DNA of 64,000 bases from contig JAHDIQ010000008.1 of NCBI GenBank assembly GCA_020630715.1, positions 87,003-151,002 of the forward strand, in the 5' to 3' direction. Numbering within the stretch: position 1 is the first letter of the stretch; every line of letters starts with the position of its first letter. The translations under genes were made by a program, and so were the position numbers. Positions 1 to 64,000 of this stretch are shown piece by piece. The stretch is from Nonlabens sp. GTDB lineage: Bacteria > Bacteroidota > Bacteroidia > Flavobacteriales > Flavobacteriaceae. The notes under the pieces were generated by a model. It was given only the letters and a program-made list of their open reading frames with translations, was not told where the DNA came from and did not search any database.

Positions 1-913
1 TATGTGACTTATCAAAATACTTACCTATAAGTTTACCGCGTTCTTCCACGGTTGCCTCATCAAAAGTTTCGAATAAAGCTTCTTTAATTTCTCCAAAAGC
101 AGCAGAACGTTCTTTCTTTCCGCTTCCTTTTTTAGCTACATCGTATACTTTGTCATAAGTGAATTCGTGAACTTTTGCTTCAATATCAGCATCTTCATCT
201 TCACCTTCATACTCACGTACTTCTTTTTTACCTACTTGCTCTGCAAGGGCAACTTGAGCAGCACATTGATCTTTGATCGCTTCATGAGCAGCTTTAATTG
301 CTGCGATCATTTCTTCTTCAGAGATTTCTTCCATCTCACCTTCTACCATCATCACGCTGTCTGCGCTAGCACCTATCATCATTTCTAGATCTGCAACTTC
401 TAATTGTGCATAACTAGGGTTGATCACAAACTCTCCATCCACACGTGCAACACGCACTTCAGAAATAGGACATTCAAATGGAAGATCTGATAATTGAATC
501 GCCGCACTAGCAGCAAGACCAGCCATTGCATCTGGCATTACCTCATCATCATGAGACATTAATTGAATCATTACTTGTACTTCACTGTGATAATCCTTAG
601 GGAAAAGTGGACGTAATACACGGTCTACTAAGCGCATGGTAAGTACTTCACCATCGTTAGGACGTGCCTCACGTTTGAAGAATCCGCCTGGATATTTACC
701 AGCTGCGGCAAATTTCTCACGGTAATCTACAGTAAGTGGTAGGAAATCTAAACCTGTAGATCTGTAATTAGATACTACGGTTCCTAGTAGCATTGCTTTT
801 CCACATGTGATCACGACAGATCCATGCGCTTGTTTTGCAAGTGCTCCAGTTTCAATAGTGATATCTGGCCCATTAGCCATTTTAATCACTTGTTTAAAAA
901 CTTGTGGTTTCAT
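1..913 (-). CDS. pnp: Polyribonucleotide nucleotidyltransferase (PNPase), 5' part only
   Basis: PNPase degrades RNA 3' to 5' by phosphorolysis and works in RNA turnover in the cytoplasm. The reading frame opens with [15 protein letters not shown] and stays open for 304 codons to the window edge, so roughly the last 400 residues of a normally ~700-residue protein are missing. The first RNase PH domain is visible ([39 protein letters not shown]), followed by the alpha-helical linker. It lies downstream of rpsO on the same strand, the conserved rpsO-pnp order. It is absent from simple ORF lists because it has no stop inside the window. Identification is firm. Confidence 0.96.
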
Positions 914-967
914 AAAAAATATTAAACGTTAATCTCAAGTTGTGTGTGGTAGAGAAGGCGTTATGGA

Positions 968-1010
968 CATGAATTCGGTTCTCGACTTTCGCTCGAACTC
1001 GAATTACATG
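968..1010. repeat. Imperfect 43-bp inverted repeat in the rpsO-pnp spacer
   Basis: CATGAATTCG at 968-977 is matched by CGAATTaCATG at 1000-1010. The interior contains GTTCTCGA and TCGAAC around a CTTTCGC loop. The inner part resembles sequences at 57196-57215 and 47025-47044, so it may belong to a dispersed intergenic hairpin family. In the pnp transcript it would form a leader hairpin. Confidence 0.6.
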
Positions 1011-1044
1011 TATCTGACTTTATGAGAAACCAGCTTTGATTTGC

Positions 1045-1061
1045 AGCGCAATGATTGCGCT
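1045..1061. repeat. 17-bp inverted repeat in the rpsO-pnp spacer
   Basis: AGCGCAAT and ATTGCGCT flank a single central G. It is a second short hairpin between rpsO and pnp. Function is not evident. Confidence 0.5.
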
Positions 1062-1081
1062 GTGTCGCGATGGATATTTTT

Positions 1082-1105
1082 ATTACGCTTTCGCGAAAGC
1101 GTAAT
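1082..1105. repeat. Dispersed palindrome, full 24-bp copy (core 1087-1100)
   Basis: This is the most complete copy in the window. The half ATTACGCTTTCG is followed by its exact reverse complement. It lies in the rpsO-pnp spacer. The core GCTTTCGCGAAAGC recurs across the window. Confidence 0.95.
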
Positions 1106-1131
1106 CAGGACTCACCTGAATGTTATGGTAT

Positions 1132-1154
1132 AAAAAAGGGGACGTAATGTCCCC
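1132..1154 (-). terminator. Rho-independent terminator after rpsO
   Basis: Read on the minus strand, GGGGAC and GTCCCC form a stem with a five-base loop, followed directly by six T. It starts 7 bases after the rpsO stop. It would limit read-through into pnp. Confidence 0.85.
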
Positions 1155-1160
1155 AATTTA

Positions 1161-1430
1161 TTACTTTCTAATACCTAATTCCTTAATCAACTCACGATAA
1201 GCAACGATATCTTTCTTCATTTTATAATCAAGAAGGGAACGTCTTTTACCTACCAGTTTAACCAGGCTACGCTCTGTGTTAAAATCGTGACGGTTTTGCT
1301 TAAGGTGTTCTGTTAAGTGGTTGATACGGTAAGTGAATAATGCGATTTGCGCATCTGTGTTACCGGTGTCGTTTGCATCTTTTCCATACTTAGAAAAGAT
1401 CTCTGCTTTTTTTTCTGGGCTCAAATACAT
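1161..1430 (-). CDS. rpsO: 30S ribosomal protein S15
   Basis: Primary 16S rRNA-binding protein of the small subunit platform. The product has 89 residues, the normal S15 length. It carries the family core (TGNTDAQIALFTYRINHLTEHL, here quoted in part as TGNTDAQIALF; LVGKRRSLLDYK) and ends in ELIKELGIRK. It is followed by its own terminator and then pnp, the order conserved in many bacteria. The start MYLSPEKK fits flavobacterial S15 proteins. Confidence 0.97.
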   Translation of the reverse strand: MYLSPEKKAEIFSKYGKDANDTGNTDAQIALFTYRINHLTEHLKQNRHDFNTERSLVKLVGKRRSLLDYKMKKDIVAYRELIKELGIRK

Positions 1431-1582
1431 GCCAAAATTATTTTAAATAATGAATATTATGTACGTCAGGTGATCTGACAGTGCTTAAAAGGTGTTCTTT
1501 TAAGCGGATGCAAATATAGCTTTATTTATTGGTTTTTAAGTTGTTGCTATGCTTAATTTATTTCATTTACTTTTTCCTATCA

Positions 1583-1663
1583 ACATGCCAAGTATTCGTC
1601 TTGGCATGTTTTAATTTGTGTTTAGTGTTTAAGACAATGCCAACACCAATAGTTGGCATGTCT
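1583..1663. repeat. Pair of REP-like hairpins sharing ATGCCAA
   Basis: The first hairpin has perfect 10-bp arms ACATGCCAAG (1583-1592) and CTTGGCATGT (1600-1609) with a 7-base loop. The second has AGACAATGCCAAC (1632-1644) and GTTGGCATGTCT (1652-1663), one base short of perfect. Both share the ATGCCAA/TTGGCAT stem, so this looks like a paired palindromic unit. It occupies a 571-base stretch (1431-2001) in which I see no gene. Confidence 0.7.
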
Positions 1664-1717
1664 AGGAGAATGGAAACGAGTAATCGATATTATCATTTCA
1701 ATTTCAAACCTTTCCGT

Positions 1718-1813
1718 CTTCGGCTTAGACCGAGTCCACCTTTCCTTAACCAAGGAAAGGAGCTTTAAGTCGTAACCACATACTGCAATCTCGGCTAAGC
1801 CGAGAAATGCAGT
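1718..1813. repeat. Further hairpins in the gene-free stretch before 2002
   Basis: Three structures follow each other: an imperfect CTTCGGCTTAGACCGAG (1718-1734); CCTTTCCTT/AAGGAAAGG with a 4-base loop (1739-1760); and a nested hairpin with outer ACTGCA/TGCAGT and inner TCTCGGCT/AGCCGAGA (1782-1813). The first and third share a TCGGCT core. The rest of 1431-2001 is AT-rich with no convincing gene. Confidence 0.6.
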
Positions 1814-1952
1814 CTCTTGTTTAAAAATTAAAAATAATTGGAATAAATTTCATTAAACACCACATTAACAATAGGTTAAAAATATTTTAAAACTGATTTA
1901 AAGAGTTCTTAAGGCCTTGGAAGAAAGCATTTTTTTTTGTTTTGTTTTGAAA

Positions 1953-1971
1953 AGTTTTGCAAGACAATTTA
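1953..1971 (+). promoter_or_regulatory. Upstream element shared by the two lipoprotein cassettes
   Basis: AGTTTTGCAAGACAATTTA here matches AGTTCTTGCAAGAAAAATTA at 22581-22600. Both lie about 35-50 bases before the start of paralogous lipoprotein genes. Conservation outside the coding region suggests a shared promoter or operator, or a recent duplication that included the upstream DNA. Confidence 0.45.
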
Positions 1972-2001
1972 AATAACTGATAACTTTTAAAAATTTATGA
2001 A

Positions 2002-2598
2002 ATGAAAAAGTATTTTAGGTTTTTACCGTTTTTATTATTGAGTTTTTGTGTAGTATTGAATTCTTGTAGTGAGGAAAACATGAATGAAGAATACGTAGCG
2101 GATGATAAATTAGAGATTGTCAGCAAAAACAACACTTTCCAGTATGTCTATAAGTCCGAGACCATAAGCACATTCGATTTGGGTAATGAAAAAGGTATTG
2201 CTACACCTGAAAACGCAAAAGAAGATTTATTACACGTGTCCTTTCATACTGATCTTTATTTGCCTCAACAAAATAATTTTGATTTAGAAAATTATTTGTT
2301 CGAAAATGTTGAGGAAGTCAATGGAGTTTTAGAAATATATGATAATAATGTCCTTATTAGAACAGATATTATACAATCAGGTGTGGTGGTAGAGTCTGAT
2401 TGCGAAAATCCTCATGATAGGCATTGTGATGATGACTACCCAGGGATGGATGAATGTTCTTACGAAGGTTTAAGACAGTGCGTTCGTCATAACCTTTTTG
2501 AGGCATCAGTTGTCTCAAGATTGATTTGTTCCTTCGGTTTTTATGCTTGCGCTGCCGAAGAATTAGCCACTTGTATTGAAACAAATTGTGTAAATTAA
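2002..2598 (+). CDS. Lipoprotein with cysteine-rich C-terminal domain (cassette A)
   Basis: I do not recognise the family. A lipoprotein signal is clear: MKKYFRFLPFLLLSFCVVLN then S-C, with the lipid cysteine at residue 22. The middle is acidic and low in cysteine. The last ~65 residues hold about eight cysteines (CENPHDRHC, ECSYEGLRQC, LICSFGFYAC, TCIETNC), suggesting a small disulfide-bonded domain outside the cytoplasm. The product at 22617-23216 has the same length, an ungapped similar signal peptide and a similar cysteine-rich end, so the two are paralogues. A small membrane protein gene starts 4 bases downstream. Base composition is AT-rich compared with housekeeping neighbours. A role in secreted peptide or toxin biology is only a guess. 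Confidence 0.85.
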   Translation: MKKYFRFLPFLLLSFCVVLNSCSEENMNEEYVADDKLEIVSKNNTFQYVYKSETISTFDLGNEKGIATPENAKEDLLHVSFHTDLYLPQQNNFDLENYLFENVEEVNGVLEIYDNNVLIRTDIIQSGVVVESDCENPHDRHCDDDYPGMDECSYEGLRQCVRHNLFEASVVSRLICSFGFYACAAEELATCIETNCVN

Positions 2599-2602
2599 AA
2601 TT

Positions 2603-2896
2603 ATGAAATATATAATTGAACCGTTCAAACAAATTTTGAACACTACTGGAAAAGCCAACAAAAAAGAATTTTTTATTTTCTTTTTTTTTACGATTCTCGT
2701 GGCCGTTGTTCTTGGTTTTTTTAAAAAACCTTTAGGTATCCCAGAAAGTGTTAGTCTTCTAGTGAGATTAATATTTTTAGTACCCTTAATAACTTTAGGC
2801 TTCCGTCGACTGAATGAGGCAGGTATTCTTAAGTGGTTATTTTTAATTCCAATAATCAATGTTTTTATAGCACTTTCTCCTGCAAAAAAGACATAG
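2603..2896 (+). CDS. Small inner-membrane protein, DUF805-like
   Basis: The 97-residue product has three or so hydrophobic segments (FFIFFFFTILVAVVLGFF, LLVRLIFLVPLITLGF, WLFLIPIINVFIAL). It carries the DUF805-type signature GFRRLNEAG followed by W-L-F-L-I-P-I-I-N. No function is established for that family. It follows the cysteine-rich lipoprotein by 4 bases and probably shares its transcript. A strong terminator comes 38 bases later. In cassette B the corresponding position holds a different small membrane protein. Confidence 0.8.
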   Translation: MKYIIEPFKQILNTTGKANKKEFFIFFFFTILVAVVLGFFKKPLGIPESVSLLVRLIFLVPLITLGFRRLNEAGILKWLFLIPIINVFIALSPAKKT

Positions 2897-2934
2897 TATT
2901 CTATTTATATTATATATGCTTTGTTTAAATATTC

Positions 2935-2971
2935 AAAAAACTGCTGTTAGTAATGCTAACAGTAGTTTTTT
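2935..2971 (+). terminator. Terminator of lipoprotein cassette A
   Basis: CTGCTGTTAG and CTAACAGTAG form a stem (one G-T wobble) around TAATG, with six A before and six T after. It can act in both directions. Confidence 0.85.
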
Positions 2972-3143
2972 AGAATAGAGGAGTTCGCAGTTTTATCTAG
3001 TCTTCTACGAGGTATGTGTTAATGCTTATATCGAATTTGTTGAGAATTCTTACAACCGCTAGTTCTTTTTTATTGCATATTTAATTGATATATAAATGTG
3101 TCTGATACCATGTCTTTGTTATTTGTATGTACTGTTGTGATGT

Positions 3144-4007
3144 TTAAGATAAAATTCCAACCTCACGATTGAGAATCAAATTCAAATACAAATTCACTTT
3201 TTCTTTTAGTTCGTGTCTAGGGACGATAAAGTCTAGAAAGCCTTTTTCTAATAAGAACTCTGCAGTCTGGAATCCTTCTGGTAATTCTTTACCAGTCGTA
3301 TCGCGTACCACTCGCGGTCCTGCAAAAGCAATCAGCGCACCTGGTTCACCAATGTTGATGTCACCTAGCATAGCAAATGATGCAGTCGTTCCACCAGTTG
3401 TAGGGTCTGTACAAAGTGATATATAAGGAATTCCAGCTTCTGATAGTTGGGCCAGTTTTGCACTCGTTTTTGCTAGTTGCATTAAAGACAATGCTGCTTC
3501 CATCATACGTGCGCCACCAGATTTTGAGATGATCATAAATGGAATGTTGTGTTTTAAAGAATGGTCTGCCGCACGAGCAATTTTCTCTCCTACCACACTT
3601 CCCATAGATCCACCTATAAAAGCAAAATCCATACAAGCTACTACTAGATCATGTCCGCCAGACTTACCTACTACCGTGCGTACAGCATCTTTAAGACCAG
3701 ACTTTTCTTTTGCCGCTTTTAGACGATCTGCATATTTCTTTGAATCTTCAAATTTCAATGGATCCTTTGAAGTCATGTTAGGATTTAACTCCTTATACTT
3801 ATTATCGTCAAAAAGGATCTCAAAGTATTCTTTACTACCTATACGCACGTGATATCCATCTTCCGGACTTACGTAGAAGTTGTTTTTCAATTGCTCTGAA
3901 TCGACAACCTTACCAGTAGGCGATTTGTACCATAAACCTTTAGGTGTGTCTTTCTTTGCCTCTGTAGGCGTGGTGATTCCTTTTTTATCTCTTTTAAACC
4001 AAGTCAT
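3144..4007 (-). CDS. accD: Acetyl-CoA carboxylase carboxyltransferase subunit beta
   Basis: It forms with AccA the carboxyltransferase that moves CO2 from biotin to acetyl-CoA, giving malonyl-CoA for fatty acid synthesis. The 287-residue product shows the crotonase-type core ([65 protein letters not shown]). The N-terminal segment that in E. coli is a four-cysteine zinc ribbon here reads WYKSPTGK and YVSPEDGYH, with no cysteine, so zinc cannot be bound in the usual way. I recall the same loss in other flavobacterial AccD. Start [10 protein letters not shown] fits the family. Confidence 0.95.
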
Positions 4008-4074
4008 ATTGTCTAGTTAACTGTTATTAGTGAACTTATAATAATTGAGCCGTTGTTTTTTTGCTGTTTTAAAC

Positions 4075-4090
4075 TTAAACTTAAGTTTAA
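4075..4090. repeat. AT-rich 16-bp palindrome between accD and fbaA
   Basis: TTAAACTTAAGTTTAA is perfectly palindromic and lies just past the fbaA stop. It may be a weak end-of-transcript structure or an operator. There is no GC-rich stem. Confidence 0.35.
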
Positions 4091-4095
4091 ACTTA

Positions 4096-5163
4096 TTAAA
4101 GCGTATTCACATTATTTAAGTCTTCAAAGGCTTTTTGTAAACGCGCTTTAAAGCTTTCTTCTCCTATACGTAACCATTTACGTGGATCGTAATATTTCTT
4201 ATTAGGTGAATCTGCTCCTGTAGGATTTCCTATTTGCGAAAGTAGAAAATCATTATTAGTATCCATATAACCTTTAATACCAGTGGCAAATGCCCATTGT
4301 AAATCTGTATCAATGTTCATTTTTACTACTCCATAACCTATAGATTCTCTAATTTCTTCTAGAGTAGATCCAGAACCACCATGAAATACAAAATCTATGT
4401 GGTTATGTTCTACACCATATTTTTGAGTAATGTATTCCTGTGAATTTTTCAGGATTTTAGGAGTAAGCTTTACATTTCCTGGCTTATAAACACCGTGAAC
4501 ATTCCCAAAAGCTGCTGCAATCGTAAAACGATCACTTACTTTCTTAAGTTCCTCATAGGCATAAGCAACTTCTTCTGGTTGTGTATATAATTTTGATTCA
4601 TCTACATCGCTATTATCTACACCATCTTCCTCACCACCAGTGATTCCTAGTTCTATTTCTAGGGTCATGTCCATTTTGGACATACGCTCTAGGTATCTTT
4701 TACAAATTTCTATGTTTTCCTCTAGCGGTTCTTCACTTAGGTCAATCATGTGTGAAGAGTATAAAGGTGTTCCGCTTTCGCGAAAGCGTAATTCACTAGC
4801 ATCTAGTAATCCATCGATCCATGGAAGTAATTTTTTAGCACAATGGTCTGTGTGAAGAATCACCGTTGCACCATAAGCTTCTGCCATTTGGTGAACGTGA
4901 TGTGCACCAGCAATACCACCTAAAATAGCACCGCGCTGTCCTTCATTTCCTAATCCTTTTCCCGCATTAAATTGCGCACCACCATTTGAAAACTGAATAA
5001 TTACTGGAGCGTTTAAAGCAGCGGCAGTTTCCATGACAGCATTCATACTATTACTACCTATAACGTTTACCGCTGGTAACGCATAGCCATTAGCTTTTGC
5101 ATGATTAAAAATTTCTTGAACTTGGTTCCCAGTAGCTACACCAGGTTTTATATTGTGACTCAT
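4096..5163 (-). CDS. fbaA: Fructose-bisphosphate aldolase, class II
   Basis: Zinc-dependent aldolase of glycolysis and gluconeogenesis, cleaving fructose 1,6-bisphosphate. The length (355 residues) is normal. Visible motifs are VILHTDHCA with the catalytic Asp and a zinc His, SSHMIDLSEE, ELGITGGEEDGV, GNVHGVYKPGNV, FHGGSGST and NIDTDLQWAF. The dispersed palindrome lies in-frame at 4774-4787 and encodes residues 126-130, RFRES, in the stretch before SGTPLYSSHM. Typical family members read roughly HFAETGKPL here, so the word replaces rather than lengthens the sequence. Next to accD on the same strand, with an 88-base gap. Confidence 0.97.
   Translation of the reverse strand: MSHNIKPGVATGNQVQEIFNHAKANGYALPAVNVIGSNSMNAVMETAAALNAPVIIQFSNGGAQFNAGKGLGNEGQRGAILGGIAGAHHVHQMAEAYGATVILHTDHCAKKLLPWIDGLLDASELRFRESGTPLYSSHMIDLSEEPLEENIEICKRYLERMSKMDMTLEIELGITGGEEDGVDNSDVDESKLYTQPEEVAYAYEELKKVSDRFTIAAAFGNVHGVYKPGNVKLTPKILKNSQEYITQKYGVEHNHIDFVFHGGSGSTLEEIRESIGYGVVKMNIDTDLQWAFATGIKGYMDTNNDFLLSQIGNPTGADSPNKKYYDPRKWLRIGEESFKARLQKAFEDLNNVNTL
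4774..4787. repeat. Dispersed palindrome inside fbaA
   Basis: Exact GCTTTCGCGAAAGC, read in the RFRES frame. The right flank continues as CGTAATT, like the intergenic copies. Confidence 0.95.
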
Positions 5164-5206
5164 AGTTTCTTAAATTGAGCTACAAAAGTAAGTAAAAAAC
5201 GCGTGC

Positions 5207-7762
5207 TTAAAATGGGTAGTTGATTCCTACATTAAGGACTGCTCTAGATGGTGATATTTCTTTAAACCAGCGTCTTCCTTCTGGTAAAGCAGGATTGTAG
5301 GTTTTAAAACCAGCGTCCAGTCTAATCACAAAATAATCAAAGTCATATCGCACACCAAAGCCAGTTCCTACTGCAATGGCACCTAAATCTTCCAGTGATT
5401 GAAACTGTGCATCTGGATCATCTTCATTATCCAGCACATTCCAGATATTTCCGGCGTCCACAAATAAGGCTCCTTTAAAAGCTCCTGCTAGCGTAAAACG
5501 GTATTCACCGTTAAGCGCGATTTTCATATTTGCTTCATTAAAATCATTGATACCACCAGTTCTACCAGGTCCTAATTCGTAGGCTTGCCAGGCGCGATTG
5601 TCATTAGGTCCACCTGCAAAAAAAGATCTAATAAAAGGAATGTTGTTTGAATTTCCGTAAGGAATAGCAATACCACCAAACGCTCTTATCGCAAATACGT
5701 CATCACTAAAAAGTTGCCAGTGTTTTATGTAATCGACTTCTGTTTTTACGTATTGTGAGAACTCTACACCAAAGGCTTCTCTATTACCATTTTCATTTTC
5801 TGGAGAACCTACTAGATTGGTAATTCCCGCAAGTACATTTCCTGCAGATTCTAGTCGAATACTCATTGATGAGTAGTCGTCATCATAAATCCCTTTTTGG
5901 GTATTACGTGCCCAGTTATAACTGGTAGAAATGATAAGATTGTTTTGTGTTAAACGGTCTCTACGTTCTTCTATATTTCGAACTGTTTCTAACTGACTAT
6001 CTACCGTGGCAATGGTTCCATTTAAAACATCATTAGTAAAGCGTCTTGTTCCTTCTGGAATACTTAAATCACCATTATCATTTAAATAAATAGGATTGTT
6101 GATTCCTAATTCTTCTGCAACTGCATTAAGTCCTCTATAGGTATTTGAATAAACGTTGAAGAAATCTGCTGGATCCTGATTGTTTACAAACTGTACATCT
6201 ATGAGATCTAGTTTTACAGAGTTTGTAGCCGTAGGTCGCCATCCATAGCTTAAACTACTATTTAAACTGGTCTTGTCTAGTCCTATATTAGTCTGGCTAA
6301 AATAACCTGCAGCTATTTTAGTGTTAGGTGACATATACTTAGGAATATATCGATCTGTATCAAATGGCAGAAATAGTCTAGGAAGATTTAATCGTGCATC
6401 TGCACCAAATTCTTGTAGGTCAAAAAACCTAGAATCACCAGTAGCCGTATTTGAGCTCGCACCTATACTTCCTCTAAAGTTAATATCTAATAACTCACTA
6501 CCACGAAATAGATTTCTGATTAACAAAGAAGTGTTCACTCCTATACCTAAGGCCTGGATATTGCTATGAGTGGTTTCTGTACCATACTGCAGTTGAAAAC
6601 GTTTTTGTGAAGATAGGAGAACATTTGCAATTAAGGCTTGTCCAGTAGTATCTGCCGGATCTTCTATGTATCTAATTGTAGGATAAACAAAGCTTTTTAA
6701 TTCGGTCAGACGCTTGTAAGATCGATCTCTATCTAGATCACGATACATATCGCCCTCATGAAAAAACATAGCGTCTGTAAGTACCTCATCTTTATACTTG
6801 CGCTTACCATATCTTATAATATTGTAACCATCATAATTAGTGGTATCAGGAACTATAAATTCATCTAGGGCATTTTGATAATCTGGCAGGATGTTTACTT
6901 TGCTTATATGGTGCTTTAAGAACGGTTTTTCTATTATAGAGTCTGCTACTTTTATTTCTCTATTTTTAATAAGCAACCTGATGTTTGCTTTATTATTAGT
7001 TTTTACGGTATCGCCTTCAAATTGAATATACTCTTTACCCATGTAGTACAGACCGTTATTACGGAATTCCTTATTAAGTCTTTCACGTTCTAAATTAAAG
7101 TTACTAGTGTTATACTGTTCACCGCTGGTAACATAGCCGTTTCTTTTTATTTTTTGGTAAATCGTATCTACAGCAGGCGATTCAATTTTTGCAATTAAAC
7201 TATCTATGATATAAGGATCATTCTTAGTAACGTAATATGTAATAGCTGCACGTTGTTTTTTAGAACGATCTTCAATTTTGTGATCTACTGATACGTTAAA
7301 CCATCCTTTGTTCCAATAATATGATTTTAAGCGTTCCTTTGAAATCGTAATTTTTTCATTTGTAATAATCGAAGGAGCTTCACCAGTATTGCGCAACCAT
7401 TGATTAAACTTTATCAATGATTCACCTAAGCGCATGTGTTGTTTTTCTGATAGAAAGTTATTTCTACGCTTAGTTTGTTCTGGGTTTTCTTGTAGGTGCT
7501 TAAGAAAAATAGAATCTCTATTAGGTCTAGCCAGATTATATACATGTAATCCTAATGGAATACTTAATATCCGTTTATTAGGTTGAAAAACAAGATTGTT
7601 TTCTACGATACCACTTTCTGGCGCAATACTATCCACCACCACATTAGTTTTTACAAGTAACTTTTGATCAGAAGGAACTCTTTTAACTGCATTACATGAA
7701 ACCAGTATTATGGTAAGCCATATAAATAAAGCTATTTTTGCATGTAAAGTGTTGTTCTTCAT
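5207..7762 (-). CDS. tamL: TamL-type outer membrane assembly lipoprotein (BamA/TamA family)
   Basis: It is the Bacteroidetes lipoprotein counterpart of TamA, which with TamB acts in assembly or lipid transport at the outer membrane. The 851-residue product begins with a lipoprotein signal ending in I-I-L-V-S-C, lipid cysteine at residue 23, followed by NAVKRVPSDQKLL, typical of TamL. POTRA-like repeats fill roughly residues 100-400. The C-terminal half is an Omp85 barrel with FFAGGPNDNRAWQAYELGPGR, and the protein ends in the aromatic NYPF. The start lies only 23 bases from the start of the divergent methyltransferase gene. No tamB is seen nearby. Confidence 0.88.
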   Translation of the reverse strand: MKNNTLHAKIALFIWLTIILVSCNAVKRVPSDQKLLVKTNVVVDSIAPESGIVENNLVFQPNKRILSIPLGLHVYNLARPNRDSIFLKHLQENPEQTKRRNNFLSEKQHMRLGESLIKFNQWLRNTGEAPSIITNEKITISKERLKSYYWNKGWFNVSVDHKIEDRSKKQRAAITYYVTKNDPYIIDSLIAKIESPAVDTIYQKIKRNGYVTSGEQYNTSNFNLERERLNKEFRNNGLYYMGKEYIQFEGDTVKTNNKANIRLLIKNREIKVADSIIEKPFLKHHISKVNILPDYQNALDEFIVPDTTNYDGYNIIRYGKRKYKDEVLTDAMFFHEGDMYRDLDRDRSYKRLTELKSFVYPTIRYIEDPADTTGQALIANVLLSSQKRFQLQYGTETTHSNIQALGIGVNTSLLIRNLFRGSELLDINFRGSIGASSNTATGDSRFFDLQEFGADARLNLPRLFLPFDTDRYIPKYMSPNTKIAAGYFSQTNIGLDKTSLNSSLSYGWRPTATNSVKLDLIDVQFVNNQDPADFFNVYSNTYRGLNAVAEELGINNPIYLNDNGDLSIPEGTRRFTNDVLNGTIATVDSQLETVRNIEERRDRLTQNNLIISTSYNWARNTQKGIYDDDYSSMSIRLESAGNVLAGITNLVGSPENENGNREAFGVEFSQYVKTEVDYIKHWQLFSDDVFAIRAFGGIAIPYGNSNNIPFIRSFFAGGPNDNRAWQAYELGPGRTGGINDFNEANMKIALNGEYRFTLAGAFKGALFVDAGNIWNVLDNEDDPDAQFQSLEDLGAIAVGTGFGVRYDFDYFVIRLDAGFKTYNPALPEGRRWFKEISPSRAVLNVGINYPF

Positions 7763-7785
7763 AAGTGGAGCTCAAAAATACGTAT

Positions 7786-8517
7786 ATGGTTACAAAAAGT
7801 AGATTAAAACTAATCAAAAGCCTTTCTAGAAAAAAGAATCGTGAGCAACATCAACTTTTTGTAGTAGAAGGATATAAATCTATTCAAGAATTAACCCAAA
7901 CTAACCTAGAGCTAGAACAAATTTTAGTTAAAGATGGTAACCATCATCTAGATCATTTAAATGTAGAGCTTATTTCTAAAAAAGAAATGGATCAAATTTC
8001 TATGATGAAAACAGCACCAGGTTATCTAGCTGTTTTTAAAATCCCAGAAGAACTTGATTTACCTAATGACGAATTAGTCGTTGCGTTAGATGATATTAAA
8101 GATCCAGGAAACTTAGGAACCATCATCAGAATGTGTGACTGGTTCAATGTGCGTCATATTATCTGTTCTCTAGAAACTGTAGATGTCTATAATCCTAAAT
8201 GTGTACAAGCTTCTATGGCATCCTTAGGTAGAGTAAGTATCCATTATATAGATTTGAAAGAGTACTTAAAAAAACAGAAGTTACCGCTTTACGCCACGGC
8301 GATGAATGCACCTAGTGTTTATAAAACAACCTTACCTAAAAACGGAATCCTACTTATGGGAAATGAATCTGCAGGTGTTTCTCCAGAATTACTACAAATG
8401 GGTAATACTATAAGTATTCCTAGTTACGGAGCGTTTAGTACAACAGAAAGCCTGAATGTTGCTACTGCAACGTCGATTTTATTAGCAGAGTGGAGAAGAT
8501 CTACTATTGAAAAGTAA
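7786..8517 (+). CDS. TrmH/SpoU-family RNA 2'-O-ribose methyltransferase
   Basis: A SPOUT-class methyltransferase that probably methylates a ribose in 23S rRNA or tRNA. The 243-residue product has an N-terminal substrate-binding part (LFVVEGYKSIQE) and the three SpoU motifs: DDIKDPGNLGTIIR, LLMGNESAGVSPELL and IPSYGAFSTTESLNVATATSILL. I chose the ATG at 7786 over an in-frame GTG at 7765 because relatives start close to KSRLKLIKSL and the GTG nearly abuts the divergent tamL start. The 3' end overlaps the convergent porT gene by 14 bases. The target nucleotide cannot be told from sequence. Confidence 0.92.
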   Translation: MVTKSRLKLIKSLSRKKNREQHQLFVVEGYKSIQELTQTNLELEQILVKDGNHHLDHLNVELISKKEMDQISMMKTAPGYLAVFKIPEELDLPNDELVVALDDIKDPGNLGTIIRMCDWFNVRHIICSLETVDVYNPKCVQASMASLGRVSIHYIDLKEYLKKQKLPLYATAMNAPSVYKTTLPKNGILLMGNESAGVSPELLQMGNTISIPSYGAFSTTESLNVATATSILLAEWRRSTIEK

Positions 8518-9217
8518 AGTTTAAGAAAATTCCTCTAGTTTGCATACTGGCAACATTACCGGTGTAAGGACTGGAAGGATCTGCATCACGGATTAGCTCA
8601 TCATTAATCGCAAATACACCTCTAATTGAAGGCGTAAACTTGAAGAAGAATAAGTAGAAATCAATTCCTATTCCTATCTCGTAATTAAACAAATTAGTAC
8701 GCTGTCTGAATTGTCCTGTGCTATTATCATTAGGATTCTCCTCATTACTGGATAAGTTATGAGACCATGAGGCGCCACCTACAATAAATGGCTTCCAGTT
8801 ATTTAAACGTTTTGTAGAAAATTTCACTAGTAGTGGAACGTTGATATACGTTGAAGTTACTTCACGTTCAAAATCATTAGGCATCGTAAATGATGGATCA
8901 TTAAAAGTTAAATTACGCGTCACAAAACTAATTCCCGGTTCTAAGCGTAGATTAATATATTCATGAAGCTTTACATCACCTACTAGTCCTACATTAAAAC
9001 CTATTGAGGTTTCTGTGAGGATATCATCTGTTACTTCATTGTAGTCAAATTTATAATCGTACGAATTAAGACCTAAATAATAACCCCATGTATATCGTTT
9101 ATCGTCAATTTGACCTAAGCCACCAGTGGCATCATTAGATATTTTTTCTTTTACCCGTTGTCCTTGTACAACAGAAAAAGTTAATAGCATGGTTAAGAGT
9201 AGTACTACTGTTCTCAT
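8504..9217 (-). CDS. porT: PorT-like outer-membrane beta-barrel protein (T9SS-associated)
   Basis: PorT (SprT in Flavobacterium) is a membrane-associated protein needed for type IX secretion and gliding. The 237-residue product has a cleavable signal (MRTVVLLLTMLLTFSVVQGQ) and repeated amphipathic beta-strands (INLRLEPGISFVTRNL, INVPLLVKFSTKR, WKPFIVGGASW, FKFTPSIRGVFAINDEL), ending in the aromatic LNFTFQ. It starts 3 bases after ubiE on the same strand, an arrangement I associate with PorT in Bacteroidetes. Another small porin-family protein is the alternative. Confidence 0.75.
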   Translation of the reverse strand: MRTVVLLLTMLLTFSVVQGQRVKEKISNDATGGLGQIDDKRYTWGYYLGLNSYDYKFDYNEVTDDILTETSIGFNVGLVGDVKLHEYINLRLEPGISFVTRNLTFNDPSFTMPNDFEREVTSTYINVPLLVKFSTKRLNNWKPFIVGGASWSHNLSSNEENPNDNSTGQFRQRTNLFNYEIGIGIDFYLFFFKFTPSIRGVFAINDELIRDADPSSPYTGNVASMQTRGIFLNFTFQ

Positions 9218-9220
9218 TTC

Positions 9221-9952
9221 TTACTTTATCGCTTTATAGATGGTAGACGCACCGTGAAATTGTAAATAGTGATTCACATTATTAAACCCTACTTTCTTTA
9301 AAATATTGTTGAAGCGTTCACCATATGGAAATTTAGAAGCGCTTTCTGATAAATAACCATAGGCGATCTTATCCTTAGAGAATAGTTTTCCTAAAGCAGG
9401 AACAATCAATTTTGAGTAGAAAAAGTAACCTTGTTTAAATGGGAATTTTTCTGGAACACTAGTTTCTAATATCACTAGAATGCCACCAGGTTTAAGCACT
9501 CGACGTATTTCTGACAATCCTTTTTCAAGATCCTCAAAATTACGCACACCATAAGATACCGTTACCGCATCTATACAATCATCATCTAATTGTAAGTTTT
9601 CACTATCACCTAGAATCATTTCTATGCGGCTGTCTAAATCCTCTTTAGTCACCTTAAGCTTTCCTATTTCTAACATTCCGCTAGAAATATCTAGACCTAT
9701 GAGTTTTTTAGCATCAGTTTTTTGAGCCATTTGAATCACAAGATCACCAGTTCCAGTAGCGATATCTAGAATCGTATCTGGATGTGTAGCCGCGATCATA
9801 TCTACCACATTAGCACGCCATTTCTGGTCTAATCCTAGCGATATCATCCTATTAAGGCCGTCGTACTCACCACTTATGGTGTCAAACATACGCGTTACCT
9901 GTTCCTTTTTTCCGCCGTCTTCTTCGTTGTAGGGTTTTACCTCTTGAGCCAC
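9221..9952 (-). CDS. ubiE: Demethylmenaquinone methyltransferase (UbiE/MenG)
   Basis: SAM-dependent C-methyltransferase for the last step of menaquinone synthesis. The 243-residue product shows FDTISGEYDGLNRMISLGLDQKWR, given here in part as NRMISLGLDQKWR; the SAM site DIATGTGDLVIQMA; VSYGVRNFEDLEKGL; and LKPGGILVILE. Cells of this group use menaquinone, so MenG activity is the likely role. It is co-directional with porT and separated from it by 3 bases. Confidence 0.95.
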   Translation of the reverse strand: MAQEVKPYNEEDGGKKEQVTRMFDTISGEYDGLNRMISLGLDQKWRANVVDMIAATHPDTILDIATGTGDLVIQMAQKTDAKKLIGLDISSGMLEIGKLKVTKEDLDSRIEMILGDSENLQLDDDCIDAVTVSYGVRNFEDLEKGLSEIRRVLKPGGILVILETSVPEKFPFKQGYFFYSKLIVPALGKLFSKDKIAYGYLSESASKFPYGERFNNILKKVGFNNVNHYLQFHGASTIYKAIK

Positions 9953-10003
9953 CTTTGATCTTTTAAGGTTGCAAAGATAAGGTAGAGTAGTGATGTTATT
10001 GTA

Positions 10004-10015
10004 ATTACGCTTTCG
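10004..10015. repeat. Half-copy of the dispersed palindrome
   Basis: ATTACGCTTTCG is exactly one half of the 24-bp element at 1082-1105, without the second half. A full core copy follows 36 bases later. Confidence 0.6.
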
Positions 10016-10016
10016 T

Positions 10017-10033
10017 ACTTCGATAAACTCAGT
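10017..10033. repeat. Short dispersed intergenic repeat ACTTCGATAAACTCAGT
   Basis: The same 17-mer with one mismatch occurs inverted at 46961-46977. It is probably part of a second family of intergenic repeats, and it lies between the half-copy and the full copy of the palindrome. Confidence 0.45.
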
Positions 10034-10050
10034 ATAAACTTCTTTATTCC

Positions 10051-10064
10051 GCTTTCGCGAAAGC
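10051..10064. repeat. Dispersed palindrome, ubiE-trkA spacer
   Basis: Exact core GCTTTCGCGAAAGC. Flanks CC and GAAATAAA are of the second flank type seen also at 39247. Confidence 0.95.
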
Positions 10065-10168
10065 GAAATAAAAAAAGCAAAACAACCACACTAAAATGCT
10101 AAAAACAGCTTTATATTATTGAGTTTTATACGTTTCCAGTATCTTTGATATACTACAGAAACGATTTT

Positions 10169-11518
10169 ATGAAAATCATTATCGCAGGAGCTGGTGAGGT
10201 AGGATTTCACCTTGCAAAACTGCTCTCTTATGAATCACAAGATATCACACTTATTGATCCTGTTAAGGAACACCTACATTATGCAGATACTCATCTAGAT
10301 ATACGTGCTGTGCGTGGCGATGCTACGTCCATACAAATTCTACGAGATTCTAGAATTAATGAGGCAGATTTAGTGATATCTGTTACCAGTAGCGAGACGA
10401 CTAATATTACGGTATGTGTGCTTGCAAAACAATTAGGCGCAAAACGTACTATTGCCCGCATTACAAATACAGAATTTATAGATTACCAGCATGAGATAGG
10501 TTTTGAAAAATTTGGTATCGATGAATTGATATCGCCAGAATCACTAGCTAGTAAGGAAATAGAATTACTATTAAGTCAAAGCGCCTTTAACGACAGTTAT
10601 GAATTTGAAGAAGGTGCACTTACTATGGTAGGTGTAAGTTTACAACGTACCGCACAGTTTGTAGGTAAAACGGTGCAAGAAGCTGGTGAGATTTTTCCAG
10701 AAGTACATTTTATGCCCATTGCAATACAGCGTTTTGGAACACAGTATACATTAATTCCTCGTGGCGATACTCAATTTAAAGAAGGTGATCAGGTGTATTT
10801 TATTACCACAACAGATGGTGTGGATGAACTCTATAAACTTACGGGTAAGACTAAACATAACATGCGTAATGTCATGATCCTAGGTGGTAGTAACATAGGA
10901 AAACAAACGGCAAAGCATCTGTCTCAGGCTGGTGTGAACGTAAAGCTGATAGAGCAAGATGCAGAAAAAGCATTTGACCTAGCAGATCAACTTTCTGGCG
11001 TTTTAGTGATCAACGGTGACGGGCGTAATGTAGAATTACTGGATGAAGAAAGTATCCATGAAATGGATGCATTCATTTCTGTTACGGGAAATAGTGAGAC
11101 TAATATATTAAGTTGCCTGATGGCGCGATCTAAAAGTGTGAATAAGACCATAGCACTAGTAGAAAATATGGATTACTTCCAGTTGTCGCATAGCATAGGT
11201 ATTGATACTTTAATCAATAAAAAATTACTTGCAGCAAATAATATCTTTAGATATGTGCGCAAGGGTGAAGTTGTCGCTATGACTAAGCTTAACAACATGA
11301 ATGCAGAATTACTAGAGTTTATCGTAAAGCCTAGTAGCGTGATGTGTAACAAGTACGTAAAAGATATTGATATACCACGCAGTGCTATTATAGGTGGTGT
11401 GATTCGTAACGGAATAGGTAATATTGTTCTGGGTAGTTTTAAAATACAAGCTGGTGATCGTGTAGTGATTTGTTGCTTACCTAGATCTATTAATAAAGTA
11501 GAAAAGTTGTTTGTGTAG
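10169..11518 (+). CDS. trkA: Trk potassium uptake regulatory subunit TrkA
   Basis: Cytoplasmic NAD(H)-binding gating ring of the Trk K+ channel. The 449-residue product has two RCK units: a first Rossmann motif MKIIIAGAGEVGFHLAKLL and a second NVMILGGSNIGKQTAKHL, each followed by a TrkA-C type domain. I use the ATG before KIIIAG rather than a TTG eight codons upstream. Its stop TAG is followed immediately by the trkH ATG, indicating translational coupling. Confidence 0.95.
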   Translation: MKIIIAGAGEVGFHLAKLLSYESQDITLIDPVKEHLHYADTHLDIRAVRGDATSIQILRDSRINEADLVISVTSSETTNITVCVLAKQLGAKRTIARITNTEFIDYQHEIGFEKFGIDELISPESLASKEIELLLSQSAFNDSYEFEEGALTMVGVSLQRTAQFVGKTVQEAGEIFPEVHFMPIAIQRFGTQYTLIPRGDTQFKEGDQVYFITTTDGVDELYKLTGKTKHNMRNVMILGGSNIGKQTAKHLSQAGVNVKLIEQDAEKAFDLADQLSGVLVINGDGRNVELLDEESIHEMDAFISVTGNSETNILSCLMARSKSVNKTIALVENMDYFQLSHSIGIDTLINKKLLAANNIFRYVRKGEVVAMTKLNNMNAELLEFIVKPSSVMCNKYVKDIDIPRSAIIGGVIRNGIGNIVLGSFKIQAGDRVVICCLPRSINKVEKLFV

Positions 11519-13015
11519 ATGACTAAGCTTAATTATAAAATCATTCTTCATATCATGGGATTGCTGCTGTTATGCAACGGTGGTTTTATGTTAATATCTG
11601 CAGCAGTAAGCGCGATTTATAAAGAATCAGAAGCTTGGGATATTCTAGCTTCTAGTGGTGTTGCGATGCTATTAGGTGGATTAGTCATGTTCTTAACACG
11701 CAATCACTTAAAGGAATTACAAAAAAAAGAAGGTTATCTAATTGTTACCTTAGGATGGTTAATCATGGCACTTGCTGGGACCATGCCTTATATGTTTACC
11801 GGTGCGATTTCTAATTATACTGATGCGTTTTTTGAGACGATGAGTGGTTTTACAACCACTGGTGCTAGTATTATGAATGATATAGAGGTAATGCCTCGAG
11901 GTGTTCTATTCTGGCGTAGTATGACGCACTGGATAGGTGGTATGGGAATTATCGTTCTGGCAGTAGCTATCCTTCCTTTATTAGGAATAGGTGGAATGCA
12001 ACTATTTGCTGCAGAAGCACCAGGTCCTAGCGCGGATAAATTACATCCTAGAATCACAGATACGGCAAAACGACTTTGGTTAATCTATGTTAGTTTCACA
12101 GCAGTTGAAGCGATTCTATTACGTATTGCTGGTATGGGATGGTTTGATGCGGTAAATCATGCCTTATCCACCTTATCTACTGGTGGATTCTCTACAAAAA
12201 ACGCTAGCGTTGCCTACTGGAATGACAATCCAGCCATACAATGGATCATCATACTATTTATGTTTATTGCAGGGATGAATTTTGTCCTTAGTTATTTTGC
12301 TTTTAAAGGGAAATTTCAAAAAATCATACGTGATACAGAGTTCAAGTGGTATGCTAGTTTTGTAATAGGATTTTCTGTAATTGCAGGTGTCCTTATTTAT
12401 TTTCAGGCAGATGTGTCATTATCTACTATTAATCATCCTATGGAGTTAGGTGAATTTGAAAGTGCGATGCGCCATGGCTTTTTTCAGGTACTTGCTGTGA
12501 TTACAACAACCGGTTTTGTAACCGCAGATTTCACGATGTGGACACCTTTTTTAACCATTATGTTTTTTGGTTTGTTCTTTTTAGGTGGTAGTGCGGGATC
12601 TACTGCTGGTGGCGTAAAAGTAATGCGACATATCATCCTAATACGTAATGGGATTATGGAATTTAAACGCACCTTACATCCTAGTGCTATTCTACCCGTA
12701 CGGTATAATAAAAAAGCACTTACTAGTAATGTGGTCTTTAACGTACTAGGATTCTTTATCCTTTATATGTTATCCTTTATTGTAGGAGCAACTGTTCTTG
12801 CTGCGATGGGATTAGATTTTGAAACGGCGATAGGTGGCGCGTTGAGTTCGCTAGGAAATGTAGGGCCAGCATTTGGTGATTTATCACCAGTAGATAATTT
12901 TGCAGGATTACCAGATCTAGGGAAATGGTGGTGTAGTTTCCTGATGCTCATCGGGCGATTAGAACTGTTTACGGTATTGATTTTATTTACGCCGTTTTTC
13001 TGGAGGAATAGGTAG
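11519..13015 (+). CDS. trkH: Trk-type potassium channel subunit TrkH
   Basis: Membrane subunit for K+ uptake. The 498-residue product is highly hydrophobic and holds four pore loops with recognisable filters: MSGFTTTGAS, STLSTGGFST, ITTTGFVTADF and LGNVGPAFGD. The third-loop region GGSAGSTAGGVK is also typical. It directly abuts trkA. A lipoprotein gene follows after 4 bases. Confidence 0.95.
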   Translation: MTKLNYKIILHIMGLLLLCNGGFMLISAAVSAIYKESEAWDILASSGVAMLLGGLVMFLTRNHLKELQKKEGYLIVTLGWLIMALAGTMPYMFTGAISNYTDAFFETMSGFTTTGASIMNDIEVMPRGVLFWRSMTHWIGGMGIIVLAVAILPLLGIGGMQLFAAEAPGPSADKLHPRITDTAKRLWLIYVSFTAVEAILLRIAGMGWFDAVNHALSTLSTGGFSTKNASVAYWNDNPAIQWIIILFMFIAGMNFVLSYFAFKGKFQKIIRDTEFKWYASFVIGFSVIAGVLIYFQADVSLSTINHPMELGEFESAMRHGFFQVLAVITTTGFVTADFTMWTPFLTIMFFGLFFLGGSAGSTAGGVKVMRHIILIRNGIMEFKRTLHPSAILPVRYNKKALTSNVVFNVLGFFILYMLSFIVGATVLAAMGLDFETAIGGALSSLGNVGPAFGDLSPVDNFAGLPDLGKWWCSFLMLIGRLELFTVLILFTPFFWRNR

Positions 13016-13019
13016 GATT

Positions 13020-13574
13020 ATGTTTAAAATAAATCTTTTGAATAATTGTAATTTAAATAGAACAATAATTGTACTTGCTCTTGTTTTAGTTGCATCCTGT
13101 TCCTCCATACAAAGGAATATTACTTTGGATCATGACAAGAAAATTAAGAATGCGTACAATTACTTAATGGATAAAAACCTTATCGATAAAAGGATTATTG
13201 TTTCCGATACTATTGTAAATATTAATATATCTGATTTTACAACTGTGCTTTCTAAGAATAAATCAAAACAAGAAGAATCTAAAATATATGATTCTTTACA
13301 TATCATATCTGGGAAGGTTAATTATAAAAAATATCAATATCCTCTTAAAAGGGAATTAAATAATTTTAATAAAAATAGAAAAGATAATTTTAAAATTCAC
13401 TTTACAAAACCTACTAAAGACTATTTAATGGTTGAAGTTTTTGATATGAATGAATGTTACGGTAGAACCAATTATGAAACCACTTATTATTTAGGATATT
13501 CAAAAAAATATCTAATCTATTTTAAAGGTAACAAAGTTGAAAAATACTATTTCATTCCTTGGAGATATAATTGA
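13020..13574 (+). CDS. Putative lipoprotein of unknown function
   Basis: I do not recognise this 184-residue protein. It has a basic N-terminus, a hydrophobic stretch (TIIVLALVLVAS) and a lipobox cysteine at residue 27. The mature part is rich in Lys, Asn and Tyr (NNFNKNRKDNFKIHF, TYYLGYSKKYLIYF). The coding region is markedly more AT-rich than trkA-trkH, which starts 4 bases upstream, suggesting a later addition to the operon. I see no clear terminator after it. Confidence 0.8.
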   Translation: MFKINLLNNCNLNRTIIVLALVLVASCSSIQRNITLDHDKKIKNAYNYLMDKNLIDKRIIVSDTIVNINISDFTTVLSKNKSKQEESKIYDSLHIISGKVNYKKYQYPLKRELNNFNKNRKDNFKIHFTKPTKDYLMVEVFDMNECYGRTNYETTYYLGYSKKYLIYFKGNKVEKYYFIPWRYN

Positions 13575-13642
13575 TAGATTACTATTTTTTATCTTATGCA
13601 TTCGTGCAACCTTATAAAGCACGCTGCTTAACAAGTTTTAAC

Positions 13643-14830
13643 CTAACTCAACACCTCTTTAATTCTTTTAACAGCCTCAGTAATCTGCTCAGTACTAGCA
13701 GCATAAGAAATACGGATGCAATTAGGCGCGCCAAAGGCATCACCAGTTACCGTCGCAACCAGTGCTTCTTCTAATAGTAATAATGAAAAATCAGTGGCGT
13801 TTTCTATTTTTTTACCTTTAACGGTTTTGCCAAACCACGCACTTACATCTGGAAATACATAAAAAGCACCTTCTGGAGTATCTGTTACTAAGCCTGGAAT
13901 TTCTGACAATAAATTCAAGATTAAATCCCTACGTTTATGAAACGCATCAATCATGTACTGGATTTTTGATACTGGCGCTTCTAAAGCAGTAATCACCGCA
14001 CGCTGTGCGATGCAATTTGTTCCACTAGTGATTTGTCCTTGCATTTTATTACACGCACGAGCAATCCATGATGGTGCGCCTATATAACCTACACGCCATC
14101 CAGTCATGGCAAATGCTTTACTTACGCCATTTATAGTAACCGTACGATCGTACATACCATCCACTGCGGCCATACTTGCATGGCCACCACGGTAATTAAT
14201 ATGCTCATAGATCTCATCACTTACCACAACAATTTGTGGATGATCTTTTAAAACTGCTGCTAGTGCTGTTAATTCTTCATGACTATACACACTACCACTA
14301 GGATTATTAGGAGATGAGAATAGAATCATCTTAGTTCGTGGTGTGATCGCATCGCGTAATTGTTGTGGTGTAATTTTAAAATTTTGATTGATACCAGCAC
14401 GTACTTCTACAGGAGTACCTTCTGCTAATTGCACGATAGCTGCATAACTTACCCAGTATGGAGCTGGTAAAATACATTCATCACCTTTATTAAGTAATAC
14501 CATCGCAACATTAGCAATGGATTGTTTTGCACCTGTAGAAACTACAATCTGGTCACGATCATAAGTCAGGTTATTATCACGTTTAAATTTAAGGATGATG
14601 GCATCTTTTAACTCTGCATAACCATCAACCGGCGTGTAAGAATTGTAATTATCATTCACCGCTTGAATCGCGGCATCTTTCACAAAATCTGGCGTGTTGA
14701 AATCTGGTTCTCCTAGACTTAAACCTATGATATCTTTTCCTTGCGATCTTAATTCGCGTGCTTTTGCAGCCATAGCAAGTGTCGCACTTACAGGCAATGC
14801 ATTTATACGATCTGATAATTGTGATTTCAT
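13643..14830 (-). CDS. Class I/II pyridoxal-phosphate aminotransferase, aspartate aminotransferase type
   Basis: Transfers amino groups between amino acids and 2-oxo acids, most likely aspartate/2-oxoglutarate. The 395-residue product has the fold type I landmarks GLSLGEPDFNTPDFV, YTPVDGYAELKDAI, FSSPNNPSGSVY, VVSDEIYEHI and the PLP lysine in NGVSKAFAMTGWRVGYIG, ending with CIRISYAAS. The exact substrate is not certain from motifs alone. The start MKSQLSDRINAL matches the family. Confidence 0.9.
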   Translation of the reverse strand: MKSQLSDRINALPVSATLAMAAKARELRSQGKDIIGLSLGEPDFNTPDFVKDAAIQAVNDNYNSYTPVDGYAELKDAIILKFKRDNNLTYDRDQIVVSTGAKQSIANVAMVLLNKGDECILPAPYWVSYAAIVQLAEGTPVEVRAGINQNFKITPQQLRDAITPRTKMILFSSPNNPSGSVYSHEELTALAAVLKDHPQIVVVSDEIYEHINYRGGHASMAAVDGMYDRTVTINGVSKAFAMTGWRVGYIGAPSWIARACNKMQGQITSGTNCIAQRAVITALEAPVSKIQYMIDAFHKRRDLILNLLSEIPGLVTDTPEGAFYVFPDVSAWFGKTVKGKKIENATDFSLLLLEEALVATVTGDAFGAPNCIRISYAASTEQITEAVKRIKEVLS

Positions 14831-14903
14831 AACGATGCTGATTATAAAACAAAAATATCATTTCAAACGGATCTCTTTGCCTAATCGGTAGACTATTAAT
14901 CGT

Positions 14904-14911
14904 TAATTTTG
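14904..14911 (+). promoter_or_regulatory. TAnnTTTG-type -7 box upstream of rsmG
   Basis: TAATTTTG matches the Bacteroidetes -7 consensus TAnnTTTG, with a TTG 24 bases upstream (14877-14879) as a possible -33 element. Transcription would start just before the GTG at 14927, which argues against the upstream TTG start codons. Confidence 0.5.
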
Positions 14912-14926
14912 CACAAACTATTGACA

Positions 14927-15568
14927 GTGCCTCAACTTATAAAAAAATACTTTCCGCATCTTACAGATCATCAAATGTCGCAATATGCACAACTAGGTGA
15001 ACTTTATGAACACTGGAATGCCCAAATAAACGTAATCTCTAGAAAGGATATTGACCAGTTGTATACCAGACATGTCCTACATTCATTAGGGATTGTTACG
15101 GTAGTGCGCTTTCGCGAAAGCTTACCCAACACACCAGGTGGAACTAGAGTGATGGATGTAGGAACTGGTGGCGGTTTTCCAGGAATACCACTAGCAATCA
15201 TGTTTCCTAAAACGCAATTCCACCTTATTGATGCGATAGGCAAGAAAATTAAGGTGGTAGATGCTGTAGTAGAAGCCTTAGGATTAACTAACGTGACTAC
15301 TCAACATGGACGTGCCGAAAAGGTGAAAGGAAAATTTGATTTTATTGTAAGTCGCGCGGTGACAAATATGCCAGATTTTGTAAAATGGACTCGTAATAAA
15401 ATACGTAAGGATAGTTATCACGAAGTGGAAAATGGGATTCTTTATTTAAAAGGTGGTGATTTAAAAGAAGAATTAAAACCATTTCCTTATGCTGATGTGT
15501 ATGAATTACCAAATGCTTTTGAAGAAGCATTTTTTGAAACCAAAAAAGTGGTACACTTACCACTATAA
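14927..15568 (+). CDS. rsmG: 16S rRNA (guanine(527)-N(7))-methyltransferase
   Basis: Methylates G527 of 16S rRNA. The 213-residue product has INVISRKD near residue 35, the SAM site VMDVGTGGGFPGIPLAI, HLIDAIGKKI and FDFIVSRAVTNMPDF. I chose the GTG giving MPQLIKKYFPHL because relatives start there and the promoter box lies over the earlier TTG codons. The dispersed palindrome at 15108-15121 encodes residues 61-65, RFRES, in the variable loop before the SAM motif. Confidence 0.93.
   Translation: MPQLIKKYFPHLTDHQMSQYAQLGELYEHWNAQINVISRKDIDQLYTRHVLHSLGIVTVVRFRESLPNTPGGTRVMDVGTGGGFPGIPLAIMFPKTQFHLIDAIGKKIKVVDAVVEALGLTNVTTQHGRAEKVKGKFDFIVSRAVTNMPDFVKWTRNKIRKDSYHEVENGILYLKGGDLKEELKPFPYADVYELPNAFEEAFFETKKVVHLPL
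15108..15121. repeat. Dispersed palindrome inside rsmG
   Basis: Exact core, read in the RFRES frame. Confidence 0.95.
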
Positions 15569-15573
15569 TTTAC

Positions 15574-15607
15574 AAAAAAAGAGCCTCAACTTGAGGCTCT
15601 TTTTTTA
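15574..15607. terminator. Bidirectional terminator between rsmG and the DUF6029 gene
   Basis: GAGCCTCAA and TTGAGGCTC form a strong stem with seven A before and seven T after. It serves both convergent genes. Confidence 0.9.
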
Positions 15608-15627
15608 TTTCTAATTATTGAGGAAAT

Positions 15628-17265
15628 CTAGAAGTTTGTTGAAAGGTTAATCGTAAGTCCAGTGTTTTCTGGTACAAAACGACAAACACCTCCTACACAA
15701 ATTAATCCAGCGCGTTGTCTTCCGTAGTTTAAAGCGACTCTAGTTCTACCACGCGTATAACTTCCTCCTACAGAATAGTAATGGATTTCAGTTTCATCAT
15801 AATTGTAAAGATCGTGAGCATATACACTTAATGATGGACTGAAAGAATATTCTAATGTCGCAGCAGCCCAGTTGCCACGATCCGCATCTGCGGTTAAGTG
15901 TTGAACATCCATGCGTATGCTTCTTCTATTAGGAAGTTTGTAAAGTACGTCTGCAATTAGTGATGTCCCGTTTAAGAAATCTCCAGCACCTTCGATAATT
16001 TTAGTATTATAACCTGTTTGGATCGCAGTAAAAATCGCAGAAAGTTTTTTGCTGAATCTCTTTTTCACAGCAACACTATATTCTCTAAAGTAAAGCTCAT
16101 TATTAGATAGCGATAGTAGTGTTGCGTTATAAGTATTGTTTGGCACATCAAACTGAGCATCTAAACCACTCCAATGTGCTAAATTAAATTCAAATTTAGT
16201 ACCATACTTACCACCTAAAAATGATTTCTTCTTTGCTGTATAGTAAATGTCTATTTGACCACCTATTTCACCTGCCTTGCCTTCTATAGGAGAAACACCA
16301 GCCTGCGGATTATAAACGTAAATGTTTGCAACAGCGTAATCTTGTTGTTTTGTGTATCCAGGTACATAGTTAACTGTTCCTAGCAAGAAAGCATTTCCTA
16401 CTAATTCACGATTAGAATAAAAAGTCATATTCTCTACCGCTCTAAATGTACCGTTGATTCCTAGACCTTTTGAAGCAAAACCTGTGTTTACTAGTAAAGC
16501 TCGACCATCTTGATAGTTATTGTTACTCACATTACCATCTAAAACAAAAGCATCAGCCTCTTTGTAGACATATTCAGCTCCGATAAAAAATTTATCAAAA
16601 GTAATATCTGCTCTACCGCTATAAGCACCTATATCAGCTGGAAAGTTTAAATCTGGACTACCGCTATCTTGATATCGGTTTACATAACTCGCACCTACAT
16701 TTATACCTGTTTCAATATCTAGCGCTTGAGAGATGTCAATTTCAGTATTTAAACCAGTAACTGTGCATTCTGAAATTTCAAAACCTAGACGTTGATTTCC
16801 AGTAAATCCAGTTACATTAAAATAATCGTTAAATTCATAGTGTACTCTAACTCCTCTTAATGAGTTGTCGATACCAATTTGACGATCTTCCCAAGATCTA
16901 TAGATTAGACCACTACCAAATTGATCGTAAAAATGTCCACCTGTAATATCTAGGCCTTTGTGCTTAAAGTTGAGAAAGTATGTACCGATTTCATTACCTT
17001 CAAAACCTTCAAAATATCCAAGTAATGGCGATGGTGCAAACGATTCATATTGAATTCCAGCACTAAATTTGTCGTAAGAGTATTTAAGGTTAAAATAATT
17101 GTTAGCTCTAAATTGATCTCTAGGCGCAAGTGCTCCTAAACCTTGATCGTCCTGATACCATTGAGAATTAGACTCAAATCCACCTGCAAAAGTTCCAGTT
17201 TGTGCTTGTGAAAAGCTCAGCTGTGCCGTACCTATAGTTAGCAGGGCAAAAATTAATTTGTTCAT
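15628..17265 (-). CDS. DUF6029-type outer-membrane beta-barrel protein
   Basis: No biochemical role is known for the family. The 545-residue product has a signal peptide (MNKLIFALLTIGTAQLSFSQ) and many short amphipathic strands with aromatic ends, typical of an outer-membrane barrel. It starts with FAGGFESNSQWYQDD and contains GGHFYDQFGSGLIYRSWEDR and YYSVGGSYTRGRTRVALNYG. It lies downstream of a TlpA thioredoxin gene by 20 bases and near a divergent Omp28-like gene, a grouping I recall in flavobacteria. It may be a barrel working with those two redox proteins. Confidence 0.82.
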   Translation of the reverse strand: MNKLIFALLTIGTAQLSFSQAQTGTFAGGFESNSQWYQDDQGLGALAPRDQFRANNYFNLKYSYDKFSAGIQYESFAPSPLLGYFEGFEGNEIGTYFLNFKHKGLDITGGHFYDQFGSGLIYRSWEDRQIGIDNSLRGVRVHYEFNDYFNVTGFTGNQRLGFEISECTVTGLNTEIDISQALDIETGINVGASYVNRYQDSGSPDLNFPADIGAYSGRADITFDKFFIGAEYVYKEADAFVLDGNVSNNNYQDGRALLVNTGFASKGLGINGTFRAVENMTFYSNRELVGNAFLLGTVNYVPGYTKQQDYAVANIYVYNPQAGVSPIEGKAGEIGGQIDIYYTAKKKSFLGGKYGTKFEFNLAHWSGLDAQFDVPNNTYNATLLSLSNNELYFREYSVAVKKRFSKKLSAIFTAIQTGYNTKIIEGAGDFLNGTSLIADVLYKLPNRRSIRMDVQHLTADADRGNWAAATLEYSFSPSLSVYAHDLYNYDETEIHYYSVGGSYTRGRTRVALNYGRQRAGLICVGGVCRFVPENTGLTINLSTNF

Positions 17266-17285
17266 ATTTGGTTGGGTTATGATTG

Positions 17286-17768
17286 TTATTCTCCAGCTAG
17301 TTCTTTGAATTTTTCAAACAATTGATCTTCGGCACCAGGAGTAAAACTTGAATGTCTAAATAAAATCTCGCCATCCTTTACAATCATGGTTAGTGGTACA
17401 GCAGGATTTCCTAAATGTCTTCTAACGTCATTATTAGGGTCTAGTAGTACTGTGTATTCCCATCCTTTGCCCATCACAGCAGGTTTCACGCGTCGAGTCG
17501 ATCTAGCGTCATCCACTGATATAGCTATTAATTCAAAATCCATTTCTTCTTGAAGCTCTTCGTAATCTTCGGCGATAGTGTCTAATTCACGAATACAGGG
17601 AACACACCATGTCGCCCATAAAGAGACAACAACTGTTTTTCCTTCACTTATAGAAGCTAGGGAAATCTCATTTCCTTTAAGATCCTTTAAGGTTAGATCC
17701 GGCAATGAGGTTTGAGATTGTGCGAATGCGAAGCTTAAAAAAGCTATAAATATTATTAATTTTTTCAT
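17286..17768 (-). CDS. TlpA-family periplasmic thioredoxin
   Basis: A 160-residue exported thioredoxin-fold protein. It has a signal (MKKLIIFIAFLSFAFAQ), the active site WATWCVPCIREL near residue 55 and the cis-proline region NPAVPLTMIVKDG. The likely role is disulfide reduction or oxidation for exported proteins. Together with the DUF6029 barrel gene 20 bases downstream and the divergent Omp28-like CxxC lipoprotein, it forms an apparent envelope redox group. Confidence 0.9.
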   Translation of the reverse strand: MKKLIIFIAFLSFAFAQSQTSLPDLTLKDLKGNEISLASISEGKTVVVSLWATWCVPCIRELDTIAEDYEELQEEMDFELIAISVDDARSTRRVKPAVMGKGWEYTVLLDPNNDVRRHLGNPAVPLTMIVKDGEILFRHSSFTPGAEDQLFEKFKELAGE

Positions 17769-17936
17769 AATGGGATGTTTGAATTAATTATGCAATTATA
17801 AATAGAAATAAAGTAATTATCGTGCCAAATTTGTTTACTTACTTAGAATTCAAAGGATTTCTATTAAAACTATGAAGATATTGATATTATCTATTATATT
17901 TGAAATATATAAATTCATGTTAAAAAAATATTTTCA

Positions 17937-18974
17937 ATGAAAACAGCAAACTTTTTCAAAATGATCGTGTTATTCCTAGCGATAGGAATTACATCTTGTA
18001 CTTCAGAATCTACAGATGATGGTGGTAATGGAGGTGGTTCAGGTAGTGGATCCCTAACTATTGAAGTAGATAAGTCTAGAGTGTATGACAACACACTTGT
18101 AAATTTTATAGTAACTGACGCATCAGGTGCTAATGTTACTTCTCAAGCAACTATTTCTATTGACGGTACTCCTATTACTGGAAGTTCTGCTTTAATGTCT
18201 GGTGTAGGTGTTAAAGATGCTTCTGCAGCTCTAGCTACAGATGTTTCAAACACAATTCAAATCGAGGTTATAACTCCATCTTTTACAACCAAAGCACTGA
18301 TTGAAGATTACACTGGTGCATGGTGTGGATGGTGTCCACGTATTTCACAAGGAATTATAGACGTGCACAACTCTGCTAATGGTGAGAATGTAATAGCTGT
18401 CGCAGTACATAATGGTGATTCAATGGCATTTCCATTAGAGTCACAAATGAGAAGTCAATTTGGAGTAACAGGTTTTCCTACTGGGATATTAAATAGAGCA
18501 GCAACTTGGAGTTCGGTAAGCGGTAATGCAATGAATATTAATCAACCATTACAACTTCTTAATACGAGTCAAGAAGTAGGTCTTGCGATCAATTCTTCTA
18601 CTAGTGGTGGAACTATAACTGCAGATGTGAAGGTAGGTTTTGATCTAGATCAATCAGGTCTTGAGTTAGTTGTTTTTCTATTGGAAAATGGAGTTATAGC
18701 ACCTCAAACTAATTATACTTCTAATTTTGGAGGTGGTAGTACTATTTCAAATTTTGAGCACAATGATATTCTTAGAGCTTCGTTTACCGATGTTTTTGGA
18801 GATGCTATCCCTGCTGCTGATCAAGTAGGTGGAGGAGAATATTCAGTATCCTTTTCTACAACTTCTAGTTTAACAGCTAGTAATGGAGATATCGTTGCTT
18901 TTGTAGTTGACGCTTCTGGTGAAGTAGTTAATGTACAAAAGGCTGCCGTAGGTGAAAACAAAGATTTTGACTAG
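17937..18974 (+). CDS. Omp28-related lipoprotein with thioredoxin-like CxxC
   Basis: The 345-residue product has a lipoprotein signal with cysteine at residue 21 followed by a Gly/Ser-rich linker, an Ig-like N-terminal domain, and an Omp28-type domain with DYTGAWCGWCPRIS and VTGFPTGILNR (cis-Pro region). The family is named after an outer-membrane antigen of Porphyromonas. A thiol-disulfide role is inferred from the CxxC and from the divergent TlpA gene. It is probably surface or periplasm facing. Confidence 0.87.
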   Translation: MKTANFFKMIVLFLAIGITSCTSESTDDGGNGGGSGSGSLTIEVDKSRVYDNTLVNFIVTDASGANVTSQATISIDGTPITGSSALMSGVGVKDASAALATDVSNTIQIEVITPSFTTKALIEDYTGAWCGWCPRISQGIIDVHNSANGENVIAVAVHNGDSMAFPLESQMRSQFGVTGFPTGILNRAATWSSVSGNAMNINQPLQLLNTSQEVGLAINSSTSGGTITADVKVGFDLDQSGLELVVFLLENGVIAPQTNYTSNFGGGSTISNFEHNDILRASFTDVFGDAIPAADQVGGGEYSVSFSTTSSLTASNGDIVAFVVDASGEVVNVQKAAVGENKDFD

Positions 18975-19000
18975 TATTTAGTCTTTATTAATATTAATAG

Positions 19001-19027
19001 AAAGTGCATCTTATGATGCACTTTTTT
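19001..19027 (+). terminator. Terminator after the Omp28-related gene
   Basis: AAGTGCATC and GATGCACTT flank TTAT and are followed by T-rich sequence. Confidence 0.85.
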
Positions 19028-19065
19028 ATTTTAAAGTGTAAAAAATATGAGGTCGTTTAAACATA

Positions 19066-19095
19066 AAAACCAGTTGCATTAACAACTGGTTTTTA
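19066..19095 (-). terminator. Terminator after pruA
   Basis: AAAACCAGTTG and CAACTGGTTTT flank a 6-base loop. Read on the minus strand it ends in a T run just past the pruA stop. Confidence 0.8.
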
Positions 19096-19118
19096 GTTTT
19101 CTTATAATTAAATGAGTA

Positions 19119-20747
19119 CTACTCTCCTAAAAAAGGATATCTATAGTCTGTAGGAGTTACAAAGGTTTCTTTAATCATACGTGGTGAAACCCATCGTAGA
19201 AGATTTAATTTAGAACCAGCTTTATCATTTGTTCCAGATGCTCTCGCACCGCCAAATGGTTGTTGACCTACAACAGCTCCTGTACATTTATCATTTATAT
19301 AAAAATTACCAGCACAGTTTTCTAATGCTTTAGTAGCTTGCTGTACTGCATAACGATCTTGTCCCATAATAGAACCAGTTAAGGCATACTCGCTAGTTTC
19401 GTCCACTAATTTTAAGGTAGCTTCATAGGCATCATCTTCATAAACAAAAATGGTAATAACAGGACCAAAAAGTTCTGTTTCCATCGTTGCGTATTTAGGA
19501 TTAGTAGTTACGATTACCGTAGGATCTACAAACCATCCTTTAGACTTATCGCAATTTCCGCCTATGATAACCTCTGCATCTGTATCTTGTTTTGCATTAT
19601 TGATGTAAGATTCTAGCTTGTCAAATGATCCTTCATGAATAACTGCAGTAATGAAGTTACTCATATCTTCTGGAGATCCCATTTTAAAACTATCTATAGC
19701 TGCTCGCAGGTGTTTTTCTACTTCTGGCCAGATTGATTTAGGAATGTATGCTCTAGAAGCAGCACTACATTTTTGACCTTGGAATTCAAATGCTCCACGT
19801 GCTATAGCAGTAGCCACTTGTTTAGGCACTGCACTGGAGTGAGCCATGATAAAGTCCTTACCACCAGTTTCTCCTACGATTTTAGGATAAGTTTTATAGG
19901 TATTAATATTCTCACCTATTTTAGTCCATAACGATCTAAACACTGACGTTGATCCTGTGAAATGAACACCAGCAAAATCCGGATGAGTCATTACTTCATC
20001 AGTCATCATCACTGGATCTGCATTTACCATATTAATCACACCATCTGGTACTCCAGCCTCTCTAAAAATGTCTACAATAATCTGTGCGCTTAACATCTGG
20101 TGATCACTAGGTTTCCACACACATACATTACCCATAAGTGCTGCACTGGCTGGTAAATTACCTGCTATCGCAGTAAAGTTAAATGGAGATATACAGTATA
20201 CAAAACCTTCTAGCGGTCTGTATTCTAATCTGTTCCATGCATCGCTGGTAGATTCTGGTTGCTCTTCATAAATCTCTGTCATGAATTGCACATTGAATCT
20301 TAAGAAGTCTATTAATTCACATGCAGCATCAATTTCTGCCTGAAAAATGGTCTTAGACTGGTTAATCATGGTTGCAGCATTAATTCTGTCGCGGTATGGA
20401 CCAGCGATTAATTCTGCAGCTTTTAAGAAGATTCCAGCACGATGTTCCCAACTCATTTGAGACCATTGCTTACGTGCTGCTAATGCGCTGTTAATAGCAT
20501 CTTGAACCTCGCTTTTTCCTGCTCTATAGTAAGTTCCTACCACTTTTTGATGATCGTGCGGTGGACGTATGTCGCTAGTATTTCCTGTACGTACCTCTTT
20601 ACCGTTAATGTATAGCGGTACTTCTGTATTTGCATTCCATAATTGCTTGTAGGCAGCTAGTACTGATTCTCTTTCTGGTGAACCAGGAGCGTATGATTTA
20701 ATAGGCTCATTTACAGCTACTGGTACTTGAAAAAATCCTTTTCCCAT
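19119..20747 (-). CDS. pruA: L-glutamate gamma-semialdehyde dehydrogenase (1-pyrroline-5-carboxylate dehydrogenase)
   Basis: Oxidises glutamate semialdehyde to glutamate in proline catabolism, using NAD+. The length of 542 residues is that of the stand-alone enzyme. Motifs are SPFNFTAIAGNLPASAALMGN, shown in part as ISPFNFTAIAGN; HFTGSTSVFRSLW; VGETGGKDFIMAHSSA; FQGQKCSAASRAYIP with the catalytic cysteine; and ELFGPVITIFVYED. No proline dehydrogenase gene lies beside it in the window. Confidence 0.95.
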   Translation of the reverse strand: MGKGFFQVPVAVNEPIKSYAPGSPERESVLAAYKQLWNANTEVPLYINGKEVRTGNTSDIRPPHDHQKVVGTYYRAGKSEVQDAINSALAARKQWSQMSWEHRAGIFLKAAELIAGPYRDRINAATMINQSKTIFQAEIDAACELIDFLRFNVQFMTEIYEEQPESTSDAWNRLEYRPLEGFVYCISPFNFTAIAGNLPASAALMGNVCVWKPSDHQMLSAQIIVDIFREAGVPDGVINMVNADPVMMTDEVMTHPDFAGVHFTGSTSVFRSLWTKIGENINTYKTYPKIVGETGGKDFIMAHSSAVPKQVATAIARGAFEFQGQKCSAASRAYIPKSIWPEVEKHLRAAIDSFKMGSPEDMSNFITAVIHEGSFDKLESYINNAKQDTDAEVIIGGNCDKSKGWFVDPTVIVTTNPKYATMETELFGPVITIFVYEDDAYEATLKLVDETSEYALTGSIMGQDRYAVQQATKALENCAGNFYINDKCTGAVVGQQPFGGARASGTNDKAGSKLNLLRWVSPRMIKETFVTPTDYRYPFLGE

Positions 20748-20842
20748 AATATAATTTCGTTGATTTTAGAAGTTTCGAAAATACAAATTATACACTTGTA
20801 AAGACCTAAAGTAATCTTAAGTAATCGGGATGTGATGATGAC

Positions 20843-20856
20843 GCTTTCGCGAAAGC
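20843..20856. repeat. Dispersed palindrome, pruA-apaG spacer
   Basis: Exact core with ACG/CGTAAT flanks close to the 24-bp form. Confidence 0.95.
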
Positions 20857-20892
20857 GTAATAGAACAAACTTAAATCTTAACAGGGAATTTT

Positions 20893-21279
20893 TTAATTAA
20901 GAGCAAATGGTGCGCTCAATTTAAAAGTAGGAATGTCAACAGTAAACTGCTTAGTAGTGGTGAAATCAACCATAGAATAAAAACCGCCCATATTACCAAA
21001 AGGTGACGCCAGTAAACAGCCACTTTGATACGTATGAGTTTCACCAGGTTTAATTACTGGTTTTTTACCTATCACTCCTTCACCATTAATGTGTTCTGTG
21101 CGACTTAAGCTGTCTTTTATATTCCAGTGTCTATGTACTAATTGCACAGAATTCTTACTTTGATTTTCTATAGAAATCACATAGGCAAAAGCATAGTGCA
21201 TCTTATAATTTTTATAAAATGTACCTTCAAAACTGGTATGAACCGAAATTTTGATGCCTCTTGTGATTTGTTGTATCAT
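20893..21279 (-). CDS. apaG: ApaG/CorD family protein
   Basis: The 128-residue single-domain protein has the family pattern: ITRGIKISVHTSFEG, YVISIENQSKNSVQLVHRHWNI, GEGVIGKKPVIKPGETHTYQSGC and GGFYSMVDFTT. ApaG was linked to Co2+/Mg2+ efflux in enterobacteria, and its biochemical role is not settled. It lies 3 bases downstream of the DUF3667 gene on the same strand, so the two are probably co-transcribed. Confidence 0.93.
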   Translation of the reverse strand: MIQQITRGIKISVHTSFEGTFYKNYKMHYAFAYVISIENQSKNSVQLVHRHWNIKDSLSRTEHINGEGVIGKKPVIKPGETHTYQSGCLLASPFGNMGGFYSMVDFTTTKQFTVDIPTFKLSAPFALN

Positions 21280-21282
21280 AGT

Positions 21283-22446
21283 CTATACGCTTGCAAGAAC
21301 ACTACCTAAAATAAATAGAGTGCTACTAACAGTAAGTAAAATTACAAAAGCGAAGTTAATCAATAGAAATTTTATGATGGTTTTAAATCTTCTTTGACCA
21401 TAGAATTTACGCATCGCTTTATACAAATAAAATGGACCTATGAGAATAAAGAATATTTTAGCTATGTATGAGGTGTCAAAAATAAAAACCTCTATTAATA
21501 TGAAATACATGGCTAAGAATATAAAACTCAATAAATGGAAATTAAATACCATGTGTTCCATATAATTCCACTTACCACGTATATACAGTAACCAAAATAC
21601 TAAGCTTATGAAAGGTGCAAAAAAGAATAGAAATAACGGTATTTTAGGTAATAAAATACTTGCGATTTCTGAAGGGTTATTTCCTATTTGATGAAACCTG
21701 ATGGCTTTGTTATATCGTGACACGTTAGTATCATCTACTCTATGTTTGAGTTTTTTTAAGGCGTCTTCTGGTTTAAAGTTATCTGTTTCTTTGAAGTATT
21801 TGTAATAATTATCTAATTGCTCACCTAAGCGATCTAAATAAGACATAGAGTCTAGCTCAGATTGAGTAGCATACTCATTAATTGATGTGATTTTTAATTC
21901 CTGATTTTCTATTTTTTCAATAGCAGCGTCCATGGCAGCTTTTTGAATAAAGTTTTTAGCACCTTTTAAACTGTCTCTTTGGCTTTTAAGAAGCATTAAA
22001 ACTTCTTCTTTTGAAGTGACACTATCATTATCGATACGGAATTTATCATTACCTCCTAAATTAAATTCTATTGCGTTAGAGTTATTGAAGGTAGGATTGT
22101 CTGATTTAAAATAAATTCCAACTTGTAAAATCAAGAAGAACACAATGGATACGGTTAAGAAAAATCGGAATGGATTTGCATACCTAGTGCGTTTACCATC
22201 GCAGTATTCTTTTGTCACCTGTCCTGGTTTGAAAAGCAAGTCTGTAACGGTGCGCCATACTTTAGAATCATAAGAAATGAAACTTGCAAAGAATTCTTGA
22301 AAAAAGTCTTTTAGAGCGAGTCGTTTTATAGTGTTTAATTGCCCACATTGATGGCAATATTTATCTGCCGTATCTAATGGTGTTTCACAGTTTAAGCATT
22401 GTTGCCCGCGAAAGTCAAAGTGTTTTCTAGGTAAGTTTTTTGACAT
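21283..22446 (-). CDS. DUF3667 zinc-ribbon membrane protein
   Basis: Function unknown. The 387-residue product starts with a zinc ribbon (CLNCETP and YCHQCGQLN), then the DUF3667 core KDFFQEFFASFISYDSKVW and LLFKPGQVTKEYCDGKRTRYANPFRFF, followed by a transmembrane segment near residue 95, a charged extramembrane region, and four or five C-terminal hydrophobic segments. It is co-directional with apaG. Confidence 0.88.
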   Translation of the reverse strand: MSKNLPRKHFDFRGQQCLNCETPLDTADKYCHQCGQLNTIKRLALKDFFQEFFASFISYDSKVWRTVTDLLFKPGQVTKEYCDGKRTRYANPFRFFLTVSIVFFLILQVGIYFKSDNPTFNNSNAIEFNLGGNDKFRIDNDSVTSKEEVLMLLKSQRDSLKGAKNFIQKAAMDAAIEKIENQELKITSINEYATQSELDSMSYLDRLGEQLDNYYKYFKETDNFKPEDALKKLKHRVDDTNVSRYNKAIRFHQIGNNPSEIASILLPKIPLFLFFFAPFISLVFWLLYIRGKWNYMEHMVFNFHLLSFIFLAMYFILIEVFIFDTSYIAKIFFILIGPFYLYKAMRKFYGQRRFKTIIKFLLINFAFVILLTVSSTLFILGSVLASV

Positions 22447-22580
22447 TCAGAAGGTTTAAGTAGTTTTAAATTAAACAACTCTTTTAGATTTAGTTAGTAG
22501 AAAGATTAAAAACATAATAAAGTTATGTTATTCATCTTTATTTTTTTTTTATGTATCAACTTCTTTTTTTTTCTTTGGGG

Positions 22581-22600
22581 AGTTCTTGCAAGAAAAATTA
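22581..22600 (+). promoter_or_regulatory. Upstream element shared with lipoprotein cassette A
   Basis: AGTTCTTGCAAGAAAAATTA resembles the sequence at 1953-1971 ahead of the paralogous gene. It lies 17 bases before the apparent ATA start. Confidence 0.45.
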
Positions 22601-22616
22601 ACTTTAAAATAAAACT

Positions 22617-23216
22617 ATAAAAAATAATTTAAAATTTTTACCATTTCTAGTATTAACTTTCTGTTTAATACTTAATTCCTGTTCGGATGAACCGATTACA
22701 AGCGAAGATCAAATTTCTTTAAATTCAAAACAAGGAGGAATAGTTCAAGATCCAATATTTAATAGTTATGTAGAAAGAAATGATTTGTTGGCTAATAATG
22801 AATTTGATTTGACTGCATTAAATCAATTTGTGCGAGAGGAATCTACTGATTTAGAAGAATTAAGAATCGCTTTAGGATTTTCTTCTCAATCCGAATTTTT
22901 AGATTTCCAAGAAGCTTGGAAGAGTGATTTATTATACTTAGAAGATACTTATCAAATTAGTGAACTTGATTCAAGTAGCCTAGCTGATTTAATTGCAAGT
23001 GCTCCATTTTATCAAACACAGAGTAATGACAATTGCGATCGATTGAGGAGAAATTGTGTGATTAATGCTTCTGCGGTTTATACATTAGAAGCTTTAGGTT
23101 GTTCTGCTTTAAATTTGACTGTAATTGGTGGTGTTATTTGTTATGGAGTAATAACGGCTCAATATTTGTCTTCGGTAGACACTTGTACTATTCAATGGGA
23201 ACAATGTAATGAATAG
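22617..23216 (+). CDS. Lipoprotein with cysteine-rich C-terminal domain (cassette B), apparent ATA start
   Basis: Paralogue of the lipoprotein at 2002-2598. Reading from an ATA codon gives IKNNLKFLPFLVLTFCLILN then S-C at residue 22, which aligns without gaps to the signal peptide of the paralogue, and its ATA falls exactly where that gene has ATG. The frame is open for 199 codons. There is a TAA four codons upstream and no ATG, GTG or TTG between it and the signal peptide. A start at the TTG of 22785 would lose the signal. The C-terminal ~65 residues carry six cysteines (NCDRLRRNC, LGCSALN, VICYG, TCTIQWEQC) around a hydrophobic segment. Either ATA is used, the start codon is lost, or a base was misread. 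Confidence 0.7.
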   Translation: MKNNLKFLPFLVLTFCLILNSCSDEPITSEDQISLNSKQGGIVQDPIFNSYVERNDLLANNEFDLTALNQFVREESTDLEELRIALGFSSQSEFLDFQEAWKSDLLYLEDTYQISELDSSSLADLIASAPFYQTQSNDNCDRLRRNCVINASAVYTLEALGCSALNLTVIGGVICYGVITAQYLSSVDTCTIQWEQCNE

Positions 23217-23218
23217 AT

Positions 23219-23479
23219 ATGATTATGTTATTTAAAAAGATAGATAAAAGAACAAAATTTGGTATTGTATATTGGATGTTGCTTGTAATTGGTTTAACAA
23301 TGTTTAGTTTAGAAACAATTCCAGATGAAAATTTGTATAGATATTGCTTTTACGCTGTAATGACTGGATTCGGTTCCTTAATTTTATACAGATATAAGAA
23401 TGAAATAAATCTTAAAATGTTTATACTACAATTTTGTTTAGTGTTTTTGGTAATAGCATCAGTTTTGATATTTAATTAA
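23219..23479 (+). CDS. Small three-segment membrane protein (cassette B)
   Basis: I do not recognise this 86-residue protein. It has three hydrophobic stretches (IVYWMLLVIGLTMF, YRYCFYAVMTGFGSLILY, ILQFCLVFLVIASVLIF) and a basic N-terminus. It starts 2 bases after the cysteine-rich lipoprotein and ends before a terminator. It holds the same place as the DUF805-like gene in cassette A but does not obviously resemble it. An in-frame ATG two codons downstream is an alternative start. Confidence 0.7.
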   Translation: MIMLFKKIDKRTKFGIVYWMLLVIGLTMFSLETIPDENLYRYCFYAVMTGFGSLILYRYKNEINLKMFILQFCLVFLVIASVLIFN

Positions 23480-23483
23480 TTAG

Positions 23484-23516
23484 AAAACACCTGAGAATTA
23501 AATTCTTGGGTGTTTT
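23484..23516. terminator. Bidirectional terminator between cassette B and the Plug gene
   Basis: AAAACACC and GGTGTTTT form the outer stem, AGAATT and AATTCT the inner one. A and T runs lie on both sides. Confidence 0.75.
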
Positions 23517-24771
23517 AATTTCTAATAGTAGCGCTATTACCAGCGCCCATTCCTATAAGTCTATCGTAGCGTCCACCTGGTTCTCTATAATAGGCAAGCA
23601 CGGTATAGGTGTTTTCTGTTTGCCATAAATTTCCAGATATGAATCCTGGATCTTGTTCACCATTATCATAAACTACAGTATACCTATAATTATAGAATCC
23701 TTGTTTTAATAAAATGGTAGCTTCATACATACGTCTTTTCTCATTGTAAACCATTTTATTTTCTTCATGCAATTGATATGCATTATAGTTACCCATGACA
23801 TAAATACTGGCATCTGGTGGTAGATTGAATAATGGTGCTAATGCAAAATGAATGTTTACATATTCTGCCTGCACAGCATTATCTTCATTAGTAAGCGTGG
23901 TTACAATAAAATTTCCATTAATATCTGGATTGAAGGTGTACTCATTTCCTATTCTAGGGCGATCTACAAATAGAAAGGCTTCATAAAGATCATTTTTTTC
24001 TACATAATCTATATTCATATTAGGTGCTCTAAAATCCCTGTTTTCAAAATGTAAAAACTCATTTCCAGCCCAGAATGATGATTCACTGTCATAACGGTAT
24101 TCCTGCCTGTTTCCTAAATTGAATTGTGGTTTTAAACCGTAAAGTGCGGTCTCCAGCTCCGTGTTTTGAATTATAACGGTATGCAGTGTTTCTTCTGGAT
24201 TAATGAAATTAATCGTAGGTGAGTCTATAAAAAATTGAACGCGTTGCTGGCTATTGATAAAGTTGTTATCTCTAGCGCGTAAAATTTCAACGCCTACTTG
24301 AGCTTCATTTTCTATGATCATGAATTTGCGTGAAAAGATCAATTCGCGCTTATCATCATAAAAATGAATCATATAATTACCGCTTACCTTAAATCCCTGC
24401 GTGAACTGATTAGGAATGGTTAACATGTAATGAGAGTAAGGTTGTATCGTAGTAAATGAATTACGATAGTCAAAAATCCTCATATCATCAATTCCTTCTA
24501 GAAACTCATTTTTAAATAGTCTACTAGGATTCCAGTTGTGATCGTAATGTTCAAACTGATAGTAGTAATCATGCTCATCACCTATGACATCGTCAAATTC
24601 AATTCTGATCGTTTCTCCCAACTTATAAACTGGAAGCATATTTTCAGGCGATTTGTTGAACGTTACAGTTTTAATATAGTCAGGATCATCAACAACCTCA
24701 TCCATGGTCTGACCGTTTAGTAGAAAAATATTTGTTAAAAGTGTAATCGTTAAAATATATACCGACCTCAT
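23515..24771 (-). CDS. Type IX secretion system Plug protein (DUF5103 family)
   Basis: Plug closes the periplasmic side of the SprA translocon in T9SS. The 418-residue product (from the internal ATG giving MRSVYILTITLLTNIFLLNGQ) has a signal peptide, then KTVTFNKSPENMLPVYKLGETIRIEFDD, given in part as PENMLPVYKLGE, and YYYQFEHYDHNWNPSRLF, GIDDMRIFDYRNSF and YVMGNYNAYQL. These fit the DUF5103/T9SS plug family. A longer frame from 24843 would put 24 hydrophilic residues before the signal and would include a degenerate palindrome, so I reject it. Confidence 0.85.
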   Translation of the reverse strand: MRSVYILTITLLTNIFLLNGQTMDEVVDDPDYIKTVTFNKSPENMLPVYKLGETIRIEFDDVIGDEHDYYYQFEHYDHNWNPSRLFKNEFLEGIDDMRIFDYRNSFTTIQPYSHYMLTIPNQFTQGFKVSGNYMIHFYDDKRELIFSRKFMIIENEAQVGVEILRARDNNFINSQQRVQFFIDSPTINFINPEETLHTVIIQNTELETALYGLKPQFNLGNRQEYRYDSESSFWAGNEFLHFENRDFRAPNMNIDYVEKNDLYEAFLFVDRPRIGNEYTFNPDINGNFIVTTLTNEDNAVQAEYVNIHFALAPLFNLPPDASIYVMGNYNAYQLHEENKMVYNEKRRMYEATILLKQGFYNYRYTVVYDNGEQDPGFISGNLWQTENTYTVLAYYREPGGRYDRLIGMGAGNSATIRN

Positions 24772-24821
24772 AAGTGTAAAAATCTGTGATAAATATAGCG
24801 TTTTATGTGCTTGTTTATTAT

Positions 24822-24835
24822 GCTTTTGCGAAAGC
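24822..24835. repeat. Degenerate copy of the dispersed palindrome, Plug-nqrA spacer
   Basis: GCTTTTGCGAAAGC differs from the core by one base. Confidence 0.75.
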
Positions 24836-24915
24836 GATGCCAAAACTACATTATTTACTTATTTAGATTTATTCTAAATAAATTTGAACAGCCCGATTAT
24901 GACTGTTTTATCGCG

Positions 24916-24923
24916 TAAATTTG
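24916..24923 (+). promoter_or_regulatory. TAnnTTTG-type -7 box of the nqr operon
   Basis: TAAATTTG fits TAnnTTTG and lies 34 bases before the nqrA ATG. No well-spaced -33 TTG is obvious. Confidence 0.45.
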
Positions 24924-24956
24924 CACGATTTTTAAAAGGACTAAATCCATCATCCT

Positions 24957-26312
24957 ATGTCAAAAGACATTAGAATTAAAAAAGGTCTCGATATTAAACT
25001 AATAGGTGAAGCTCAGCACGAGTTAGATCAATCACCTATGAGTGAATATTATTCAGTAAGACCAGAAGATTTTCACAGTATTATTCCAAAGTTAGTTGCC
25101 CGTGAGGGAACTACAGTTAAGGCCGGTGAAACCTTATTTTATAATAAGGCTAATGAGTCTATGAAATTTGTCGCTCCAGTTTCTGGTGAGGTAGTTGAAG
25201 TAGAACGCGGACCAAAACGTAGAATAGATGCGATCAAAATCAAAGCAGCGGCAACGCAAGAGCATTTAAATCACGGTAAATTTGATCTAGGTAACGCTAC
25301 TGCGGCTAGTGTTAAAGAACATTTACTTGCATCTGGTTGCTGGCCATTTATTAAACAACGTCCTTATGACGTAATTGCTAATCCTGATAACACGCCTAAA
25401 GCGATTTTTGTATCTGCTTATGCAAGTGCACCACTTGCTGCAGACTTAGATTTTACACTAGCTGGTAAAGAATCAGAATTACAAGCTGCTGTTACTGCTT
25501 TAGGAATGCTTACAGAAGGTCAATTACACGTAAGTGTAGGTAAAAAAGCCAACTCACCACTAGCTGGATTAAATGGTATTACGTTGCATAAAGTTTCAGG
25601 TCCACATCCTAGTGGAAATGTAGGTACGCAAATCAATAAAATTGATCCTGTGAATAAAGGTGAGACTGTATGGACAGTTGCCGCACAAGATCTTGTAATC
25701 ATAGGAGAGTTACTTTTAACAGGTAACTTTAATCCACAACGTACGATTGCTTTTGTAGGTTCAGGAGTTTCAAAGCCACGTTACATTCAAACTATTGCTG
25801 GTGCACAAGTCTCTTCTTTTCTTCTCAAGGATGGAGTTGAAAAAGGATCTAATCAACGTGTGATTTCTGGAAACGTACTTTCTGGTAAGCAAATTAACGA
25901 AGACGGAAATTTAGATTATTATAGCAATATTGTGACCGTTATTCCAGAAGGTGATGATTACGAATTCTTTGGATGGAACAAGCCTGTTTTTGATAAGATA
26001 TCACCATCTAGAGCACTTACTTTTTCATGGTTAACACCTAATAAAAAGTATGATTTAGATACAAACACAAATGGCGAGCATCGCGCATTTGTAGTAACAG
26101 GTAATTATGAAAACTACTTCCCATTAGATATGTACCCTATGCAATTGCTTAAGGCATGTATGTATCAAGATTTAGATGAAATGGAAGCTTTAGGTATGTA
26201 TGAAGTAGCACCAGAGGACTTTGCAATTACAGAGTTTATGTGCGTATCTAAACAGCCACACCAGAAGATAATTAGAGAAGGATTAGACTTAATGCTTAAA
26301 GAAATAGGATAA
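24957..26312 (+). CDS. nqrA: Na+-translocating NADH:quinone reductase subunit A
   Basis: Peripheral cytoplasmic subunit of the Na+-pumping NADH:quinone oxidoreductase. The length of 451 residues is normal. It opens with IRIKKGLDIKLIGEA, has a biotin-like fold region (VAREGTTVKAGETLFYNK, SGEVVEVERGPKRR) and later PHPSGNVGTQINKIDPV. It is the first gene of a six-gene operon and its stop overlaps the nqrB ATG by one base. Confidence 0.96.
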   Translation: MSKDIRIKKGLDIKLIGEAQHELDQSPMSEYYSVRPEDFHSIIPKLVAREGTTVKAGETLFYNKANESMKFVAPVSGEVVEVERGPKRRIDAIKIKAAATQEHLNHGKFDLGNATAASVKEHLLASGCWPFIKQRPYDVIANPDNTPKAIFVSAYASAPLAADLDFTLAGKESELQAAVTALGMLTEGQLHVSVGKKANSPLAGLNGITLHKVSGPHPSGNVGTQINKIDPVNKGETVWTVAAQDLVIIGELLLTGNFNPQRTIAFVGSGVSKPRYIQTIAGAQVSSFLLKDGVEKGSNQRVISGNVLSGKQINEDGNLDYYSNIVTVIPEGDDYEFFGWNKPVFDKISPSRALTFSWLTPNKKYDLDTNTNGEHRAFVVTGNYENYFPLDMYPMQLLKACMYQDLDEMEALGMYEVAPEDFAITEFMCVSKQPHQKIIREGLDLMLKEIG

Positions 26313-27538
26313 TGAGTTTAAAAAGCAAATTACACGAAATTAAAGAAAGCTTTAAGGGCAAGAAAATGGCACCTGCTTTTAATGCGTTGCATACATTTTT
26401 ATACACGCCTAATGAGGTAACACACAATGGTACGCATATTAAAGCAGTAGATGATTTAAAGCGTACGATGAATACCGTGATCATTGCCTTAGTTCCATGT
26501 TTGATATTTGGAATTTTTAATGCTGGTTATCAGCATTACCTAGCACAAGGAATGATTGAGGCAGCAGATGGGTTCTTAGGAGCTTCATTCTGGACATGGG
26601 ATAACTTTGAAATAGGAGCTTGGACCATATTACCATTAGTAGTGGTTTCTTATGGAGTAGGTCTTTTAGTAGAATTTATTTTTGCCGTTATAAAAGGACA
26701 CGAGGTTGAAGAAGGTTACCTAGTAACAGGTATGTTAGTGCCATTAATTGTACCAGTAGATATTCCATTATGGATGTTAGCGGTAGCAGTCGTTTTTGGT
26801 GTAGTCATAGGTAAAGAAGTTTTTGGTGGTACGGGAATGAATATTTTGAATCCTGCATTAACCATTAGAGCATTCTTATTCTTTGCTTATCCTACATGGA
26901 TGTCTGGTGATAAGGTTTGGGTACATGGTGCTGTAGAACGTGATCAAATGATCGCAGCTGGTCAAACTAATTTAGATGCTATTTCTGGTGAAACCATTTT
27001 AGGGACGTATGCTCAAAACGGTGTGACAAATTATGATTACTGGGATATGTTCTGGGGAATCATCCCAGGATCTGTAGGAGAAACTTCTAAGTTTTTAATC
27101 ATTATAGGTGCTGCATTCTTAATCTTTTCTAAGATAGGAAGCTGGAGAATTATGTTAAGTACCGTAATAGGAGCGCTAGCGATGGGATTAATTTTTAATG
27201 CTGTTGTAGATGCTGGTATTATTACAGAGTCGAGTAAATTCTACGGATTGATGGATGTTCCGTTCTGGCAACATTTAATCATAGGAAGTATCTTATTTGG
27301 TGCGGTATATATGGCAACAGATCCAGTAAGTGCTGCGCAAACTAATAAAGGAAAATGGATTTACGGTTTCTTAATAGGTTTCATATCTATTATGATACGT
27401 GTATTTAATCCAGCTTATCCAGAAGGAGTATTCCTTGCGATATTATTAATGAACGTATTTGCGCCTACTATTGATCACTATGTGGTACAAGGAAACGTAA
27501 AGAAAAGAATGAAGCGTTTAAAAGTTAAAGCCGCTTAA
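26312..27538 (+). CDS. nqrB: Na+-translocating NADH:quinone reductase subunit B
   Basis: Polytopic membrane subunit carrying covalent FMN and riboflavin. The 408-residue product has KKMAPAFNALHTFLYTPNEVT, given in part, about ten hydrophobic segments, GGTGMNILNPALTIRAFLFF, and DAISGETILG, the site corresponding to the flavinylation motif whose Thr carries FMN. Usual sequences read SGATPL, so the local context differs. It overlaps nqrA by one base and is followed by nqrC after 2 bases. Confidence 0.95.
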   Translation: MSLKSKLHEIKESFKGKKMAPAFNALHTFLYTPNEVTHNGTHIKAVDDLKRTMNTVIIALVPCLIFGIFNAGYQHYLAQGMIEAADGFLGASFWTWDNFEIGAWTILPLVVVSYGVGLLVEFIFAVIKGHEVEEGYLVTGMLVPLIVPVDIPLWMLAVAVVFGVVIGKEVFGGTGMNILNPALTIRAFLFFAYPTWMSGDKVWVHGAVERDQMIAAGQTNLDAISGETILGTYAQNGVTNYDYWDMFWGIIPGSVGETSKFLIIIGAAFLIFSKIGSWRIMLSTVIGALAMGLIFNAVVDAGIITESSKFYGLMDVPFWQHLIIGSILFGAVYMATDPVSAAQTNKGKWIYGFLIGFISIMIRVFNPAYPEGVFLAILLMNVFAPTIDHYVVQGNVKKRMKRLKVKAA

Positions 27539-27540
27539 TC

Positions 27541-28329
27541 ATGGAAAAAAGAACAGATAAAAATTCATATACGATAATTTTTGCAGTGATGATGGTATGC
27601 GTGGTAGGTGGGATTCTTGCCTTTCTAGCGTCATCATTAAAAGATCGTATAACACAGAATGAAAAGATAGAGAAGCAGCAAAACATTCTTTATGCGCTAG
27701 GAGTTAATAATAACGACGAAGGTTCTGCGGTATTTGTAGATGCTGCAATAGCAGAAAAAGAGTTCCAAGAAAAAGTTACTGAGCAGTTAGTATTAACTTT
27801 TAAAGATGGAAATATTGTTAAGACTCAGACTAGAGAAGAATACATGGCAGAAACAAAACAAGAGCCATATCTAATCGATGTTAAGAAACAACAGACGCTA
27901 CAAAAAGAAACAGGTGAACGTAAGTTACCATTATTTGTAGGTAAAAGTCCAGAAGGTGAAACCATTTATGTAGCTCCTATTCGTGGGAAAGGATTATGGG
28001 ATGCTATCTGGGGTTATGTTGCTGTTAATGAAGATATGATTGTTAAAGGTGCCTACTTTGATCATAAAGGTGAAACTCCAGGACTGGGCGCAAATATTAA
28101 GCAGCGTTATTTCATGGATGACTTTTATGGTGAGCGTTTATTGACAGAAGCTGGCGTGTTTAAAGGAATCACCGTTGCAAAAGGAAATGCAGATCCTACT
28201 AATAAAATCAAAGATGATTATGAAGTAGACGCGATCGCAGGATCTACGATTACTGGCGATGGTGTAACAGCAATGATTAAAAAAGATTTAGGACTTTACG
28301 TTCCTTACTTTAAAAACTTAAAGAATTAA
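27541..28329 (+). CDS. nqrC: Na+-translocating NADH:quinone reductase subunit C
   Basis: Membrane-anchored periplasmic subunit with covalent FMN. The 262-residue product has one N-terminal membrane segment (TIIFAVMMVCVVGGILAFLAS) and an FMN-binding domain with KGLWDAIWGYVAV, DHKGETPGLGANI and DAIAGSTITGDGV, the last being the flavinylation motif with the acceptor Thr. The usual S-G-A-T is A-G-S-T here. The flavin transferase ApbE needed for attachment is not in the window. Confidence 0.94.
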   Translation: MEKRTDKNSYTIIFAVMMVCVVGGILAFLASSLKDRITQNEKIEKQQNILYALGVNNNDEGSAVFVDAAIAEKEFQEKVTEQLVLTFKDGNIVKTQTREEYMAETKQEPYLIDVKKQQTLQKETGERKLPLFVGKSPEGETIYVAPIRGKGLWDAIWGYVAVNEDMIVKGAYFDHKGETPGLGANIKQRYFMDDFYGERLLTEAGVFKGITVAKGNADPTNKIKDDYEVDAIAGSTITGDGVTAMIKKDLGLYVPYFKNLKN

Positions 28330-28331
28330 TA

Positions 28332-28976
28332 ATGGCATTACTATCTAAAAAAGACAGCAAGTTATTAAAAGATCCTTTACTGGATAACAATCCCATTACC
28401 ATTCAGGTATTAGGAATATGTTCTGCACTTGCGATCACGGCAGAGCTAAAGGCATCTATCGTAATGACCGTTTCTGTACTATTTGTTATGGGTGTAGGTA
28501 ACGTCGTTATTTCTTTAATGCGTAATATCATTCCATCTAAAATTAGAATTATCGTACAGCTAGTAGTGGTAGCATCACTAGTAATTATTGTAGATCAGGT
28601 ACTTAAAGCCTTTGCTTACGAGCTCAGTAAAACCCTATCGGTATTTGTAGGATTGATTATTACTAACTGTATTATTATGGGACGTTTTGAAGCATTTGCT
28701 TTAGGAAATGGACCCTATAGATCATTCCTAGATGGAATAGGTAATGCAGCAGGATATGGTTTTATACTAATCCTAGTAGGTTTCTTTAGAGAGTTATTAG
28801 GTTCTGGTACTTTATTAGGTATTTCAGTACTAGGTGATCCTATCGCAAAAACTGGATTATACGCAATAGGTTATGAAAATAACGGTTTCATGTTACTTTC
28901 TCCTATGGCGTTGATCGTTGTAGGATTAATTATCTGGGTACAACGTGCTAGAAACAAAGATTTAATAGAAGACTAG
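28332..28976 (+). CDS. nqrD: Na+-translocating NADH:quinone reductase subunit D
   Basis: Six-segment membrane subunit, 214 residues. It begins with LLKDPLLDNNPITIQVLGICSALAIT, in part, and has NCIIMGRFEAFALGNGP with the cysteine that binds the inter-subunit iron centre in NqrD/E. It follows nqrC by 2 bases. The spacer to nqrE is unusually long (63 bases) for this operon and holds a dispersed palindrome. Confidence 0.95.
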   Translation: MALLSKKDSKLLKDPLLDNNPITIQVLGICSALAITAELKASIVMTVSVLFVMGVGNVVISLMRNIIPSKIRIIVQLVVVASLVIIVDQVLKAFAYELSKTLSVFVGLIITNCIIMGRFEAFALGNGPYRSFLDGIGNAAGYGFILILVGFFRELLGSGTLLGISVLGDPIAKTGLYAIGYENNGFMLLSPMALIVVGLIIWVQRARNKDLIED

Positions 28977-29006
28977 ATTTATAAGTACTACGCTTTTAGC
29001 AATTTC

Positions 29007-29020
29007 GCTTTCGCGAAAGC
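29007..29020. repeat. Dispersed palindrome between nqrD and nqrE
   Basis: Exact core within the longest gap of the nqr operon. The right flank reads GTAATT as in the 24-bp form. Confidence 0.95.
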
Positions 29021-29039
29021 GTAATTAAAACAACATCAA

Positions 29040-29774
29040 ATGGAACATATAGAATTATTTTTTAAGTCCATCTTTATAGATAACATGGTTTTTGCAACAT
29101 TCTTAGGAATGTGCTCTTATCTAGCGGTATCTAAAAAAGTAACAACATCCGTAGGAATGGGTGCAGCAGTAGTATTTGTATTAGGAATCACTGTACCATT
29201 AAACTGGTTACTGGATCAATACATATTACAACCAGGTGCTTTATCATGGTTAGGTGCAGATTTTGCAAGCTATGATTTAAGTTTCCTTTCATTCATCATG
29301 TTTATCGCAACGATAGCAACGATGGTACAGTTAGTAGAAATTGTGATAGAGAAATTTTCTCCATCATTGTATAACTCTCTAGGTATATTTTTACCATTGA
29401 TCGCAGTAAACTGTGCGATTCTAGGTGGATCACTCTTCATGCAATCGCGTGAGATAGCATCGATAGATCTTGCATTTAACTATGGTATATCATCAGGTAT
29501 AGGATGGTTCCTAGCTATCCTTGCTATTGCCGCAATCCGTGAGAAAATACGTTACAGTTCAGTACCAGCACCATTACGTGGATTAGGAATTACTTTTATT
29601 ATTACTGGTTTAATGGCGATAGGTTTCATGAGTTTTGGTGGAATGCTAACCGGTGGTGATGAAGCAAAAGAAGAGAAAAAAGAAGTGGTTGAGAAATCTG
29701 TTATCCTAGAAGATAAGTTATCAGATGATACTACGACTACAGAGTTAGATGATAAGTTAACGCAAGCAAATTAG
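29040..29774 (+). CDS. nqrE: Na+-translocating NADH:quinone reductase subunit E
   Basis: Six-segment membrane subunit with [19 protein letters not shown] near the start and [15 protein letters not shown] for the iron-ligand cysteine. The family is usually about 200 residues. This product has 244 because of a charged C-terminal tail after [10 protein letters not shown] that is rich in Glu, Lys, Asp and Thr. The tail should project from the membrane and has no known role. It is followed by nqrF after 4 bases. Confidence 0.94.
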
Positions 29775-29778
29775 GAGC

Positions 29779-31089
29779 ATGATGATTTTAGAAGCAGGAA
29801 CTTTAGGAACAGTAACGGCAACAGTTGTAGCCTTTTTACTAATCGTATTGTTATTAGTAACACTTTTACTGGTAGTAAAGCAAAAATTATCTCCATCTGG
29901 TCCAGTGACCATTAATGTAAACGGAGAACGTGATCTTACGACAGGATCGGGAGATACGCTGTTAGGAACACTAGGAGCAAATAAATTATTCTTACCATCT
30001 GCTTGTGGTGGTGGTGGAACTTGTGTACAGTGTAAATGTATCGTTAAAGATGGCGGTGGCGGAATCCTTCCTACAGAAGAACCTCACTTTACACGTAAAG
30101 AAATTGCCGAAGGATGGAGATTAGGATGTCAGGTTAAAGTAAAACAAGACATGGTGATTGAGATTCCAGAGGAAGTTTTTGGTATCAAAAAATGGGAAGC
30201 AGAGGTTGTACGTAATTACAACGTTGCATCATTTATTAAAGAGTTTGTAGTGCGTTTACCAGAGGATATGCACTATGAAGCTGGTGGATACATTCAGATT
30301 GAAATTCCAGAATGTACGGTGAATTTTAAAGATATGGATATCACAGCACATCCTGAAGAGCATGACACGCCAGATAAGTTTCAGGCAGAATGGGATAAGT
30401 TTAACTTATGGCCACTAGTTATGAAAAACGATGATATAGTGGAGCGTGCCTATTCAATGGCATCTTTTCCAGCAGAAGGTCGTGATATTATGTTAAATGT
30501 ACGTATCGCAACACCACCATGGGATAGAGCGAAGAATGGCTGGATGGATGTAAATCCAGGTATCGCTAGTTCTTATATTTTTAATCAAAAGCCAGGTGAT
30601 AAAGTAACTATTTCTGGACCTTATGGTGAATTCTTCATCAATGAGTCTGATGCAGAGATGCTTTACGTAGGTGGTGGAGCAGGAATGGCGCCTATGCGTT
30701 CACATTTGTATCACTTATTCCGTACGGTTAAAACTGGTCGTAAAGTAACATACTGGTACGGTGGACGTTCTAAGCGTGAATTGTTCTACATTGATCATTT
30801 TAGAGCACTTGAAAAAGATTTCCCAAACTTTAAATTCTACATGGCATTATCTGAGCCGTTAGAAGAAGATAATTGGAAAGTTAAAGATGGAATAGACGGT
30901 GAAGGTGACGGTTTTGTGGGATTCATACACAATTGCGTTATCGATAACTATTTGAATCATCACGATACACCAGAAGATATAGAACTTTATTTCTGTGGAC
31001 CACCATTGATGAATCAGGCGGTTCAAAAAATGGGAGAAGACTTCGGTATTCCAGACGAGAACATCCGTTTTGATGACTTTGGAGGATAA
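29779..31089 (+). CDS. nqrF: Na+-translocating NADH:quinone reductase subunit F
   Basis: Electron entry subunit with 2Fe-2S and FAD, oxidising NADH. The 436-residue product has one N-terminal membrane segment, a ferredoxin domain with cysteines in [16 protein letters not shown] and WRLGCQVKV, the FAD motif [10 protein letters not shown] and the NADH motif [14 protein letters not shown], ending with [11 protein letters not shown]. It is the last gene of the operon and is followed by a strong terminator. Confidence 0.96.
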
Positions 31090-31115
31090 TTATATCTTTA
31101 AATTGACATTAGATC

Positions 31116-31143
31116 AACCCAACTCTGTAGAGTTGGGTTTTTT
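31116..31143 (+). terminator. Terminator of the nqr operon
   Basis: AACCCAACTC and GAGTTGGGTT around TGTA, followed by a T run. Confidence 0.92.
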
Positions 31144-31213
31144 ATTAGACGATCTTTAAGAAATACATTCAGTTTGCTTTAAATTGATATCTTTAAGCGA
31201 ATTATGAAATGAT

Positions 31214-34200
31214 ATGAAAAGAGTGGACATAGTGACTACGTTAAGGTCGTCACTAATTGTTTTGTGCCTTCTTTGTTCGGCGATACTTTATAGTCAAGTC
31301 TATCACGAGGTTTTTACTTCTCGCGATGGTCTATCTATAGATTATGTGGAAGATATCGTTCAGGATGATTTTGGTTTTTTATGGATTTCTGGATCTAGGC
31401 TGGACAATAGAGAAATAATTGCCAAATCCAGTCCCGTTTCTCTTCAACGTTTTGATGGTAAAAACTTCCACAATTTTAATATTCAATTTCAAAAAAAACC
31501 TATTCAGGTGAGCAAAATGTTACCCTATCGGGACTCGTTACTGTTGCTATATTCAAAGAATGATAATATAGATGTTATAGTTGAATTTAATCCTAATAGC
31601 ACTAATTATCAACATATTGAAAATAATGATTTTGAAAATGTTGCAAACGTAAGGAAGGTAGAAGATCATTATTATTTGCTTAATGCTACAGGTACTAAAA
31701 TAGATGTATCACATTTTAATGAAGACCATACGGTAGGGTCGTTGTTCTCTTTTGAAAATGAGGTTAATGTTATTAATATCGACCGCAATACTCAGTTTAT
31801 AGCATTTAAGGATTTATTCATTTTTAGTGATAAATACTTTCCTATAGTTATTACAGGTAGAGATGGTGTAGAGGTCAAAAGATTTTCAAATAAAAATTTT
31901 AATAGAGCGCGCAACCTCATTTCAAATAAATTGTGGATTGAGCAACACTTCATCCATGATAATGAGCTATATGCTTTTATGGGTAATGATGATAGGTTAT
32001 ATAAATTTAATAAAAACACCTTAAGATTTGAGGTGATTATAGACGGGTATTTTGTAGGTAAAACAGCTCTCAAAACTTTTAAAGACAGCTCTGGAAATCT
32101 TGTAATTGCTTATATCAGTAATGACAGACTTAACCTAGTAACCATTGATAATGAAGAGGTTGTTCCTATCCATAGTCATACGGTTAACAATTCTACAACC
32201 ATTCAACTATGGTCCCAAAATGTAAAAAATGAATTATGGCTAGCTACAAAAAACGAAATTCATTATTATAAGTTTTCTAACAATCAGTTTGAGAAGTTTC
32301 TATTAGATCATCAAATGCGAGCAATTAAGCGCATTGAAGATGAAAACTACTTAATTGCAACTGAAGATGGTGGCTGGTATTCGTATAATCACTTGAGTAA
32401 AAAGGTGATGAAATTTCCTGTGTTTGAAAATGGTAAGGAAATTATTTTGAATTCTTCTAGAAACATCATTGTAGATAAGGACACCTTGTGGTCTCATTCT
32501 TCTGGTAATATGGTTGCAATACACAGGAAAACGGGTAATACCATATCCTATCGCGATTACCCAGTTCAATGCCTAGAACAGTTAAATGATAGTGTTATTG
32601 TCTCTGGGACAAAACATTATAACTTAATGAGTTTTAATATCGCTTCAAGAACTTTTGAGGCATTGGTAAAAACAGATTCATTAAATCATATAGATTTATC
32701 AATAGATCAAGACAAAGAATGGATAGTAACGGCGACTCAACAGGGAATCTTTAAATATAATCTTAAGGATAAAACATCATCTCTTATTTCTACAGGTCTT
32801 AAAGACAACTATTTTCTAGTATCAGATTATTTTAATGACTATGGATTTTTATTAGGAACTAGAGATGGAAATATCGTAAAATTCAATCCACAGGATGATA
32901 CCGTTTCCATAATTTATGAAGATACTTTGAATGCTGGGATTGCAACGATTATACCTTATGAAAATGATTTATGGATCTCTACCTTCAATGGATTAGTCCA
33001 TTTTGATCCTATGCTTCAAAAGTCTACCAGATATTCAATTAAAGATGGTTTGTCCCATAATGAAGGTAATAGATATAGTGCATCTTATACTTCTAATGGT
33101 ATACTCGCTGGTAGTTTATCAGGAATAAATCATTTTGTGCCTCAAGATTTAGTAGCACAGCAGTCACGTGATTCTTTGAGTTTGCTAAAAATTCGAAAAT
33201 TTAATCCTAAGTTAAACTCTTTTGTTGATGTGTATGATAAGTCCGCTTTCGCGAAAGCGAAAACCATCAAACTACCCGTTGAAAATAAGCAGTTAGAGCT
33301 AGAATATTCTCTTACTGGGTTAGATGTGTTACGTAATGAGTCTTATGAATACAGACTTGATGACAATGATTGGGTAACCTTAGGTGATAAGAAAAAGTTA
33401 CAATTTTTAAATCTTGCATCTGGTGAATATGATCTAGAACTAAGAGCAAGAGATTTTTCAGGTGAACTTATAGGAAAACCGTTGTTGTTGAAAATTAATT
33501 CAGAAGATTTTTTTTATAAAAAATGGTGGTTTATTGTATTGATATCTTTAACCATAATAACACTCTTAGTCTATTTTTTAAAGCAGGAAAAATTAAAAAA
33601 ATTGATGCAAGTTCAATTTTCTCAGGATTTAATCGAGAAACAAGAGTTAGAAAGATCAAGAATTGCAAAGGAATTGCATGATAGTGTAGGTCAACAATTG
33701 ACTTTAATTAAACAGACAGCACAGAATGAAGAATTAAATCATATCTCAGTATTAACTAATTCTACACTAGAGGAAGTTCGTAGCATTTCTCGCAACTTAT
33801 ATCCTGCAAATCTTCATAGACTTGGTTTTAAAGCTAGTGTTGAGCAATTACTAGAAGATATTGATGAACAGACTGATATGTTTATAGATTTAGAGATTGA
33901 AAACATTGATCGGTTTTTAGATCAAAGAGCTACACTGAATTTATATAGATTCATTCAAGAAGCTGTTTCAAATGTAATTAAACATGCAAGGTCTAAAACG
34001 CTACAAATACATATTACTAGTGAAACAAATGTTATAAATGTTTCCATTATTGATAAGGGTACTGGATTCAAAAACTCTACAGAATTGATGAAAAACTCTC
34101 TAGGACTAAAAACATTAGAGGAACGTATTAAAATTATTAATGGTAATTTAGAAATCCTAAGTGTCATAGGAAAAGGAACTGAATTAAAATCAACGATTCC

Positions 34201-34216
34201 TAAATCAAAATCATGA
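31214..34216 (+). CDS. Beta-propeller sensor histidine kinase (Y_Y_Y and HisKA_3 type)
   Basis: A one-membrane-span sensor. The 1000-residue product has a signal peptide ending ILYSQ, then two-component-regulator propeller blades (FTSRDGLSIDYVEDIVQDDFG in part, IKDGLSHNEGNRYS), a Y_Y_Y-type domain (NESYEYRLDDNDW, SGEYDLELRARD), a membrane segment (WWFIVLISLTIITLLVYFL) near residue 775, a HisKA_3 domain with ELHDSVGQQ (His822) and an ATPase domain (NLYRFIQEAVSNVIKHA, DKGTGFK). The dispersed palindrome encodes residues 678-682, AFAKA, at the start of the Y_Y_Y part. The regulator gene overlaps by 4 bases, so the two form a two-component pair. Confidence 0.92.
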   Translation: MKRVDIVTTLRSSLIVLCLLCSAILYSQVYHEVFTSRDGLSIDYVEDIVQDDFGFLWISGSRLDNREIIAKSSPVSLQRFDGKNFHNFNIQFQKKPIQVSKMLPYRDSLLLLYSKNDNIDVIVEFNPNSTNYQHIENNDFENVANVRKVEDHYYLLNATGTKIDVSHFNEDHTVGSLFSFENEVNVINIDRNTQFIAFKDLFIFSDKYFPIVITGRDGVEVKRFSNKNFNRARNLISNKLWIEQHFIHDNELYAFMGNDDRLYKFNKNTLRFEVIIDGYFVGKTALKTFKDSSGNLVIAYISNDRLNLVTIDNEEVVPIHSHTVNNSTTIQLWSQNVKNELWLATKNEIHYYKFSNNQFEKFLLDHQMRAIKRIEDENYLIATEDGGWYSYNHLSKKVMKFPVFENGKEIILNSSRNIIVDKDTLWSHSSGNMVAIHRKTGNTISYRDYPVQCLEQLNDSVIVSGTKHYNLMSFNIASRTFEALVKTDSLNHIDLSIDQDKEWIVTATQQGIFKYNLKDKTSSLISTGLKDNYFLVSDYFNDYGFLLGTRDGNIVKFNPQDDTVSIIYEDTLNAGIATIIPYENDLWISTFNGLVHFDPMLQKSTRYSIKDGLSHNEGNRYSASYTSNGILAGSLSGINHFVPQDLVAQQSRDSLSLLKIRKFNPKLNSFVDVYDKSAFAKAKTIKLPVENKQLELEYSLTGLDVLRNESYEYRLDDNDWVTLGDKKKLQFLNLASGEYDLELRARDFSGELIGKPLLLKINSEDFFYKKWWFIVLISLTIITLLVYFLKQEKLKKLMQVQFSQDLIEKQELERSRIAKELHDSVGQQLTLIKQTAQNEELNHISVLTNSTLEEVRSISRNLYPANLHRLGFKASVEQLLEDIDEQTDMFIDLEIENIDRFLDQRATLNLYRFIQEAVSNVIKHARSKTLQIHITSETNVINVSIIDKGTGFKNSTELMKNSLGLKTLEERIKIINGNLEILSVIGKGTELKSTIPKSKS
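33245..33258. repeat. Dispersed palindrome inside the sensor kinase gene
   Basis: Exact core in the AFAKA frame, between the propeller and the Y_Y_Y domain. Confidence 0.95.
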
Positions 34217-34845
34217 ATCAACCTTCCATTATAATAGCAGATGATCACCCTATGTTACTTGCAGGACTGCATGCTTCATTAACTTCTAATGGCTTTAACG
34301 TAGTAGCAATAGCAGAAGATGGTGCAAAAGCCTTAAAATCCATAATGGAATTGGAACCAGACGTTGCATTATTAGATATAGAAATGCCAGTACTTTCAGG
34401 TTTTGAAGTTATTGAAAAGTGTAAAAATAAAGGAGTTAAAACAGCCTTTGTCCTGCTTACTTCACATAAAGAAAAAGGTTTTGTAGCTCAAGCTCAAAAA
34501 CTACAGATAAAGGGTTACTTACTTAAAGACGAGCCTTTTGAAGATTTAGAGCGTTGTATTAAATTAGTTCATCAGGGGAAACAATGCTTTAGTAAAGTAT
34601 TTCAAGATGTCTTAGATGATCAAGTACTTCCTGAAATTCAAAAGATCAAACGACTTACATCATCAGAGCGTATTATTATCAATTACATTTCAAAGCAATT
34701 ATCTTCTCAACAAATAGCCGAAGAACTAAGTATATCTATAAGAACCGTGCAGAAACACCGAAGCAATATCATTTCAAAATTAGAGATAAATACTAGCGAT
34801 GATGCACTTAAAAAATGGGTTCAAGAAAATGCTCACTTTCTTTAG
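34213..34845 (+). CDS. LuxR/NarL-family response regulator
   Basis: The 210-residue product has a receiver domain with acidic pair DD at 10-11 and phosphoacceptor Asp55 (LLDIEMPVLSGFEV), and a C-terminal LuxR-type helix-turn-helix (LTSSERIIINYISKQ, IAEELSISIRTVQKHRSNIISKL). It is translationally coupled to the propeller kinase by an ATGA overlap. The large repeat protein starts 204 bases downstream and is a candidate target. Confidence 0.94.
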   Translation: MNQPSIIIADDHPMLLAGLHASLTSNGFNVVAIAEDGAKALKSIMELEPDVALLDIEMPVLSGFEVIEKCKNKGVKTAFVLLTSHKEKGFVAQAQKLQIKGYLLKDEPFEDLERCIKLVHQGKQCFSKVFQDVLDDQVLPEIQKIKRLTSSERIIINYISKQLSSQQIAEELSISIRTVQKHRSNIISKLEINTSDDALKKWVQENAHFL

Positions 34846-34910
34846 GATTGAATCAATTCTTTTTGAGTTGATCTGAAATACCTTCTTTTAATTATTACAA
34901 AATTTTCCTA

Positions 34911-34946
34911 TACGTACCCTACGTAGTTATTACGTACAGGTACGTA
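34911..34946. promoter_or_regulatory. Nested TACGTA dyad upstream of the repeat-protein gene
   Basis: TACGTACC (34911-34918) is mirrored by GGTACGTA (34939-34946), and inside lie ACGTA (34921-34925) and TACGT (34931-34935). Two nested dyads in 36 bases, directly after a response regulator gene and before a surface protein gene, suggest an operator. No binding protein is known to me. Confidence 0.5.
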
Positions 34947-35000
34947 TTTGATGCCAGCTATAATAAAACTAGCTTGCTCATCGAAAAGAGTAATGGTTGT

Positions 35001-35027
35001 TAGGGATGTTTATCCCTAGTTTTTTTC
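35001..35027 (+). terminator. Terminator-like hairpin in the leader of the repeat-protein gene
   Basis: TAGGGAT and ATCCCTA flank GTTT and are followed by G and seven T. It ends 22 bases before the ATG at 35050. It either ends the kinase-regulator transcript or attenuates the repeat-protein gene. Confidence 0.7.
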
Positions 35028-35049
35028 TCTACCCGTAACTTATAGAATA

Positions 35050-38000
35050 ATGAAAAGAGTATTACTTATTGCGCTATTTTTTATTACAGGAGTTACGGCT
35101 AGCGCTCAATTATTCACATCAATCCCAGATCCTGCTTTTGAACAAGAGTTAATAAACTTAGGGATAGATTCTCCTGGGCCTAATGGTAGTGTAATTAGTG
35201 CTAGTATTAGAAGTGTTACAACTTTGTCCATTAATAACCCAGCCATTAATGACTTAACTGGTATTGAAGGATTTCAGAACTTAACTACTTTAGTTATTAG
35301 TAATACCAGTATTTCATCTTTAGATGTAAGCACTTTGGAAAACCTTACTGATGTTGTATTAACTAATAATTCAAACCTGAGTTCCTTATCATTAGGTGAT
35401 GATGACTTAGACTTAACTGTAAATAGTAACAGTGGATCACTAACACTACTTGTTGACCTTTTTAAGATTAACCACACTATTCGTCTTTTTGGTAACCAGA
35501 GTGTGGCTTTTATATCATCACTTGCGAGCTTAACGCTTACTCCTTATAATATTACTAGTGTTAGTGTGTCTTCAAATACATTACGTAACCTTAATCTTTC
35601 AAGTATTCCTGATCTCAATAATATCGATTTAGTTATACCTAATATTGAAACTTTAGATATAAGTAATACCAGTATTTCGTCTTTAAACACGACTGCTTTA
35701 ATGAATCTAACCAGTTTAGACGTCAGTAATACTAGTGTTTCGTCTTTAAACACGACTACTTTAATGAATCTAACCAGTTTAGACATCAGTGATACTAGGA
35801 TTTCTAATTTAGATATATCTAGTTCTCCAAACCTCAATGTTTTAGATGTTAGTTCTAATACGAGTCTTTCAACTCTTAATATACAGAATACAAGCCTTTC
35901 TTTAATAGACCTAAGTACTAACGCAAGCCTTACTGATGTTATATTAAATAATAATTTAAACATGAGTTCCTTGTCATTAATTGATGATAACCTAAACTTA
36001 ACTGCAAATAATAATAGTGGATCACTAACACTATCTGTAGACCTTTTAAATACGAGCCACACTATTAATCTAAATGGTAACCGGTTTGTTAGATTTACAT
36101 CATCACTTCCTAGCTTAACGCTTACTTCTGATACTATTACTAGAGTTAATGTGTCTTCAAATACTTTACGTGACCTTGATCTTTCAGGGATTCCTAATCT
36201 CAATAGCCTCAACCTCTCCTTTTCTCTTAAATTTAACCTTGAAACTTTAGACATCAGTAATACTGGTATTTCGTTTTTTGACACGTCTAATCTTTGGAAT
36301 CTAACCAGTTTAGACGTCAGTAATACTGGCATTTCGTTTTTAGATACGTTTGATTTAAGCAGTTTAACGAGTTTAGACGTCAGTAATACTAGTATTTCTT
36401 TTTTTTATATATATTCTCCTAACCTCAATGTTTTAGATGTTAGTTCTAATACGAGTCTTTCAACTCTCTATATACAGAATTCAAACCTTTCTTTATTAGA
36501 CCTAAGTACTAACACAAGCCTCACTGATGTTACATTAAATAATAATTTAAGTCTGAATTCCATAGCATTAATTAACGATGACCTCAACTTAACTGTAAAT
36601 GATGTCCCATTATTATTAGTTGACCTTTTAAATACTAACCACACTATTAATTTTACTGGTAATAGTTCTCTTGCCTTTACATCATCCCTTGCAAGCCTAA
36701 AGATTACTTCTAATACTATTACTAGTGGTTTTGTTTTTTCAAGCACATTACTTGACCTTGATCTTTCAGGGATTCCTAATCTCAATAATATCAACCTATC
36801 TACAGTTAATCTTGAAAATTTGGATATAAGTAATACTAGTGTTTCGACATTAAATACGACTACTTTAATGAATCTAACCAGTTTAGATGTCAGTAATACT
36901 AGTATTTCTAATTTAGACATATCTAACTCTTCTAACCTCAATTTTTTAGATGTAAGCTCTAACGCAAACCTTTTAACTCTTAATGCAAGTAATACAAGCC
37001 TTACTTCACTAGGTCTAAGTTCTAATACGAGCCTTGTTAGTCTAAATCTTAGTGATAACCCTAACATCACAGAATTAAATTTGCAAAATGGATCAAATAC
37101 AAACATAAGTGGTGCAAATTTTATTAGTATGAATACACCTAATCTTAGCTGTATTCTGGTTGATGACGTGGCTTTTTCCAATATAAATTGGACCAATAAA
37201 GACGCTGCAAATAGTTTTAGTACGGATTGTGGGTTCGCTAATGATTTCATTTATGAAAACAGTGCTTGGACACCTAATGATCCTAGTGACTTATCCAACC
37301 CAGCAGGATTTAATGACAATGTGATTATTAGAGATGATGTTACTATTAGCTCTGACTTTAGAGCTGAAAACTTAATTATTGAAACAGGAAATATTTTAAC
37401 GTTGAGCAATTTAGAGTTGATAACAAATGGTATAGTTACAAATAACGGCATGTTGAATGCTGCTTCATCTTCAGTAGTTGCTTTTGGTGGTTCTAACACT
37501 TGGTCTATGGGACAATCCACAATAGGAATATTAGAACTCGCAAATGCAAATCTTACACTCTCAGGAACCGTATCAATTACAGATGCTATTTACAACAATG
37601 ATACTATAAGTACATCTACATTAAACACAACTGGATCTACCGTTACTTTATCTAGTGATGTAAATGGATATGCTATTGTAAGTGGTGCACAGCTTACTAT
37701 TAATGGCGATGTAGTCATAGAAAATTACTTCCCAGATCGTAGAGCATTTGAATTATTAAGTGTGCCATTAACCACAACCACAACAATTTTCCAAAACTGG
37801 CAGGAGAACGGCGCTAGTTCTATGGGCTTAGGGACTCATATTACAGGAAGCGCCGGATCTGCTGGAGGATTTGACGTAACAGGAACTAATAATTCATCCA
37901 TGTATTCTTGGGATATGATCAACCAGACATGGGATGCTCAACTATCGACAAATGGAAGTTCAGATACGTTTAATGCTGGTGATTTTTACAGGTTACTTAT

Positions 38001-39165
38001 TAGAGGTGATCGTATGGTGGATCTTACATCCAGTACCAGTAGCTCTTCTACAAAGCTGCGTACCACAGGTCAAGTGTTGAATACAGATTTTATCAATACA
38101 GGAATATCACTTAGTGCAGGTGATTTTGTTTCAGTTACAAATCCGTATCAAAATACTTATGAATTAAGTACAGCGATGACGGGACTGTTTAATCTTGCTA
38201 GTACAGATATCAATGCAGTAGATCCTAACTTTTACTTTATATGGGATTCACAAGCTGGAACTCGTGGTGCTTATAGAACTTATGATAGACAAACTAATAC
38301 GCTTATAGGTCCTGCATCAGTAAATTCTAGATTTGTTCCAGGTGTTCTAGCGCCATCGCAATCTGCTTTTATGGTATCATCAGGTGAGGCAAATGCAAAC
38401 CTTATTGTGAGAAAGCCGGATAACTCAATAACGCCACCAGGTTTTATTATGAATCAGACCTTAGACGGTAAACTATCACTGCAACTATTTACTGTAGATA
38501 GTTCAAATCAGGAAATACCACTGGACGCGATTTTAGTGAAATATTTAACTACAGGAGTAAATGCTGTTGATGATAATGATGCAGTTAAGTTTAGTAATAT
38601 AGACGAAACTTTATCTGTAAATATTCAATCAGATTATTTATCGATTGAGTCTAGAGCTATGCCACAAGCAACAGATATGACGCCATTAACTCTAACTACT
38701 TATAGGCATGCAAATTATATCTTTAAAGCACAACCTACAGATTTAGTTGCAGTTGACGCCTATTTAGTAGATAATTATATGGGCACTACTACCATGTTAT
38801 CATCAACTAGTGAGACCGCATATTCATTTACAGTAGACGCGTCAAATGCTGATAGCATTGCGCAAGATCGATTCCATATTATATATCAAAACAGCACTTT
38901 AAGCACTGGTAGTGAAGAATTAGCTGGATTAATTGAGATATATCCTAATCCGGTAATCGACCGTATTGTTTATATCAACATGAATGGATTAACAGGAGAA
39001 AAGGAAATTAAGCTGTACACAATTCTAGGACAAATGATTACTAATAAAGACTCTAATACTACAACGGTAGAACAATTAGATCTTAGTAATCTGGCACCAG
39101 CAGTATACATTATGGAGATCAATAACGAAGGTACTAAATTCACTCAAAAGTTGATTGTTAAATAG
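35050..39165 (+). CDS. Large LRR-like repeat protein with T9SS type A sorting domain
   Basis: A 1371-residue secreted protein. It has a signal peptide (MKRVLLIALFFITGVTASAQ), then about 650 residues of leucine/isoleucine-asparagine-serine-threonine repeats (LDVSNTSISNLDIS, NLTSLDVSNTS) that resemble a leucine-rich repeat solenoid, arranged in three super-repeats of about 195 residues. An unrelated middle region follows (FIYENSAWTPNDPSDLSNPAGF in part). It ends with a ~75-residue T9SS type A tail (IEIYPNPVIDRIVYI, LDLSNLAPAVYIMEI, KFTQKLIVK). It is therefore exported by T9SS and probably surface-attached. Ligand-binding or adhesion is inferred only from the fold. The response regulator lies directly upstream. 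Confidence 0.9.
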   Translation: MKRVLLIALFFITGVTASAQLFTSIPDPAFEQELINLGIDSPGPNGSVISASIRSVTTLSINNPAINDLTGIEGFQNLTTLVISNTSISSLDVSTLENLTDVVLTNNSNLSSLSLGDDDLDLTVNSNSGSLTLLVDLFKINHTIRLFGNQSVAFISSLASLTLTPYNITSVSVSSNTLRNLNLSSIPDLNNIDLVIPNIETLDISNTSISSLNTTALMNLTSLDVSNTSVSSLNTTTLMNLTSLDISDTRISNLDISSSPNLNVLDVSSNTSLSTLNIQNTSLSLIDLSTNASLTDVILNNNLNMSSLSLIDDNLNLTANNNSGSLTLSVDLLNTSHTINLNGNRFVRFTSSLPSLTLTSDTITRVNVSSNTLRDLDLSGIPNLNSLNLSFSLKFNLETLDISNTGISFFDTSNLWNLTSLDVSNTGISFLDTFDLSSLTSLDVSNTSISFFYIYSPNLNVLDVSSNTSLSTLYIQNSNLSLLDLSTNTSLTDVTLNNNLSLNSIALINDDLNLTVNDVPLLLVDLLNTNHTINFTGNSSLAFTSSLASLKITSNTITSGFVFSSTLLDLDLSGIPNLNNINLSTVNLENLDISNTSVSTLNTTTLMNLTSLDVSNTSISNLDISNSSNLNFLDVSSNANLLTLNASNTSLTSLGLSSNTSLVSLNLSDNPNITELNLQNGSNTNISGANFISMNTPNLSCILVDDVAFSNINWTNKDAANSFSTDCGFANDFIYENSAWTPNDPSDLSNPAGFNDNVIIRDDVTISSDFRAENLIIETGNILTLSNLELITNGIVTNNGMLNAASSSVVAFGGSNTWSMGQSTIGILELANANLTLSGTVSITDAIYNNDTISTSTLNTTGSTVTLSSDVNGYAIVSGAQLTINGDVVIENYFPDRRAFELLSVPLTTTTTIFQNWQENGASSMGLGTHITGSAGSAGGFDVTGTNNSSMYSWDMINQTWDAQLSTNGSSDTFNAGDFYRLLIRGDRMVDLTSSTSSSSTKLRTTGQVLNTDFINTGISLSAGDFVSVTNPYQNTYELSTAMTGLFNLASTDINAVDPNFYFIWDSQAGTRGAYRTYDRQTNTLIGPASVNSRFVPGVLAPSQSAFMVSSGEANANLIVRKPDNSITPPGFIMNQTLDGKLSLQLFTVDSSNQEIPLDAILVKYLTTGVNAVDDNDAVKFSNIDETLSVNIQSDYLSIESRAMPQATDMTPLTLTTYRHANYIFKAQPTDLVAVDAYLVDNYMGTTTMLSSTSETAYSFTVDASNADSIAQDRFHIIYQNSTLSTGSEELAGLIEIYPNPVIDRIVYINMNGLTGEKEIKLYTILGQMITNKDSNTTTVEQLDLSNLAPAVYIMEINNEGTKFTQKLIVK
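35347..37110. repeat. Three tandem ~588-bp super-repeats within the LRR-like gene
   Basis: The phrase ACTGATGTT...TTAA(A/C)TAATAAT starts at 35347, 35932 and 36523, giving periods of 585 and 591 bases (195 and 197 codons). Within each lie shorter units of roughly 60-72 bases around TTAGAYRTCAGTAATACT. All periods are multiples of three, so copy-number changes keep the frame. Confidence 0.85.
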
Positions 39166-39187
39166 AGAAGCTATTTTTTAAGTAACT

Positions 39188-39224
39188 AACCCGAAAAGTT
39201 TATTGAAACTTTTCGGGTTTTTTT
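39188..39224 (+). terminator. Terminator after the repeat-protein gene
   Basis: AACCCGAAAAGTTT and AAACTTTTCGGGTT flank ATTG and are followed by a T run. Confidence 0.9.
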
Positions 39225-39246
39225 ACTTTCTAAATGATTTGTTTCT

Positions 39247-39260
39247 GCTTTCGCGAAAGC
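39247..39260. repeat. Dispersed palindrome before the sugar-transporter gene end
   Basis: Exact core in the convergent spacer, 20 bases from the stop of the MFS gene. Confidence 0.95.
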
Positions 39261-39279
39261 GAAATTTCCCATACAGGTT

Positions 39280-40611
39280 TTATTTAGCTTTTTTAAAGCC
39301 GTAATAAGCAACATATCCATAACATAGGATCAAACATAAAAAAGCAATCCCTAATCCTTTGTCTGTAGAAATGCCATTAACATCTGTTCCAAAATGATCT
39401 GCAATGGTTCCTATGGTTTTAGGGATAAAAGCGCCACCTACAATTGCCATGACTAGCAATCCAGAGGCCTGTGCTTTTAAATTATCTAATCCACCTAAAG
39501 CAAGACTAAAGATCGTAGGGAACATGATGGAGTTAAATAAACCAACTCCTAATATGAAAAACATCGCAGCAATTCCTTGTGTAGTGAATGATAATATAAT
39601 CATGATGATCGCCATTACTCCAAAAATCATTAATAACCTACCACTACTTATAAATCGCATTAAAAAAGCACCAATGAATCTCCCTATCATCGCACCACCC
39701 CAATATAGGGTTACAAACGCACCTAAAATCGCTTTATCGTCTACTGCGTTAATATCAGTTCCTATCAATAATGTATCTGCTAGAGTAGTTAAAAAGTTAC
39801 TTTGCTTAATACTAGAAATCACACCTAATTCTTCAAAGTAATTGACTAGAAAACTACCTATAGAAACCTCTGCACCTACGTACATGAAAATCCCTAAAAC
39901 ACCTAGCATAAAAGGTGTTCTTCCTAGTAGTATTCCATAACCGCCTTTAGGAGCTTCCTGGATCAAAGCTGGTAGTTTTTTAAATGCAAAAACAGTAGCC
40001 AAAACGAATAGAACGATAGCTATAATAAGAAATGGCTGTTGTACAGTTAAGGCCTCATTTGCATAATATTTTTTTTGTGCTTCATTACTTAATGCATCTA
40101 TGGTAGAACTATCCATTACTGTATCACTTAATAGAAAAAGCGCACCGGCAATAGGTGCTAGCAAAGTGCCAAAACTATTAAAAGCCTGTGATAGGTTCAA
40201 TCTGCTACTAGCAGTTTGCTCCGGTCCTAAAAGAGTCACATATGGATTTGCCGCTACTTGTAAAACTGTTATTCCTGCAGCTAGTGTGAAAAATGCCGTA
40301 ATAAAGATCCAGAACTCTCTGATGCTAGCTGCTGGATAAAATAATAAACATGCAATTCCCATGATGGCTAGACCTACTACAATACCTCGTTGATAACCTA
40401 TCTTTTCTAACAAATAACTAGACGGTATCGCAAAACAGAAAAATGCGCCAAAAAACGCAAATTGAACCATTACCGATTGTCCGTAACTTAATTCAAAAAC
40501 AGCTTTTAACCTAGGAACTAATGCATCTACTAATACGGTAATAAAACCCCACATAAAAAACAGAGTGGTTAAGAATGCAAACGCAATGTTGTAATTAGAT
40601 TGTTTTTTCAT
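39280..40611 (-). CDS. FucP/GluP-type sugar:proton symporter (MFS)
   Basis: Twelve-segment major facilitator for monosaccharides such as glucose, galactose or fucose. The 443-residue product has FAFLTTLFFMWGFITVLVD, SSYLLEKIGYQRGIVVGL, LQVAANPYVTLLGPEQTASSRLN (in part) and LSQAFNSFGTLLAP, all of the FucP family. It lies 9 bases downstream of the glycosylasparaginase gene and beyond it a GH92 mannosidase, so the cargo may be mannose or N-acetylglucosamine freed from glycoproteins. Confidence 0.88.
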   Translation of the reverse strand: MKKQSNYNIAFAFLTTLFFMWGFITVLVDALVPRLKAVFELSYGQSVMVQFAFFGAFFCFAIPSSYLLEKIGYQRGIVVGLAIMGIACLLFYPAASIREFWIFITAFFTLAAGITVLQVAANPYVTLLGPEQTASSRLNLSQAFNSFGTLLAPIAGALFLLSDTVMDSSTIDALSNEAQKKYYANEALTVQQPFLIIAIVLFVLATVFAFKKLPALIQEAPKGGYGILLGRTPFMLGVLGIFMYVGAEVSIGSFLVNYFEELGVISSIKQSNFLTTLADTLLIGTDINAVDDKAILGAFVTLYWGGAMIGRFIGAFLMRFISSGRLLMIFGVMAIIMIILSFTTQGIAAMFFILGVGLFNSIMFPTIFSLALGGLDNLKAQASGLLVMAIVGGAFIPKTIGTIADHFGTDVNGISTDKGLGIAFLCLILCYGYVAYYGFKKAK

Positions 40612-40620
40612 GTTTTCTTT

Positions 40621-41607
40621 TTATGAATCAAGTGCCGCTTTTGATTCCTTACGAGTATTAATTTCTTCTTTATATTCCATCATGGCAAATCCAGGATGAA
40701 TACTATAGGATCCTGTATTCCCTTTTTTGTCCATAGCGATATAAGCTACCTGAAAATTCTTGTGATTAGGGTTTTTATCGACTACTCTACGTACTGCTTC
40801 TTCACAGGCTTGTTGAGGTGTTTTTCCTTGGCGCATTAATTCTACAATTAAAAAGCTACCTACGGTTTTCATGATTTCCTCGCCCATTCCTGTTGCGGCA
40901 GCACCACCTATCTCATTATCTATAAATAATCCAGAACCTATGATAGGAGAATCACCTACGCGTCCTTTCATTTTATAAGATAATCCTGATGTAGTGCACG
41001 CTCCAGCAATATCACCATTGTGATCCATGCATAACATTCCTATAGTATCGTGATTTTCTATATTGATAATAGGTTTATACTCACTGGTTTTTAACCATTC
41101 CCGATAGGCTTTTTCAGAATTTTCTGTAAGTAAATTTTCTTTTTGAAAACCATGTTTGTACGCTAGTTCCTCAGCACCATCGCCAGCTAGCATTACATGT
41201 GGTGTCTTTTCCATAACGATACGAGCCAGTGCGGCAACATTTGTAATGTTTTCAACGCAAACCACAGATCCAGCGTCGCCATTGCTATTCATCACGCATG
41301 CATCTAATGTGACATTTCCTTCACGATCTGGTGCACCGCCTTTTCCTACGGTGGTGTTTTTGAGGTTTTCCTCTTCAACTGCAACTCCTTTTATTGCAGC
41401 CTCTAGTGCATTATCACCGTTTTTTAATGCTATTCCAGCAACTTCGTTTGCTTTTGTAAAACCCCAAGTGCATATAGCGATAGGTGAATGTGTTCCAGTC
41501 ATAACGGTTTCTTTTTTTGATGATTCCGTACAGGCAATAATAGTTGCTCCTAGTGATAGGGCAACGCCACCTTGTAATGATCTTTTGATAAATTTCCTGC
41601 GTTGCAT
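40621..41607 (-). CDS. N4-(beta-N-acetylglucosaminyl)-L-asparaginase (glycosylasparaginase)
   Basis: Cleaves the GlcNAc-asparagine bond left after N-glycoprotein breakdown. The 328-residue product is an Ntn hydrolase: the self-cleavage site is HDTIGMLCMD with nucleophile Thr188, and substrate-site motifs GRVGDSPIIGSG and AAATGMGEEIM are present. The N-terminus has RRKFIK, a twin-arginine-like motif, and a lipobox cysteine at residue 26, so it is exported and lipid-anchored. Family and neighbours (GH92 upstream, sugar transporter downstream) agree on N-glycan use. Confidence 0.9.
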   Translation of the reverse strand: MQRRKFIKRSLQGGVALSLGATIIACTESSKKETVMTGTHSPIAICTWGFTKANEVAGIALKNGDNALEAAIKGVAVEEENLKNTTVGKGGAPDREGNVTLDACVMNSNGDAGSVVCVENITNVAALARIVMEKTPHVMLAGDGAEELAYKHGFQKENLLTENSEKAYREWLKTSEYKPIINIENHDTIGMLCMDHNGDIAGACTTSGLSYKMKGRVGDSPIIGSGLFIDNEIGGAAATGMGEEIMKTVGSFLIVELMRQGKTPQQACEEAVRRVVDKNPNHKNFQVAYIAMDKKGNTGSYSIHPGFAMMEYKEEINTRKESKAALDS

Positions 41608-41626
41608 TGGGTTAGTTATGGGTTAC

Positions 41627-41640
41627 GCTTTCGCGAAAGC
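41627..41640. repeat. Dispersed palindrome, glycosylasparaginase-GH92 spacer
   Basis: Exact core, left flank TTAC, right flank ATAATT. Confidence 0.95.
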
Positions 41641-41676
41641 ATAATTAAAGAAAGCAAAATACAAATAATCAAATTG

Positions 41677-44607
41677 CTATTGGATAGTGATTTCATCCAC
41701 AAAAATCCATGCCGTACCGTCAAAAGGATATCCTAAATGCCATTTTGGTAATTTGCCATAATTTTTAGCTTTCATTCGTACGTATCTAGTGTTAGCATTT
41801 GATGTATTCCACACTACATTATGGATTTTAGATTCTTCGACTTTACCAGTCTCGGGTAACTGGATTGTTTTTGTAGCGATTACTTTTTTACGTTCATCTA
41901 GCAATTCAAATTCAACCAAAGTAGGCCAGAAAATCCAACTGCGCTGGTCTTTTAAAAAGTTAACTTCAACGGTAGTGATAGCTTTTGAACTACCTAAATC
42001 AATCAATGCATCTAGATCTTCATGTTGCGTTCCCTGCCACGCACCAGATCTAAAATCTTCTGTACCACGCATTCCATTGATCAATGCATCATTCCCACCA
42101 GCACTATATTCATTTGCATAAGAATGATTTAAAGTCACTTTCATATTCTTATCATACTTGTAAAACGACGTGGTGATCACAGGACTTTGTTGATGATCTG
42201 TGCGTGCCATAACGGTTAAAGTACCAGAGTTATGCATCGTAAAAGGTTGCGAGTATTCTTGCCATGTAGAATCGTCTCTCACATAATACATACGAGCATC
42301 TGGATTTAAATTATTTAAGGTGACCACAGTAGAGTCAGAAAACGCGATTTTTCCTTTTTCAATGTAAGGAGCAGTTAAAATTTGATGATCTGTAATCTCA
42401 GAAACTGGTCTGTGTTCTTTATCGCTTGCCCATTCCATAGGTGTTTCACTCATGTGGAATACTAAAATCCCACCGTTTTTAATCATGTCATGTGTGATAT
42501 AGGAGTAAGGATGTGGTTGTAATTCTGCTTTCGCGAAAGCGTAATCCACACCAGCTACATAAATTCCAAAGCCATTTTTTACCATCGTAAACGTATTACC
42601 ATTTTCTAGCTGGATTGTTGCCTTGTCAAAAAGTGGTGTTCCTATGATGTACTCATTACTACCTGGCGTTACGGAATAAAATCCTAAACTGCTCAAAACG
42701 TACCAGGCGCTCATTTGTCCACAATCTTCATTTCCAGAAATTCCATCGGGTTCAGCAGTGTAGAGCGTAGTTAAGATCTTGTGAACTTTCTCCTGAGTTT
42801 TATGAGGCTTTCCTATAAAATTATAGAGGTATGCCATGTGGTGAGATGGTTCATTACCATGTGCATACTGGCCTATCAATCCAGTAATATCTGCCTGATG
42901 ACGACCACTGGTTTCCATAGGTGCGCTAAATAATTCATCCAGATGTTCTTCATAACGTTGCTCGTTACCCATCAGATTGATATGTCCAGTAACATCTTGC
43001 GGTACATATAAACTGTATTGCCACGCATTTGCCTCAGTATAATTAAAGTTGACTTCTTCTGGTGTAAATGGAGCAAACCAAGTGTTACGAATACGACCTT
43101 GAAAAAAGTTAGTTTTTGGGTTAAATAGATTCTTATAATTTTGTGCGCGCTGTGTGAAGAGTTTATAATCGTCTTTTCTTTCTAGATCATTTGCTACTTG
43201 AGCAAGTGACCAGTCATCATAAGCATATTCTAAGGTTTTAGAAACGCTTTCACTTTCTAGCTCTACAGGAATATATCCTATCTTTTTATAGAATTCCAGA
43301 CCTAATTTGTCTTGCATAGCGCTGTGACGCATCGCTTCATAAGCTTTATCAATATCATAGTCGCGTATGCCTTTCATGTAAGCATCTGCTATGATAGGAA
43401 CGCCGTGATATCCTATCATGCATCCTGTGTAATTTCCACTTAAATCCCAAATAGGAAGTATGCCACCTTCATCATATTTAGCAAGCAAGGTATTTACAAA
43501 ATCATTAGTGCGTTTCTCATCTATAATGGTATATAAAGGATGTGCGGCACGATAAGTATCCCACATAGAAAACACAGTATAGTAATCAAATTCCTGAGTT
43601 TCATGTATTTCTAGATCCATACCGCGATAGCGACCATCAACATCTTGATATAGATTGGGCGCTAGCATGGTGTGGTATAACGAAGTATAAAAATTAGTCA
43701 GTGCATCTGTATCATCATCTTGTACTACGATTTTTGATAATTCTTTTTCCCAAATGGATTCAGCTTGTGCTTTTATCTGGTCAAAGCTTTTATCACCTAT
43801 TTCTGTTTCTAGATTACGTCGTGCTCCAGCCTCATCTACTGGACTGATTCCTATCTTGATGGTGACGGGTTGGTTGTTAGGATTGTCAAATTCTAGAGCA
43901 GTAACTTCTGGTGCGTTTTCATATTTACGATCCCAGTTTTTAATGGGATGAGAGGTTTCTATATAGAAAAACAACATCTGTTTTGTTGCCCATGCTTTAG
44001 AAAATCGTTTTCCTTGTAATTGCGTAGGTGAGAGAATTTGTAAATCGTGTTCTAGTAATTGATCGCGATGGAGTAAATCTAGGATGACGTATTGGTTTTT
44101 GCTTTCGCTATAGCGGTATTCATGAATACCAGCACGTTCTGTAACTGTTAAACGTACATCAATATTAGTATCATCTAGATGCACTTCATAGTATCCTGGA
44201 CTTGCTTTTTCCTTATCATGTGAAAATTTTGAGGAGTAACCTTCTTTACCATCTGCACCATTGTTATACACTTCCTTATTAGTAGGCATTAATAAAATGT
44301 CACCATAATCAGAAACACCGGTACCGCTTAAATGTGTATGTGAAAAACCATATATCACATCATCACTGTAATGGTAACCACTACATCCATCCCAGCCGTC
44401 TAGTCTCGTATCTGGTGATAGTTGCATCATCCCAAAGGGCATTGTTGCACCTGGATAGGTATGTCCGTGACCACCAGTTCCTATAAATGGATTTACGTAA
44501 CTGGTTAGTGATTTTTCTGCGGTTGCAATGTTGATATCGACGTTTTGGTCGTTACAAGAAGTCGTTAAAATTAGGAGTGCATAACCTAGTAGGAATAAAT
44601 GTTTCAA
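41677..44607 (-). CDS. GH92 family alpha-mannosidase, lipoprotein
   Basis: Calcium-dependent exo-alpha-mannosidase for mannose-rich N-glycans. The 976-residue product has a lipobox cysteine at residue 18, the GH92 opening VNPFIGTGGHGHTYPGATMPFG (in part) and GYHYSDDVIYGFSHTHLSGTG (in part), SMWDTYRAAHPLYT, GNEDCGQMSAWYVLSSLGFY (in part) with catalytic-site acids, and a C-terminal extension with a carbohydrate-binding-like domain (ALIDLGSSKAITTVEVNFL). The dispersed palindrome at 42527-42540 encodes residues 690-694, AFAKA, after GVDY. It is first in a three-gene minus-strand group with the asparaginase and sugar transporter. Confidence 0.93.
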   Translation of the reverse strand: MKHLFLLGYALLILTTSCNDQNVDINIATAEKSLTSYVNPFIGTGGHGHTYPGATMPFGMMQLSPDTRLDGWDGCSGYHYSDDVIYGFSHTHLSGTGVSDYGDILLMPTNKEVYNNGADGKEGYSSKFSHDKEKASPGYYEVHLDDTNIDVRLTVTERAGIHEYRYSESKNQYVILDLLHRDQLLEHDLQILSPTQLQGKRFSKAWATKQMLFFYIETSHPIKNWDRKYENAPEVTALEFDNPNNQPVTIKIGISPVDEAGARRNLETEIGDKSFDQIKAQAESIWEKELSKIVVQDDDTDALTNFYTSLYHTMLAPNLYQDVDGRYRGMDLEIHETQEFDYYTVFSMWDTYRAAHPLYTIIDEKRTNDFVNTLLAKYDEGGILPIWDLSGNYTGCMIGYHGVPIIADAYMKGIRDYDIDKAYEAMRHSAMQDKLGLEFYKKIGYIPVELESESVSKTLEYAYDDWSLAQVANDLERKDDYKLFTQRAQNYKNLFNPKTNFFQGRIRNTWFAPFTPEEVNFNYTEANAWQYSLYVPQDVTGHINLMGNEQRYEEHLDELFSAPMETSGRHQADITGLIGQYAHGNEPSHHMAYLYNFIGKPHKTQEKVHKILTTLYTAEPDGISGNEDCGQMSAWYVLSSLGFYSVTPGSNEYIIGTPLFDKATIQLENGNTFTMVKNGFGIYVAGVDYAFAKAELQPHPYSYITHDMIKNGGILVFHMSETPMEWASDKEHRPVSEITDHQILTAPYIEKGKIAFSDSTVVTLNNLNPDARMYYVRDDSTWQEYSQPFTMHNSGTLTVMARTDHQQSPVITTSFYKYDKNMKVTLNHSYANEYSAGGNDALINGMRGTEDFRSGAWQGTQHEDLDALIDLGSSKAITTVEVNFLKDQRSWIFWPTLVEFELLDERKKVIATKTIQLPETGKVEESKIHNVVWNTSNANTRYVRMKAKNYGKLPKWHLGYPFDGTAWIFVDEITIQ
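42527..42540. repeat. Dispersed palindrome inside the GH92 gene
   Basis: Exact core in the AFAKA frame. The right flank is GTAATC. Confidence 0.95.
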
Positions 44608-44877
44608 AATGATGCTGTTTTCTGGAAAGTTAAAGATAAGAAATAGGGTAGTAGTTATTGTGATTTCATTTTGGGAAGAGATACATTGAACTTTGTGAAA
44701 ATGTTGAGTTCGACTTGCGATAATGTGATGCGATAGGAATTTCTCCTGATACTTTATGCGATATGAAAGTACAATTAATAGAATTTGCTTCTTATCAAAG
44801 CGGCATACTGTTAATTTAAAATGGACTCAATACTTTTAATACAGATAATTCTTACCCAAAATAACTACCTTTATTCC

Positions 44878-46515
44878 ATGAAAAGATTCTTACTATTAAT
44901 TACAGCAATGGCACTTATTGCTTGTGAAGAAAAGTCCACCGCAGATTTATTGATTACTAATGCTACCATTTACACCGTAGATAATGATTTTGCGACAGTA
45001 GAAGCTATGGTAGTTAAAGATGGTGAAATCATCGCAACGGGTACATCAACTAGTTTACAAGAACAATATCAAGCTACTGAATCCATAGACGCCACAGGTA
45101 AGTTTATTTATCCAGGACTGATAGATGCACATTGTCACTTTTTTGGACTAGGACAGCAGGCACAACGTGTTGATTTAATGGGAACCACTAGTTATGAAGA
45201 AGTGATTCAAAGAGTACAAGATTTCCAAAAAGTAAATAATCGCGATTTTATCATAGGTCGTGGATGGGATCAAAACGATTGGGATGTTAAAGAATTTCCT
45301 ATTAATCAGGTCTTTAATAAACTGTTTCCAGATATTCCAGTAGCCTTAACACGTATTGATGGTCATGCGATGATTGCAAATCAGGCAGCGCTAGATGCAG
45401 CAGGAATTGATAAGAGTACACCATCAGATGGTGGCGCGATTCTTATGAAAGATGGAGAACTTACTGGTCTTCTAGTAGATAATCCTATGGAATTAGTAGA
45501 AGCAGTATATCCTAAGCCATCACGTCAAGACATGATTAATGCTTTATTGTTAGCACAAAAAGAAAACGTAAAATATGGTTTAACTACGGTAGATGATGCT
45601 GGATTACATCGTGATGTGATAGAAGTGATTGATAGCTTACAGCAAGCTGGTGATCTTAAAATGAAGATGTATGTGATGATAAGCAATACACCAGAAAACC
45701 TAGATTATTATTTAAATAAAGGGATCGTAAAAACAGACCGTTTAAATGTAAGATCTGTAAAATTTTATGCAGATGGTGCGCTAGGAAGTCGTGGTGCGGC
45801 ATTAAAAGAACCGTATCACGATCAGCATGATCATTATGGAGCTTTATTGAGTCCTGTAGAAAAAATCAAAGAAACGGCAGCGCGCATAGCTGCATCAGAT
45901 TACCAGATGAACACACATGCCATAGGTGATAGTGCAAATTATGTGGTGCTAAAGACTTATGAGGAATTATTACGCAACAAAACAAATCAGCGATGGAGAA
46001 TTGAACATGCACAAGTTGTAAGTCCAGAAGATTTTAAATACTTTAACGCTGGTAATATTTTACCGTCAGTACAACCTACTCATGCGACTAGTGATATGTA
46101 CTGGGCAGAAGATAGAGTAGGACCGCAACGTATTAAAGGTGCTTATGCTTATAAAACCTTATTAAAAGAATCTGGTATGTTAGCATTAGGAACAGATTAT
46201 CCCGTAGAGCAGGTGAATCCATTTCTTACCTTTTATGCTGCAGTAGCAAGGCAGGACACCAGTGGTTATCCAGATGGTGGTTTCTTACCAGAGCAAAGTC
46301 TTTCACGCGAGGAAACCTTACGCGGTATGACTATCTGGGCTGCTTATTCAAATTTTGAAGAAGATGAAAAAGGAAGTCTAGAAGTAGGTAAAGCTGCAGA
46401 TTTTATCATTACTAGTAAAGATTTAATAACCATTCCAGTGAACGAAATCCCTACCTTTAAAGTGGATGCTACTTATATCAACGGTGAGCTGGTTTACTCA
46501 GTAGCAAACAACTGA
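44878..46515 (+). CDS. YtcJ-like amidohydrolase lipoprotein
   Basis: A 545-residue metal-dependent amidohydrolase (amidohydrolase_3 type). It has a lipobox cysteine at residue 16, the metal motif GLIDAHCHFFGLG, GRGWDQNDW, FYADGALGSRGAAL, MNTHAIGDSAN, RIEHAQVVSPED and LGTDYPVEQVNP. The substrate is unknown; relatives hydrolyse N-formyl or cyclic amide bonds. I chose the ATG before KRFLLLITAMALIAC because it gives a proper lipoprotein signal; an upstream ATG at 44821 does not. Its 3' end overlaps the convergent VOC gene by 22 bases. Confidence 0.87.
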   Translation: MKRFLLLITAMALIACEEKSTADLLITNATIYTVDNDFATVEAMVVKDGEIIATGTSTSLQEQYQATESIDATGKFIYPGLIDAHCHFFGLGQQAQRVDLMGTTSYEEVIQRVQDFQKVNNRDFIIGRGWDQNDWDVKEFPINQVFNKLFPDIPVALTRIDGHAMIANQAALDAAGIDKSTPSDGGAILMKDGELTGLLVDNPMELVEAVYPKPSRQDMINALLLAQKENVKYGLTTVDDAGLHRDVIEVIDSLQQAGDLKMKMYVMISNTPENLDYYLNKGIVKTDRLNVRSVKFYADGALGSRGAALKEPYHDQHDHYGALLSPVEKIKETAARIAASDYQMNTHAIGDSANYVVLKTYEELLRNKTNQRWRIEHAQVVSPEDFKYFNAGNILPSVQPTHATSDMYWAEDRVGPQRIKGAYAYKTLLKESGMLALGTDYPVEQVNPFLTFYAAVARQDTSGYPDGGFLPEQSLSREETLRGMTIWAAYSNFEEDEKGSLEVGKAADFIITSKDLITIPVNEIPTFKVDATYINGELVYSVANN

Positions 46516-46913
46516 TCCATATCTTTAAATGCTTTAAACTCTAAGGCATTACCGCTAGGATCTAGAAAAAACATGGTTGCCTGTTCACCAGGTAATCCTT
46601 CAAATCTGATGTAGGGTTCTATGATGAATTTGATATGCTTTTCTTGTAATGCTTTTGCAAAAGCTTGAAACACATCCCATTCTAGCACCACACCAAAATG
46701 TGGTACAGGAACTGCTTTACCGTCCACAGCATTACTAGAAACTCCAGGTGCGTTATCAGAAATATGAATTACCAGCTGGTGACCAAAAAAGTCAAAATCT
46801 ACCCAGTGATCACTACTGCGACCTTCAGTACAACCTAAAGTGTCTCTATAAAAATCACGCGTGGTCGTAATCTCTTTTACGGGAATGGCTAGGTGGAATG
46901 GCGTTAGTTTCAT
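46494..46913 (-). CDS. VOC-family (glyoxalase-like) protein
   Basis: A 139-residue vicinal-oxygen-chelate fold protein with two beta-alpha-beta-beta-beta units: LTPFHLAIPVKEITTTRDFYRDTLGC (in part) and VPVPHFGVVLEWD, ending FFLDPSGNALEFKAF. Metal ligand positions His and Glu are present. Substrate unknown. Residues from 46651-46664 read AFAKA and the DNA is a palindrome variant of the dispersed repeat. It overlaps the end of the amidohydrolase gene. Confidence 0.88.
   Translation of the reverse strand: MKLTPFHLAIPVKEITTTRDFYRDTLGCTEGRSSDHWVDFDFFGHQLVIHISDNAPGVSSNAVDGKAVPVPHFGVVLEWDVFQAFAKALQEKHIKFIIEPYIRFEGLPGEQATMFFLDPSGNALEFKAFKDMDQLFATE
46651..46664. repeat. Symmetric variant of the dispersed palindrome inside the VOC gene
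   Basis: GCTTTTGCAAAAGC differs from the core at two symmetric positions, so it is still perfectly palindromic. It encodes AFAKA. It could be coincidental. Confidence 0.45.
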
Positions 46914-46960
46914 AATGATGTTCTAGGGTTATTTAATGTCACTTTAAGCGACAGCGTTGC

Positions 46961-47044
46961 ACTAAGTTTATCGAAGTGTCGAGAGGTCTTTGACAAAATC
47001 GGGTATATTAAATTTAGTGATATAGGTCTCGACTGCGCTAGACC
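46961..47044. repeat. REP-like intergenic repeats between the VOC gene and clpP
   Basis: ACTAAGTTTATCGAAGT (46961-46977) is the inverse of the repeat at 10017-10033 with one mismatch. GGTCT and AGACC at 47025-47044 flank CGACTGCGCT, a core shared with 57196-57215. No gene is credible here. Confidence 0.5.
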
Positions 47045-47060
47045 AGACACGTACAAAGGT

Positions 47061-47090
47061 AAAAATAAAAAAGCCACAATAAAGTGGCTT
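47061..47090 (-). terminator. Terminator of clpP
   Basis: On the minus strand AAGCCAC and GTGGCTT flank a 6-base loop and run into TTTTATTTTT. Confidence 0.85.
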
Positions 47091-47117
47091 AAACATAAGT
47101 GTAATAGACTGGATTCT

Positions 47118-47660
47118 TTATAAAACTCCATCTACGATGCCGTATTTTACAGCTTCATCTGCGCCCATCCAGTAATCACGGTTAAAGTCTTTCATTACTT
47201 TGTCAAAAGTCTGCCCACAATTATCTGCTAGGATTTGTGCGCTTAATTCTTTTGTTTTTAGAATTTCTTGAGCAGTAATTTCTATATCAGCACTCGTACC
47301 ACGAGCACCACCACTAGGCTGGTGAATCATCACGCGACCATGTTTTTGAATAAAACGTCTTCCCTTTTCACCACCAGAAAGTAGGAGCGATCCCATACTA
47401 GCAGCTAGACCACTACATACGGTACTTACAGGGCTTTTAATTTCCTGCATGGTATCGTAAATAGAAAAACCTGCGGTTACATATCCACCAGGACTATTGA
47501 TTACAAAAGTGATTTCTTCATTACTTAAAGAATCTAGGTATAATAAACGATCCACGCAGTGACGTGCCGTTTTATCATCTACCATTCCCCAGATGAACAA
47601 TTTACGTTGTTCTATATAGGTTTCGTCGATTCTATCTTGAAGTTTAAAAGGCTTGCTCAT
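47118..47660 (-). CDS. clpP: ClpP-family serine protease, stand-alone paralogue
   Basis: Proteolytic chamber subunit of Clp protease. The 180-residue product is slightly short. Catalytic elements are visible: SGLAASMGSLLL (Ser), VMIHQPSGGARG (His) and the later Asp region. Usual ClpP reads VGQAASMGA and MIHQPLGG, so this diverges. Neither tig nor clpX is adjacent, suggesting a second clpP of the kind flavobacteria often carry. It may act with another ClpP or have a specialised partner. Confidence 0.88.
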   Translation of the reverse strand: MSKPFKLQDRIDETYIEQRKLFIWGMVDDKTARHCVDRLLYLDSLSNEEITFVINSPGGYVTAGFSIYDTMQEIKSPVSTVCSGLAASMGSLLLSGGEKGRRFIQKHGRVMIHQPSGGARGTSADIEITAQEILKTKELSAQILADNCGQTFDKVMKDFNRDYWMGADEAVKYGIVDGVL

Positions 47661-47737
47661 TATGATTCTAAGTTTGGTTTAAAAGTAAGGAATATTGCGA
47701 TTCCTTATTTTGATTTTAGAGATTAATTAAGGAATTA

Positions 47738-48583
47738 TTACTTTTCTAAAAAGTCTATGATGAGTCTCGTGTTTTCTTCAGTATGTAAACTATGACCACC
47801 GGTATTTGTGATGTGTAATTCACTATTTTGCATGGCGTTGTGAATTTGCTGGCTAGCGCTTGCCGGTACCACTACATCTGCTTGTGCATGTAGTAATAAA
47901 GTTTCTGTGGATAACGCTTTCGCGAAAAGCGATACTTTAAAATCCTTTATGTAATAACCAAAATTCTTTTTAAGTAATTCATTTAAGGCACCATACACGC
48001 GATTATTAAAACTCAATAATTGCTGGTAACCTTTCATAATTACCTCTAGCGAGTTAGGACTTCCTAACAAGATTAACTTTTTAAGTGACTCAACAGGTTG
48101 TTCATGTACACTGTAAACCGTCGCCATCGCACCTACACTATGTGCCATAATAATTTCTGGCTGGTAAAGACTATTAACCGTTTTTATAATTCCGGCGTAT
48201 TTAATTGCTGTAAATAAGGTGCCATCTGTCATCCCATGTGCTGGTGCATCTATGGCTATAATGTTGTAGTTCCTTTTCTTTAATTCTGGGAAAACATATT
48301 TCCATCTAAAGCTATTTGATTCCCAACCGTGCAATAGCAAGATCGTAGGTCCATCACCTTGCCAGTGATACAGCATGAATAGTCCATCATCATAAGCGAT
48401 GCGTTGTTGCCTAGCAGTATCTAGAAATTCCTTTTGAATAGAATTAGAACGCACACGGCCACGTCTAGGTGTGCTAAAAACTTCTAGAGCCTTAATTCCA
48501 GCCTTTTCTTTATTAAAAAGTGCTATGAGGTTAAAGTAAAAGCCATACAGTTTAGGTATGGCTTTTTCTAATAGTTTTTTCAT
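47738..48583 (-). CDS. Alpha/beta hydrolase
   Basis: The 281-residue product has the alpha/beta-hydrolase fold: oxyanion motif LLLHGWESNSFRW, IIAIDAPAHGMTDG, nucleophile elbow MAHSVGAMA (Ala in place of the first Gly of GxSxG), an Asp in LLLHAQADVVVP and His in NTGGHSLHTEEN. Substrate unknown. A palindrome copy with one extra A encodes LFAKAL in the cap region. It lies 10 bases downstream of a lipoprotein gene. Confidence 0.87.
   Translation of the reverse strand: MKKLLEKAIPKLYGFYFNLIALFNKEKAGIKALEVFSTPRRGRVRSNSIQKEFLDTARQQRIAYDDGLFMLYHWQGDGPTILLLHGWESNSFRWKYVFPELKKRNYNIIAIDAPAHGMTDGTLFTAIKYAGIIKTVNSLYQPEIIMAHSVGAMATVYSVHEQPVESLKKLILLGSPNSLEVIMKGYQQLLSFNNRVYGALNELLKKNFGYYIKDFKVSLFAKALSTETLLLHAQADVVVPASASQQIHNAMQNSELHITNTGGHSLHTEENTRLIIDFLEK
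47916..47930. repeat. Dispersed palindrome with one inserted A, inside the hydrolase gene
   Basis: GCTTTCGCGAAAAGC. The extra base breaks the symmetry. The reading frame still yields FAKA. Confidence 0.85.
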
Positions 48584-48593
48584 TTGATCTGGT

Positions 48594-49139
48594 TTACCAT
48601 GAGATGATCATTTTATGTACTGTTGCATCATCTGGGATCATACTTTTCTCAATTTTTGCATTCATATCAAATTGTAGATCTATAGGCAACTCCTTTTTAT
48701 CTACAGTAAAGTAAAAGTTTTCATCACTTACACGGATTACCGCATCCATGATCATATTATCGATACTAGAGATCTTATAGGCATCGCTAATTTGTTTAAA
48801 CGTACTGGAAATGGTGATTCCTTTGGCAGTTTTAAAGCGATCGTCATGAATCTTAATGTATTCTATGGTTGAGGTGCTATCTGTTTCTATTGGAGTTAAG
48901 GTTAAAAGATGTTTCCCACCTTTTTCATACACTTCAATATCTGCAGGACCATTGCTAAAAGCATCACCTTTTACCGGTTTAATTAAACTGTCGTTTGCAT
49001 ATAGCGCATCTAATTGATAAACCATAGTAGAATCAGTAACATGGCCTACACGCTGTTTACTCCATTCAAAAGGATTTTGCTTTTTCTCACAAGAAGCCAA
49101 AACGATTACTGCCGCAACTATTAATAGTACTTTTTTCAT
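48594..49139 (-). CDS. Putative lipoprotein of unknown function
   Basis: I do not recognise this 181-residue protein. It has a short lipoprotein signal with cysteine at residue 17, then EKKQNPFEWSKQRVGHVTDS. The mature part is mostly polar beta-strand-like sequence without cysteine. It lies 10 bases upstream of the hydrolase gene on the same strand. Confidence 0.85.
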   Translation of the reverse strand: MKKVLLIVAAVIVLASCEKKQNPFEWSKQRVGHVTDSTMVYQLDALYANDSLIKPVKGDAFSNGPADIEVYEKGGKHLLTLTPIETDSTSTIEYIKIHDDRFKTAKGITISSTFKQISDAYKISSIDNMIMDAVIRVSDENFYFTVDKKELPIDLQFDMNAKIEKSMIPDDATVHKMIISW

Positions 49140-49269
49140 TGATTGTTATTATAAGTGCAAAACTAGCGGTACTAAGGGAAACTTAAAATGTAATTAGGAT
49201 AATTTTCTTAAAAGTTATTTACGATTTAGGCTAGTAAAAACTCCTACAAAAATATTTTTCTTTTTCTCC

Positions 49270-49632
49270 TTAGATCCAGTCTAATTGATCTTTAGTTAAT
49301 TCATGTTTTACATCACCAGTATGTGCTGTGCTTGCCGGCTCAAAAAGCATAACGTGACATTCTTCATGAGCAATAGGTTTATGTTGCACACCGCGTGGTA
49401 CAATGTACATTTCGCCTTCATTTAAAGTGATGGTTTTTTCCATAAGCTCGATGATTAATTGTCCCTTAATTACGTAAAACAATTCATCTTCTTGCTCATG
49501 ACTGTGCCATACAAATTCGCCTTGCAACTTAGCTAGTTTTACTTGTTGACCGTTGAGTTCACCTATGATTTTAGGCGTCCATTGATCATTAAATAATGAA
49601 AGTTTTTGTTTCAGGTTGATGGTGCTATCCAT
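49270..49632 (-). CDS. Small cupin-domain protein
   Basis: The 120-residue product is a single cupin barrel with metal-ligand motifs WHSHEQEDELFYVIKGQL and the second motif MYIVPRGVQHKPIAHEEC. The role is unknown; such proteins bind metals or sugars or act as isomerases. It is separated from the upstream thioredoxin-like gene by a terminator, so it is likely transcribed from its own promoter. Confidence 0.88.
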   Translation of the reverse strand: MDSTINLKQKLSLFNDQWTPKIIGELNGQQVKLAKLQGEFVWHSHEQEDELFYVIKGQLIIELMEKTITLNEGEMYIVPRGVQHKPIAHEECHVMLFEPASTAHTGDVKHELTKDQLDWI

Positions 49633-49642
49633 GATTTATAAA

Positions 49643-49672
49643 TAAAAAAACGCAGCTTTTTAAAACTGCGTC
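49643..49672 (-). terminator. Terminator after the thioredoxin-like lipoprotein gene
   Basis: On the minus strand ACGCAG and CTGCGT flank an AT-rich loop and are followed by seven T. Confidence 0.8.
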
Positions 49673-49697
49673 GTAAAATAATATTTTAAGTTAAATA

Positions 49698-50294
49698 CTA
49701 GTTATCGTACGAATGCTTGTAATCTTGGCCAGTAACGATTTTTAAAATGTCAGCTTCTAGAGATTCCCTAGGACGCTCTACATAACGACCTATTTCTTCT
49801 CCATCTCGATAAAAGATAAAAGTAGGAACACGAATGATGTTGTTTCCAGACACTAAATTACTAGGTTCCTTTTTTGAACGGTCTACTGTTACTAAGGTTA
49901 AATTATCTTCATTGAAGCCTACTTCATCTAATAGTTTATAAAACTTAGGTGTTTCTCTTTTGGAATCACCACACCACGTACCCATAAAAGCTTTTATTTC
50001 TACTTTCTTCAAACCTTTTTTAAGTGCTTTTCTAGTGTCTTCATCTAGGGTGTAGGATTCGTATTTAGGATTGAACCACGATGCAAATGGTTCTTGATTA
50101 AAATCACTTTTTTGCGCAATTCCGCTTAAATGACCATCAACTAATTGAGCTCCTAGTGGAAGTTCAGCCTCCATGGTTTCTGCTTTAGCTATTTTGGGCG
50201 GTTTAGGTGGTTCTGGAGTATCAGTCGTTGCTGCCTTTTGCGTTCCACAAGAAGCCAAAACTATAAGTGCGAGTACTAGAATTATTTTTTTCAT
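49698..50294 (-). CDS. Thioredoxin-like lipoprotein with CxxS site
   Basis: The 198-residue product has a lipobox cysteine at residue 16, a Pro-rich linker, and a thioredoxin-like domain with FMGTWCGDSKRETPKFY and the cis-Pro region IIRVPTFIFYRDGEEIGRYVE (in part). The active-site second cysteine is serine (CGDS), so classic disulfide cycling is unlikely. It starts 4 bases downstream of gpmI. Confidence 0.85.
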   Translation of the reverse strand: MKKIILVLALIVLASCGTQKAATTDTPEPPKPPKIAKAETMEAELPLGAQLVDGHLSGIAQKSDFNQEPFASWFNPKYESYTLDEDTRKALKKGLKKVEIKAFMGTWCGDSKRETPKFYKLLDEVGFNEDNLTLVTVDRSKKEPSNLVSGNNIIRVPTFIFYRDGEEIGRYVERPRESLEADILKIVTGQDYKHSYDN

Positions 50295-50298
50295 AGGG

Positions 50299-51813
50299 TC
50301 AAATTAATGAATTTTGAGTCATTTCTTCAGGTTGTTTAACACCTATTAACTTTAATATGGTAGGAGCGAGGTCACCTAAAATACCATCTTTTACTTTTTT
50401 AAAGTCCTTATCAACTAAAATAATAGGAACAGGATTAGTGGTGTGCGCTGTGTTCACGCTACCATCTGGGTTGATCATTAATTCACAATTTCCATGGTCT
50501 GCGATGACGATTACGGTGTAATCATTCTCTTGAGAAGCTGTAATGACTTGCTTTGCTGCATCATCCACTGCCTCACATGCAGCTACGGCAGCCGCCATAG
50601 AACCCGTATGACCTACCATATCTGGATTAGCAAAATTGAGACAAATAAAATCGGCGTGTTGTTTATTAATTTCTGGAATGATACTGCTAGAAACGCAATC
50701 TATAGACATTTCTGGTTGTAGGTCATAGGTAGCAACCTTGGGCGAGTTGCACATAATGCGTTCTTCACCTTCAAATGGTTCTTCCTGTCCACCATTAAAG
50801 AAAAAGGTCACGTGTGGATATTTCTCCGTCTCGGCGATGCGTATTTGTTTTTTTCCAGCCTCTGATAATACCTGACCTAATGTGTTTTTTAAATTATCTT
50901 TTTCAAAGATCACTTTTACACCTTTATAGCTGTCATCATATTTAGTCATGGTGACGTAATACAAATCTAATGCATGTGTATTTTGCTTGTGAAAATCTTG
51001 TTGTGAAAGCATTTGCGTTAATTCCCTACCACGATCTGTGCGGTAGTTAAAAAAGATCACCACATCACCATTTTCAATAGTAGCTACCGGTTCTGTACCA
51101 TTAAGCATGACGATGGGTTCTATAAACTCATCCGTAATCCCATTCTCATAACTTGTTTTTATGCTCGATACCGCATCATGGCTAGGCGCACCTATTCCAT
51201 CTACTAATAAATGATAGGCTTGTGCCACACGATCCCATCGCTGGTCTCGATCCATCGCATAATAACGACCTATAACGCTGGCTAGTTGTGCATTTGTTCC
51301 TGCAATGTGTTTCTCTAGATGTGCGATATGTCCAGCACCAGATTTAGGATCTACATCGCGACCATCTGTAAAAGCATGGATAAAAACATCTTCTACGCCG
51401 TGTGTTTCGGCGACATCCAGTAATGCTTTTAAGTGATCTATATGAGCATGCACGCCACCATCAGAGACTAATCCTAGGAAATGAACTTTTTTGGATTCCG
51501 CTTTCGCGAAAGCTAAAGCATCCACAAGCACTTGCTCATCCTTTAGAGTGTTGTCTTTAATAGCTTTATTGATTTTTGCCAAATCCTGATACACAATTCT
51601 GCCAGCACCTAGATTCATATGGCCTACTTCACTATTTCCCATCTGACCTTCTGGAAGTCCTACATGTTCACCATCAGTACGCAATGTAGCATGCGGATAC
51701 TTGTCGTATAAACTATCTATAAAAAGTGTGTTAGCTTGTGCTATGGCACTTACTTTAGGATCTTGCGTGATTCCCCAACCGTCGAGAATCATTAAAATTG
51801 TTTTCTTATTCAA
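50299..51813 (-). CDS. gpmI: 2,3-bisphosphoglycerate-independent phosphoglycerate mutase
   Basis: Interconverts 3- and 2-phosphoglycerate in glycolysis, with two Mn ions and a phosphoserine. The 504-residue product has MILDGWG, the catalytic Ser61 in GQMGNSEVGHMN, HFLGLVSDGGVHAHIDHL, HAFTDGRDVDPKS, YYAMDRDQRWDR and IADHGNCELM. The palindrome at 51500-51513 encodes residues 101-105, AFAKA, where relatives typically have AYAKEN before the KKVHF strand, so the change is a substitution. Length is normal. Confidence 0.96.
   Translation of the reverse strand: MNKKTILMILDGWGITQDPKVSAIAQANTLFIDSLYDKYPHATLRTDGEHVGLPEGQMGNSEVGHMNLGAGRIVYQDLAKINKAIKDNTLKDEQVLVDALAFAKAESKKVHFLGLVSDGGVHAHIDHLKALLDVAETHGVEDVFIHAFTDGRDVDPKSGAGHIAHLEKHIAGTNAQLASVIGRYYAMDRDQRWDRVAQAYHLLVDGIGAPSHDAVSSIKTSYENGITDEFIEPIVMLNGTEPVATIENGDVVIFFNYRTDRGRELTQMLSQQDFHKQNTHALDLYYVTMTKYDDSYKGVKVIFEKDNLKNTLGQVLSEAGKKQIRIAETEKYPHVTFFFNGGQEEPFEGEERIMCNSPKVATYDLQPEMSIDCVSSSIIPEINKQHADFICLNFANPDMVGHTGSMAAAVAACEAVDDAAKQVITASQENDYTVIVIADHGNCELMINPDGSVNTAHTTNPVPIILVDKDFKKVKDGILGDLAPTILKLIGVKQPEEMTQNSLI
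51500..51513. repeat. Dispersed palindrome inside gpmI
   Basis: Exact core in the AFAKA frame. Confidence 0.95.
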
Positions 51814-51910
51814 ACTGGATATCTTTGGCTCTAAAATTACGGAATGAGCTATTGAAATTACGGTTTTAAGATGATTTTATACTAAACCGATTTCGGTAAG
51901 GTCATATCTA

Positions 51911-53110
51911 CTAGTTTATTGCTTGAGCAATCATCCAGCCACCAGTCCATGCGTTTTGGAAATTAAAACCACCAGTGATAGCATCAATGTTTAGGACTTC
52001 ACCAGCGAGATAGAGGTTTTCTTGCTTTCTAGATGCAAAGGTTTTAAAGTTGATTTCTTTTAAATCCACGCCACCAGCAGTAACAAATTCTTCTTTAAAA
52101 GTGCTTTTACCATTGATGGAAAAAGAGCTAGATGTTAATATAGTCGCTAGATGTTGTAAATCTTTGTTAGAACAGTCTGCCCAGTTTTTTTGGGTTAAGT
52201 TGATGCTTGCAACTAGAAATTTCCAAAGTCTTTTAGGTAATTCAAATAACCATTCATTTCCTACTTGTTTTTTACTACCGCGATGTGCAACTAGTGTTTC
52301 ATAACAATCTTGTGTTGAAATATGGTTTAACCAATTAATCACTACGTCAAATTTATAACCAGATTCATGTAATTCTCTCGCGCCCCAAGCGCTCATTTTT
52401 AAAATTGCGGGTCCAGAAAAACCCCAATGGGTAATTAGCAAAGGACCTTGAGACTCTAGTCGTAGCTGTGGTATTTCAACGCTGGTTTCTAGGGCAATTC
52501 CTGCAAGTTCTGTAATTTGTTTATCTACCAGATTAAAGGTAAAAAGTGATGGAACTGCATCTACAATTCTGTGGCCTAAATCACGCATCATTTCCCATAC
52601 TTTAGGACTGCTTCCTGCGGTTACTACTAGGTTTTTACATGTAAAATTCTGTTCTTTGGAATGTACTTTCCAGTGGCCTTCTTTATTAATAGAGGTTACG
52701 TTATGACTAGTAAGGATGTCGATGCTGTGCTTTTGCACAAGCGACATAAAACAATCTATGATAGTTTGTGAGGAATTTGAAGTAGGGAACATACGGCCAT
52801 CTTCTTCAATTTTTAATTCGACACCACGTTCTTCAAACCACGCAATCGTATCACCAGTCATAAAACTGTGAAATGGTCCTAATAATTCCTTCTCACCACG
52901 AGGATAATAGAGTGATAAATCTTTAGGAACAAACTCTGCATGAGTGACATTGCAGCGTCCACCACCAGAAATACGTACTTTTTGAAGCACGTCTTTCCCG
53001 CGTTCAAGAATAGCGATTCTCGCATCTGGTAGACGATCTGTTAGATTAATGGCTGTGAAAAATCCTGCGGCGCCACCGCCTATAATGATAGTGTGGTAGT
53101 TAGTATTCAA
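51911..53110 (-). CDS. HI0933/BaiN-type FAD-dependent oxidoreductase
   Basis: Flavoprotein of unknown substrate. The 399-residue product has the FAD site IIGGGAAGFFTAINL, RISGGGRCNVTHAEF, VVTAGSSPKVWEM, THWGFSGPAILKMSAWGAREL (in part), and FVTAGGVDLKEINF followed by GEVLNIDAITGGFNFQNAW (in part), all of the HI0933 family. Its start overlaps the end of the aldehyde dehydrogenase gene by 11 bases, so it ends the kynurenine-pathway group, though a role in that pathway is not implied by the family. Confidence 0.9.
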   Translation of the reverse strand: MNTNYHTIIIGGGAAGFFTAINLTDRLPDARIAILERGKDVLQKVRISGGGRCNVTHAEFVPKDLSLYYPRGEKELLGPFHSFMTGDTIAWFEERGVELKIEEDGRMFPTSNSSQTIIDCFMSLVQKHSIDILTSHNVTSINKEGHWKVHSKEQNFTCKNLVVTAGSSPKVWEMMRDLGHRIVDAVPSLFTFNLVDKQITELAGIALETSVEIPQLRLESQGPLLITHWGFSGPAILKMSAWGARELHESGYKFDVVINWLNHISTQDCYETLVAHRGSKKQVGNEWLFELPKRLWKFLVASINLTQKNWADCSNKDLQHLATILTSSSFSINGKSTFKEEFVTAGGVDLKEINFKTFASRKQENLYLAGEVLNIDAITGGFNFQNAWTGGWMIAQAIN

Positions 53111-54545
53111 TACAAATATTCTTAGGTTCTGTAAAGAAATTTAAGGCTTCAAAACCGCCTTCACGTCCTACACCACTGTCTTTTACACCGCCAAAAGGTG
53201 TGCGCAAATCACGATTCAACCAGGTATTTACCCAAACGATTCCCGCTTCAATTTCATTACTCATTCTCATCGTGCGACTTAAATTGCTGGTCCACAAGGT
53301 AGCACTTAATCCGTAGCGTGTACCATTTGCGAGTTCTAGCGCGTGCGCTTCATCTTTAAACGGCATGATGGTTACCACTGGCCCAAATATTTCTTCTTGG
53401 TTTAACTTACAATCGTTGGACTGGACTTCGATGATGGTAGGTTCTAGATAATAACCATCTTCATAGCCTGTTATGGTCACTTCATTTCCACCGATTAAGA
53501 TGTTGTATTCTTTGGGATTCGCTTTCGCGAAAGCGATATACTCTATAATTTTATCTCTATGACCAGCACTCACCACAGCACCTAGTTTAGAGTCGGCAGC
53601 ATCTGGATGGCCAACTCTAAGCTGCTTTACACGATCGACAAAGTCTTTTTTGAATTTCTCATAAAGTGATTGTTCCACTAAGATACGGCTACCGCAAAGA
53701 CAAATCTGCCCTTGATTAGCAAAGGAAGAACGTAGAGTAGTGGCGAGCATTTTATCATAATCACAGTCGGCAAAAATGATGTTAGGATTCTTACCACCTA
53801 GCTCTAGGGATAGTTTTTTAAACATAGGAGCAGCTGTTCTAGCGATGTGCTCGCCAGTGGTAGTTCCACCCGTAAAACTTATGGCTTTAATGCCTGGATG
53901 AGCGACAATCGCCTGTCCACAACTGCCACCTAAACCATGTACTATATTAAGGACACCAGCAGGTAATCCTGCTTTTTTCACTATTTCTCCAAGTAAGAAA
54001 GCGGTCGCTGGAGTGACTTCGCTAGGTTTTGCCACCACACAATTTCCTGCTGCAATCGCTGGAGCGATTTTCCAGCTGAATAAATACAAAGGCAAATTCC
54101 ATGGAGAAATACATCCTACGACACCTATAGGTTTGCGCAACGTGAAATTCATGGTGTTTTTACCTACAGATTCATGAGCGTCACTAGAATACTGCGTAAT
54201 CGCATTTCCATAAAAACGGAAGTTAGAAGAAGCACGAGGTATGTCAACGGCTTTTGCGAGCCATAAAGGTTTCCCATTATCGCGAGATTCGGCAGCGGCG
54301 AGTTCTTCTAGATTTTCTTCAATTAAGTCTGCGATGCGTAGCATGATTCTGGAACGCTCATCAATACTAGTATTGGACCAACTTTTAAATGCAGCGTTTG
54401 CAGCTTGATAGGCTTTTTCTACATCATCTTCATTTGAGTTAGGAATCTGTCCGTAGATTTTCCCAGATGCTGGTTCATAATTGTCTAGCCATAATCCACT
54501 TAGTGTAATGTGCTGCTCGTTATTGATGAAGTTTTTTAGATCCAT
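53100..54545 (-). CDS. Aldehyde dehydrogenase, probably 2-aminomuconate 6-semialdehyde dehydrogenase
   Basis: NAD-dependent dehydrogenase. The 481-residue product has CISPWNLPLYLFSWKIAPAI (in part), FTGGTTTGEHIA, LELGGKNPNIIFAD with the catalytic Glu, NQGQICLCGSRILV with the catalytic Cys, and EIFGPVVTIMPF. The assignment to aminomuconate semialdehyde rests on the adjacent RidA-like deaminase, kmo and kynU. The palindrome at 53521-53534 encodes residues 338-342, AFAKA. It is 11 bases downstream of the ridA-like gene. Confidence 0.86.
   Translation of the reverse strand: MDLKNFINNEQHITLSGLWLDNYEPASGKIYGQIPNSNEDDVEKAYQAANAAFKSWSNTSIDERSRIMLRIADLIEENLEELAAAESRDNGKPLWLAKAVDIPRASSNFRFYGNAITQYSSDAHESVGKNTMNFTLRKPIGVVGCISPWNLPLYLFSWKIAPAIAAGNCVVAKPSEVTPATAFLLGEIVKKAGLPAGVLNIVHGLGGSCGQAIVAHPGIKAISFTGGTTTGEHIARTAAPMFKKLSLELGGKNPNIIFADCDYDKMLATTLRSSFANQGQICLCGSRILVEQSLYEKFKKDFVDRVKQLRVGHPDAADSKLGAVVSAGHRDKIIEYIAFAKANPKEYNILIGGNEVTITGYEDGYYLEPTIIEVQSNDCKLNQEEIFGPVVTIMPFKDEAHALELANGTRYGLSATLWTSNLSRTMRMSNEIEAGIVWVNTWLNRDLRTPFGGVKDSGVGREGGFEALNFFTEPKNICIEY
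53521..53534. repeat. Dispersed palindrome inside the aldehyde dehydrogenase gene
   Basis: Exact core in the AFAKA frame, in a surface-loop region between the catalytic cysteine and the GPVV motif. Confidence 0.95.
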
Positions 54546-54556
54546 TTTGAGATGTT

Positions 54557-54967
54557 TTACTTCTTAACTGGAGAATAAGCCATCGCCTTAATCTCAATTA
54601 ATAAATGAGGATGAGGTAATTGATGTACAGCAACAGTTGTTCTGGTAGGTCCGTCAAAGTCAAAGAACTTACCGTAGGTTTCATTATAACCACCAAAGTC
54701 GTTCATGTTTACTAAAAATGTAGTAACATCAACCACATCCTTAATAGATGCGCCTTCTGTTTGTAGAATGGAATCTATGTTTTCTAATACTGCAGCGGTT
54801 TGTGCTTTTATATCAAGGTTAGTGGTTCCCATCTCGTCCACTTCTACGCCTGCAAAAGTATTGTCTGCTCTACGACTGCTAGTTCCTGATACAAATAAGA
54901 AGTCGCCCACGCGCTTGATGTGTGGATACTTTCCTCTAGGTCTTGCTTTGTCTTTTAATACGGTCAT
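54557..54967 (-). CDS. RidA-family protein, probably 2-aminomuconate deaminase
   Basis: The 136-residue product is a YjgF/YER057c/UK114 trimer-type protein with GKYPHIKRVGDFLFVSGTSSR (in part), AQTAAVLENIDSILQTEGAS, VVDVTTFLVNMNDFGGYN and TRTTVAVHQLPHPHLLIEI. Close neighbours in the kynurenine pathway make 2-aminomuconate deaminase the best call. General imine deaminase is the alternative. It is just upstream of the dehydrogenase. The RAYT element lies on its other side. Confidence 0.85.
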   Translation of the reverse strand: MTVLKDKARPRGKYPHIKRVGDFLFVSGTSSRRADNTFAGVEVDEMGTTNLDIKAQTAAVLENIDSILQTEGASIKDVVDVTTFLVNMNDFGGYNETYGKFFDFDGPTRTTVAVHQLPHPHLLIEIKAMAYSPVKK

Positions 54968-54984
54968 TTTATTTATATCTGGTT

Positions 54985-55017
54985 AAAACCCAAAGGTTTC
55001 TAAAACCTTTGGGGTTT
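54985..55017. repeat. REP-like hairpin at the downstream end of the RAYT gene
   Basis: CCCAAAGGTTT (54989-54999) and AAACCTTTGGG (55003-55013) flank CTA, and the arms extend imperfectly to both sides. It matches the hairpin at 55570-55606. Confidence 0.88.
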
Positions 55018-55022
55018 GGTTA

Positions 55023-55553
55023 TTAATCGGTTTTATGGCAATAAATAAAGTTATTTCTATCCTCAAATAACTCTAGCACTCTACTTCTCTGGATAAAGGT
55101 ATCATCTTTTGAAATAACATCATGATATGATGTCCACGGATATTGAACGGTATGTTCACAATAACCATGTTTTACAGGATTGTTGTGAATGTACAGCACT
55201 GTATTTATTAATTGATTTTGGTTGTTAATACGCTTCCGTCTAAATTTTCTACGAAATAAACTTCCTGACCTTTTCTGTTGCTTGTTATATGCCTTTGCAT
55301 AGCTGTTAAATAGGTTGGCAAAAGCTTGAGATGCTAATTTTTCATTTGAATCACTTTTGATTAGAACTAAGAAATGAAAGTGATTAGGCATTAAAGCATA
55401 GGAATATATTTTTGCAACAGGCGATATGTATTTTTCAAATTTTTGCAAGAAAAAAAGATAATTATCTTCATTTTGAAATAAGTTAATACCATCATTACCT
55501 TGGTTGTAGATATGATAGTACCTGTCGGGTTCTAGAAGATCATATTTTTCCAT
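55023..55553 (-). mobile_element. REP-associated tyrosine transposase (RAYT, Y1 family) gene
   Basis: The 176-residue product is a Y1_Tnp (IS200-like) domain protein. It has RYYHIYNQGNDGINLF, the HuH metal site MPNHFHFLVLIKS, and a Tyr-containing helix NLFNSYAKAYNKQQKRSG followed by GSLFRRKFRRKRI and VLYIHNNPVKHGYCEHTVQYPWTSY (in part). Such proteins cut and join single-stranded palindromes. It is framed by two near-identical hairpins at 54985-55017 and 55570-55606, which are its likely substrates. The unit sits between the ridA-like gene and kmo, splitting the kynurenine group. Confidence 0.93.
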
Positions 55554-55569
55554 GGTACTAATTTAATTA

Positions 55570-55606
55570 AAAGACCCCAAAGGTTTTCAAAACCTTTGGG
55601 GTCTTT
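55570..55606. repeat. REP-like hairpin at the upstream end of the RAYT gene
   Basis: AAAGACCCCAAAGGTTTT and AAAACCTTTGGGGTCTTT are perfect 18-bp arms around a single C. The inner 11 bp are shared with the other flank. Confidence 0.92.
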
Positions 55607-55624
55607 ACTATATCTATTATCGAA

Positions 55625-57019
55625 CTATCCTCGCAACCACAACACCTCTTCGGTTTTTTGCTGGATGGTTTTTAATAAATCGTTTAAACCGTCTTCTACT
55701 TTAATTTGAGCGTTTTCTAGTAGCCATAAAATCGCCTTGTCCTGTGCTCGTCCTCGTAGCATGGCTTCTCTATAGCTTATTCCTTTTTGTGGGAATGTTA
55801 CTAGGGAATATTTAGATTGGTATTCCGCTTTCGCGAAAGCTGCTTCTAAACGCATCTCGATTTGCCTTTTCAACTGGAAGTTAGGATTTGCTACACTGTC
55901 TCGCATCTCTACAAAATTGTCCAAAGCTAAATCTGCTATAGCATCTGCATCTGGTTTTCTAGTAGTGGAAAAAGCGGTGAATGCGTCAGCCCAATTCTCG
56001 TGCTTATCCAGCATCTCGTCAAAAACAACCACGTCTTCAAAACTCGCATTCATTCCTTGACCATAAAACGGTACAATCGCGTGAGCGGCGTCACCCATAA
56101 TAAGGCTTGTGCCGTAAGCGGTCCAAGGAGAACAACGCACCGTTCCTAATGGTGGCGCAGGATTAGTATGGTATTGTTCTACTAGGTCTGGAATGTGTTG
56201 CATCACATCCTTAAAGTAGGTGGTGAAAAAATCTGTTATTTCTTGATCTGTTTTGATCTTATTAAAGGCTGGTCCATCACCATCATACTGCATGAATAAA
56301 GTCAATGTGAAACTACCGTCTAGATTAGGTAGTGCGATCAACATAAAACCACCACGCGGCCAGATGTGTAGGAAGTTCTTCTCGATACGCCATTTTCCAT
56401 CATCAGTAGGTGGAATGTTGAGTTCTTTATAACCGTGTAGTAGCCAATTCATACTATGAGAGAATAGGTAGTCGCGCTGTTTCATCATCGCCTTGCGTAC
56501 TACAGATCCTGCTCCGTCAGTTCCTAAAACGATATCAGCGTTCCATTCTTTTTCCGTATCAGTCTCAGAATCGTGGTAGGTGACTGATGCGTTTTTTAAA
56601 TCTACTGCAGTTACGGCATCGTTAAAATCTATTTGAACATCTTCGTATTTATCTGCCTCGTCGAGTAATAACTTGTTGAGCTCTTCGCGCGAAATCGAAT
56701 TGATATATTCTCCATCGCGACCACTATAGTTAGAAGTAAAGGTGTTTCCTTCTACATCGTGAATCAAACGACCATTCATAGGAATGCAAAGCTCGCGTAC
56801 TTTTTCTTCTAGACCTACCAGTTTTAATCCTGCCAGTCCACGATCAGAAAGTGCCAGATTTATAGAACGTCCACCATCCACAATGTTTTTGCGCATGTCT
56901 GGTCGTTTTTCAAGTATATCTACATGATAGCCTCGTTGTGCCAGTCGCAGTCCTAAAAGAGAACCGCAAAGTCCAGCACCGGTGATGAGGATATTTGTTT
57001 TTTTGTTAGTTGTTTTCAT
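55625..57019 (-). CDS. kmo: Kynurenine 3-monooxygenase
   Basis: FAD-dependent hydroxylase turning L-kynurenine into 3-hydroxykynurenine. The 464-residue product has the FAD motif NILITGAGLCGSLLGLRLAQ, GRSINLALSDRG, VLGTDGAGSVVRKA, LPNLDGSFTLTLFM and LIMGDAAHAIVPFYGQGMNA (in part). A C-terminal helix region follows. The palindrome at 55827-55840 encodes residues 394-398, AFAKA, within a helical stretch (RLEAAFAKAEYQ). It lies downstream of kynU on the same strand. Confidence 0.95.
   Translation of the reverse strand: MKTTNKKTNILITGAGLCGSLLGLRLAQRGYHVDILEKRPDMRKNIVDGGRSINLALSDRGLAGLKLVGLEEKVRELCIPMNGRLIHDVEGNTFTSNYSGRDGEYINSISREELNKLLLDEADKYEDVQIDFNDAVTAVDLKNASVTYHDSETDTEKEWNADIVLGTDGAGSVVRKAMMKQRDYLFSHSMNWLLHGYKELNIPPTDDGKWRIEKNFLHIWPRGGFMLIALPNLDGSFTLTLFMQYDGDGPAFNKIKTDQEITDFFTTYFKDVMQHIPDLVEQYHTNPAPPLGTVRCSPWTAYGTSLIMGDAAHAIVPFYGQGMNASFEDVVVFDEMLDKHENWADAFTAFSTTRKPDADAIADLALDNFVEMRDSVANPNFQLKRQIEMRLEAAFAKAEYQSKYSLVTFPQKGISYREAMLRGRAQDKAILWLLENAQIKVEDGLNDLLKTIQQKTEEVLWLRG
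55827..55840. repeat. Dispersed palindrome inside kmo
   Basis: Exact core in the AFAKA frame. Confidence 0.95.
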
Positions 57020-57080
57020 TTAATAGTATGTAGTAGTTAGTACTAAGTACTTAGACTTATATGTTTTCTTTATTCCTAGC

Positions 57081-57215
57081 AGACTGAAGTCTACAACCAT
57101 GGAGTTGTTATGTCGCCTGCGGTGTTTTATAATTACGCCGACTTAAGTCTGGCTATTTTGATTAAGGTTTTCAATAAATTATGAGGATTAAACCTGTTCT
57201 GGACTGCGCTCGAAC
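57081..57215. repeat. REP-like palindromes in the kynU-kmo spacer
   Basis: AGACTgaAGTCT (57081-57092), a GCC...GGC hairpin around ACTTAAGT near 57137-57153, and GTTCTGGACTGCGCTCGAAC (57196-57215), whose core recurs at 978-998 and 47025-47044. The 233-base spacer holds no gene. Confidence 0.5.
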
Positions 57216-57252
57216 TGACATTTCGTTTTTTACCTCATACCCCATTCTTAAA

Positions 57253-58515
57253 TCACATCTCACTCTTCAAAACATCTACAAATCTCCAGCAGTCTTCATA
57301 ATTATTATATAAAGGAACTGGCGCAATACGTATCACGTCTGGTTCTCGCCAGTCTGCAATAACACCTTTTGCGGTGATGGCGTCAAATAATGATTTATCG
57401 GCATTTTTAACGGCTAGGGATAATTGACATCCACGATCTTTAGGATTGCTAGGTGTAATGATGGATATGCGATCACCGTCTAATTCTTTAAGTAAATACT
57501 CTAAATAGTTCGTGAGTTGGATCGATTTCTTTCTCAGCTTGTCAAATCCTGCTTGAGCAAATAAATCTAAACTAGATCGTATGGCTACCATACTTAATAT
57601 AGGTGGATTGGATAGTTGCCAACCTTCTGCACCATGCATAGGTTCAAAGTCGTCACGCATTTTAAAACGGGTATTTTTATTGTGTCCCCACCAACCTGTA
57701 AATCGTGGCAAGTCTGAATTGTTTGCATGACGTTCATGTACAAAACAACCACCTAAGCTTCCTGGTCCAGAATTCATATACTTATAAGTACACCATACAG
57801 CAAAGTCGGCTCCAGAATCGTGTAATTGTAAATCTACATTTCCAGCACCATGCGCACAGTCAAATCCTACCATGGCTCCAGCATCGTGTCCTAACTCAGT
57901 GATTCTTTTCAGATTAAAAAACTGTCCTGTATAGTAATTTACTGCTCCTACCATAATCAGAGCGATTTCATCACCTTGTTCTTTTAAAATGGTTTCTAGA
58001 TCTTCTAGCCTAGGTGTATGTTCACCAGCTCGCGGTGACCATTCTATGATATTTTCTTTATCATCATAGCCGTGAAATTGCACTTGAGATGCTACCGCAT
58101 AGCGATCACTAGGAAACGCATCTGCCTCAATAATGATTTTAGTACGCTTGCCTTTAGGCTGGTAAAAACTCACCATCATTAAGTGAAGATTAGTGGTCAG
58201 AGTATTCATGATCACTACTTCGTGCGGTTTTGCACCTACGATTTGCGCAGTAGTTTCGGTTAAGAATTCATGATACGGCATCCATGGATGTGCAGCGTGA
58301 AAATGTCCTTCTACACCTAATCGTGCCCAGTCGTCTAATTCTTGATTCAGAAAGGTTTTGGTTTGTCGCGGTTGCAATCCTAACGAATTCCCGCATAAAT
58401 AGATGCTGTCTGTTCCGTCGGTATGCTTTGGAATATGGAAGCTTTCGCGAAAGCGAGATAATTCATCATCGCGGTCTAATTGTAAAGCAAAGTCTCTGGT
58501 AGGTTGAAAATCCAT
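57253..58515 (-). CDS. kynU: Kynureninase
   Basis: PLP enzyme that cleaves kynurenine or 3-hydroxykynurenine to anthranilate or 3-hydroxyanthranilate and alanine. The 420-residue product has YLCGNSLGLQPRQTK, EADAFPSDRYAVASQVQFHG (in part), GFDCAHGAGNVDLQLHD, the PLP lysine in WCTYKYMNSGPGSLGG, and FTGWWGHN. The palindrome at 58441-58454 encodes residues 21-25, RFRES, close to the N-terminus. It overlaps the upstream lipoprotein gene by one base and is followed by kmo. Confidence 0.96.
   Translation of the reverse strand: MDFQPTRDFALQLDRDDELSRFRESFHIPKHTDGTDSIYLCGNSLGLQPRQTKTFLNQELDDWARLGVEGHFHAAHPWMPYHEFLTETTAQIVGAKPHEVVIMNTLTTNLHLMMVSFYQPKGKRTKIIIEADAFPSDRYAVASQVQFHGYDDKENIIEWSPRAGEHTPRLEDLETILKEQGDEIALIMVGAVNYYTGQFFNLKRITELGHDAGAMVGFDCAHGAGNVDLQLHDSGADFAVWCTYKYMNSGPGSLGGCFVHERHANNSDLPRFTGWWGHNKNTRFKMRDDFEPMHGAEGWQLSNPPILSMVAIRSSLDLFAQAGFDKLRKKSIQLTNYLEYLLKELDGDRISIITPSNPKDRGCQLSLAVKNADKSLFDAITAKGVIADWREPDVIRIAPVPLYNNYEDCWRFVDVLKSEM
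58441..58454. repeat. Dispersed palindrome inside kynU
   Basis: Exact core in the RFRES frame. Confidence 0.95.
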
Positions 58516-59186
58516 TATTTGGTGAATTCTATGTTTCTTAAATAAATACGCGTCATACGATCTGGCGTGCGGTGATCTCTTGCAATCGTGATTCCATTAT
58601 AAGTTTCAAATTGCTCAAAAGTGGTCATCATATATATTATGGTGTCGTTGCCCTGACGGTACACCCATTCCCGTAATTTATAATCTTTATCATAATAAAT
58701 ATCATAAGCATCTCCAGGTGTATAGCCACCATCACTACGATAAATGATGGTAAACATATCTAGCGTGTCTTTTGATATGGGAGCAAGTACACTAGTTTTT
58801 TCAATTATTTCTGTTCCTTTATCTGTTGCAAATTTAAATTCTGGAATGAGCCAGTAGGTGTCATTTACAAAAGCACGATCTGCACTTTTTTGAATACTAT
58901 CCAATGGTTTATTGCGATTATAGTGCACTGTATCTGGTGGCGCAATTAGCGTCACATCACCTGTTTTTTTATTCCATGTCCAGTTGCGCTGGTACATGGT
59001 GCGTCCTGCTTTTCCTACGTCAAAGGTGAATTTTACCTGCTGTACACTATCCCAAGATTGTATTCCTGCCTGGTGAGCAATCTTCTCTACAGTGGTTTTA
59101 GGTACTTCAATAGATGGTTTTTTATCTGATTTACAGCTCGCTGTGCTTACAATAACAACAAGTACCAATAGTAATTTCTTCATCAA
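58515..59186 (-). CDS. DUF6503-like lipoprotein
   Basis: The 223-residue product has a lipobox cysteine at residue 18 and a mature domain beginning VEKIAHQAGIQSWDSVQQVKFTFDV (in part), with WTWNKKTGDVTLI and later IYYDKDYKLREWVYR. This pattern fits the DUF6503 family, of unknown function and LolA-like appearance. Its stop overlaps the kynU ATG by one base, so translation is coupled, which is odd for a pathway enzyme and an envelope lipoprotein. Confidence 0.75.
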   Translation of the reverse strand: MMKKLLLVLVVIVSTASCKSDKKPSIEVPKTTVEKIAHQAGIQSWDSVQQVKFTFDVGKAGRTMYQRNWTWNKKTGDVTLIAPPDTVHYNRNKPLDSIQKSADRAFVNDTYWLIPEFKFATDKGTEIIEKTSVLAPISKDTLDMFTIIYRSDGGYTPGDAYDIYYDKDYKLREWVYRQGNDTIIYMMTTFEQFETYNGITIARDHRTPDRMTRIYLRNIEFTK

Positions 59187-59274
59187 TTATTATTTGCCAT
59201 AAAAATACGACATAACCGTAGGTTATGAAATGGTAAAGCTTTGTGAATATTAGAATCACGCTAATGTGAAATTG

Positions 59275-59282
59275 TAGTTTTG
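59275..59282 (+). promoter_or_regulatory. TAnnTTTG-type -7 box of the MFS exporter gene
   Basis: TAGTTTTG matches TAnnTTTG and lies 11 bases before the ATG. The -33 part is not clear. Confidence 0.4.
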
Positions 59283-59292
59283 CAAGCTGAAA

Positions 59293-60570
59293 ATGAAACA
59301 GGTTAATAGAAATACGGTAAGTAAAGGGAGAAAGCTAAGTGTTATTCTAGTCTTAGGTACGCTTATCGCTGTAGGTCCATTTTCTATTGATGCTTACTTA
59401 CCAGCATTTAAACAAATTGCTACAGATTTTAAGGTAGAAACTAGTGCCATAGGTTTTACGCTTACTACTTATTTTATAGGAATAGGATTAGGACAGCTAG
59501 CTTATGGGCCTTTAATGGATCGTTATGGCAGGCGCAAACCACTTATCGCTGGATTAATTCTATATATAATAACTAGTGTTTTAAGTGCCTATGCATGGGA
59601 TGTGAATTCTCTTGCGGCATTACGGTTTTTTACTGCGTTAGGCGCTTGTGCTGGAATGGTGGCTAGTAAGGCGATTGTAAGAGATCTATTTGATGAAGAG
59701 CAAGTTGCAGAGGTGTTAAGCACACTCATGCTTATTATGGGAATCGCTCCTATAATTGCGCCTACCATAGGCGGATTTATTATAGAATACTATCACTGGG
59801 AAATGATATTTTATGGTCTAGCAGCCTTTGCGACTTTAATGTTGTTTAATGTTGTTTTTATCTTACCAGAAAGTGCAACACCTAACCGTGCTACTAGCTT
59901 ACGTCCTATTCCTGTATTAAGAGAATATTGGACCATATATAAGGATAAGGCTTTTTTCCTTTTCTCTACAGCTCGTGGTTTTGTGATAGGAGCTTTGCTG
60001 GGTTACGTTGCTGCAGCACCGTTTATTTTTTTGGAATATTTTGATATGGAGCAAAGTGATTTTGCGATCATTTTTGGAAGTAATGCTTTTGGTCTGATTG
60101 CCGGTAGCCAGATTAACAGATTGTTTTTAAGACGTTTTACCACTTTTCAAATCACTTATGTGGTGAGTGTGCTTCTGGTGATTACGACTTTGTTTTTACT
60201 GGTTCATTTAATTGCTTTTGAGGCGCGGTTTTGGATGGTATATCCTGCGTTATTTATCATGATGACCTTTATAGGTTTCCAGAATCCTAATGTCACTGCC
60301 CTTGCGTTGCGTCCGTTTACAGTGAGAGCAGGTAGTGCTAGTGCATTTGTAGGCGCGGTGAGTATGATTTTTGGTTCGTTTGCGAGCTGGTTTGTCGCTA
60401 GTTATGTGACGGTTTCTTTGCTTCCGCTGGGTATAATGCTTGCTGGTTGTGCGGTGTTTGGACACCTAGCGATAGAGGTGTTTAGAGTAAAATATGCTCG
60501 TGGTTACGCTTTCGCGAAAGCGTATTTAAAACATCCTTACATACAAACTAAGAGAAATAGGTGGTCATAG
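59293..60570 (+). CDS. Bcr/CflA-type multidrug efflux MFS transporter
   Basis: Twelve-segment drug:proton antiporter. The 425-residue product has GPFSIDAYLPAFKQIATDF, LGQLAYGPLMDRYGRRKPLIAGL (in part), LGACAGMVASKAIVRDLFD and MGIAPIIAPTIGGFI, all of the Bcr/CflA family. The palindrome at 60508-60521 encodes residues 406-410, AFAKA, near the end, after RVKYARGY. The last 15 residues (YLKHPYIQTKRNRWS) follow it and may be an added tail. Confidence 0.9.
   Translation: MKQVNRNTVSKGRKLSVILVLGTLIAVGPFSIDAYLPAFKQIATDFKVETSAIGFTLTTYFIGIGLGQLAYGPLMDRYGRRKPLIAGLILYIITSVLSAYAWDVNSLAALRFFTALGACAGMVASKAIVRDLFDEEQVAEVLSTLMLIMGIAPIIAPTIGGFIIEYYHWEMIFYGLAAFATLMLFNVVFILPESATPNRATSLRPIPVLREYWTIYKDKAFFLFSTARGFVIGALLGYVAAAPFIFLEYFDMEQSDFAIIFGSNAFGLIAGSQINRLFLRRFTTFQITYVVSVLLVITTLFLLVHLIAFEARFWMVYPALFIMMTFIGFQNPNVTALALRPFTVRAGSASAFVGAVSMIFGSFASWFVASYVTVSLLPLGIMLAGCAVFGHLAIEVFRVKYARGYAFAKAYLKHPYIQTKRNRWS
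60508..60521. repeat. Dispersed palindrome at the 3' end of the MFS gene
   Basis: Exact core with TAC/GTA flanks (symmetric over 60505-60524), in the AFAKA frame. Confidence 0.95.
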
Positions 60571-60630
60571 AAAATGCCCCAATCAAATCCTAAGATTCTA
60601 TGAGGCACCTCAAACTAACCAACCAAAATA

Positions 60631-61524
60631 TTACCTACTTACTGATCCTGTTGGGAAAGAATTTGAAACATTATTATTAAATGATTGTGAACTAGGAGCT
60701 GTTGTACTGCCAGCTATTGATGCTAAAGGTTTTAGCGTAAAAGGCGCTGGAGAATTATCTGGAACTGGTTCTACCGTGATTACAACATTGCGTCCTACCA
60801 CGCTAAATGGTAAGGATTCACCAGCAGGAAGGTTGTTGAAGAAGTCTTCTCCTGGTACTGGTGGTCCTGCATTATTCTGAGTTCCTGAGAATCCATTTCC
60901 TGAATCCCTGTCAGAAAAATCAATGAACGTACCTGTAGAAATGGGACCTGAATCTCCTATTACCCATCCTTCATATATCCATCCAGCTGGTAGTGTAGGT
61001 AAATTAAAGTCTGCTGTAGGTGGCATACCTGGAAGGCCAAACCATACACCATTAGTATCGTTTCCATTGTTTACTCCGCCAGTTTCATCAGTAGGTGTTC
61101 TTAAGAAATAACTACCACTCGCATTTGTAAAGTCTCCTGCTGCTGGACCAAAGTCAGTTGTTAAACTTGCTGTGTCATTTGTAAATGCTCCGGCAATATA
61201 TTTAGAATCTGCTGGTGCTGGATCCGGATCTGGACTAGGCTCAATAGTTAGGATGAATGCTGTTGCTTCATCTAGTGTTGCACTGTCTACTGCAAAAGTG
61301 GTCTGGCTAAGTGACCCAGCACTGTCTACAGTGAATACACCTGTAGTGACTGGTGTGCCATTTACCATTACCCAGCCTTCATAGGCATAATCTGGACCTA
61401 AATCTTCTAAACCTTGAAGATCTACGGTTAGGTTTTTTGTGTTAATTTGTGAGTTGTTATCATCGTCACTACATCCTGTAAGTGATAATGTTGCAACTGC
61501 TAATAAAGTCAAATACTTATTCAT
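60631..61524 (-). CDS. Lipoprotein with two related domains
   Basis: The 297-residue product (from the ATG giving MNKYLTLLAVATLSLTGC) has a lipobox cysteine at residue 18. Two similar units are visible: YEGWVMVNGTPVTTGVF with a later FILTIEPSPDP, and YEGWVIGDSGPISTGTF with VVITVEPVPDN. The layout recalls the extracytoplasmic domains often annotated as anti-sigma-factor-like in Bacteroidetes, but I am not sure. The start at 61575 would give a non-signal N-terminus and is rejected. It is divergent from the OmpR-type regulator. Confidence 0.8.
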   Translation of the reverse strand: MNKYLTLLAVATLSLTGCSDDDNNSQINTKNLTVDLQGLEDLGPDYAYEGWVMVNGTPVTTGVFTVDSAGSLSQTTFAVDSATLDEATAFILTIEPSPDPDPAPADSKYIAGAFTNDTASLTTDFGPAAGDFTNASGSYFLRTPTDETGGVNNGNDTNGVWFGLPGMPPTADFNLPTLPAGWIYEGWVIGDSGPISTGTFIDFSDRDSGNGFSGTQNNAGPPVPGEDFFNNLPAGESLPFSVVGRNVVITVEPVPDNSPAPFTLKPLASIAGSTTAPSSQSFNNNVSNSFPTGSVSR

Positions 61525-61630
61525 TGTTTTAGTTTTTTTGTTGAACAGCACAAATAACTTTAAAGAGTATCCCATCGCTGTCCCATAATTATCATATTTT
61601 GTGTCAAATGTGTTATTTTTTTGTGATACT

Positions 61631-61638
61631 TAAGTTTG
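61631..61638 (+). promoter_or_regulatory. TAnnTTTG-type -7 box of the OmpR-type two-component operon
   Basis: TAAGTTTG fits TAnnTTTG and lies 12 bases before the ATG. No well-spaced -33 TTG is visible. Confidence 0.4.
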
Positions 61639-61649
61639 ATTTTTAACAC

Positions 61650-62351
61650 ATGGAAAATCAAATACTTATTGTAGAGGACGATTTAGATATTGTAGACCTC
61701 TTAGAGATTCATATGAAAGATCTGAATGCACAGGTCGAAAGTGTTACAGATGGTGAGATGGCATTGCAAAAAGCAAAAGCAAACGACTACGATTTGATCT
61801 TATTAGACCTTTCTATTCCTAAAATTAATGGCGTTGAGGTCTGTAGGGAGATACGTAAAACTAAGAACACTCCTATAATAATGGTTACCGCTAGGACTGA
61901 GGAGATCGATAAAGTATTAGGTCTAGAAATAGGAGCAGATGATTATATCACAAAGCCGTTTTCAATAAGAGAGTTAAAAGCACGCGCCAAAGCTGTTATG
62001 CGAAGAAGTGATCAAACGATTCATCAAAATGAAAATGCTAAATCGAAGCCTTTGGATTTTGGCGAGTTGAAAATTAATGTGGAGATGCGTAGGGTTACTA
62101 TTAATGACGTTAAGATTGAATTATCACCTAAAGAGTTTGATCTTTTGGTTTTATTAGCTAGTCATCCTGGTCGTAGCTATAGTAGATCAGAGTTATTAGA
62201 TGTAATATGGGGTTATAATTTTTCAGGTTATGAACACACCGTTAATTCTCATATCAACAGGTTACGTGCTAAAATTGAGCCTGACATGGGCAACCCTAGT
62301 TATGTACTTACCACATGGGGAATAGGATATAGATTTAATGAAGAAGCTTAA
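61650..62351 (+). CDS. OmpR/PhoB-family response regulator
   Basis: The 233-residue product has a receiver domain with acidic pair at 10-11, phosphoacceptor Asp53 (LILLDLSIPKINGVEV) and the conserved Lys in DDYITKPFS, and a winged-helix DNA-binding domain (LSPKEFDLLVLLASHPGRSYSR in part; YEHTVNSHINRLRAKIE; VLTTWGIGYRF). It lies 2 bases upstream of the kinase gene. Confidence 0.95.
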   Translation: MENQILIVEDDLDIVDLLEIHMKDLNAQVESVTDGEMALQKAKANDYDLILLDLSIPKINGVEVCREIRKTKNTPIIMVTARTEEIDKVLGLEIGADDYITKPFSIRELKARAKAVMRRSDQTIHQNENAKSKPLDFGELKINVEMRRVTINDVKIELSPKEFDLLVLLASHPGRSYSRSELLDVIWGYNFSGYEHTVNSHINRLRAKIEPDMGNPSYVLTTWGIGYRFNEEA

Positions 62352-62353
62352 TT

Positions 62354-63841
62354 ATGAAAAAACAATCTACTCTTACACCTAAGCTCGTATTCAAATTATG
62401 GCTAGCAGTTGCAATTTTAATTCTAGGTATGGCAGTATGTTATATCCTGGTCACCAACTACTTTTCTAATAAACATCATTTAGCAACTGAACAGCGCATT
62501 CACGCTCCATTAGCACAGCATCTGATTGACGAAAAATTTGCAGAGGCTGCTCCTTTTTCACCAGATGGAACTGTCAATAAGGCCATATTTGGTGATTTGA
62601 TGCATGATATGATGGCGGTAAATAGAAGCATTGAGGTTTATTTGTTGAGTATTAAGGGTGAAGTTTTGCATTCTGTAGTTTTAGATCACGATCCTAAGAA
62701 TCCCTCACAATTTATTGATACTAAACCTATATTAGATTTTATAGCTTCAGATTATAAAGGCTTTTGTTTAGGTGATGATCCTAGAGATATGGAAAATCGT
62801 AAAATTTTCTCTGTAGCGCCGTTTGAGAATAATGGTAAAGAAGGATATATCTATATTATTCTTTCGGGAGAGGCTTATGAAGTCGCCAGTAGTAATATCT
62901 TTAATAAATTCATTAAGAGTTTTGGTATAGGAGCAATAGTGATTACAAGTGTCTTTACAGTTTTAATTGGTTTTGTGTTAATTTGGTTTATTACTCGAAA
63001 TTTAAGAACTATCACTCAAGTTGCTCGCAGATTTAAGGAAGGTGATTTAACTGCTAGAATTGAAAATCCAGAAAAAACAGACATAGCTGTATTTGCTCAT
63101 ACTTTTAATGACATGGCAGAAACTATTAATGATAATCTAGATGAAATTAAATCCGTAGATGAATTAAGAAGGCAATTAATAGCAAATGTATCGCATGATC
63201 TTAGAACGCCATTAGCAATTTTAAAGGGTTATGCTGATACGTTGCAGGAAAAATCAGAACAATTATCTAATTCTGATAAGGCAAAATATTTAAAGGTGAT
63301 TAGTTCTAATAGTGATAAACTCACTAAACTGGTAGAACAACTTTTTGAGTATTCTAAATTAGAGGCAAAACAAATAGAACCGTTAATGGAGCAATTCTCC
63401 ATAACAGATCTGTGCTTAGACCTTGTTACTAAATATGAAATATTAGCAAGAAACAAGAACATAAACATTAGTCTTGAAGTTCATGACAATCAAAACATAT
63501 TGGTTTATGCTGATTTAAGTCTTATAGAGAGAGCATTACAGAATTTATTAGACAATGCACTCAAGTTTACTCTAGATGATGGAGATATAAAGATTCGTTT
63601 ACAACAAAATGATAGGTATTGCGAAATCAGTGTTAATGATTCTGGCATAGGTATATCACCGGAGACACAGTCTACAATTTTTGAACGTTTTAAGCAGGCT
63701 AGCACTGAGTTCTCTAAAAACGGAGCAGGTTTGGGATTGGCAATTGTAAAGAAGATTCTTGAATTACATCATTCAAACATCACTGTTGTAAGTGAAAAAG
63801 AAATAGGAAGTTCCTTTTCCTTTGCTCTTCCTACGGGTTAA
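62354..63841 (+). CDS. Membrane sensor histidine kinase
   Basis: The 495-residue product has an N-terminal membrane segment (LWLAVAILILGMAVCYILVTNYF in part), a periplasmic sensor part of about 150 residues, a second segment (IGAIVITSVFTVLIGFVLIWF in part), a HAMP domain (RRFKEGDLTARIE), a HisKA domain with NVSHDLRTPLAIL (His281), and an ATPase domain (LLDNALKFT, DSGIGISPETQ, GAGLGLAIVKKIL). It forms a pair with the upstream regulator. Signal unknown. Confidence 0.95.
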   Translation: MKKQSTLTPKLVFKLWLAVAILILGMAVCYILVTNYFSNKHHLATEQRIHAPLAQHLIDEKFAEAAPFSPDGTVNKAIFGDLMHDMMAVNRSIEVYLLSIKGEVLHSVVLDHDPKNPSQFIDTKPILDFIASDYKGFCLGDDPRDMENRKIFSVAPFENNGKEGYIYIILSGEAYEVASSNIFNKFIKSFGIGAIVITSVFTVLIGFVLIWFITRNLRTITQVARRFKEGDLTARIENPEKTDIAVFAHTFNDMAETINDNLDEIKSVDELRRQLIANVSHDLRTPLAILKGYADTLQEKSEQLSNSDKAKYLKVISSNSDKLTKLVEQLFEYSKLEAKQIEPLMEQFSITDLCLDLVTKYEILARNKNINISLEVHDNQNILVYADLSLIERALQNLLDNALKFTLDDGDIKIRLQQNDRYCEISVNDSGIGISPETQSTIFERFKQASTEFSKNGAGLGLAIVKKILELHHSNITVVSEKEIGSSFSFALPTG

Positions 63842-63845
63842 TATC

Positions 63846-63859
63846 GCTTTGGCGAAAGC
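63846..63859. repeat. Degenerate copy of the dispersed palindrome after the kinase gene
   Basis: GCTTTGGCGAAAGC differs from the core by one base. The remaining 140 bases to the window end hold no gene I can support, apart from a direct repeat GTGTCATATT at 63954 and 63981. Confidence 0.7.
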
Positions 63860-64000
63860 TAATTAATAGGTGCATTGACGCTTCTGAACGCGAGGATGTT
63901 GATAATTTAAACCTATTTTATTGTCTTTCTGTCTACCTAGTTTAGTATGTTTAGTGTCATATTGGTTTTTTGGCTTACCGGTGTCATATTATATGGGAGT

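What the first reader, a model, noticed from the sequence alone, without database searches (positions are those of the whole stretch)
1082..63859. A 14-bp palindrome, GCTTTCGCGAAAGC, is scattered at about one copy per 3-4 kb
Seen directly: 15 exact copies (1087, 4774, 10051, 15108, 20843, 29007, 33245, 39247, 41627, 42527, 51500, 53521, 55827, 58441, 60508) and 4 near copies (24822, 46651, 47916, 63846). A given 14-mer is expected about 0.0002 times in 64 kb of even composition, and less in AT-rich DNA. Six exact copies lie between genes although genes fill about nine tenths of the window. Spacing is 0.9 to 6 kb and copies are denser to the right. Known analogues differ in sequence: DNA uptake signals, cyanobacterial HIP1, KOPS/matS-type chromosome sites. 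Which kind this is, if any, is inference.
Basis: partly seen in the sequence, partly recalled or inferred. Interest (0 to 1): 0.93.

Follow-up and report, generated by a model that had tools for sequence, protein, structure and literature searches.

The report
Nonlabens palindromic self-DNA uptake tag
A 14-letter DNA palindrome is repeated hundreds of times, evenly spaced and strongly conserved, in the genomes of the marine bacterial genus Nonlabens, where it likely serves as a 'take up your own kind's DNA' tag, a function that is predicted and untested.

Summary
GCTTTCGCGAAAGC occurs 15 times exactly in the window (0.06 expected even with two mismatches) and 609 times in the 2.98 Mb genome (reversed-word control 0), a Nonlabens (Flavobacteriaceae). 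All 23 Nonlabens genomes held carry 288-857 copies. Of 393 other family genomes sampled, only two, of two genera, are comparably rich (408, 857); the rest have 0-19. The word is the core of a symmetric footprint of about 80 bp: outward G(T/A/G)AAT, then about 30 bp poor in G on both sides. Copies are evenly spaced (CV 0.50 against 0.97 at random) without visible origin-terminus gradient, and stay in place in relatives: 43 of 59 aligned site-genome pairs exact against 4% of random 14-mers. Neighbouring sequence is less conserved. The two longest copy-free gaps hold O-antigen-type and restriction/AbiH genes. This is the signature of DNA uptake sequences, here palindromic and in a phylum where my searches found none reported. 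The reader protein was not found; uptake is untested.

The parts
1087..1100 (.). exact copy
   Evidence: between genes; exact in 3 of 3 relatives aligned there
4774..4787 (.). exact copy inside the class II fructose-bisphosphate aldolase gene (4096-5163 -)
   Evidence: exact at the same place in 20 of 23 Nonlabens genomes; nearest outgroup has other residues and no indel there
10051..10064 (.). exact copy, between genes
   Evidence: exact in 1 (G002) of 5 aligned relatives
15108..15121 (.). exact copy, inside coding frame 14909-15568 +
   Evidence: exact in 7 of 7 aligned relatives
20843..20856 (.). exact copy, between genes
   Evidence: exact in 4 of 5 aligned relatives
24822..24835 (.). near copy, 1 mismatch (GCTTTTGCGAAAGC)
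   Evidence: exact in 2 (G002, G009) of 7 aligned relatives
29007..29020 (.). exact copy, between genes
   Evidence: exact in 2 of 7 aligned relatives
33245..33258 (.). exact copy, in gene 31214-34216 +
   Evidence: exact in the one relative aligned there, G002
39247..39260 (.). exact copy, between genes
   Evidence: no relative aligned there
41627..41640 (.). exact copy, between genes
   Evidence: no relative aligned there
42527..42540 (.). exact copy, in gene 41677-44607 -
   Evidence: 1 mismatch in both relatives aligned there
46651..46664 (.). near copy, 2 mismatches
   Evidence: no relative aligned there
47916..47929 (.). near copy, 2 mismatches
   Evidence: no relative aligned there
51500..51513 (.). 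exact copy, in gene 50299-51813 -
   Evidence: exact in 4 of 4 aligned relatives
53521..53534 (.). exact copy, in gene 53100-54545 -
   Evidence: exact in 2 of 2 aligned relatives
55827..55840 (.). exact copy, in gene 55625-57019 -
   Evidence: exact in 5 of 6 aligned relatives
58441..58454 (.). exact copy, in the kynureninase gene 57253-58515 -
   Evidence: exact in 4 of 5 aligned relatives
60508..60521 (.). exact copy, in gene 59293-60570 +
   Evidence: exact in 3 of 3 aligned relatives
63846..63859 (.). near copy, 1 mismatch
   Evidence: exact in the one relative aligned there, G016

Best explanation
GCTTTCGCGAAAGC is repeated 609 times in this Nonlabens genome and likely works as a DNA uptake sequence: a predicted outer-membrane DNA receptor would prefer fragments that carry it, so that the cell would take in and recombine mainly the DNA of its own kind. 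Shown here: the excess, the symmetric footprint of about 80 bp, the even spacing of about 5 kb, conservation in place over DNA that is only about 70-75% identical, less conserved surroundings, absence from an O-antigen-type cluster and from a restriction/AbiH stretch, and presence of ComEC and of the DUF5689 + CarboxypepD_reg-barrel gene pair whose homologues Riemerella needs for transformation. Inferred: that Nonlabens is competent, that this receptor (or a partner of it) reads the palindrome, and that biased uptake followed by homologous recombination creates, spreads and repairs the copies. One copy per imported fragment would suffice, which would explain the even spacing.
For: Excess genome-wide and genus-wide. 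Near forms are few: 103 with one mismatch against 609 exact. In place in relatives: 43 of 59 aligned site-genome pairs exact against 9,380 of 235,356 random 14-mers (4.0%) of the same alignments; aldolase site exact in 20 of 23 genomes. Identity is 0.89 within the 14 bp, 0.65-0.73 within about 36 bp on either side and 0.75 over all alignments: a conserved motif in permissive places, as reported for neisserial DUS (abstract and passages of PMC2397512). In the aldolase the DNA word goes with residues that differ from the nearest outgroup, without an indel. Even spacing (also 83 sites in seven relatives, CV 0.62 against 0.98), no visible gradient round one chromosome. The two longest copy-free gaps found are an O-antigen-type cluster and a stretch with a type I restriction subunit and AbiH. 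Nonlabens phage P12024S, the one named phage looked at, has no copy with up to 2 mismatches in 35.7 kb. ComEC in 28 of 28 genomes tested, DUF5689 in 16 of 16 Nonlabens tested, beside the barrel gene in this genome. Riemerella needs homologues of that pair (passages of PMC8459023) and R. columbina prefers its own DNA (section 16 of PMC7965970). 0 of 5 comparable genic sites (protein identity 48-74%) are shared in place between Nonlabens and the two other rich genera, as expected if copies accumulate anew once a reader is present.
Against: No uptake or transformation of any Nonlabens was seen in a paper or tested. The same machine is present in motif-poor genera, and its trees do not single out the motif-rich genomes: the DUF5689 protein of G022 groups with motif-poor genera, and the barrel clade that holds all 15 motif-rich rows also holds G030, G033, G330, G380 and G188 (0-19 copies). 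A perfect palindrome with symmetric arms suits a two-fold symmetric cytoplasmic DNA-binding protein at least as well; the USS and DUS known to me are not palindromes. Some phage-like IMG/VR contigs carry the word at host-like spacing, one between portal and major-head genes. The second-longest copy-free gap also holds a core gene, SRP54, and it ends at the edge of the stretch fetched; six other gaps over 9 kb were listed but their genes not identified. G234 lacks the G-poor arms (13 sites). Number of gains is undecided: one clade of the motif-rich genera is not rejected by the parAB locus (p-AU 0.125).
Confidence: 0.5

Rival explanations
1. A chromosome-organising site: a dimeric nucleoid protein binds the palindrome and wraps or bends about 80 bp every 5 kb, for example to set supercoil domains or load condensin.
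For: Two-fold symmetry and a symmetric footprint of about 80 bp in genic and intergenic copies alike; even spacing and no gradient round the chromosome; depletion in convergent gaps, 2 sites in 9.4 kb against 35 in 49.8 kb of other gaps.
Against: No genus-wide second ParB (Noc-like): one PF02195 match in 24 of 28 genomes, two in G014, G019, G033, G061. No origin or terminus bias seen. The other motif-rich genera share none of 5 comparable sites with Nonlabens and the best parAB tree sets them apart from it (not settled), which would ask for hundreds of sites to arise again.
Confidence: 0.25
2. A HIP1-like word kept by a DNA methyltransferase and a linked repair process.
For: A highly repeated palindrome in genes and gaps, as HIP1 in cyanobacteria (abstract of PMC4390886). 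Of 16 one-mismatch forms, 7 are at the sixth position from an end, the C of a CpG, and 6 of these are C-to-T type, as decay of a methylated C would give.
Against: 9 of 23 Nonlabens genomes have no C5 methyltransferase match. The whole 14-mer and its arms matter, longer than the methyltransferase sites known to me; after masking, CGCG is below and TCGCGA at its Markov expectation. In HIP1, per that abstract, one-base deviations gather at the ends; here 11 of 16 are at the fifth and sixth positions from an end. Adenine methyltransferases were not tested.
Confidence: 0.1
3. Remnants of a small mobile palindrome (REP/RAYT or MITE type) that inserted and was kept.
For: Hairpin-capable palindrome, more frequent between genes than expected: 37 of 82 in about 15% of the DNA. 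In 20 of 42 protein comparisons the outgroup has a gap at the site, though many of these repeat the same two genes.
Against: No shared sequence beyond a degenerate arm; at the aldolase site the word stands with no insertion; even spacing and retention in place.
Confidence: 0.05
4. A regulator or RNA-level signal (global transcription factor site, terminator or processing hairpin).
For: Intergenic excess; the RNA could form a short hairpin (sequence).
Against: More than half of the copies are inside genes (45 of 82 by my caller); the flanking pattern is much the same and mirror-symmetric in genic and intergenic copies; convergent gaps, where terminators lie, are depleted.
Confidence: 0.1

Closest known systems
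DNA uptake sequences: DUS of Neisseriaceae, USS of Pasteurellaceae
   Same: Hundreds to thousands of copies, sharply conserved core, in permissive spots of the core genome, rare in acquired DNA (abstract and passages of PMC2397512); USS has AT-tracts beside the core that help uptake (passages of PMC7811141); related species share the word or have dialects of it, and one-base variants added 21% in one species (passages of PMC3630211), against 17% here.
   Different: Palindromic and 14 bp with symmetric arms; in Bacteroidota; about one per 5 kb, against about one per 1 kb for USS; any reader would be a non-pilus machine; no uptake data.
HIP1 (GCGATCGC) of cyanobacteria
   Same: Highly iterated palindrome in coding and non-coding DNA.
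   Different: HIP1 is 8 bp and associated with orphan methyltransferases (abstract of PMC4390886); here no genus-wide C5 methyltransferase, a 14-bp core and long arms.
Noc/NBS, ParB/parS, SlmA, MatP/matS chromosome sites (recalled)
   Same: Short palindromes or near-palindromes bound by dimers.
   Different: Those are tens of sites with origin or terminus bias (recalled); here over 600 without visible gradient and no extra ParB genus-wide.
Riemerella natural transformation machine (ComEC, DprA, ComF, RecA, DUF5689 protein, CarboxypepD_reg barrel, HHH protein, DUF1343 protein)
   Same: ComEC and an adjacent DUF5689 + barrel pair are in this genome.
   Different: No uptake word is given for it in what I read; the 7-10-mer counts in PMC7965970 gave only A/T-rich words (section 16 read). 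The other genes of the machine were not looked for here.

Membership tests
DNA uptake sequence (DUS/USS) | Short word in great excess over composition across the genome | tested here: met
   609 copies, control 0; 147 in 744 kb against 0.0006 expected at order 3
DNA uptake sequence (DUS/USS) | Conserved in place, in permissive spots | tested here: met
   43 of 59 aligned pairs exact against 4.0%; lower identity around than within the word
DNA uptake sequence (DUS/USS) | Rare in recently acquired DNA | tested here: inconclusive
   Two longest gaps hold O-antigen-type and restriction/AbiH genes, the second also SRP54; genes of 2 of the 8 listed gaps examined; one Nonlabens phage has none, but some phage-like contigs have copies
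DNA uptake sequence (DUS/USS) | Host encodes transformation genes (ComEC and the Riemerella-type surface pair) | tested here: met
   ComEC 28 of 28; DUF5689 16 of 16 Nonlabens tested; adjacent barrel in this genome; DprA, ComF, HHH and DUF1343 genes not tested
DNA uptake sequence (DUS/USS) | A receptor that reads the word, specific to genomes that have it | tested here: inconclusive
   DUF5689 and barrel trees do not separate rich from poor cleanly
DNA uptake sequence (DUS/USS) | The word raises uptake or transformation | not testable with these tools
   needs cells
HIP1-type iterated palindrome | Cognate methyltransferase in genomes that have the word | tested here: inconclusive
   C5 family PF00145: no match in 9 of 23 Nonlabens, so not met for that family; adenine methyltransferases not tested
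HIP1-type iterated palindrome | One-base deviations gather at the ends of the word | tested here: not met
   11 of 16 at the fifth and sixth positions from an end
Noc/ParB-type chromosome site | Extra ParB-family reader in the genus | tested here: not met
   PF02195: single match in 10 of 12 Nonlabens tested
Noc / matS / KOPS-type site | Origin, terminus or strand bias | tested here: not met
   20 spread stretches of G019 hold 2-10 copies; over the 19 unmasked ones mean 5.05, variance 3.5; no formal gradient test; the palindrome has no direction
REP/RAYT or MITE | Copies share a longer repeated sequence | tested here: not met
   beyond the core only degenerate arms
REP/RAYT or MITE | Copies arise by insertion | tested here: inconclusive
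   aldolase site has no indel; of 42 comparisons 18 show no gap, 4 a gap nearby, 20 a gap at the site, with repeats of the same genes

The most novel reading that the evidence does not exclude
Probability: 0.35. Interest if true: 0.92.

Novelty: new variant of a known kind. Interest (0 to 1): 0.82.

Why it matters
Self-recognising uptake words are known to me from two proteobacterial families. A palindromic one in Bacteroidota would show that species-specific DNA uptake evolved again with other machinery, would make transformation in marine flavobacteria testable with short synthetic DNA, and would give a tracer for DNA that leaves these genera. If it is a nucleoid site instead, it would be, to my knowledge, among the densest sequence-specific chromosome marks described in bacteria.

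Tried and rejected
Exact and partial words in open-access full text, Nonlabens with palindrome, transformation or competence, uptake words and natural competence in Bacteroidetes and repeated palindromes with nucleoid terms: nothing that describes this word was seen in the listings, which show at most 30 papers each (164 papers held a 9- or 10-letter piece of the word). Nothing outside that library was searched.
Full report
1. The observation. The genome (G000, 2,978,537 bases in 17 contigs) holds 609 exact copies and 712 with up to one mismatch; the reversed control word has none. In 744,418 bases held from this genome there are 147 copies against 0.0006 expected at Markov order 3 and 0.63 at order 5; order 6 gives 31 because the copies' own 7-mers enter, and 0.016 with the copies masked.

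2. The organism. The genes are of Bacteroidota type (TamL, Nqr, kynureninase). These five named loci carry 2-7 copies each; the 75 other named loci kept (of 286 relatives found) carry none.

3. Distribution. All 23 Nonlabens genomes held have 288-857 copies. Of 397 family genomes drawn (4 of them Nonlabens), 80 have a match; outside Nonlabens only G234 (408) and G250 (857) are rich, and the other 391 have 0-19. Of 395 genomes drawn over the class, outside the family none has more than 4. Low counts in other genera are often clustered in islands; one is a copper-efflux operon shared by several genomes. In two genomes with 16 and 19 copies there is no mass of one-mismatch remnants (G120 26, G330 28 with up to one mismatch).

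4. Anatomy. From 82 sites (164 half-sites), outward from the core: G 82%, T/A/G, A 77%, A 84%, T 69%, then G is 2-14% over positions 5 to 21 and recovers by about position 40. The pattern is mirror-symmetric and much the same in genic and intergenic copies, so it belongs to the DNA rather than to one strand's RNA. G250 shares it (27 sites); G234, at 45% GC, keeps only the inner arm weakly (13 sites). One-mismatch forms: 16 in 403 kb, 11 of them at the fifth and sixth positions from an end.

5. Placement. By my simple gene caller 45 of 82 sites are in genes and 37 in gaps that make about 15% of the DNA; convergent gaps are depleted (2 sites in 9.4 kb against 35 in 49.8 kb). In genes the word is read as AFAKA (25), RFRES (11) or LSRK (9). 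Spacing of 101 sites in 503 kb: mean 4.9 kb, CV 0.50; none of 5,000 random placements was as even, and 2 intervals are under 1 kb against 17.8 expected; 83 sites in seven relatives: CV 0.62 against 0.98 at random. In G250 and G234 the CV is 0.54 and 0.61. On the single-contig chromosome G019, 20 stretches spread round it hold 2-10 copies; over the 19 not masked the mean is 5.05 and the variance 3.5. No formal gradient test was made.

6. Selection. Aligning contig C6 with 40-60 kb from each of seven relatives, 43 of 59 aligned site-genome pairs keep all 14 bases, 6 more differ by one and 10 are lost; 4.0% of random 14-mers of the same alignments are identical. Identity is 0.89 inside the word, 0.65-0.73 within about 36 bp on either side, and 0.75 over all alignments. 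The aldolase copy is exact in 20 of 23 genomes, and there Nonlabens has RFRES where the nearest outgroup loci (Leeuwenhoekiella L233, L290) have YYKEH, without an indel. Of the 42 genic comparisons, 18 show no gap, 4 a gap nearby and 20 a gap at the site; many of these are the same two genes seen in several relatives, and some pairs are under 30% identical.

7. Who could read it. Not a genus-wide C5 methyltransferase and not a second ParB. Riemerella, placed in the Flavobacteriaceae by the papers, transforms with ComEC, DprA, ComF, RecA and, among others, a DUF5689 protein with a barrel partner (PMC8459023, passages), and R. columbina prefers its own DNA (PMC7965970, section 16 read). This genome has ComEC and an adjacent pair of the same make-up at L383:7679-9112 and 9115-11955. 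DUF5689 is family-wide: 38 of 40 genomes tested. The barrel tree puts Nonlabens, G250 and G234 with five poor genomes in one supported clade (100/99), while the parAB locus puts G234 and G250 together and apart from Nonlabens, which sits with poor G033, G330 and G120 (96/99). But a single motif-rich clade is not rejected by parAB (0.125) and is disfavoured by the barrel (0.014).

8. Reading. Even spacing, mutation-resistant core, permissive placement, absence from the two longest copy-free gaps' O-antigen-type and restriction/AbiH genes and from one Nonlabens phage, and a patchy rich state together match uptake sequences better than any other kind known to me. Against it stand the palindromic symmetry, the unidentified reader, the family-wide machine, a core gene (SRP54) in one of the two gaps, and phage-like contigs with copies. 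I put uptake at 0.5 and a chromosome-organising site at 0.25.

9. Recalled, from no call: G002 as N. dokdonensis DSW-6, G019 as N. marinus S1-08 and G131 as Croceibacter atlanticus, from their genome sizes; the properties of Noc, SlmA and matS sites; that known DUS and USS are not palindromes; and typical lengths of methyltransferase sites.

Noticed in passing
L302, L303, L305, L306 (G145, G259, G131, G122); same spacing listed for G204, and with one mismatched partner in L309 and L315: A copper-efflux operon (in L303: RND pump, outer-membrane efflux protein, HTH regulator, multicopper oxidase) carries two copies of the word exactly 933 bp apart in several otherwise motif-poor genera: DNA that may have come from a motif-rich donor.
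   Followed up: partly
L163, L184, L187, L112, L129 (IMG/VR contigs): Phage-like contigs with 2-3 copies 3-7 kb apart; portal and major-head genes in L163, a tape-measure gene in L184.
   Followed up: partly
L333, L337, L338, L339, L345, L350: A copy lies about 15 bp beyond the stop codon of the DUF5689 gene in 6 of 11 Nonlabens loci, also in G022 (L339), whose DUF5689 gene is of another lineage: the gene may have been replaced while the tag stayed.
   Followed up: no
L387:14760-20000 and L388:1-10174: 15.4 kb without a copy, 31% GC: O-antigen-type cluster (Wzt-like ABC protein, glycosyltransferases, NeuB, UDP-GlcNAc 2-epimerase).
   Followed up: yes
L381:6517-20000: At least 13.5 kb without a copy, with a type I restriction subunit (EcoEI_R_C) next to AbiH, but also the core gene SRP54.
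   Followed up: partly
window 1374-1486 (-): Rfam S15 ribosomal leader RF00114, 43.3 bits, in a Bacteroidota genome.
   Followed up: no
L380:1667, L374:6237, G000:C6:41292: Copies in what look by eye like signal peptides, spelling AFAKA shortly before a likely cleavage site.
   Followed up: no
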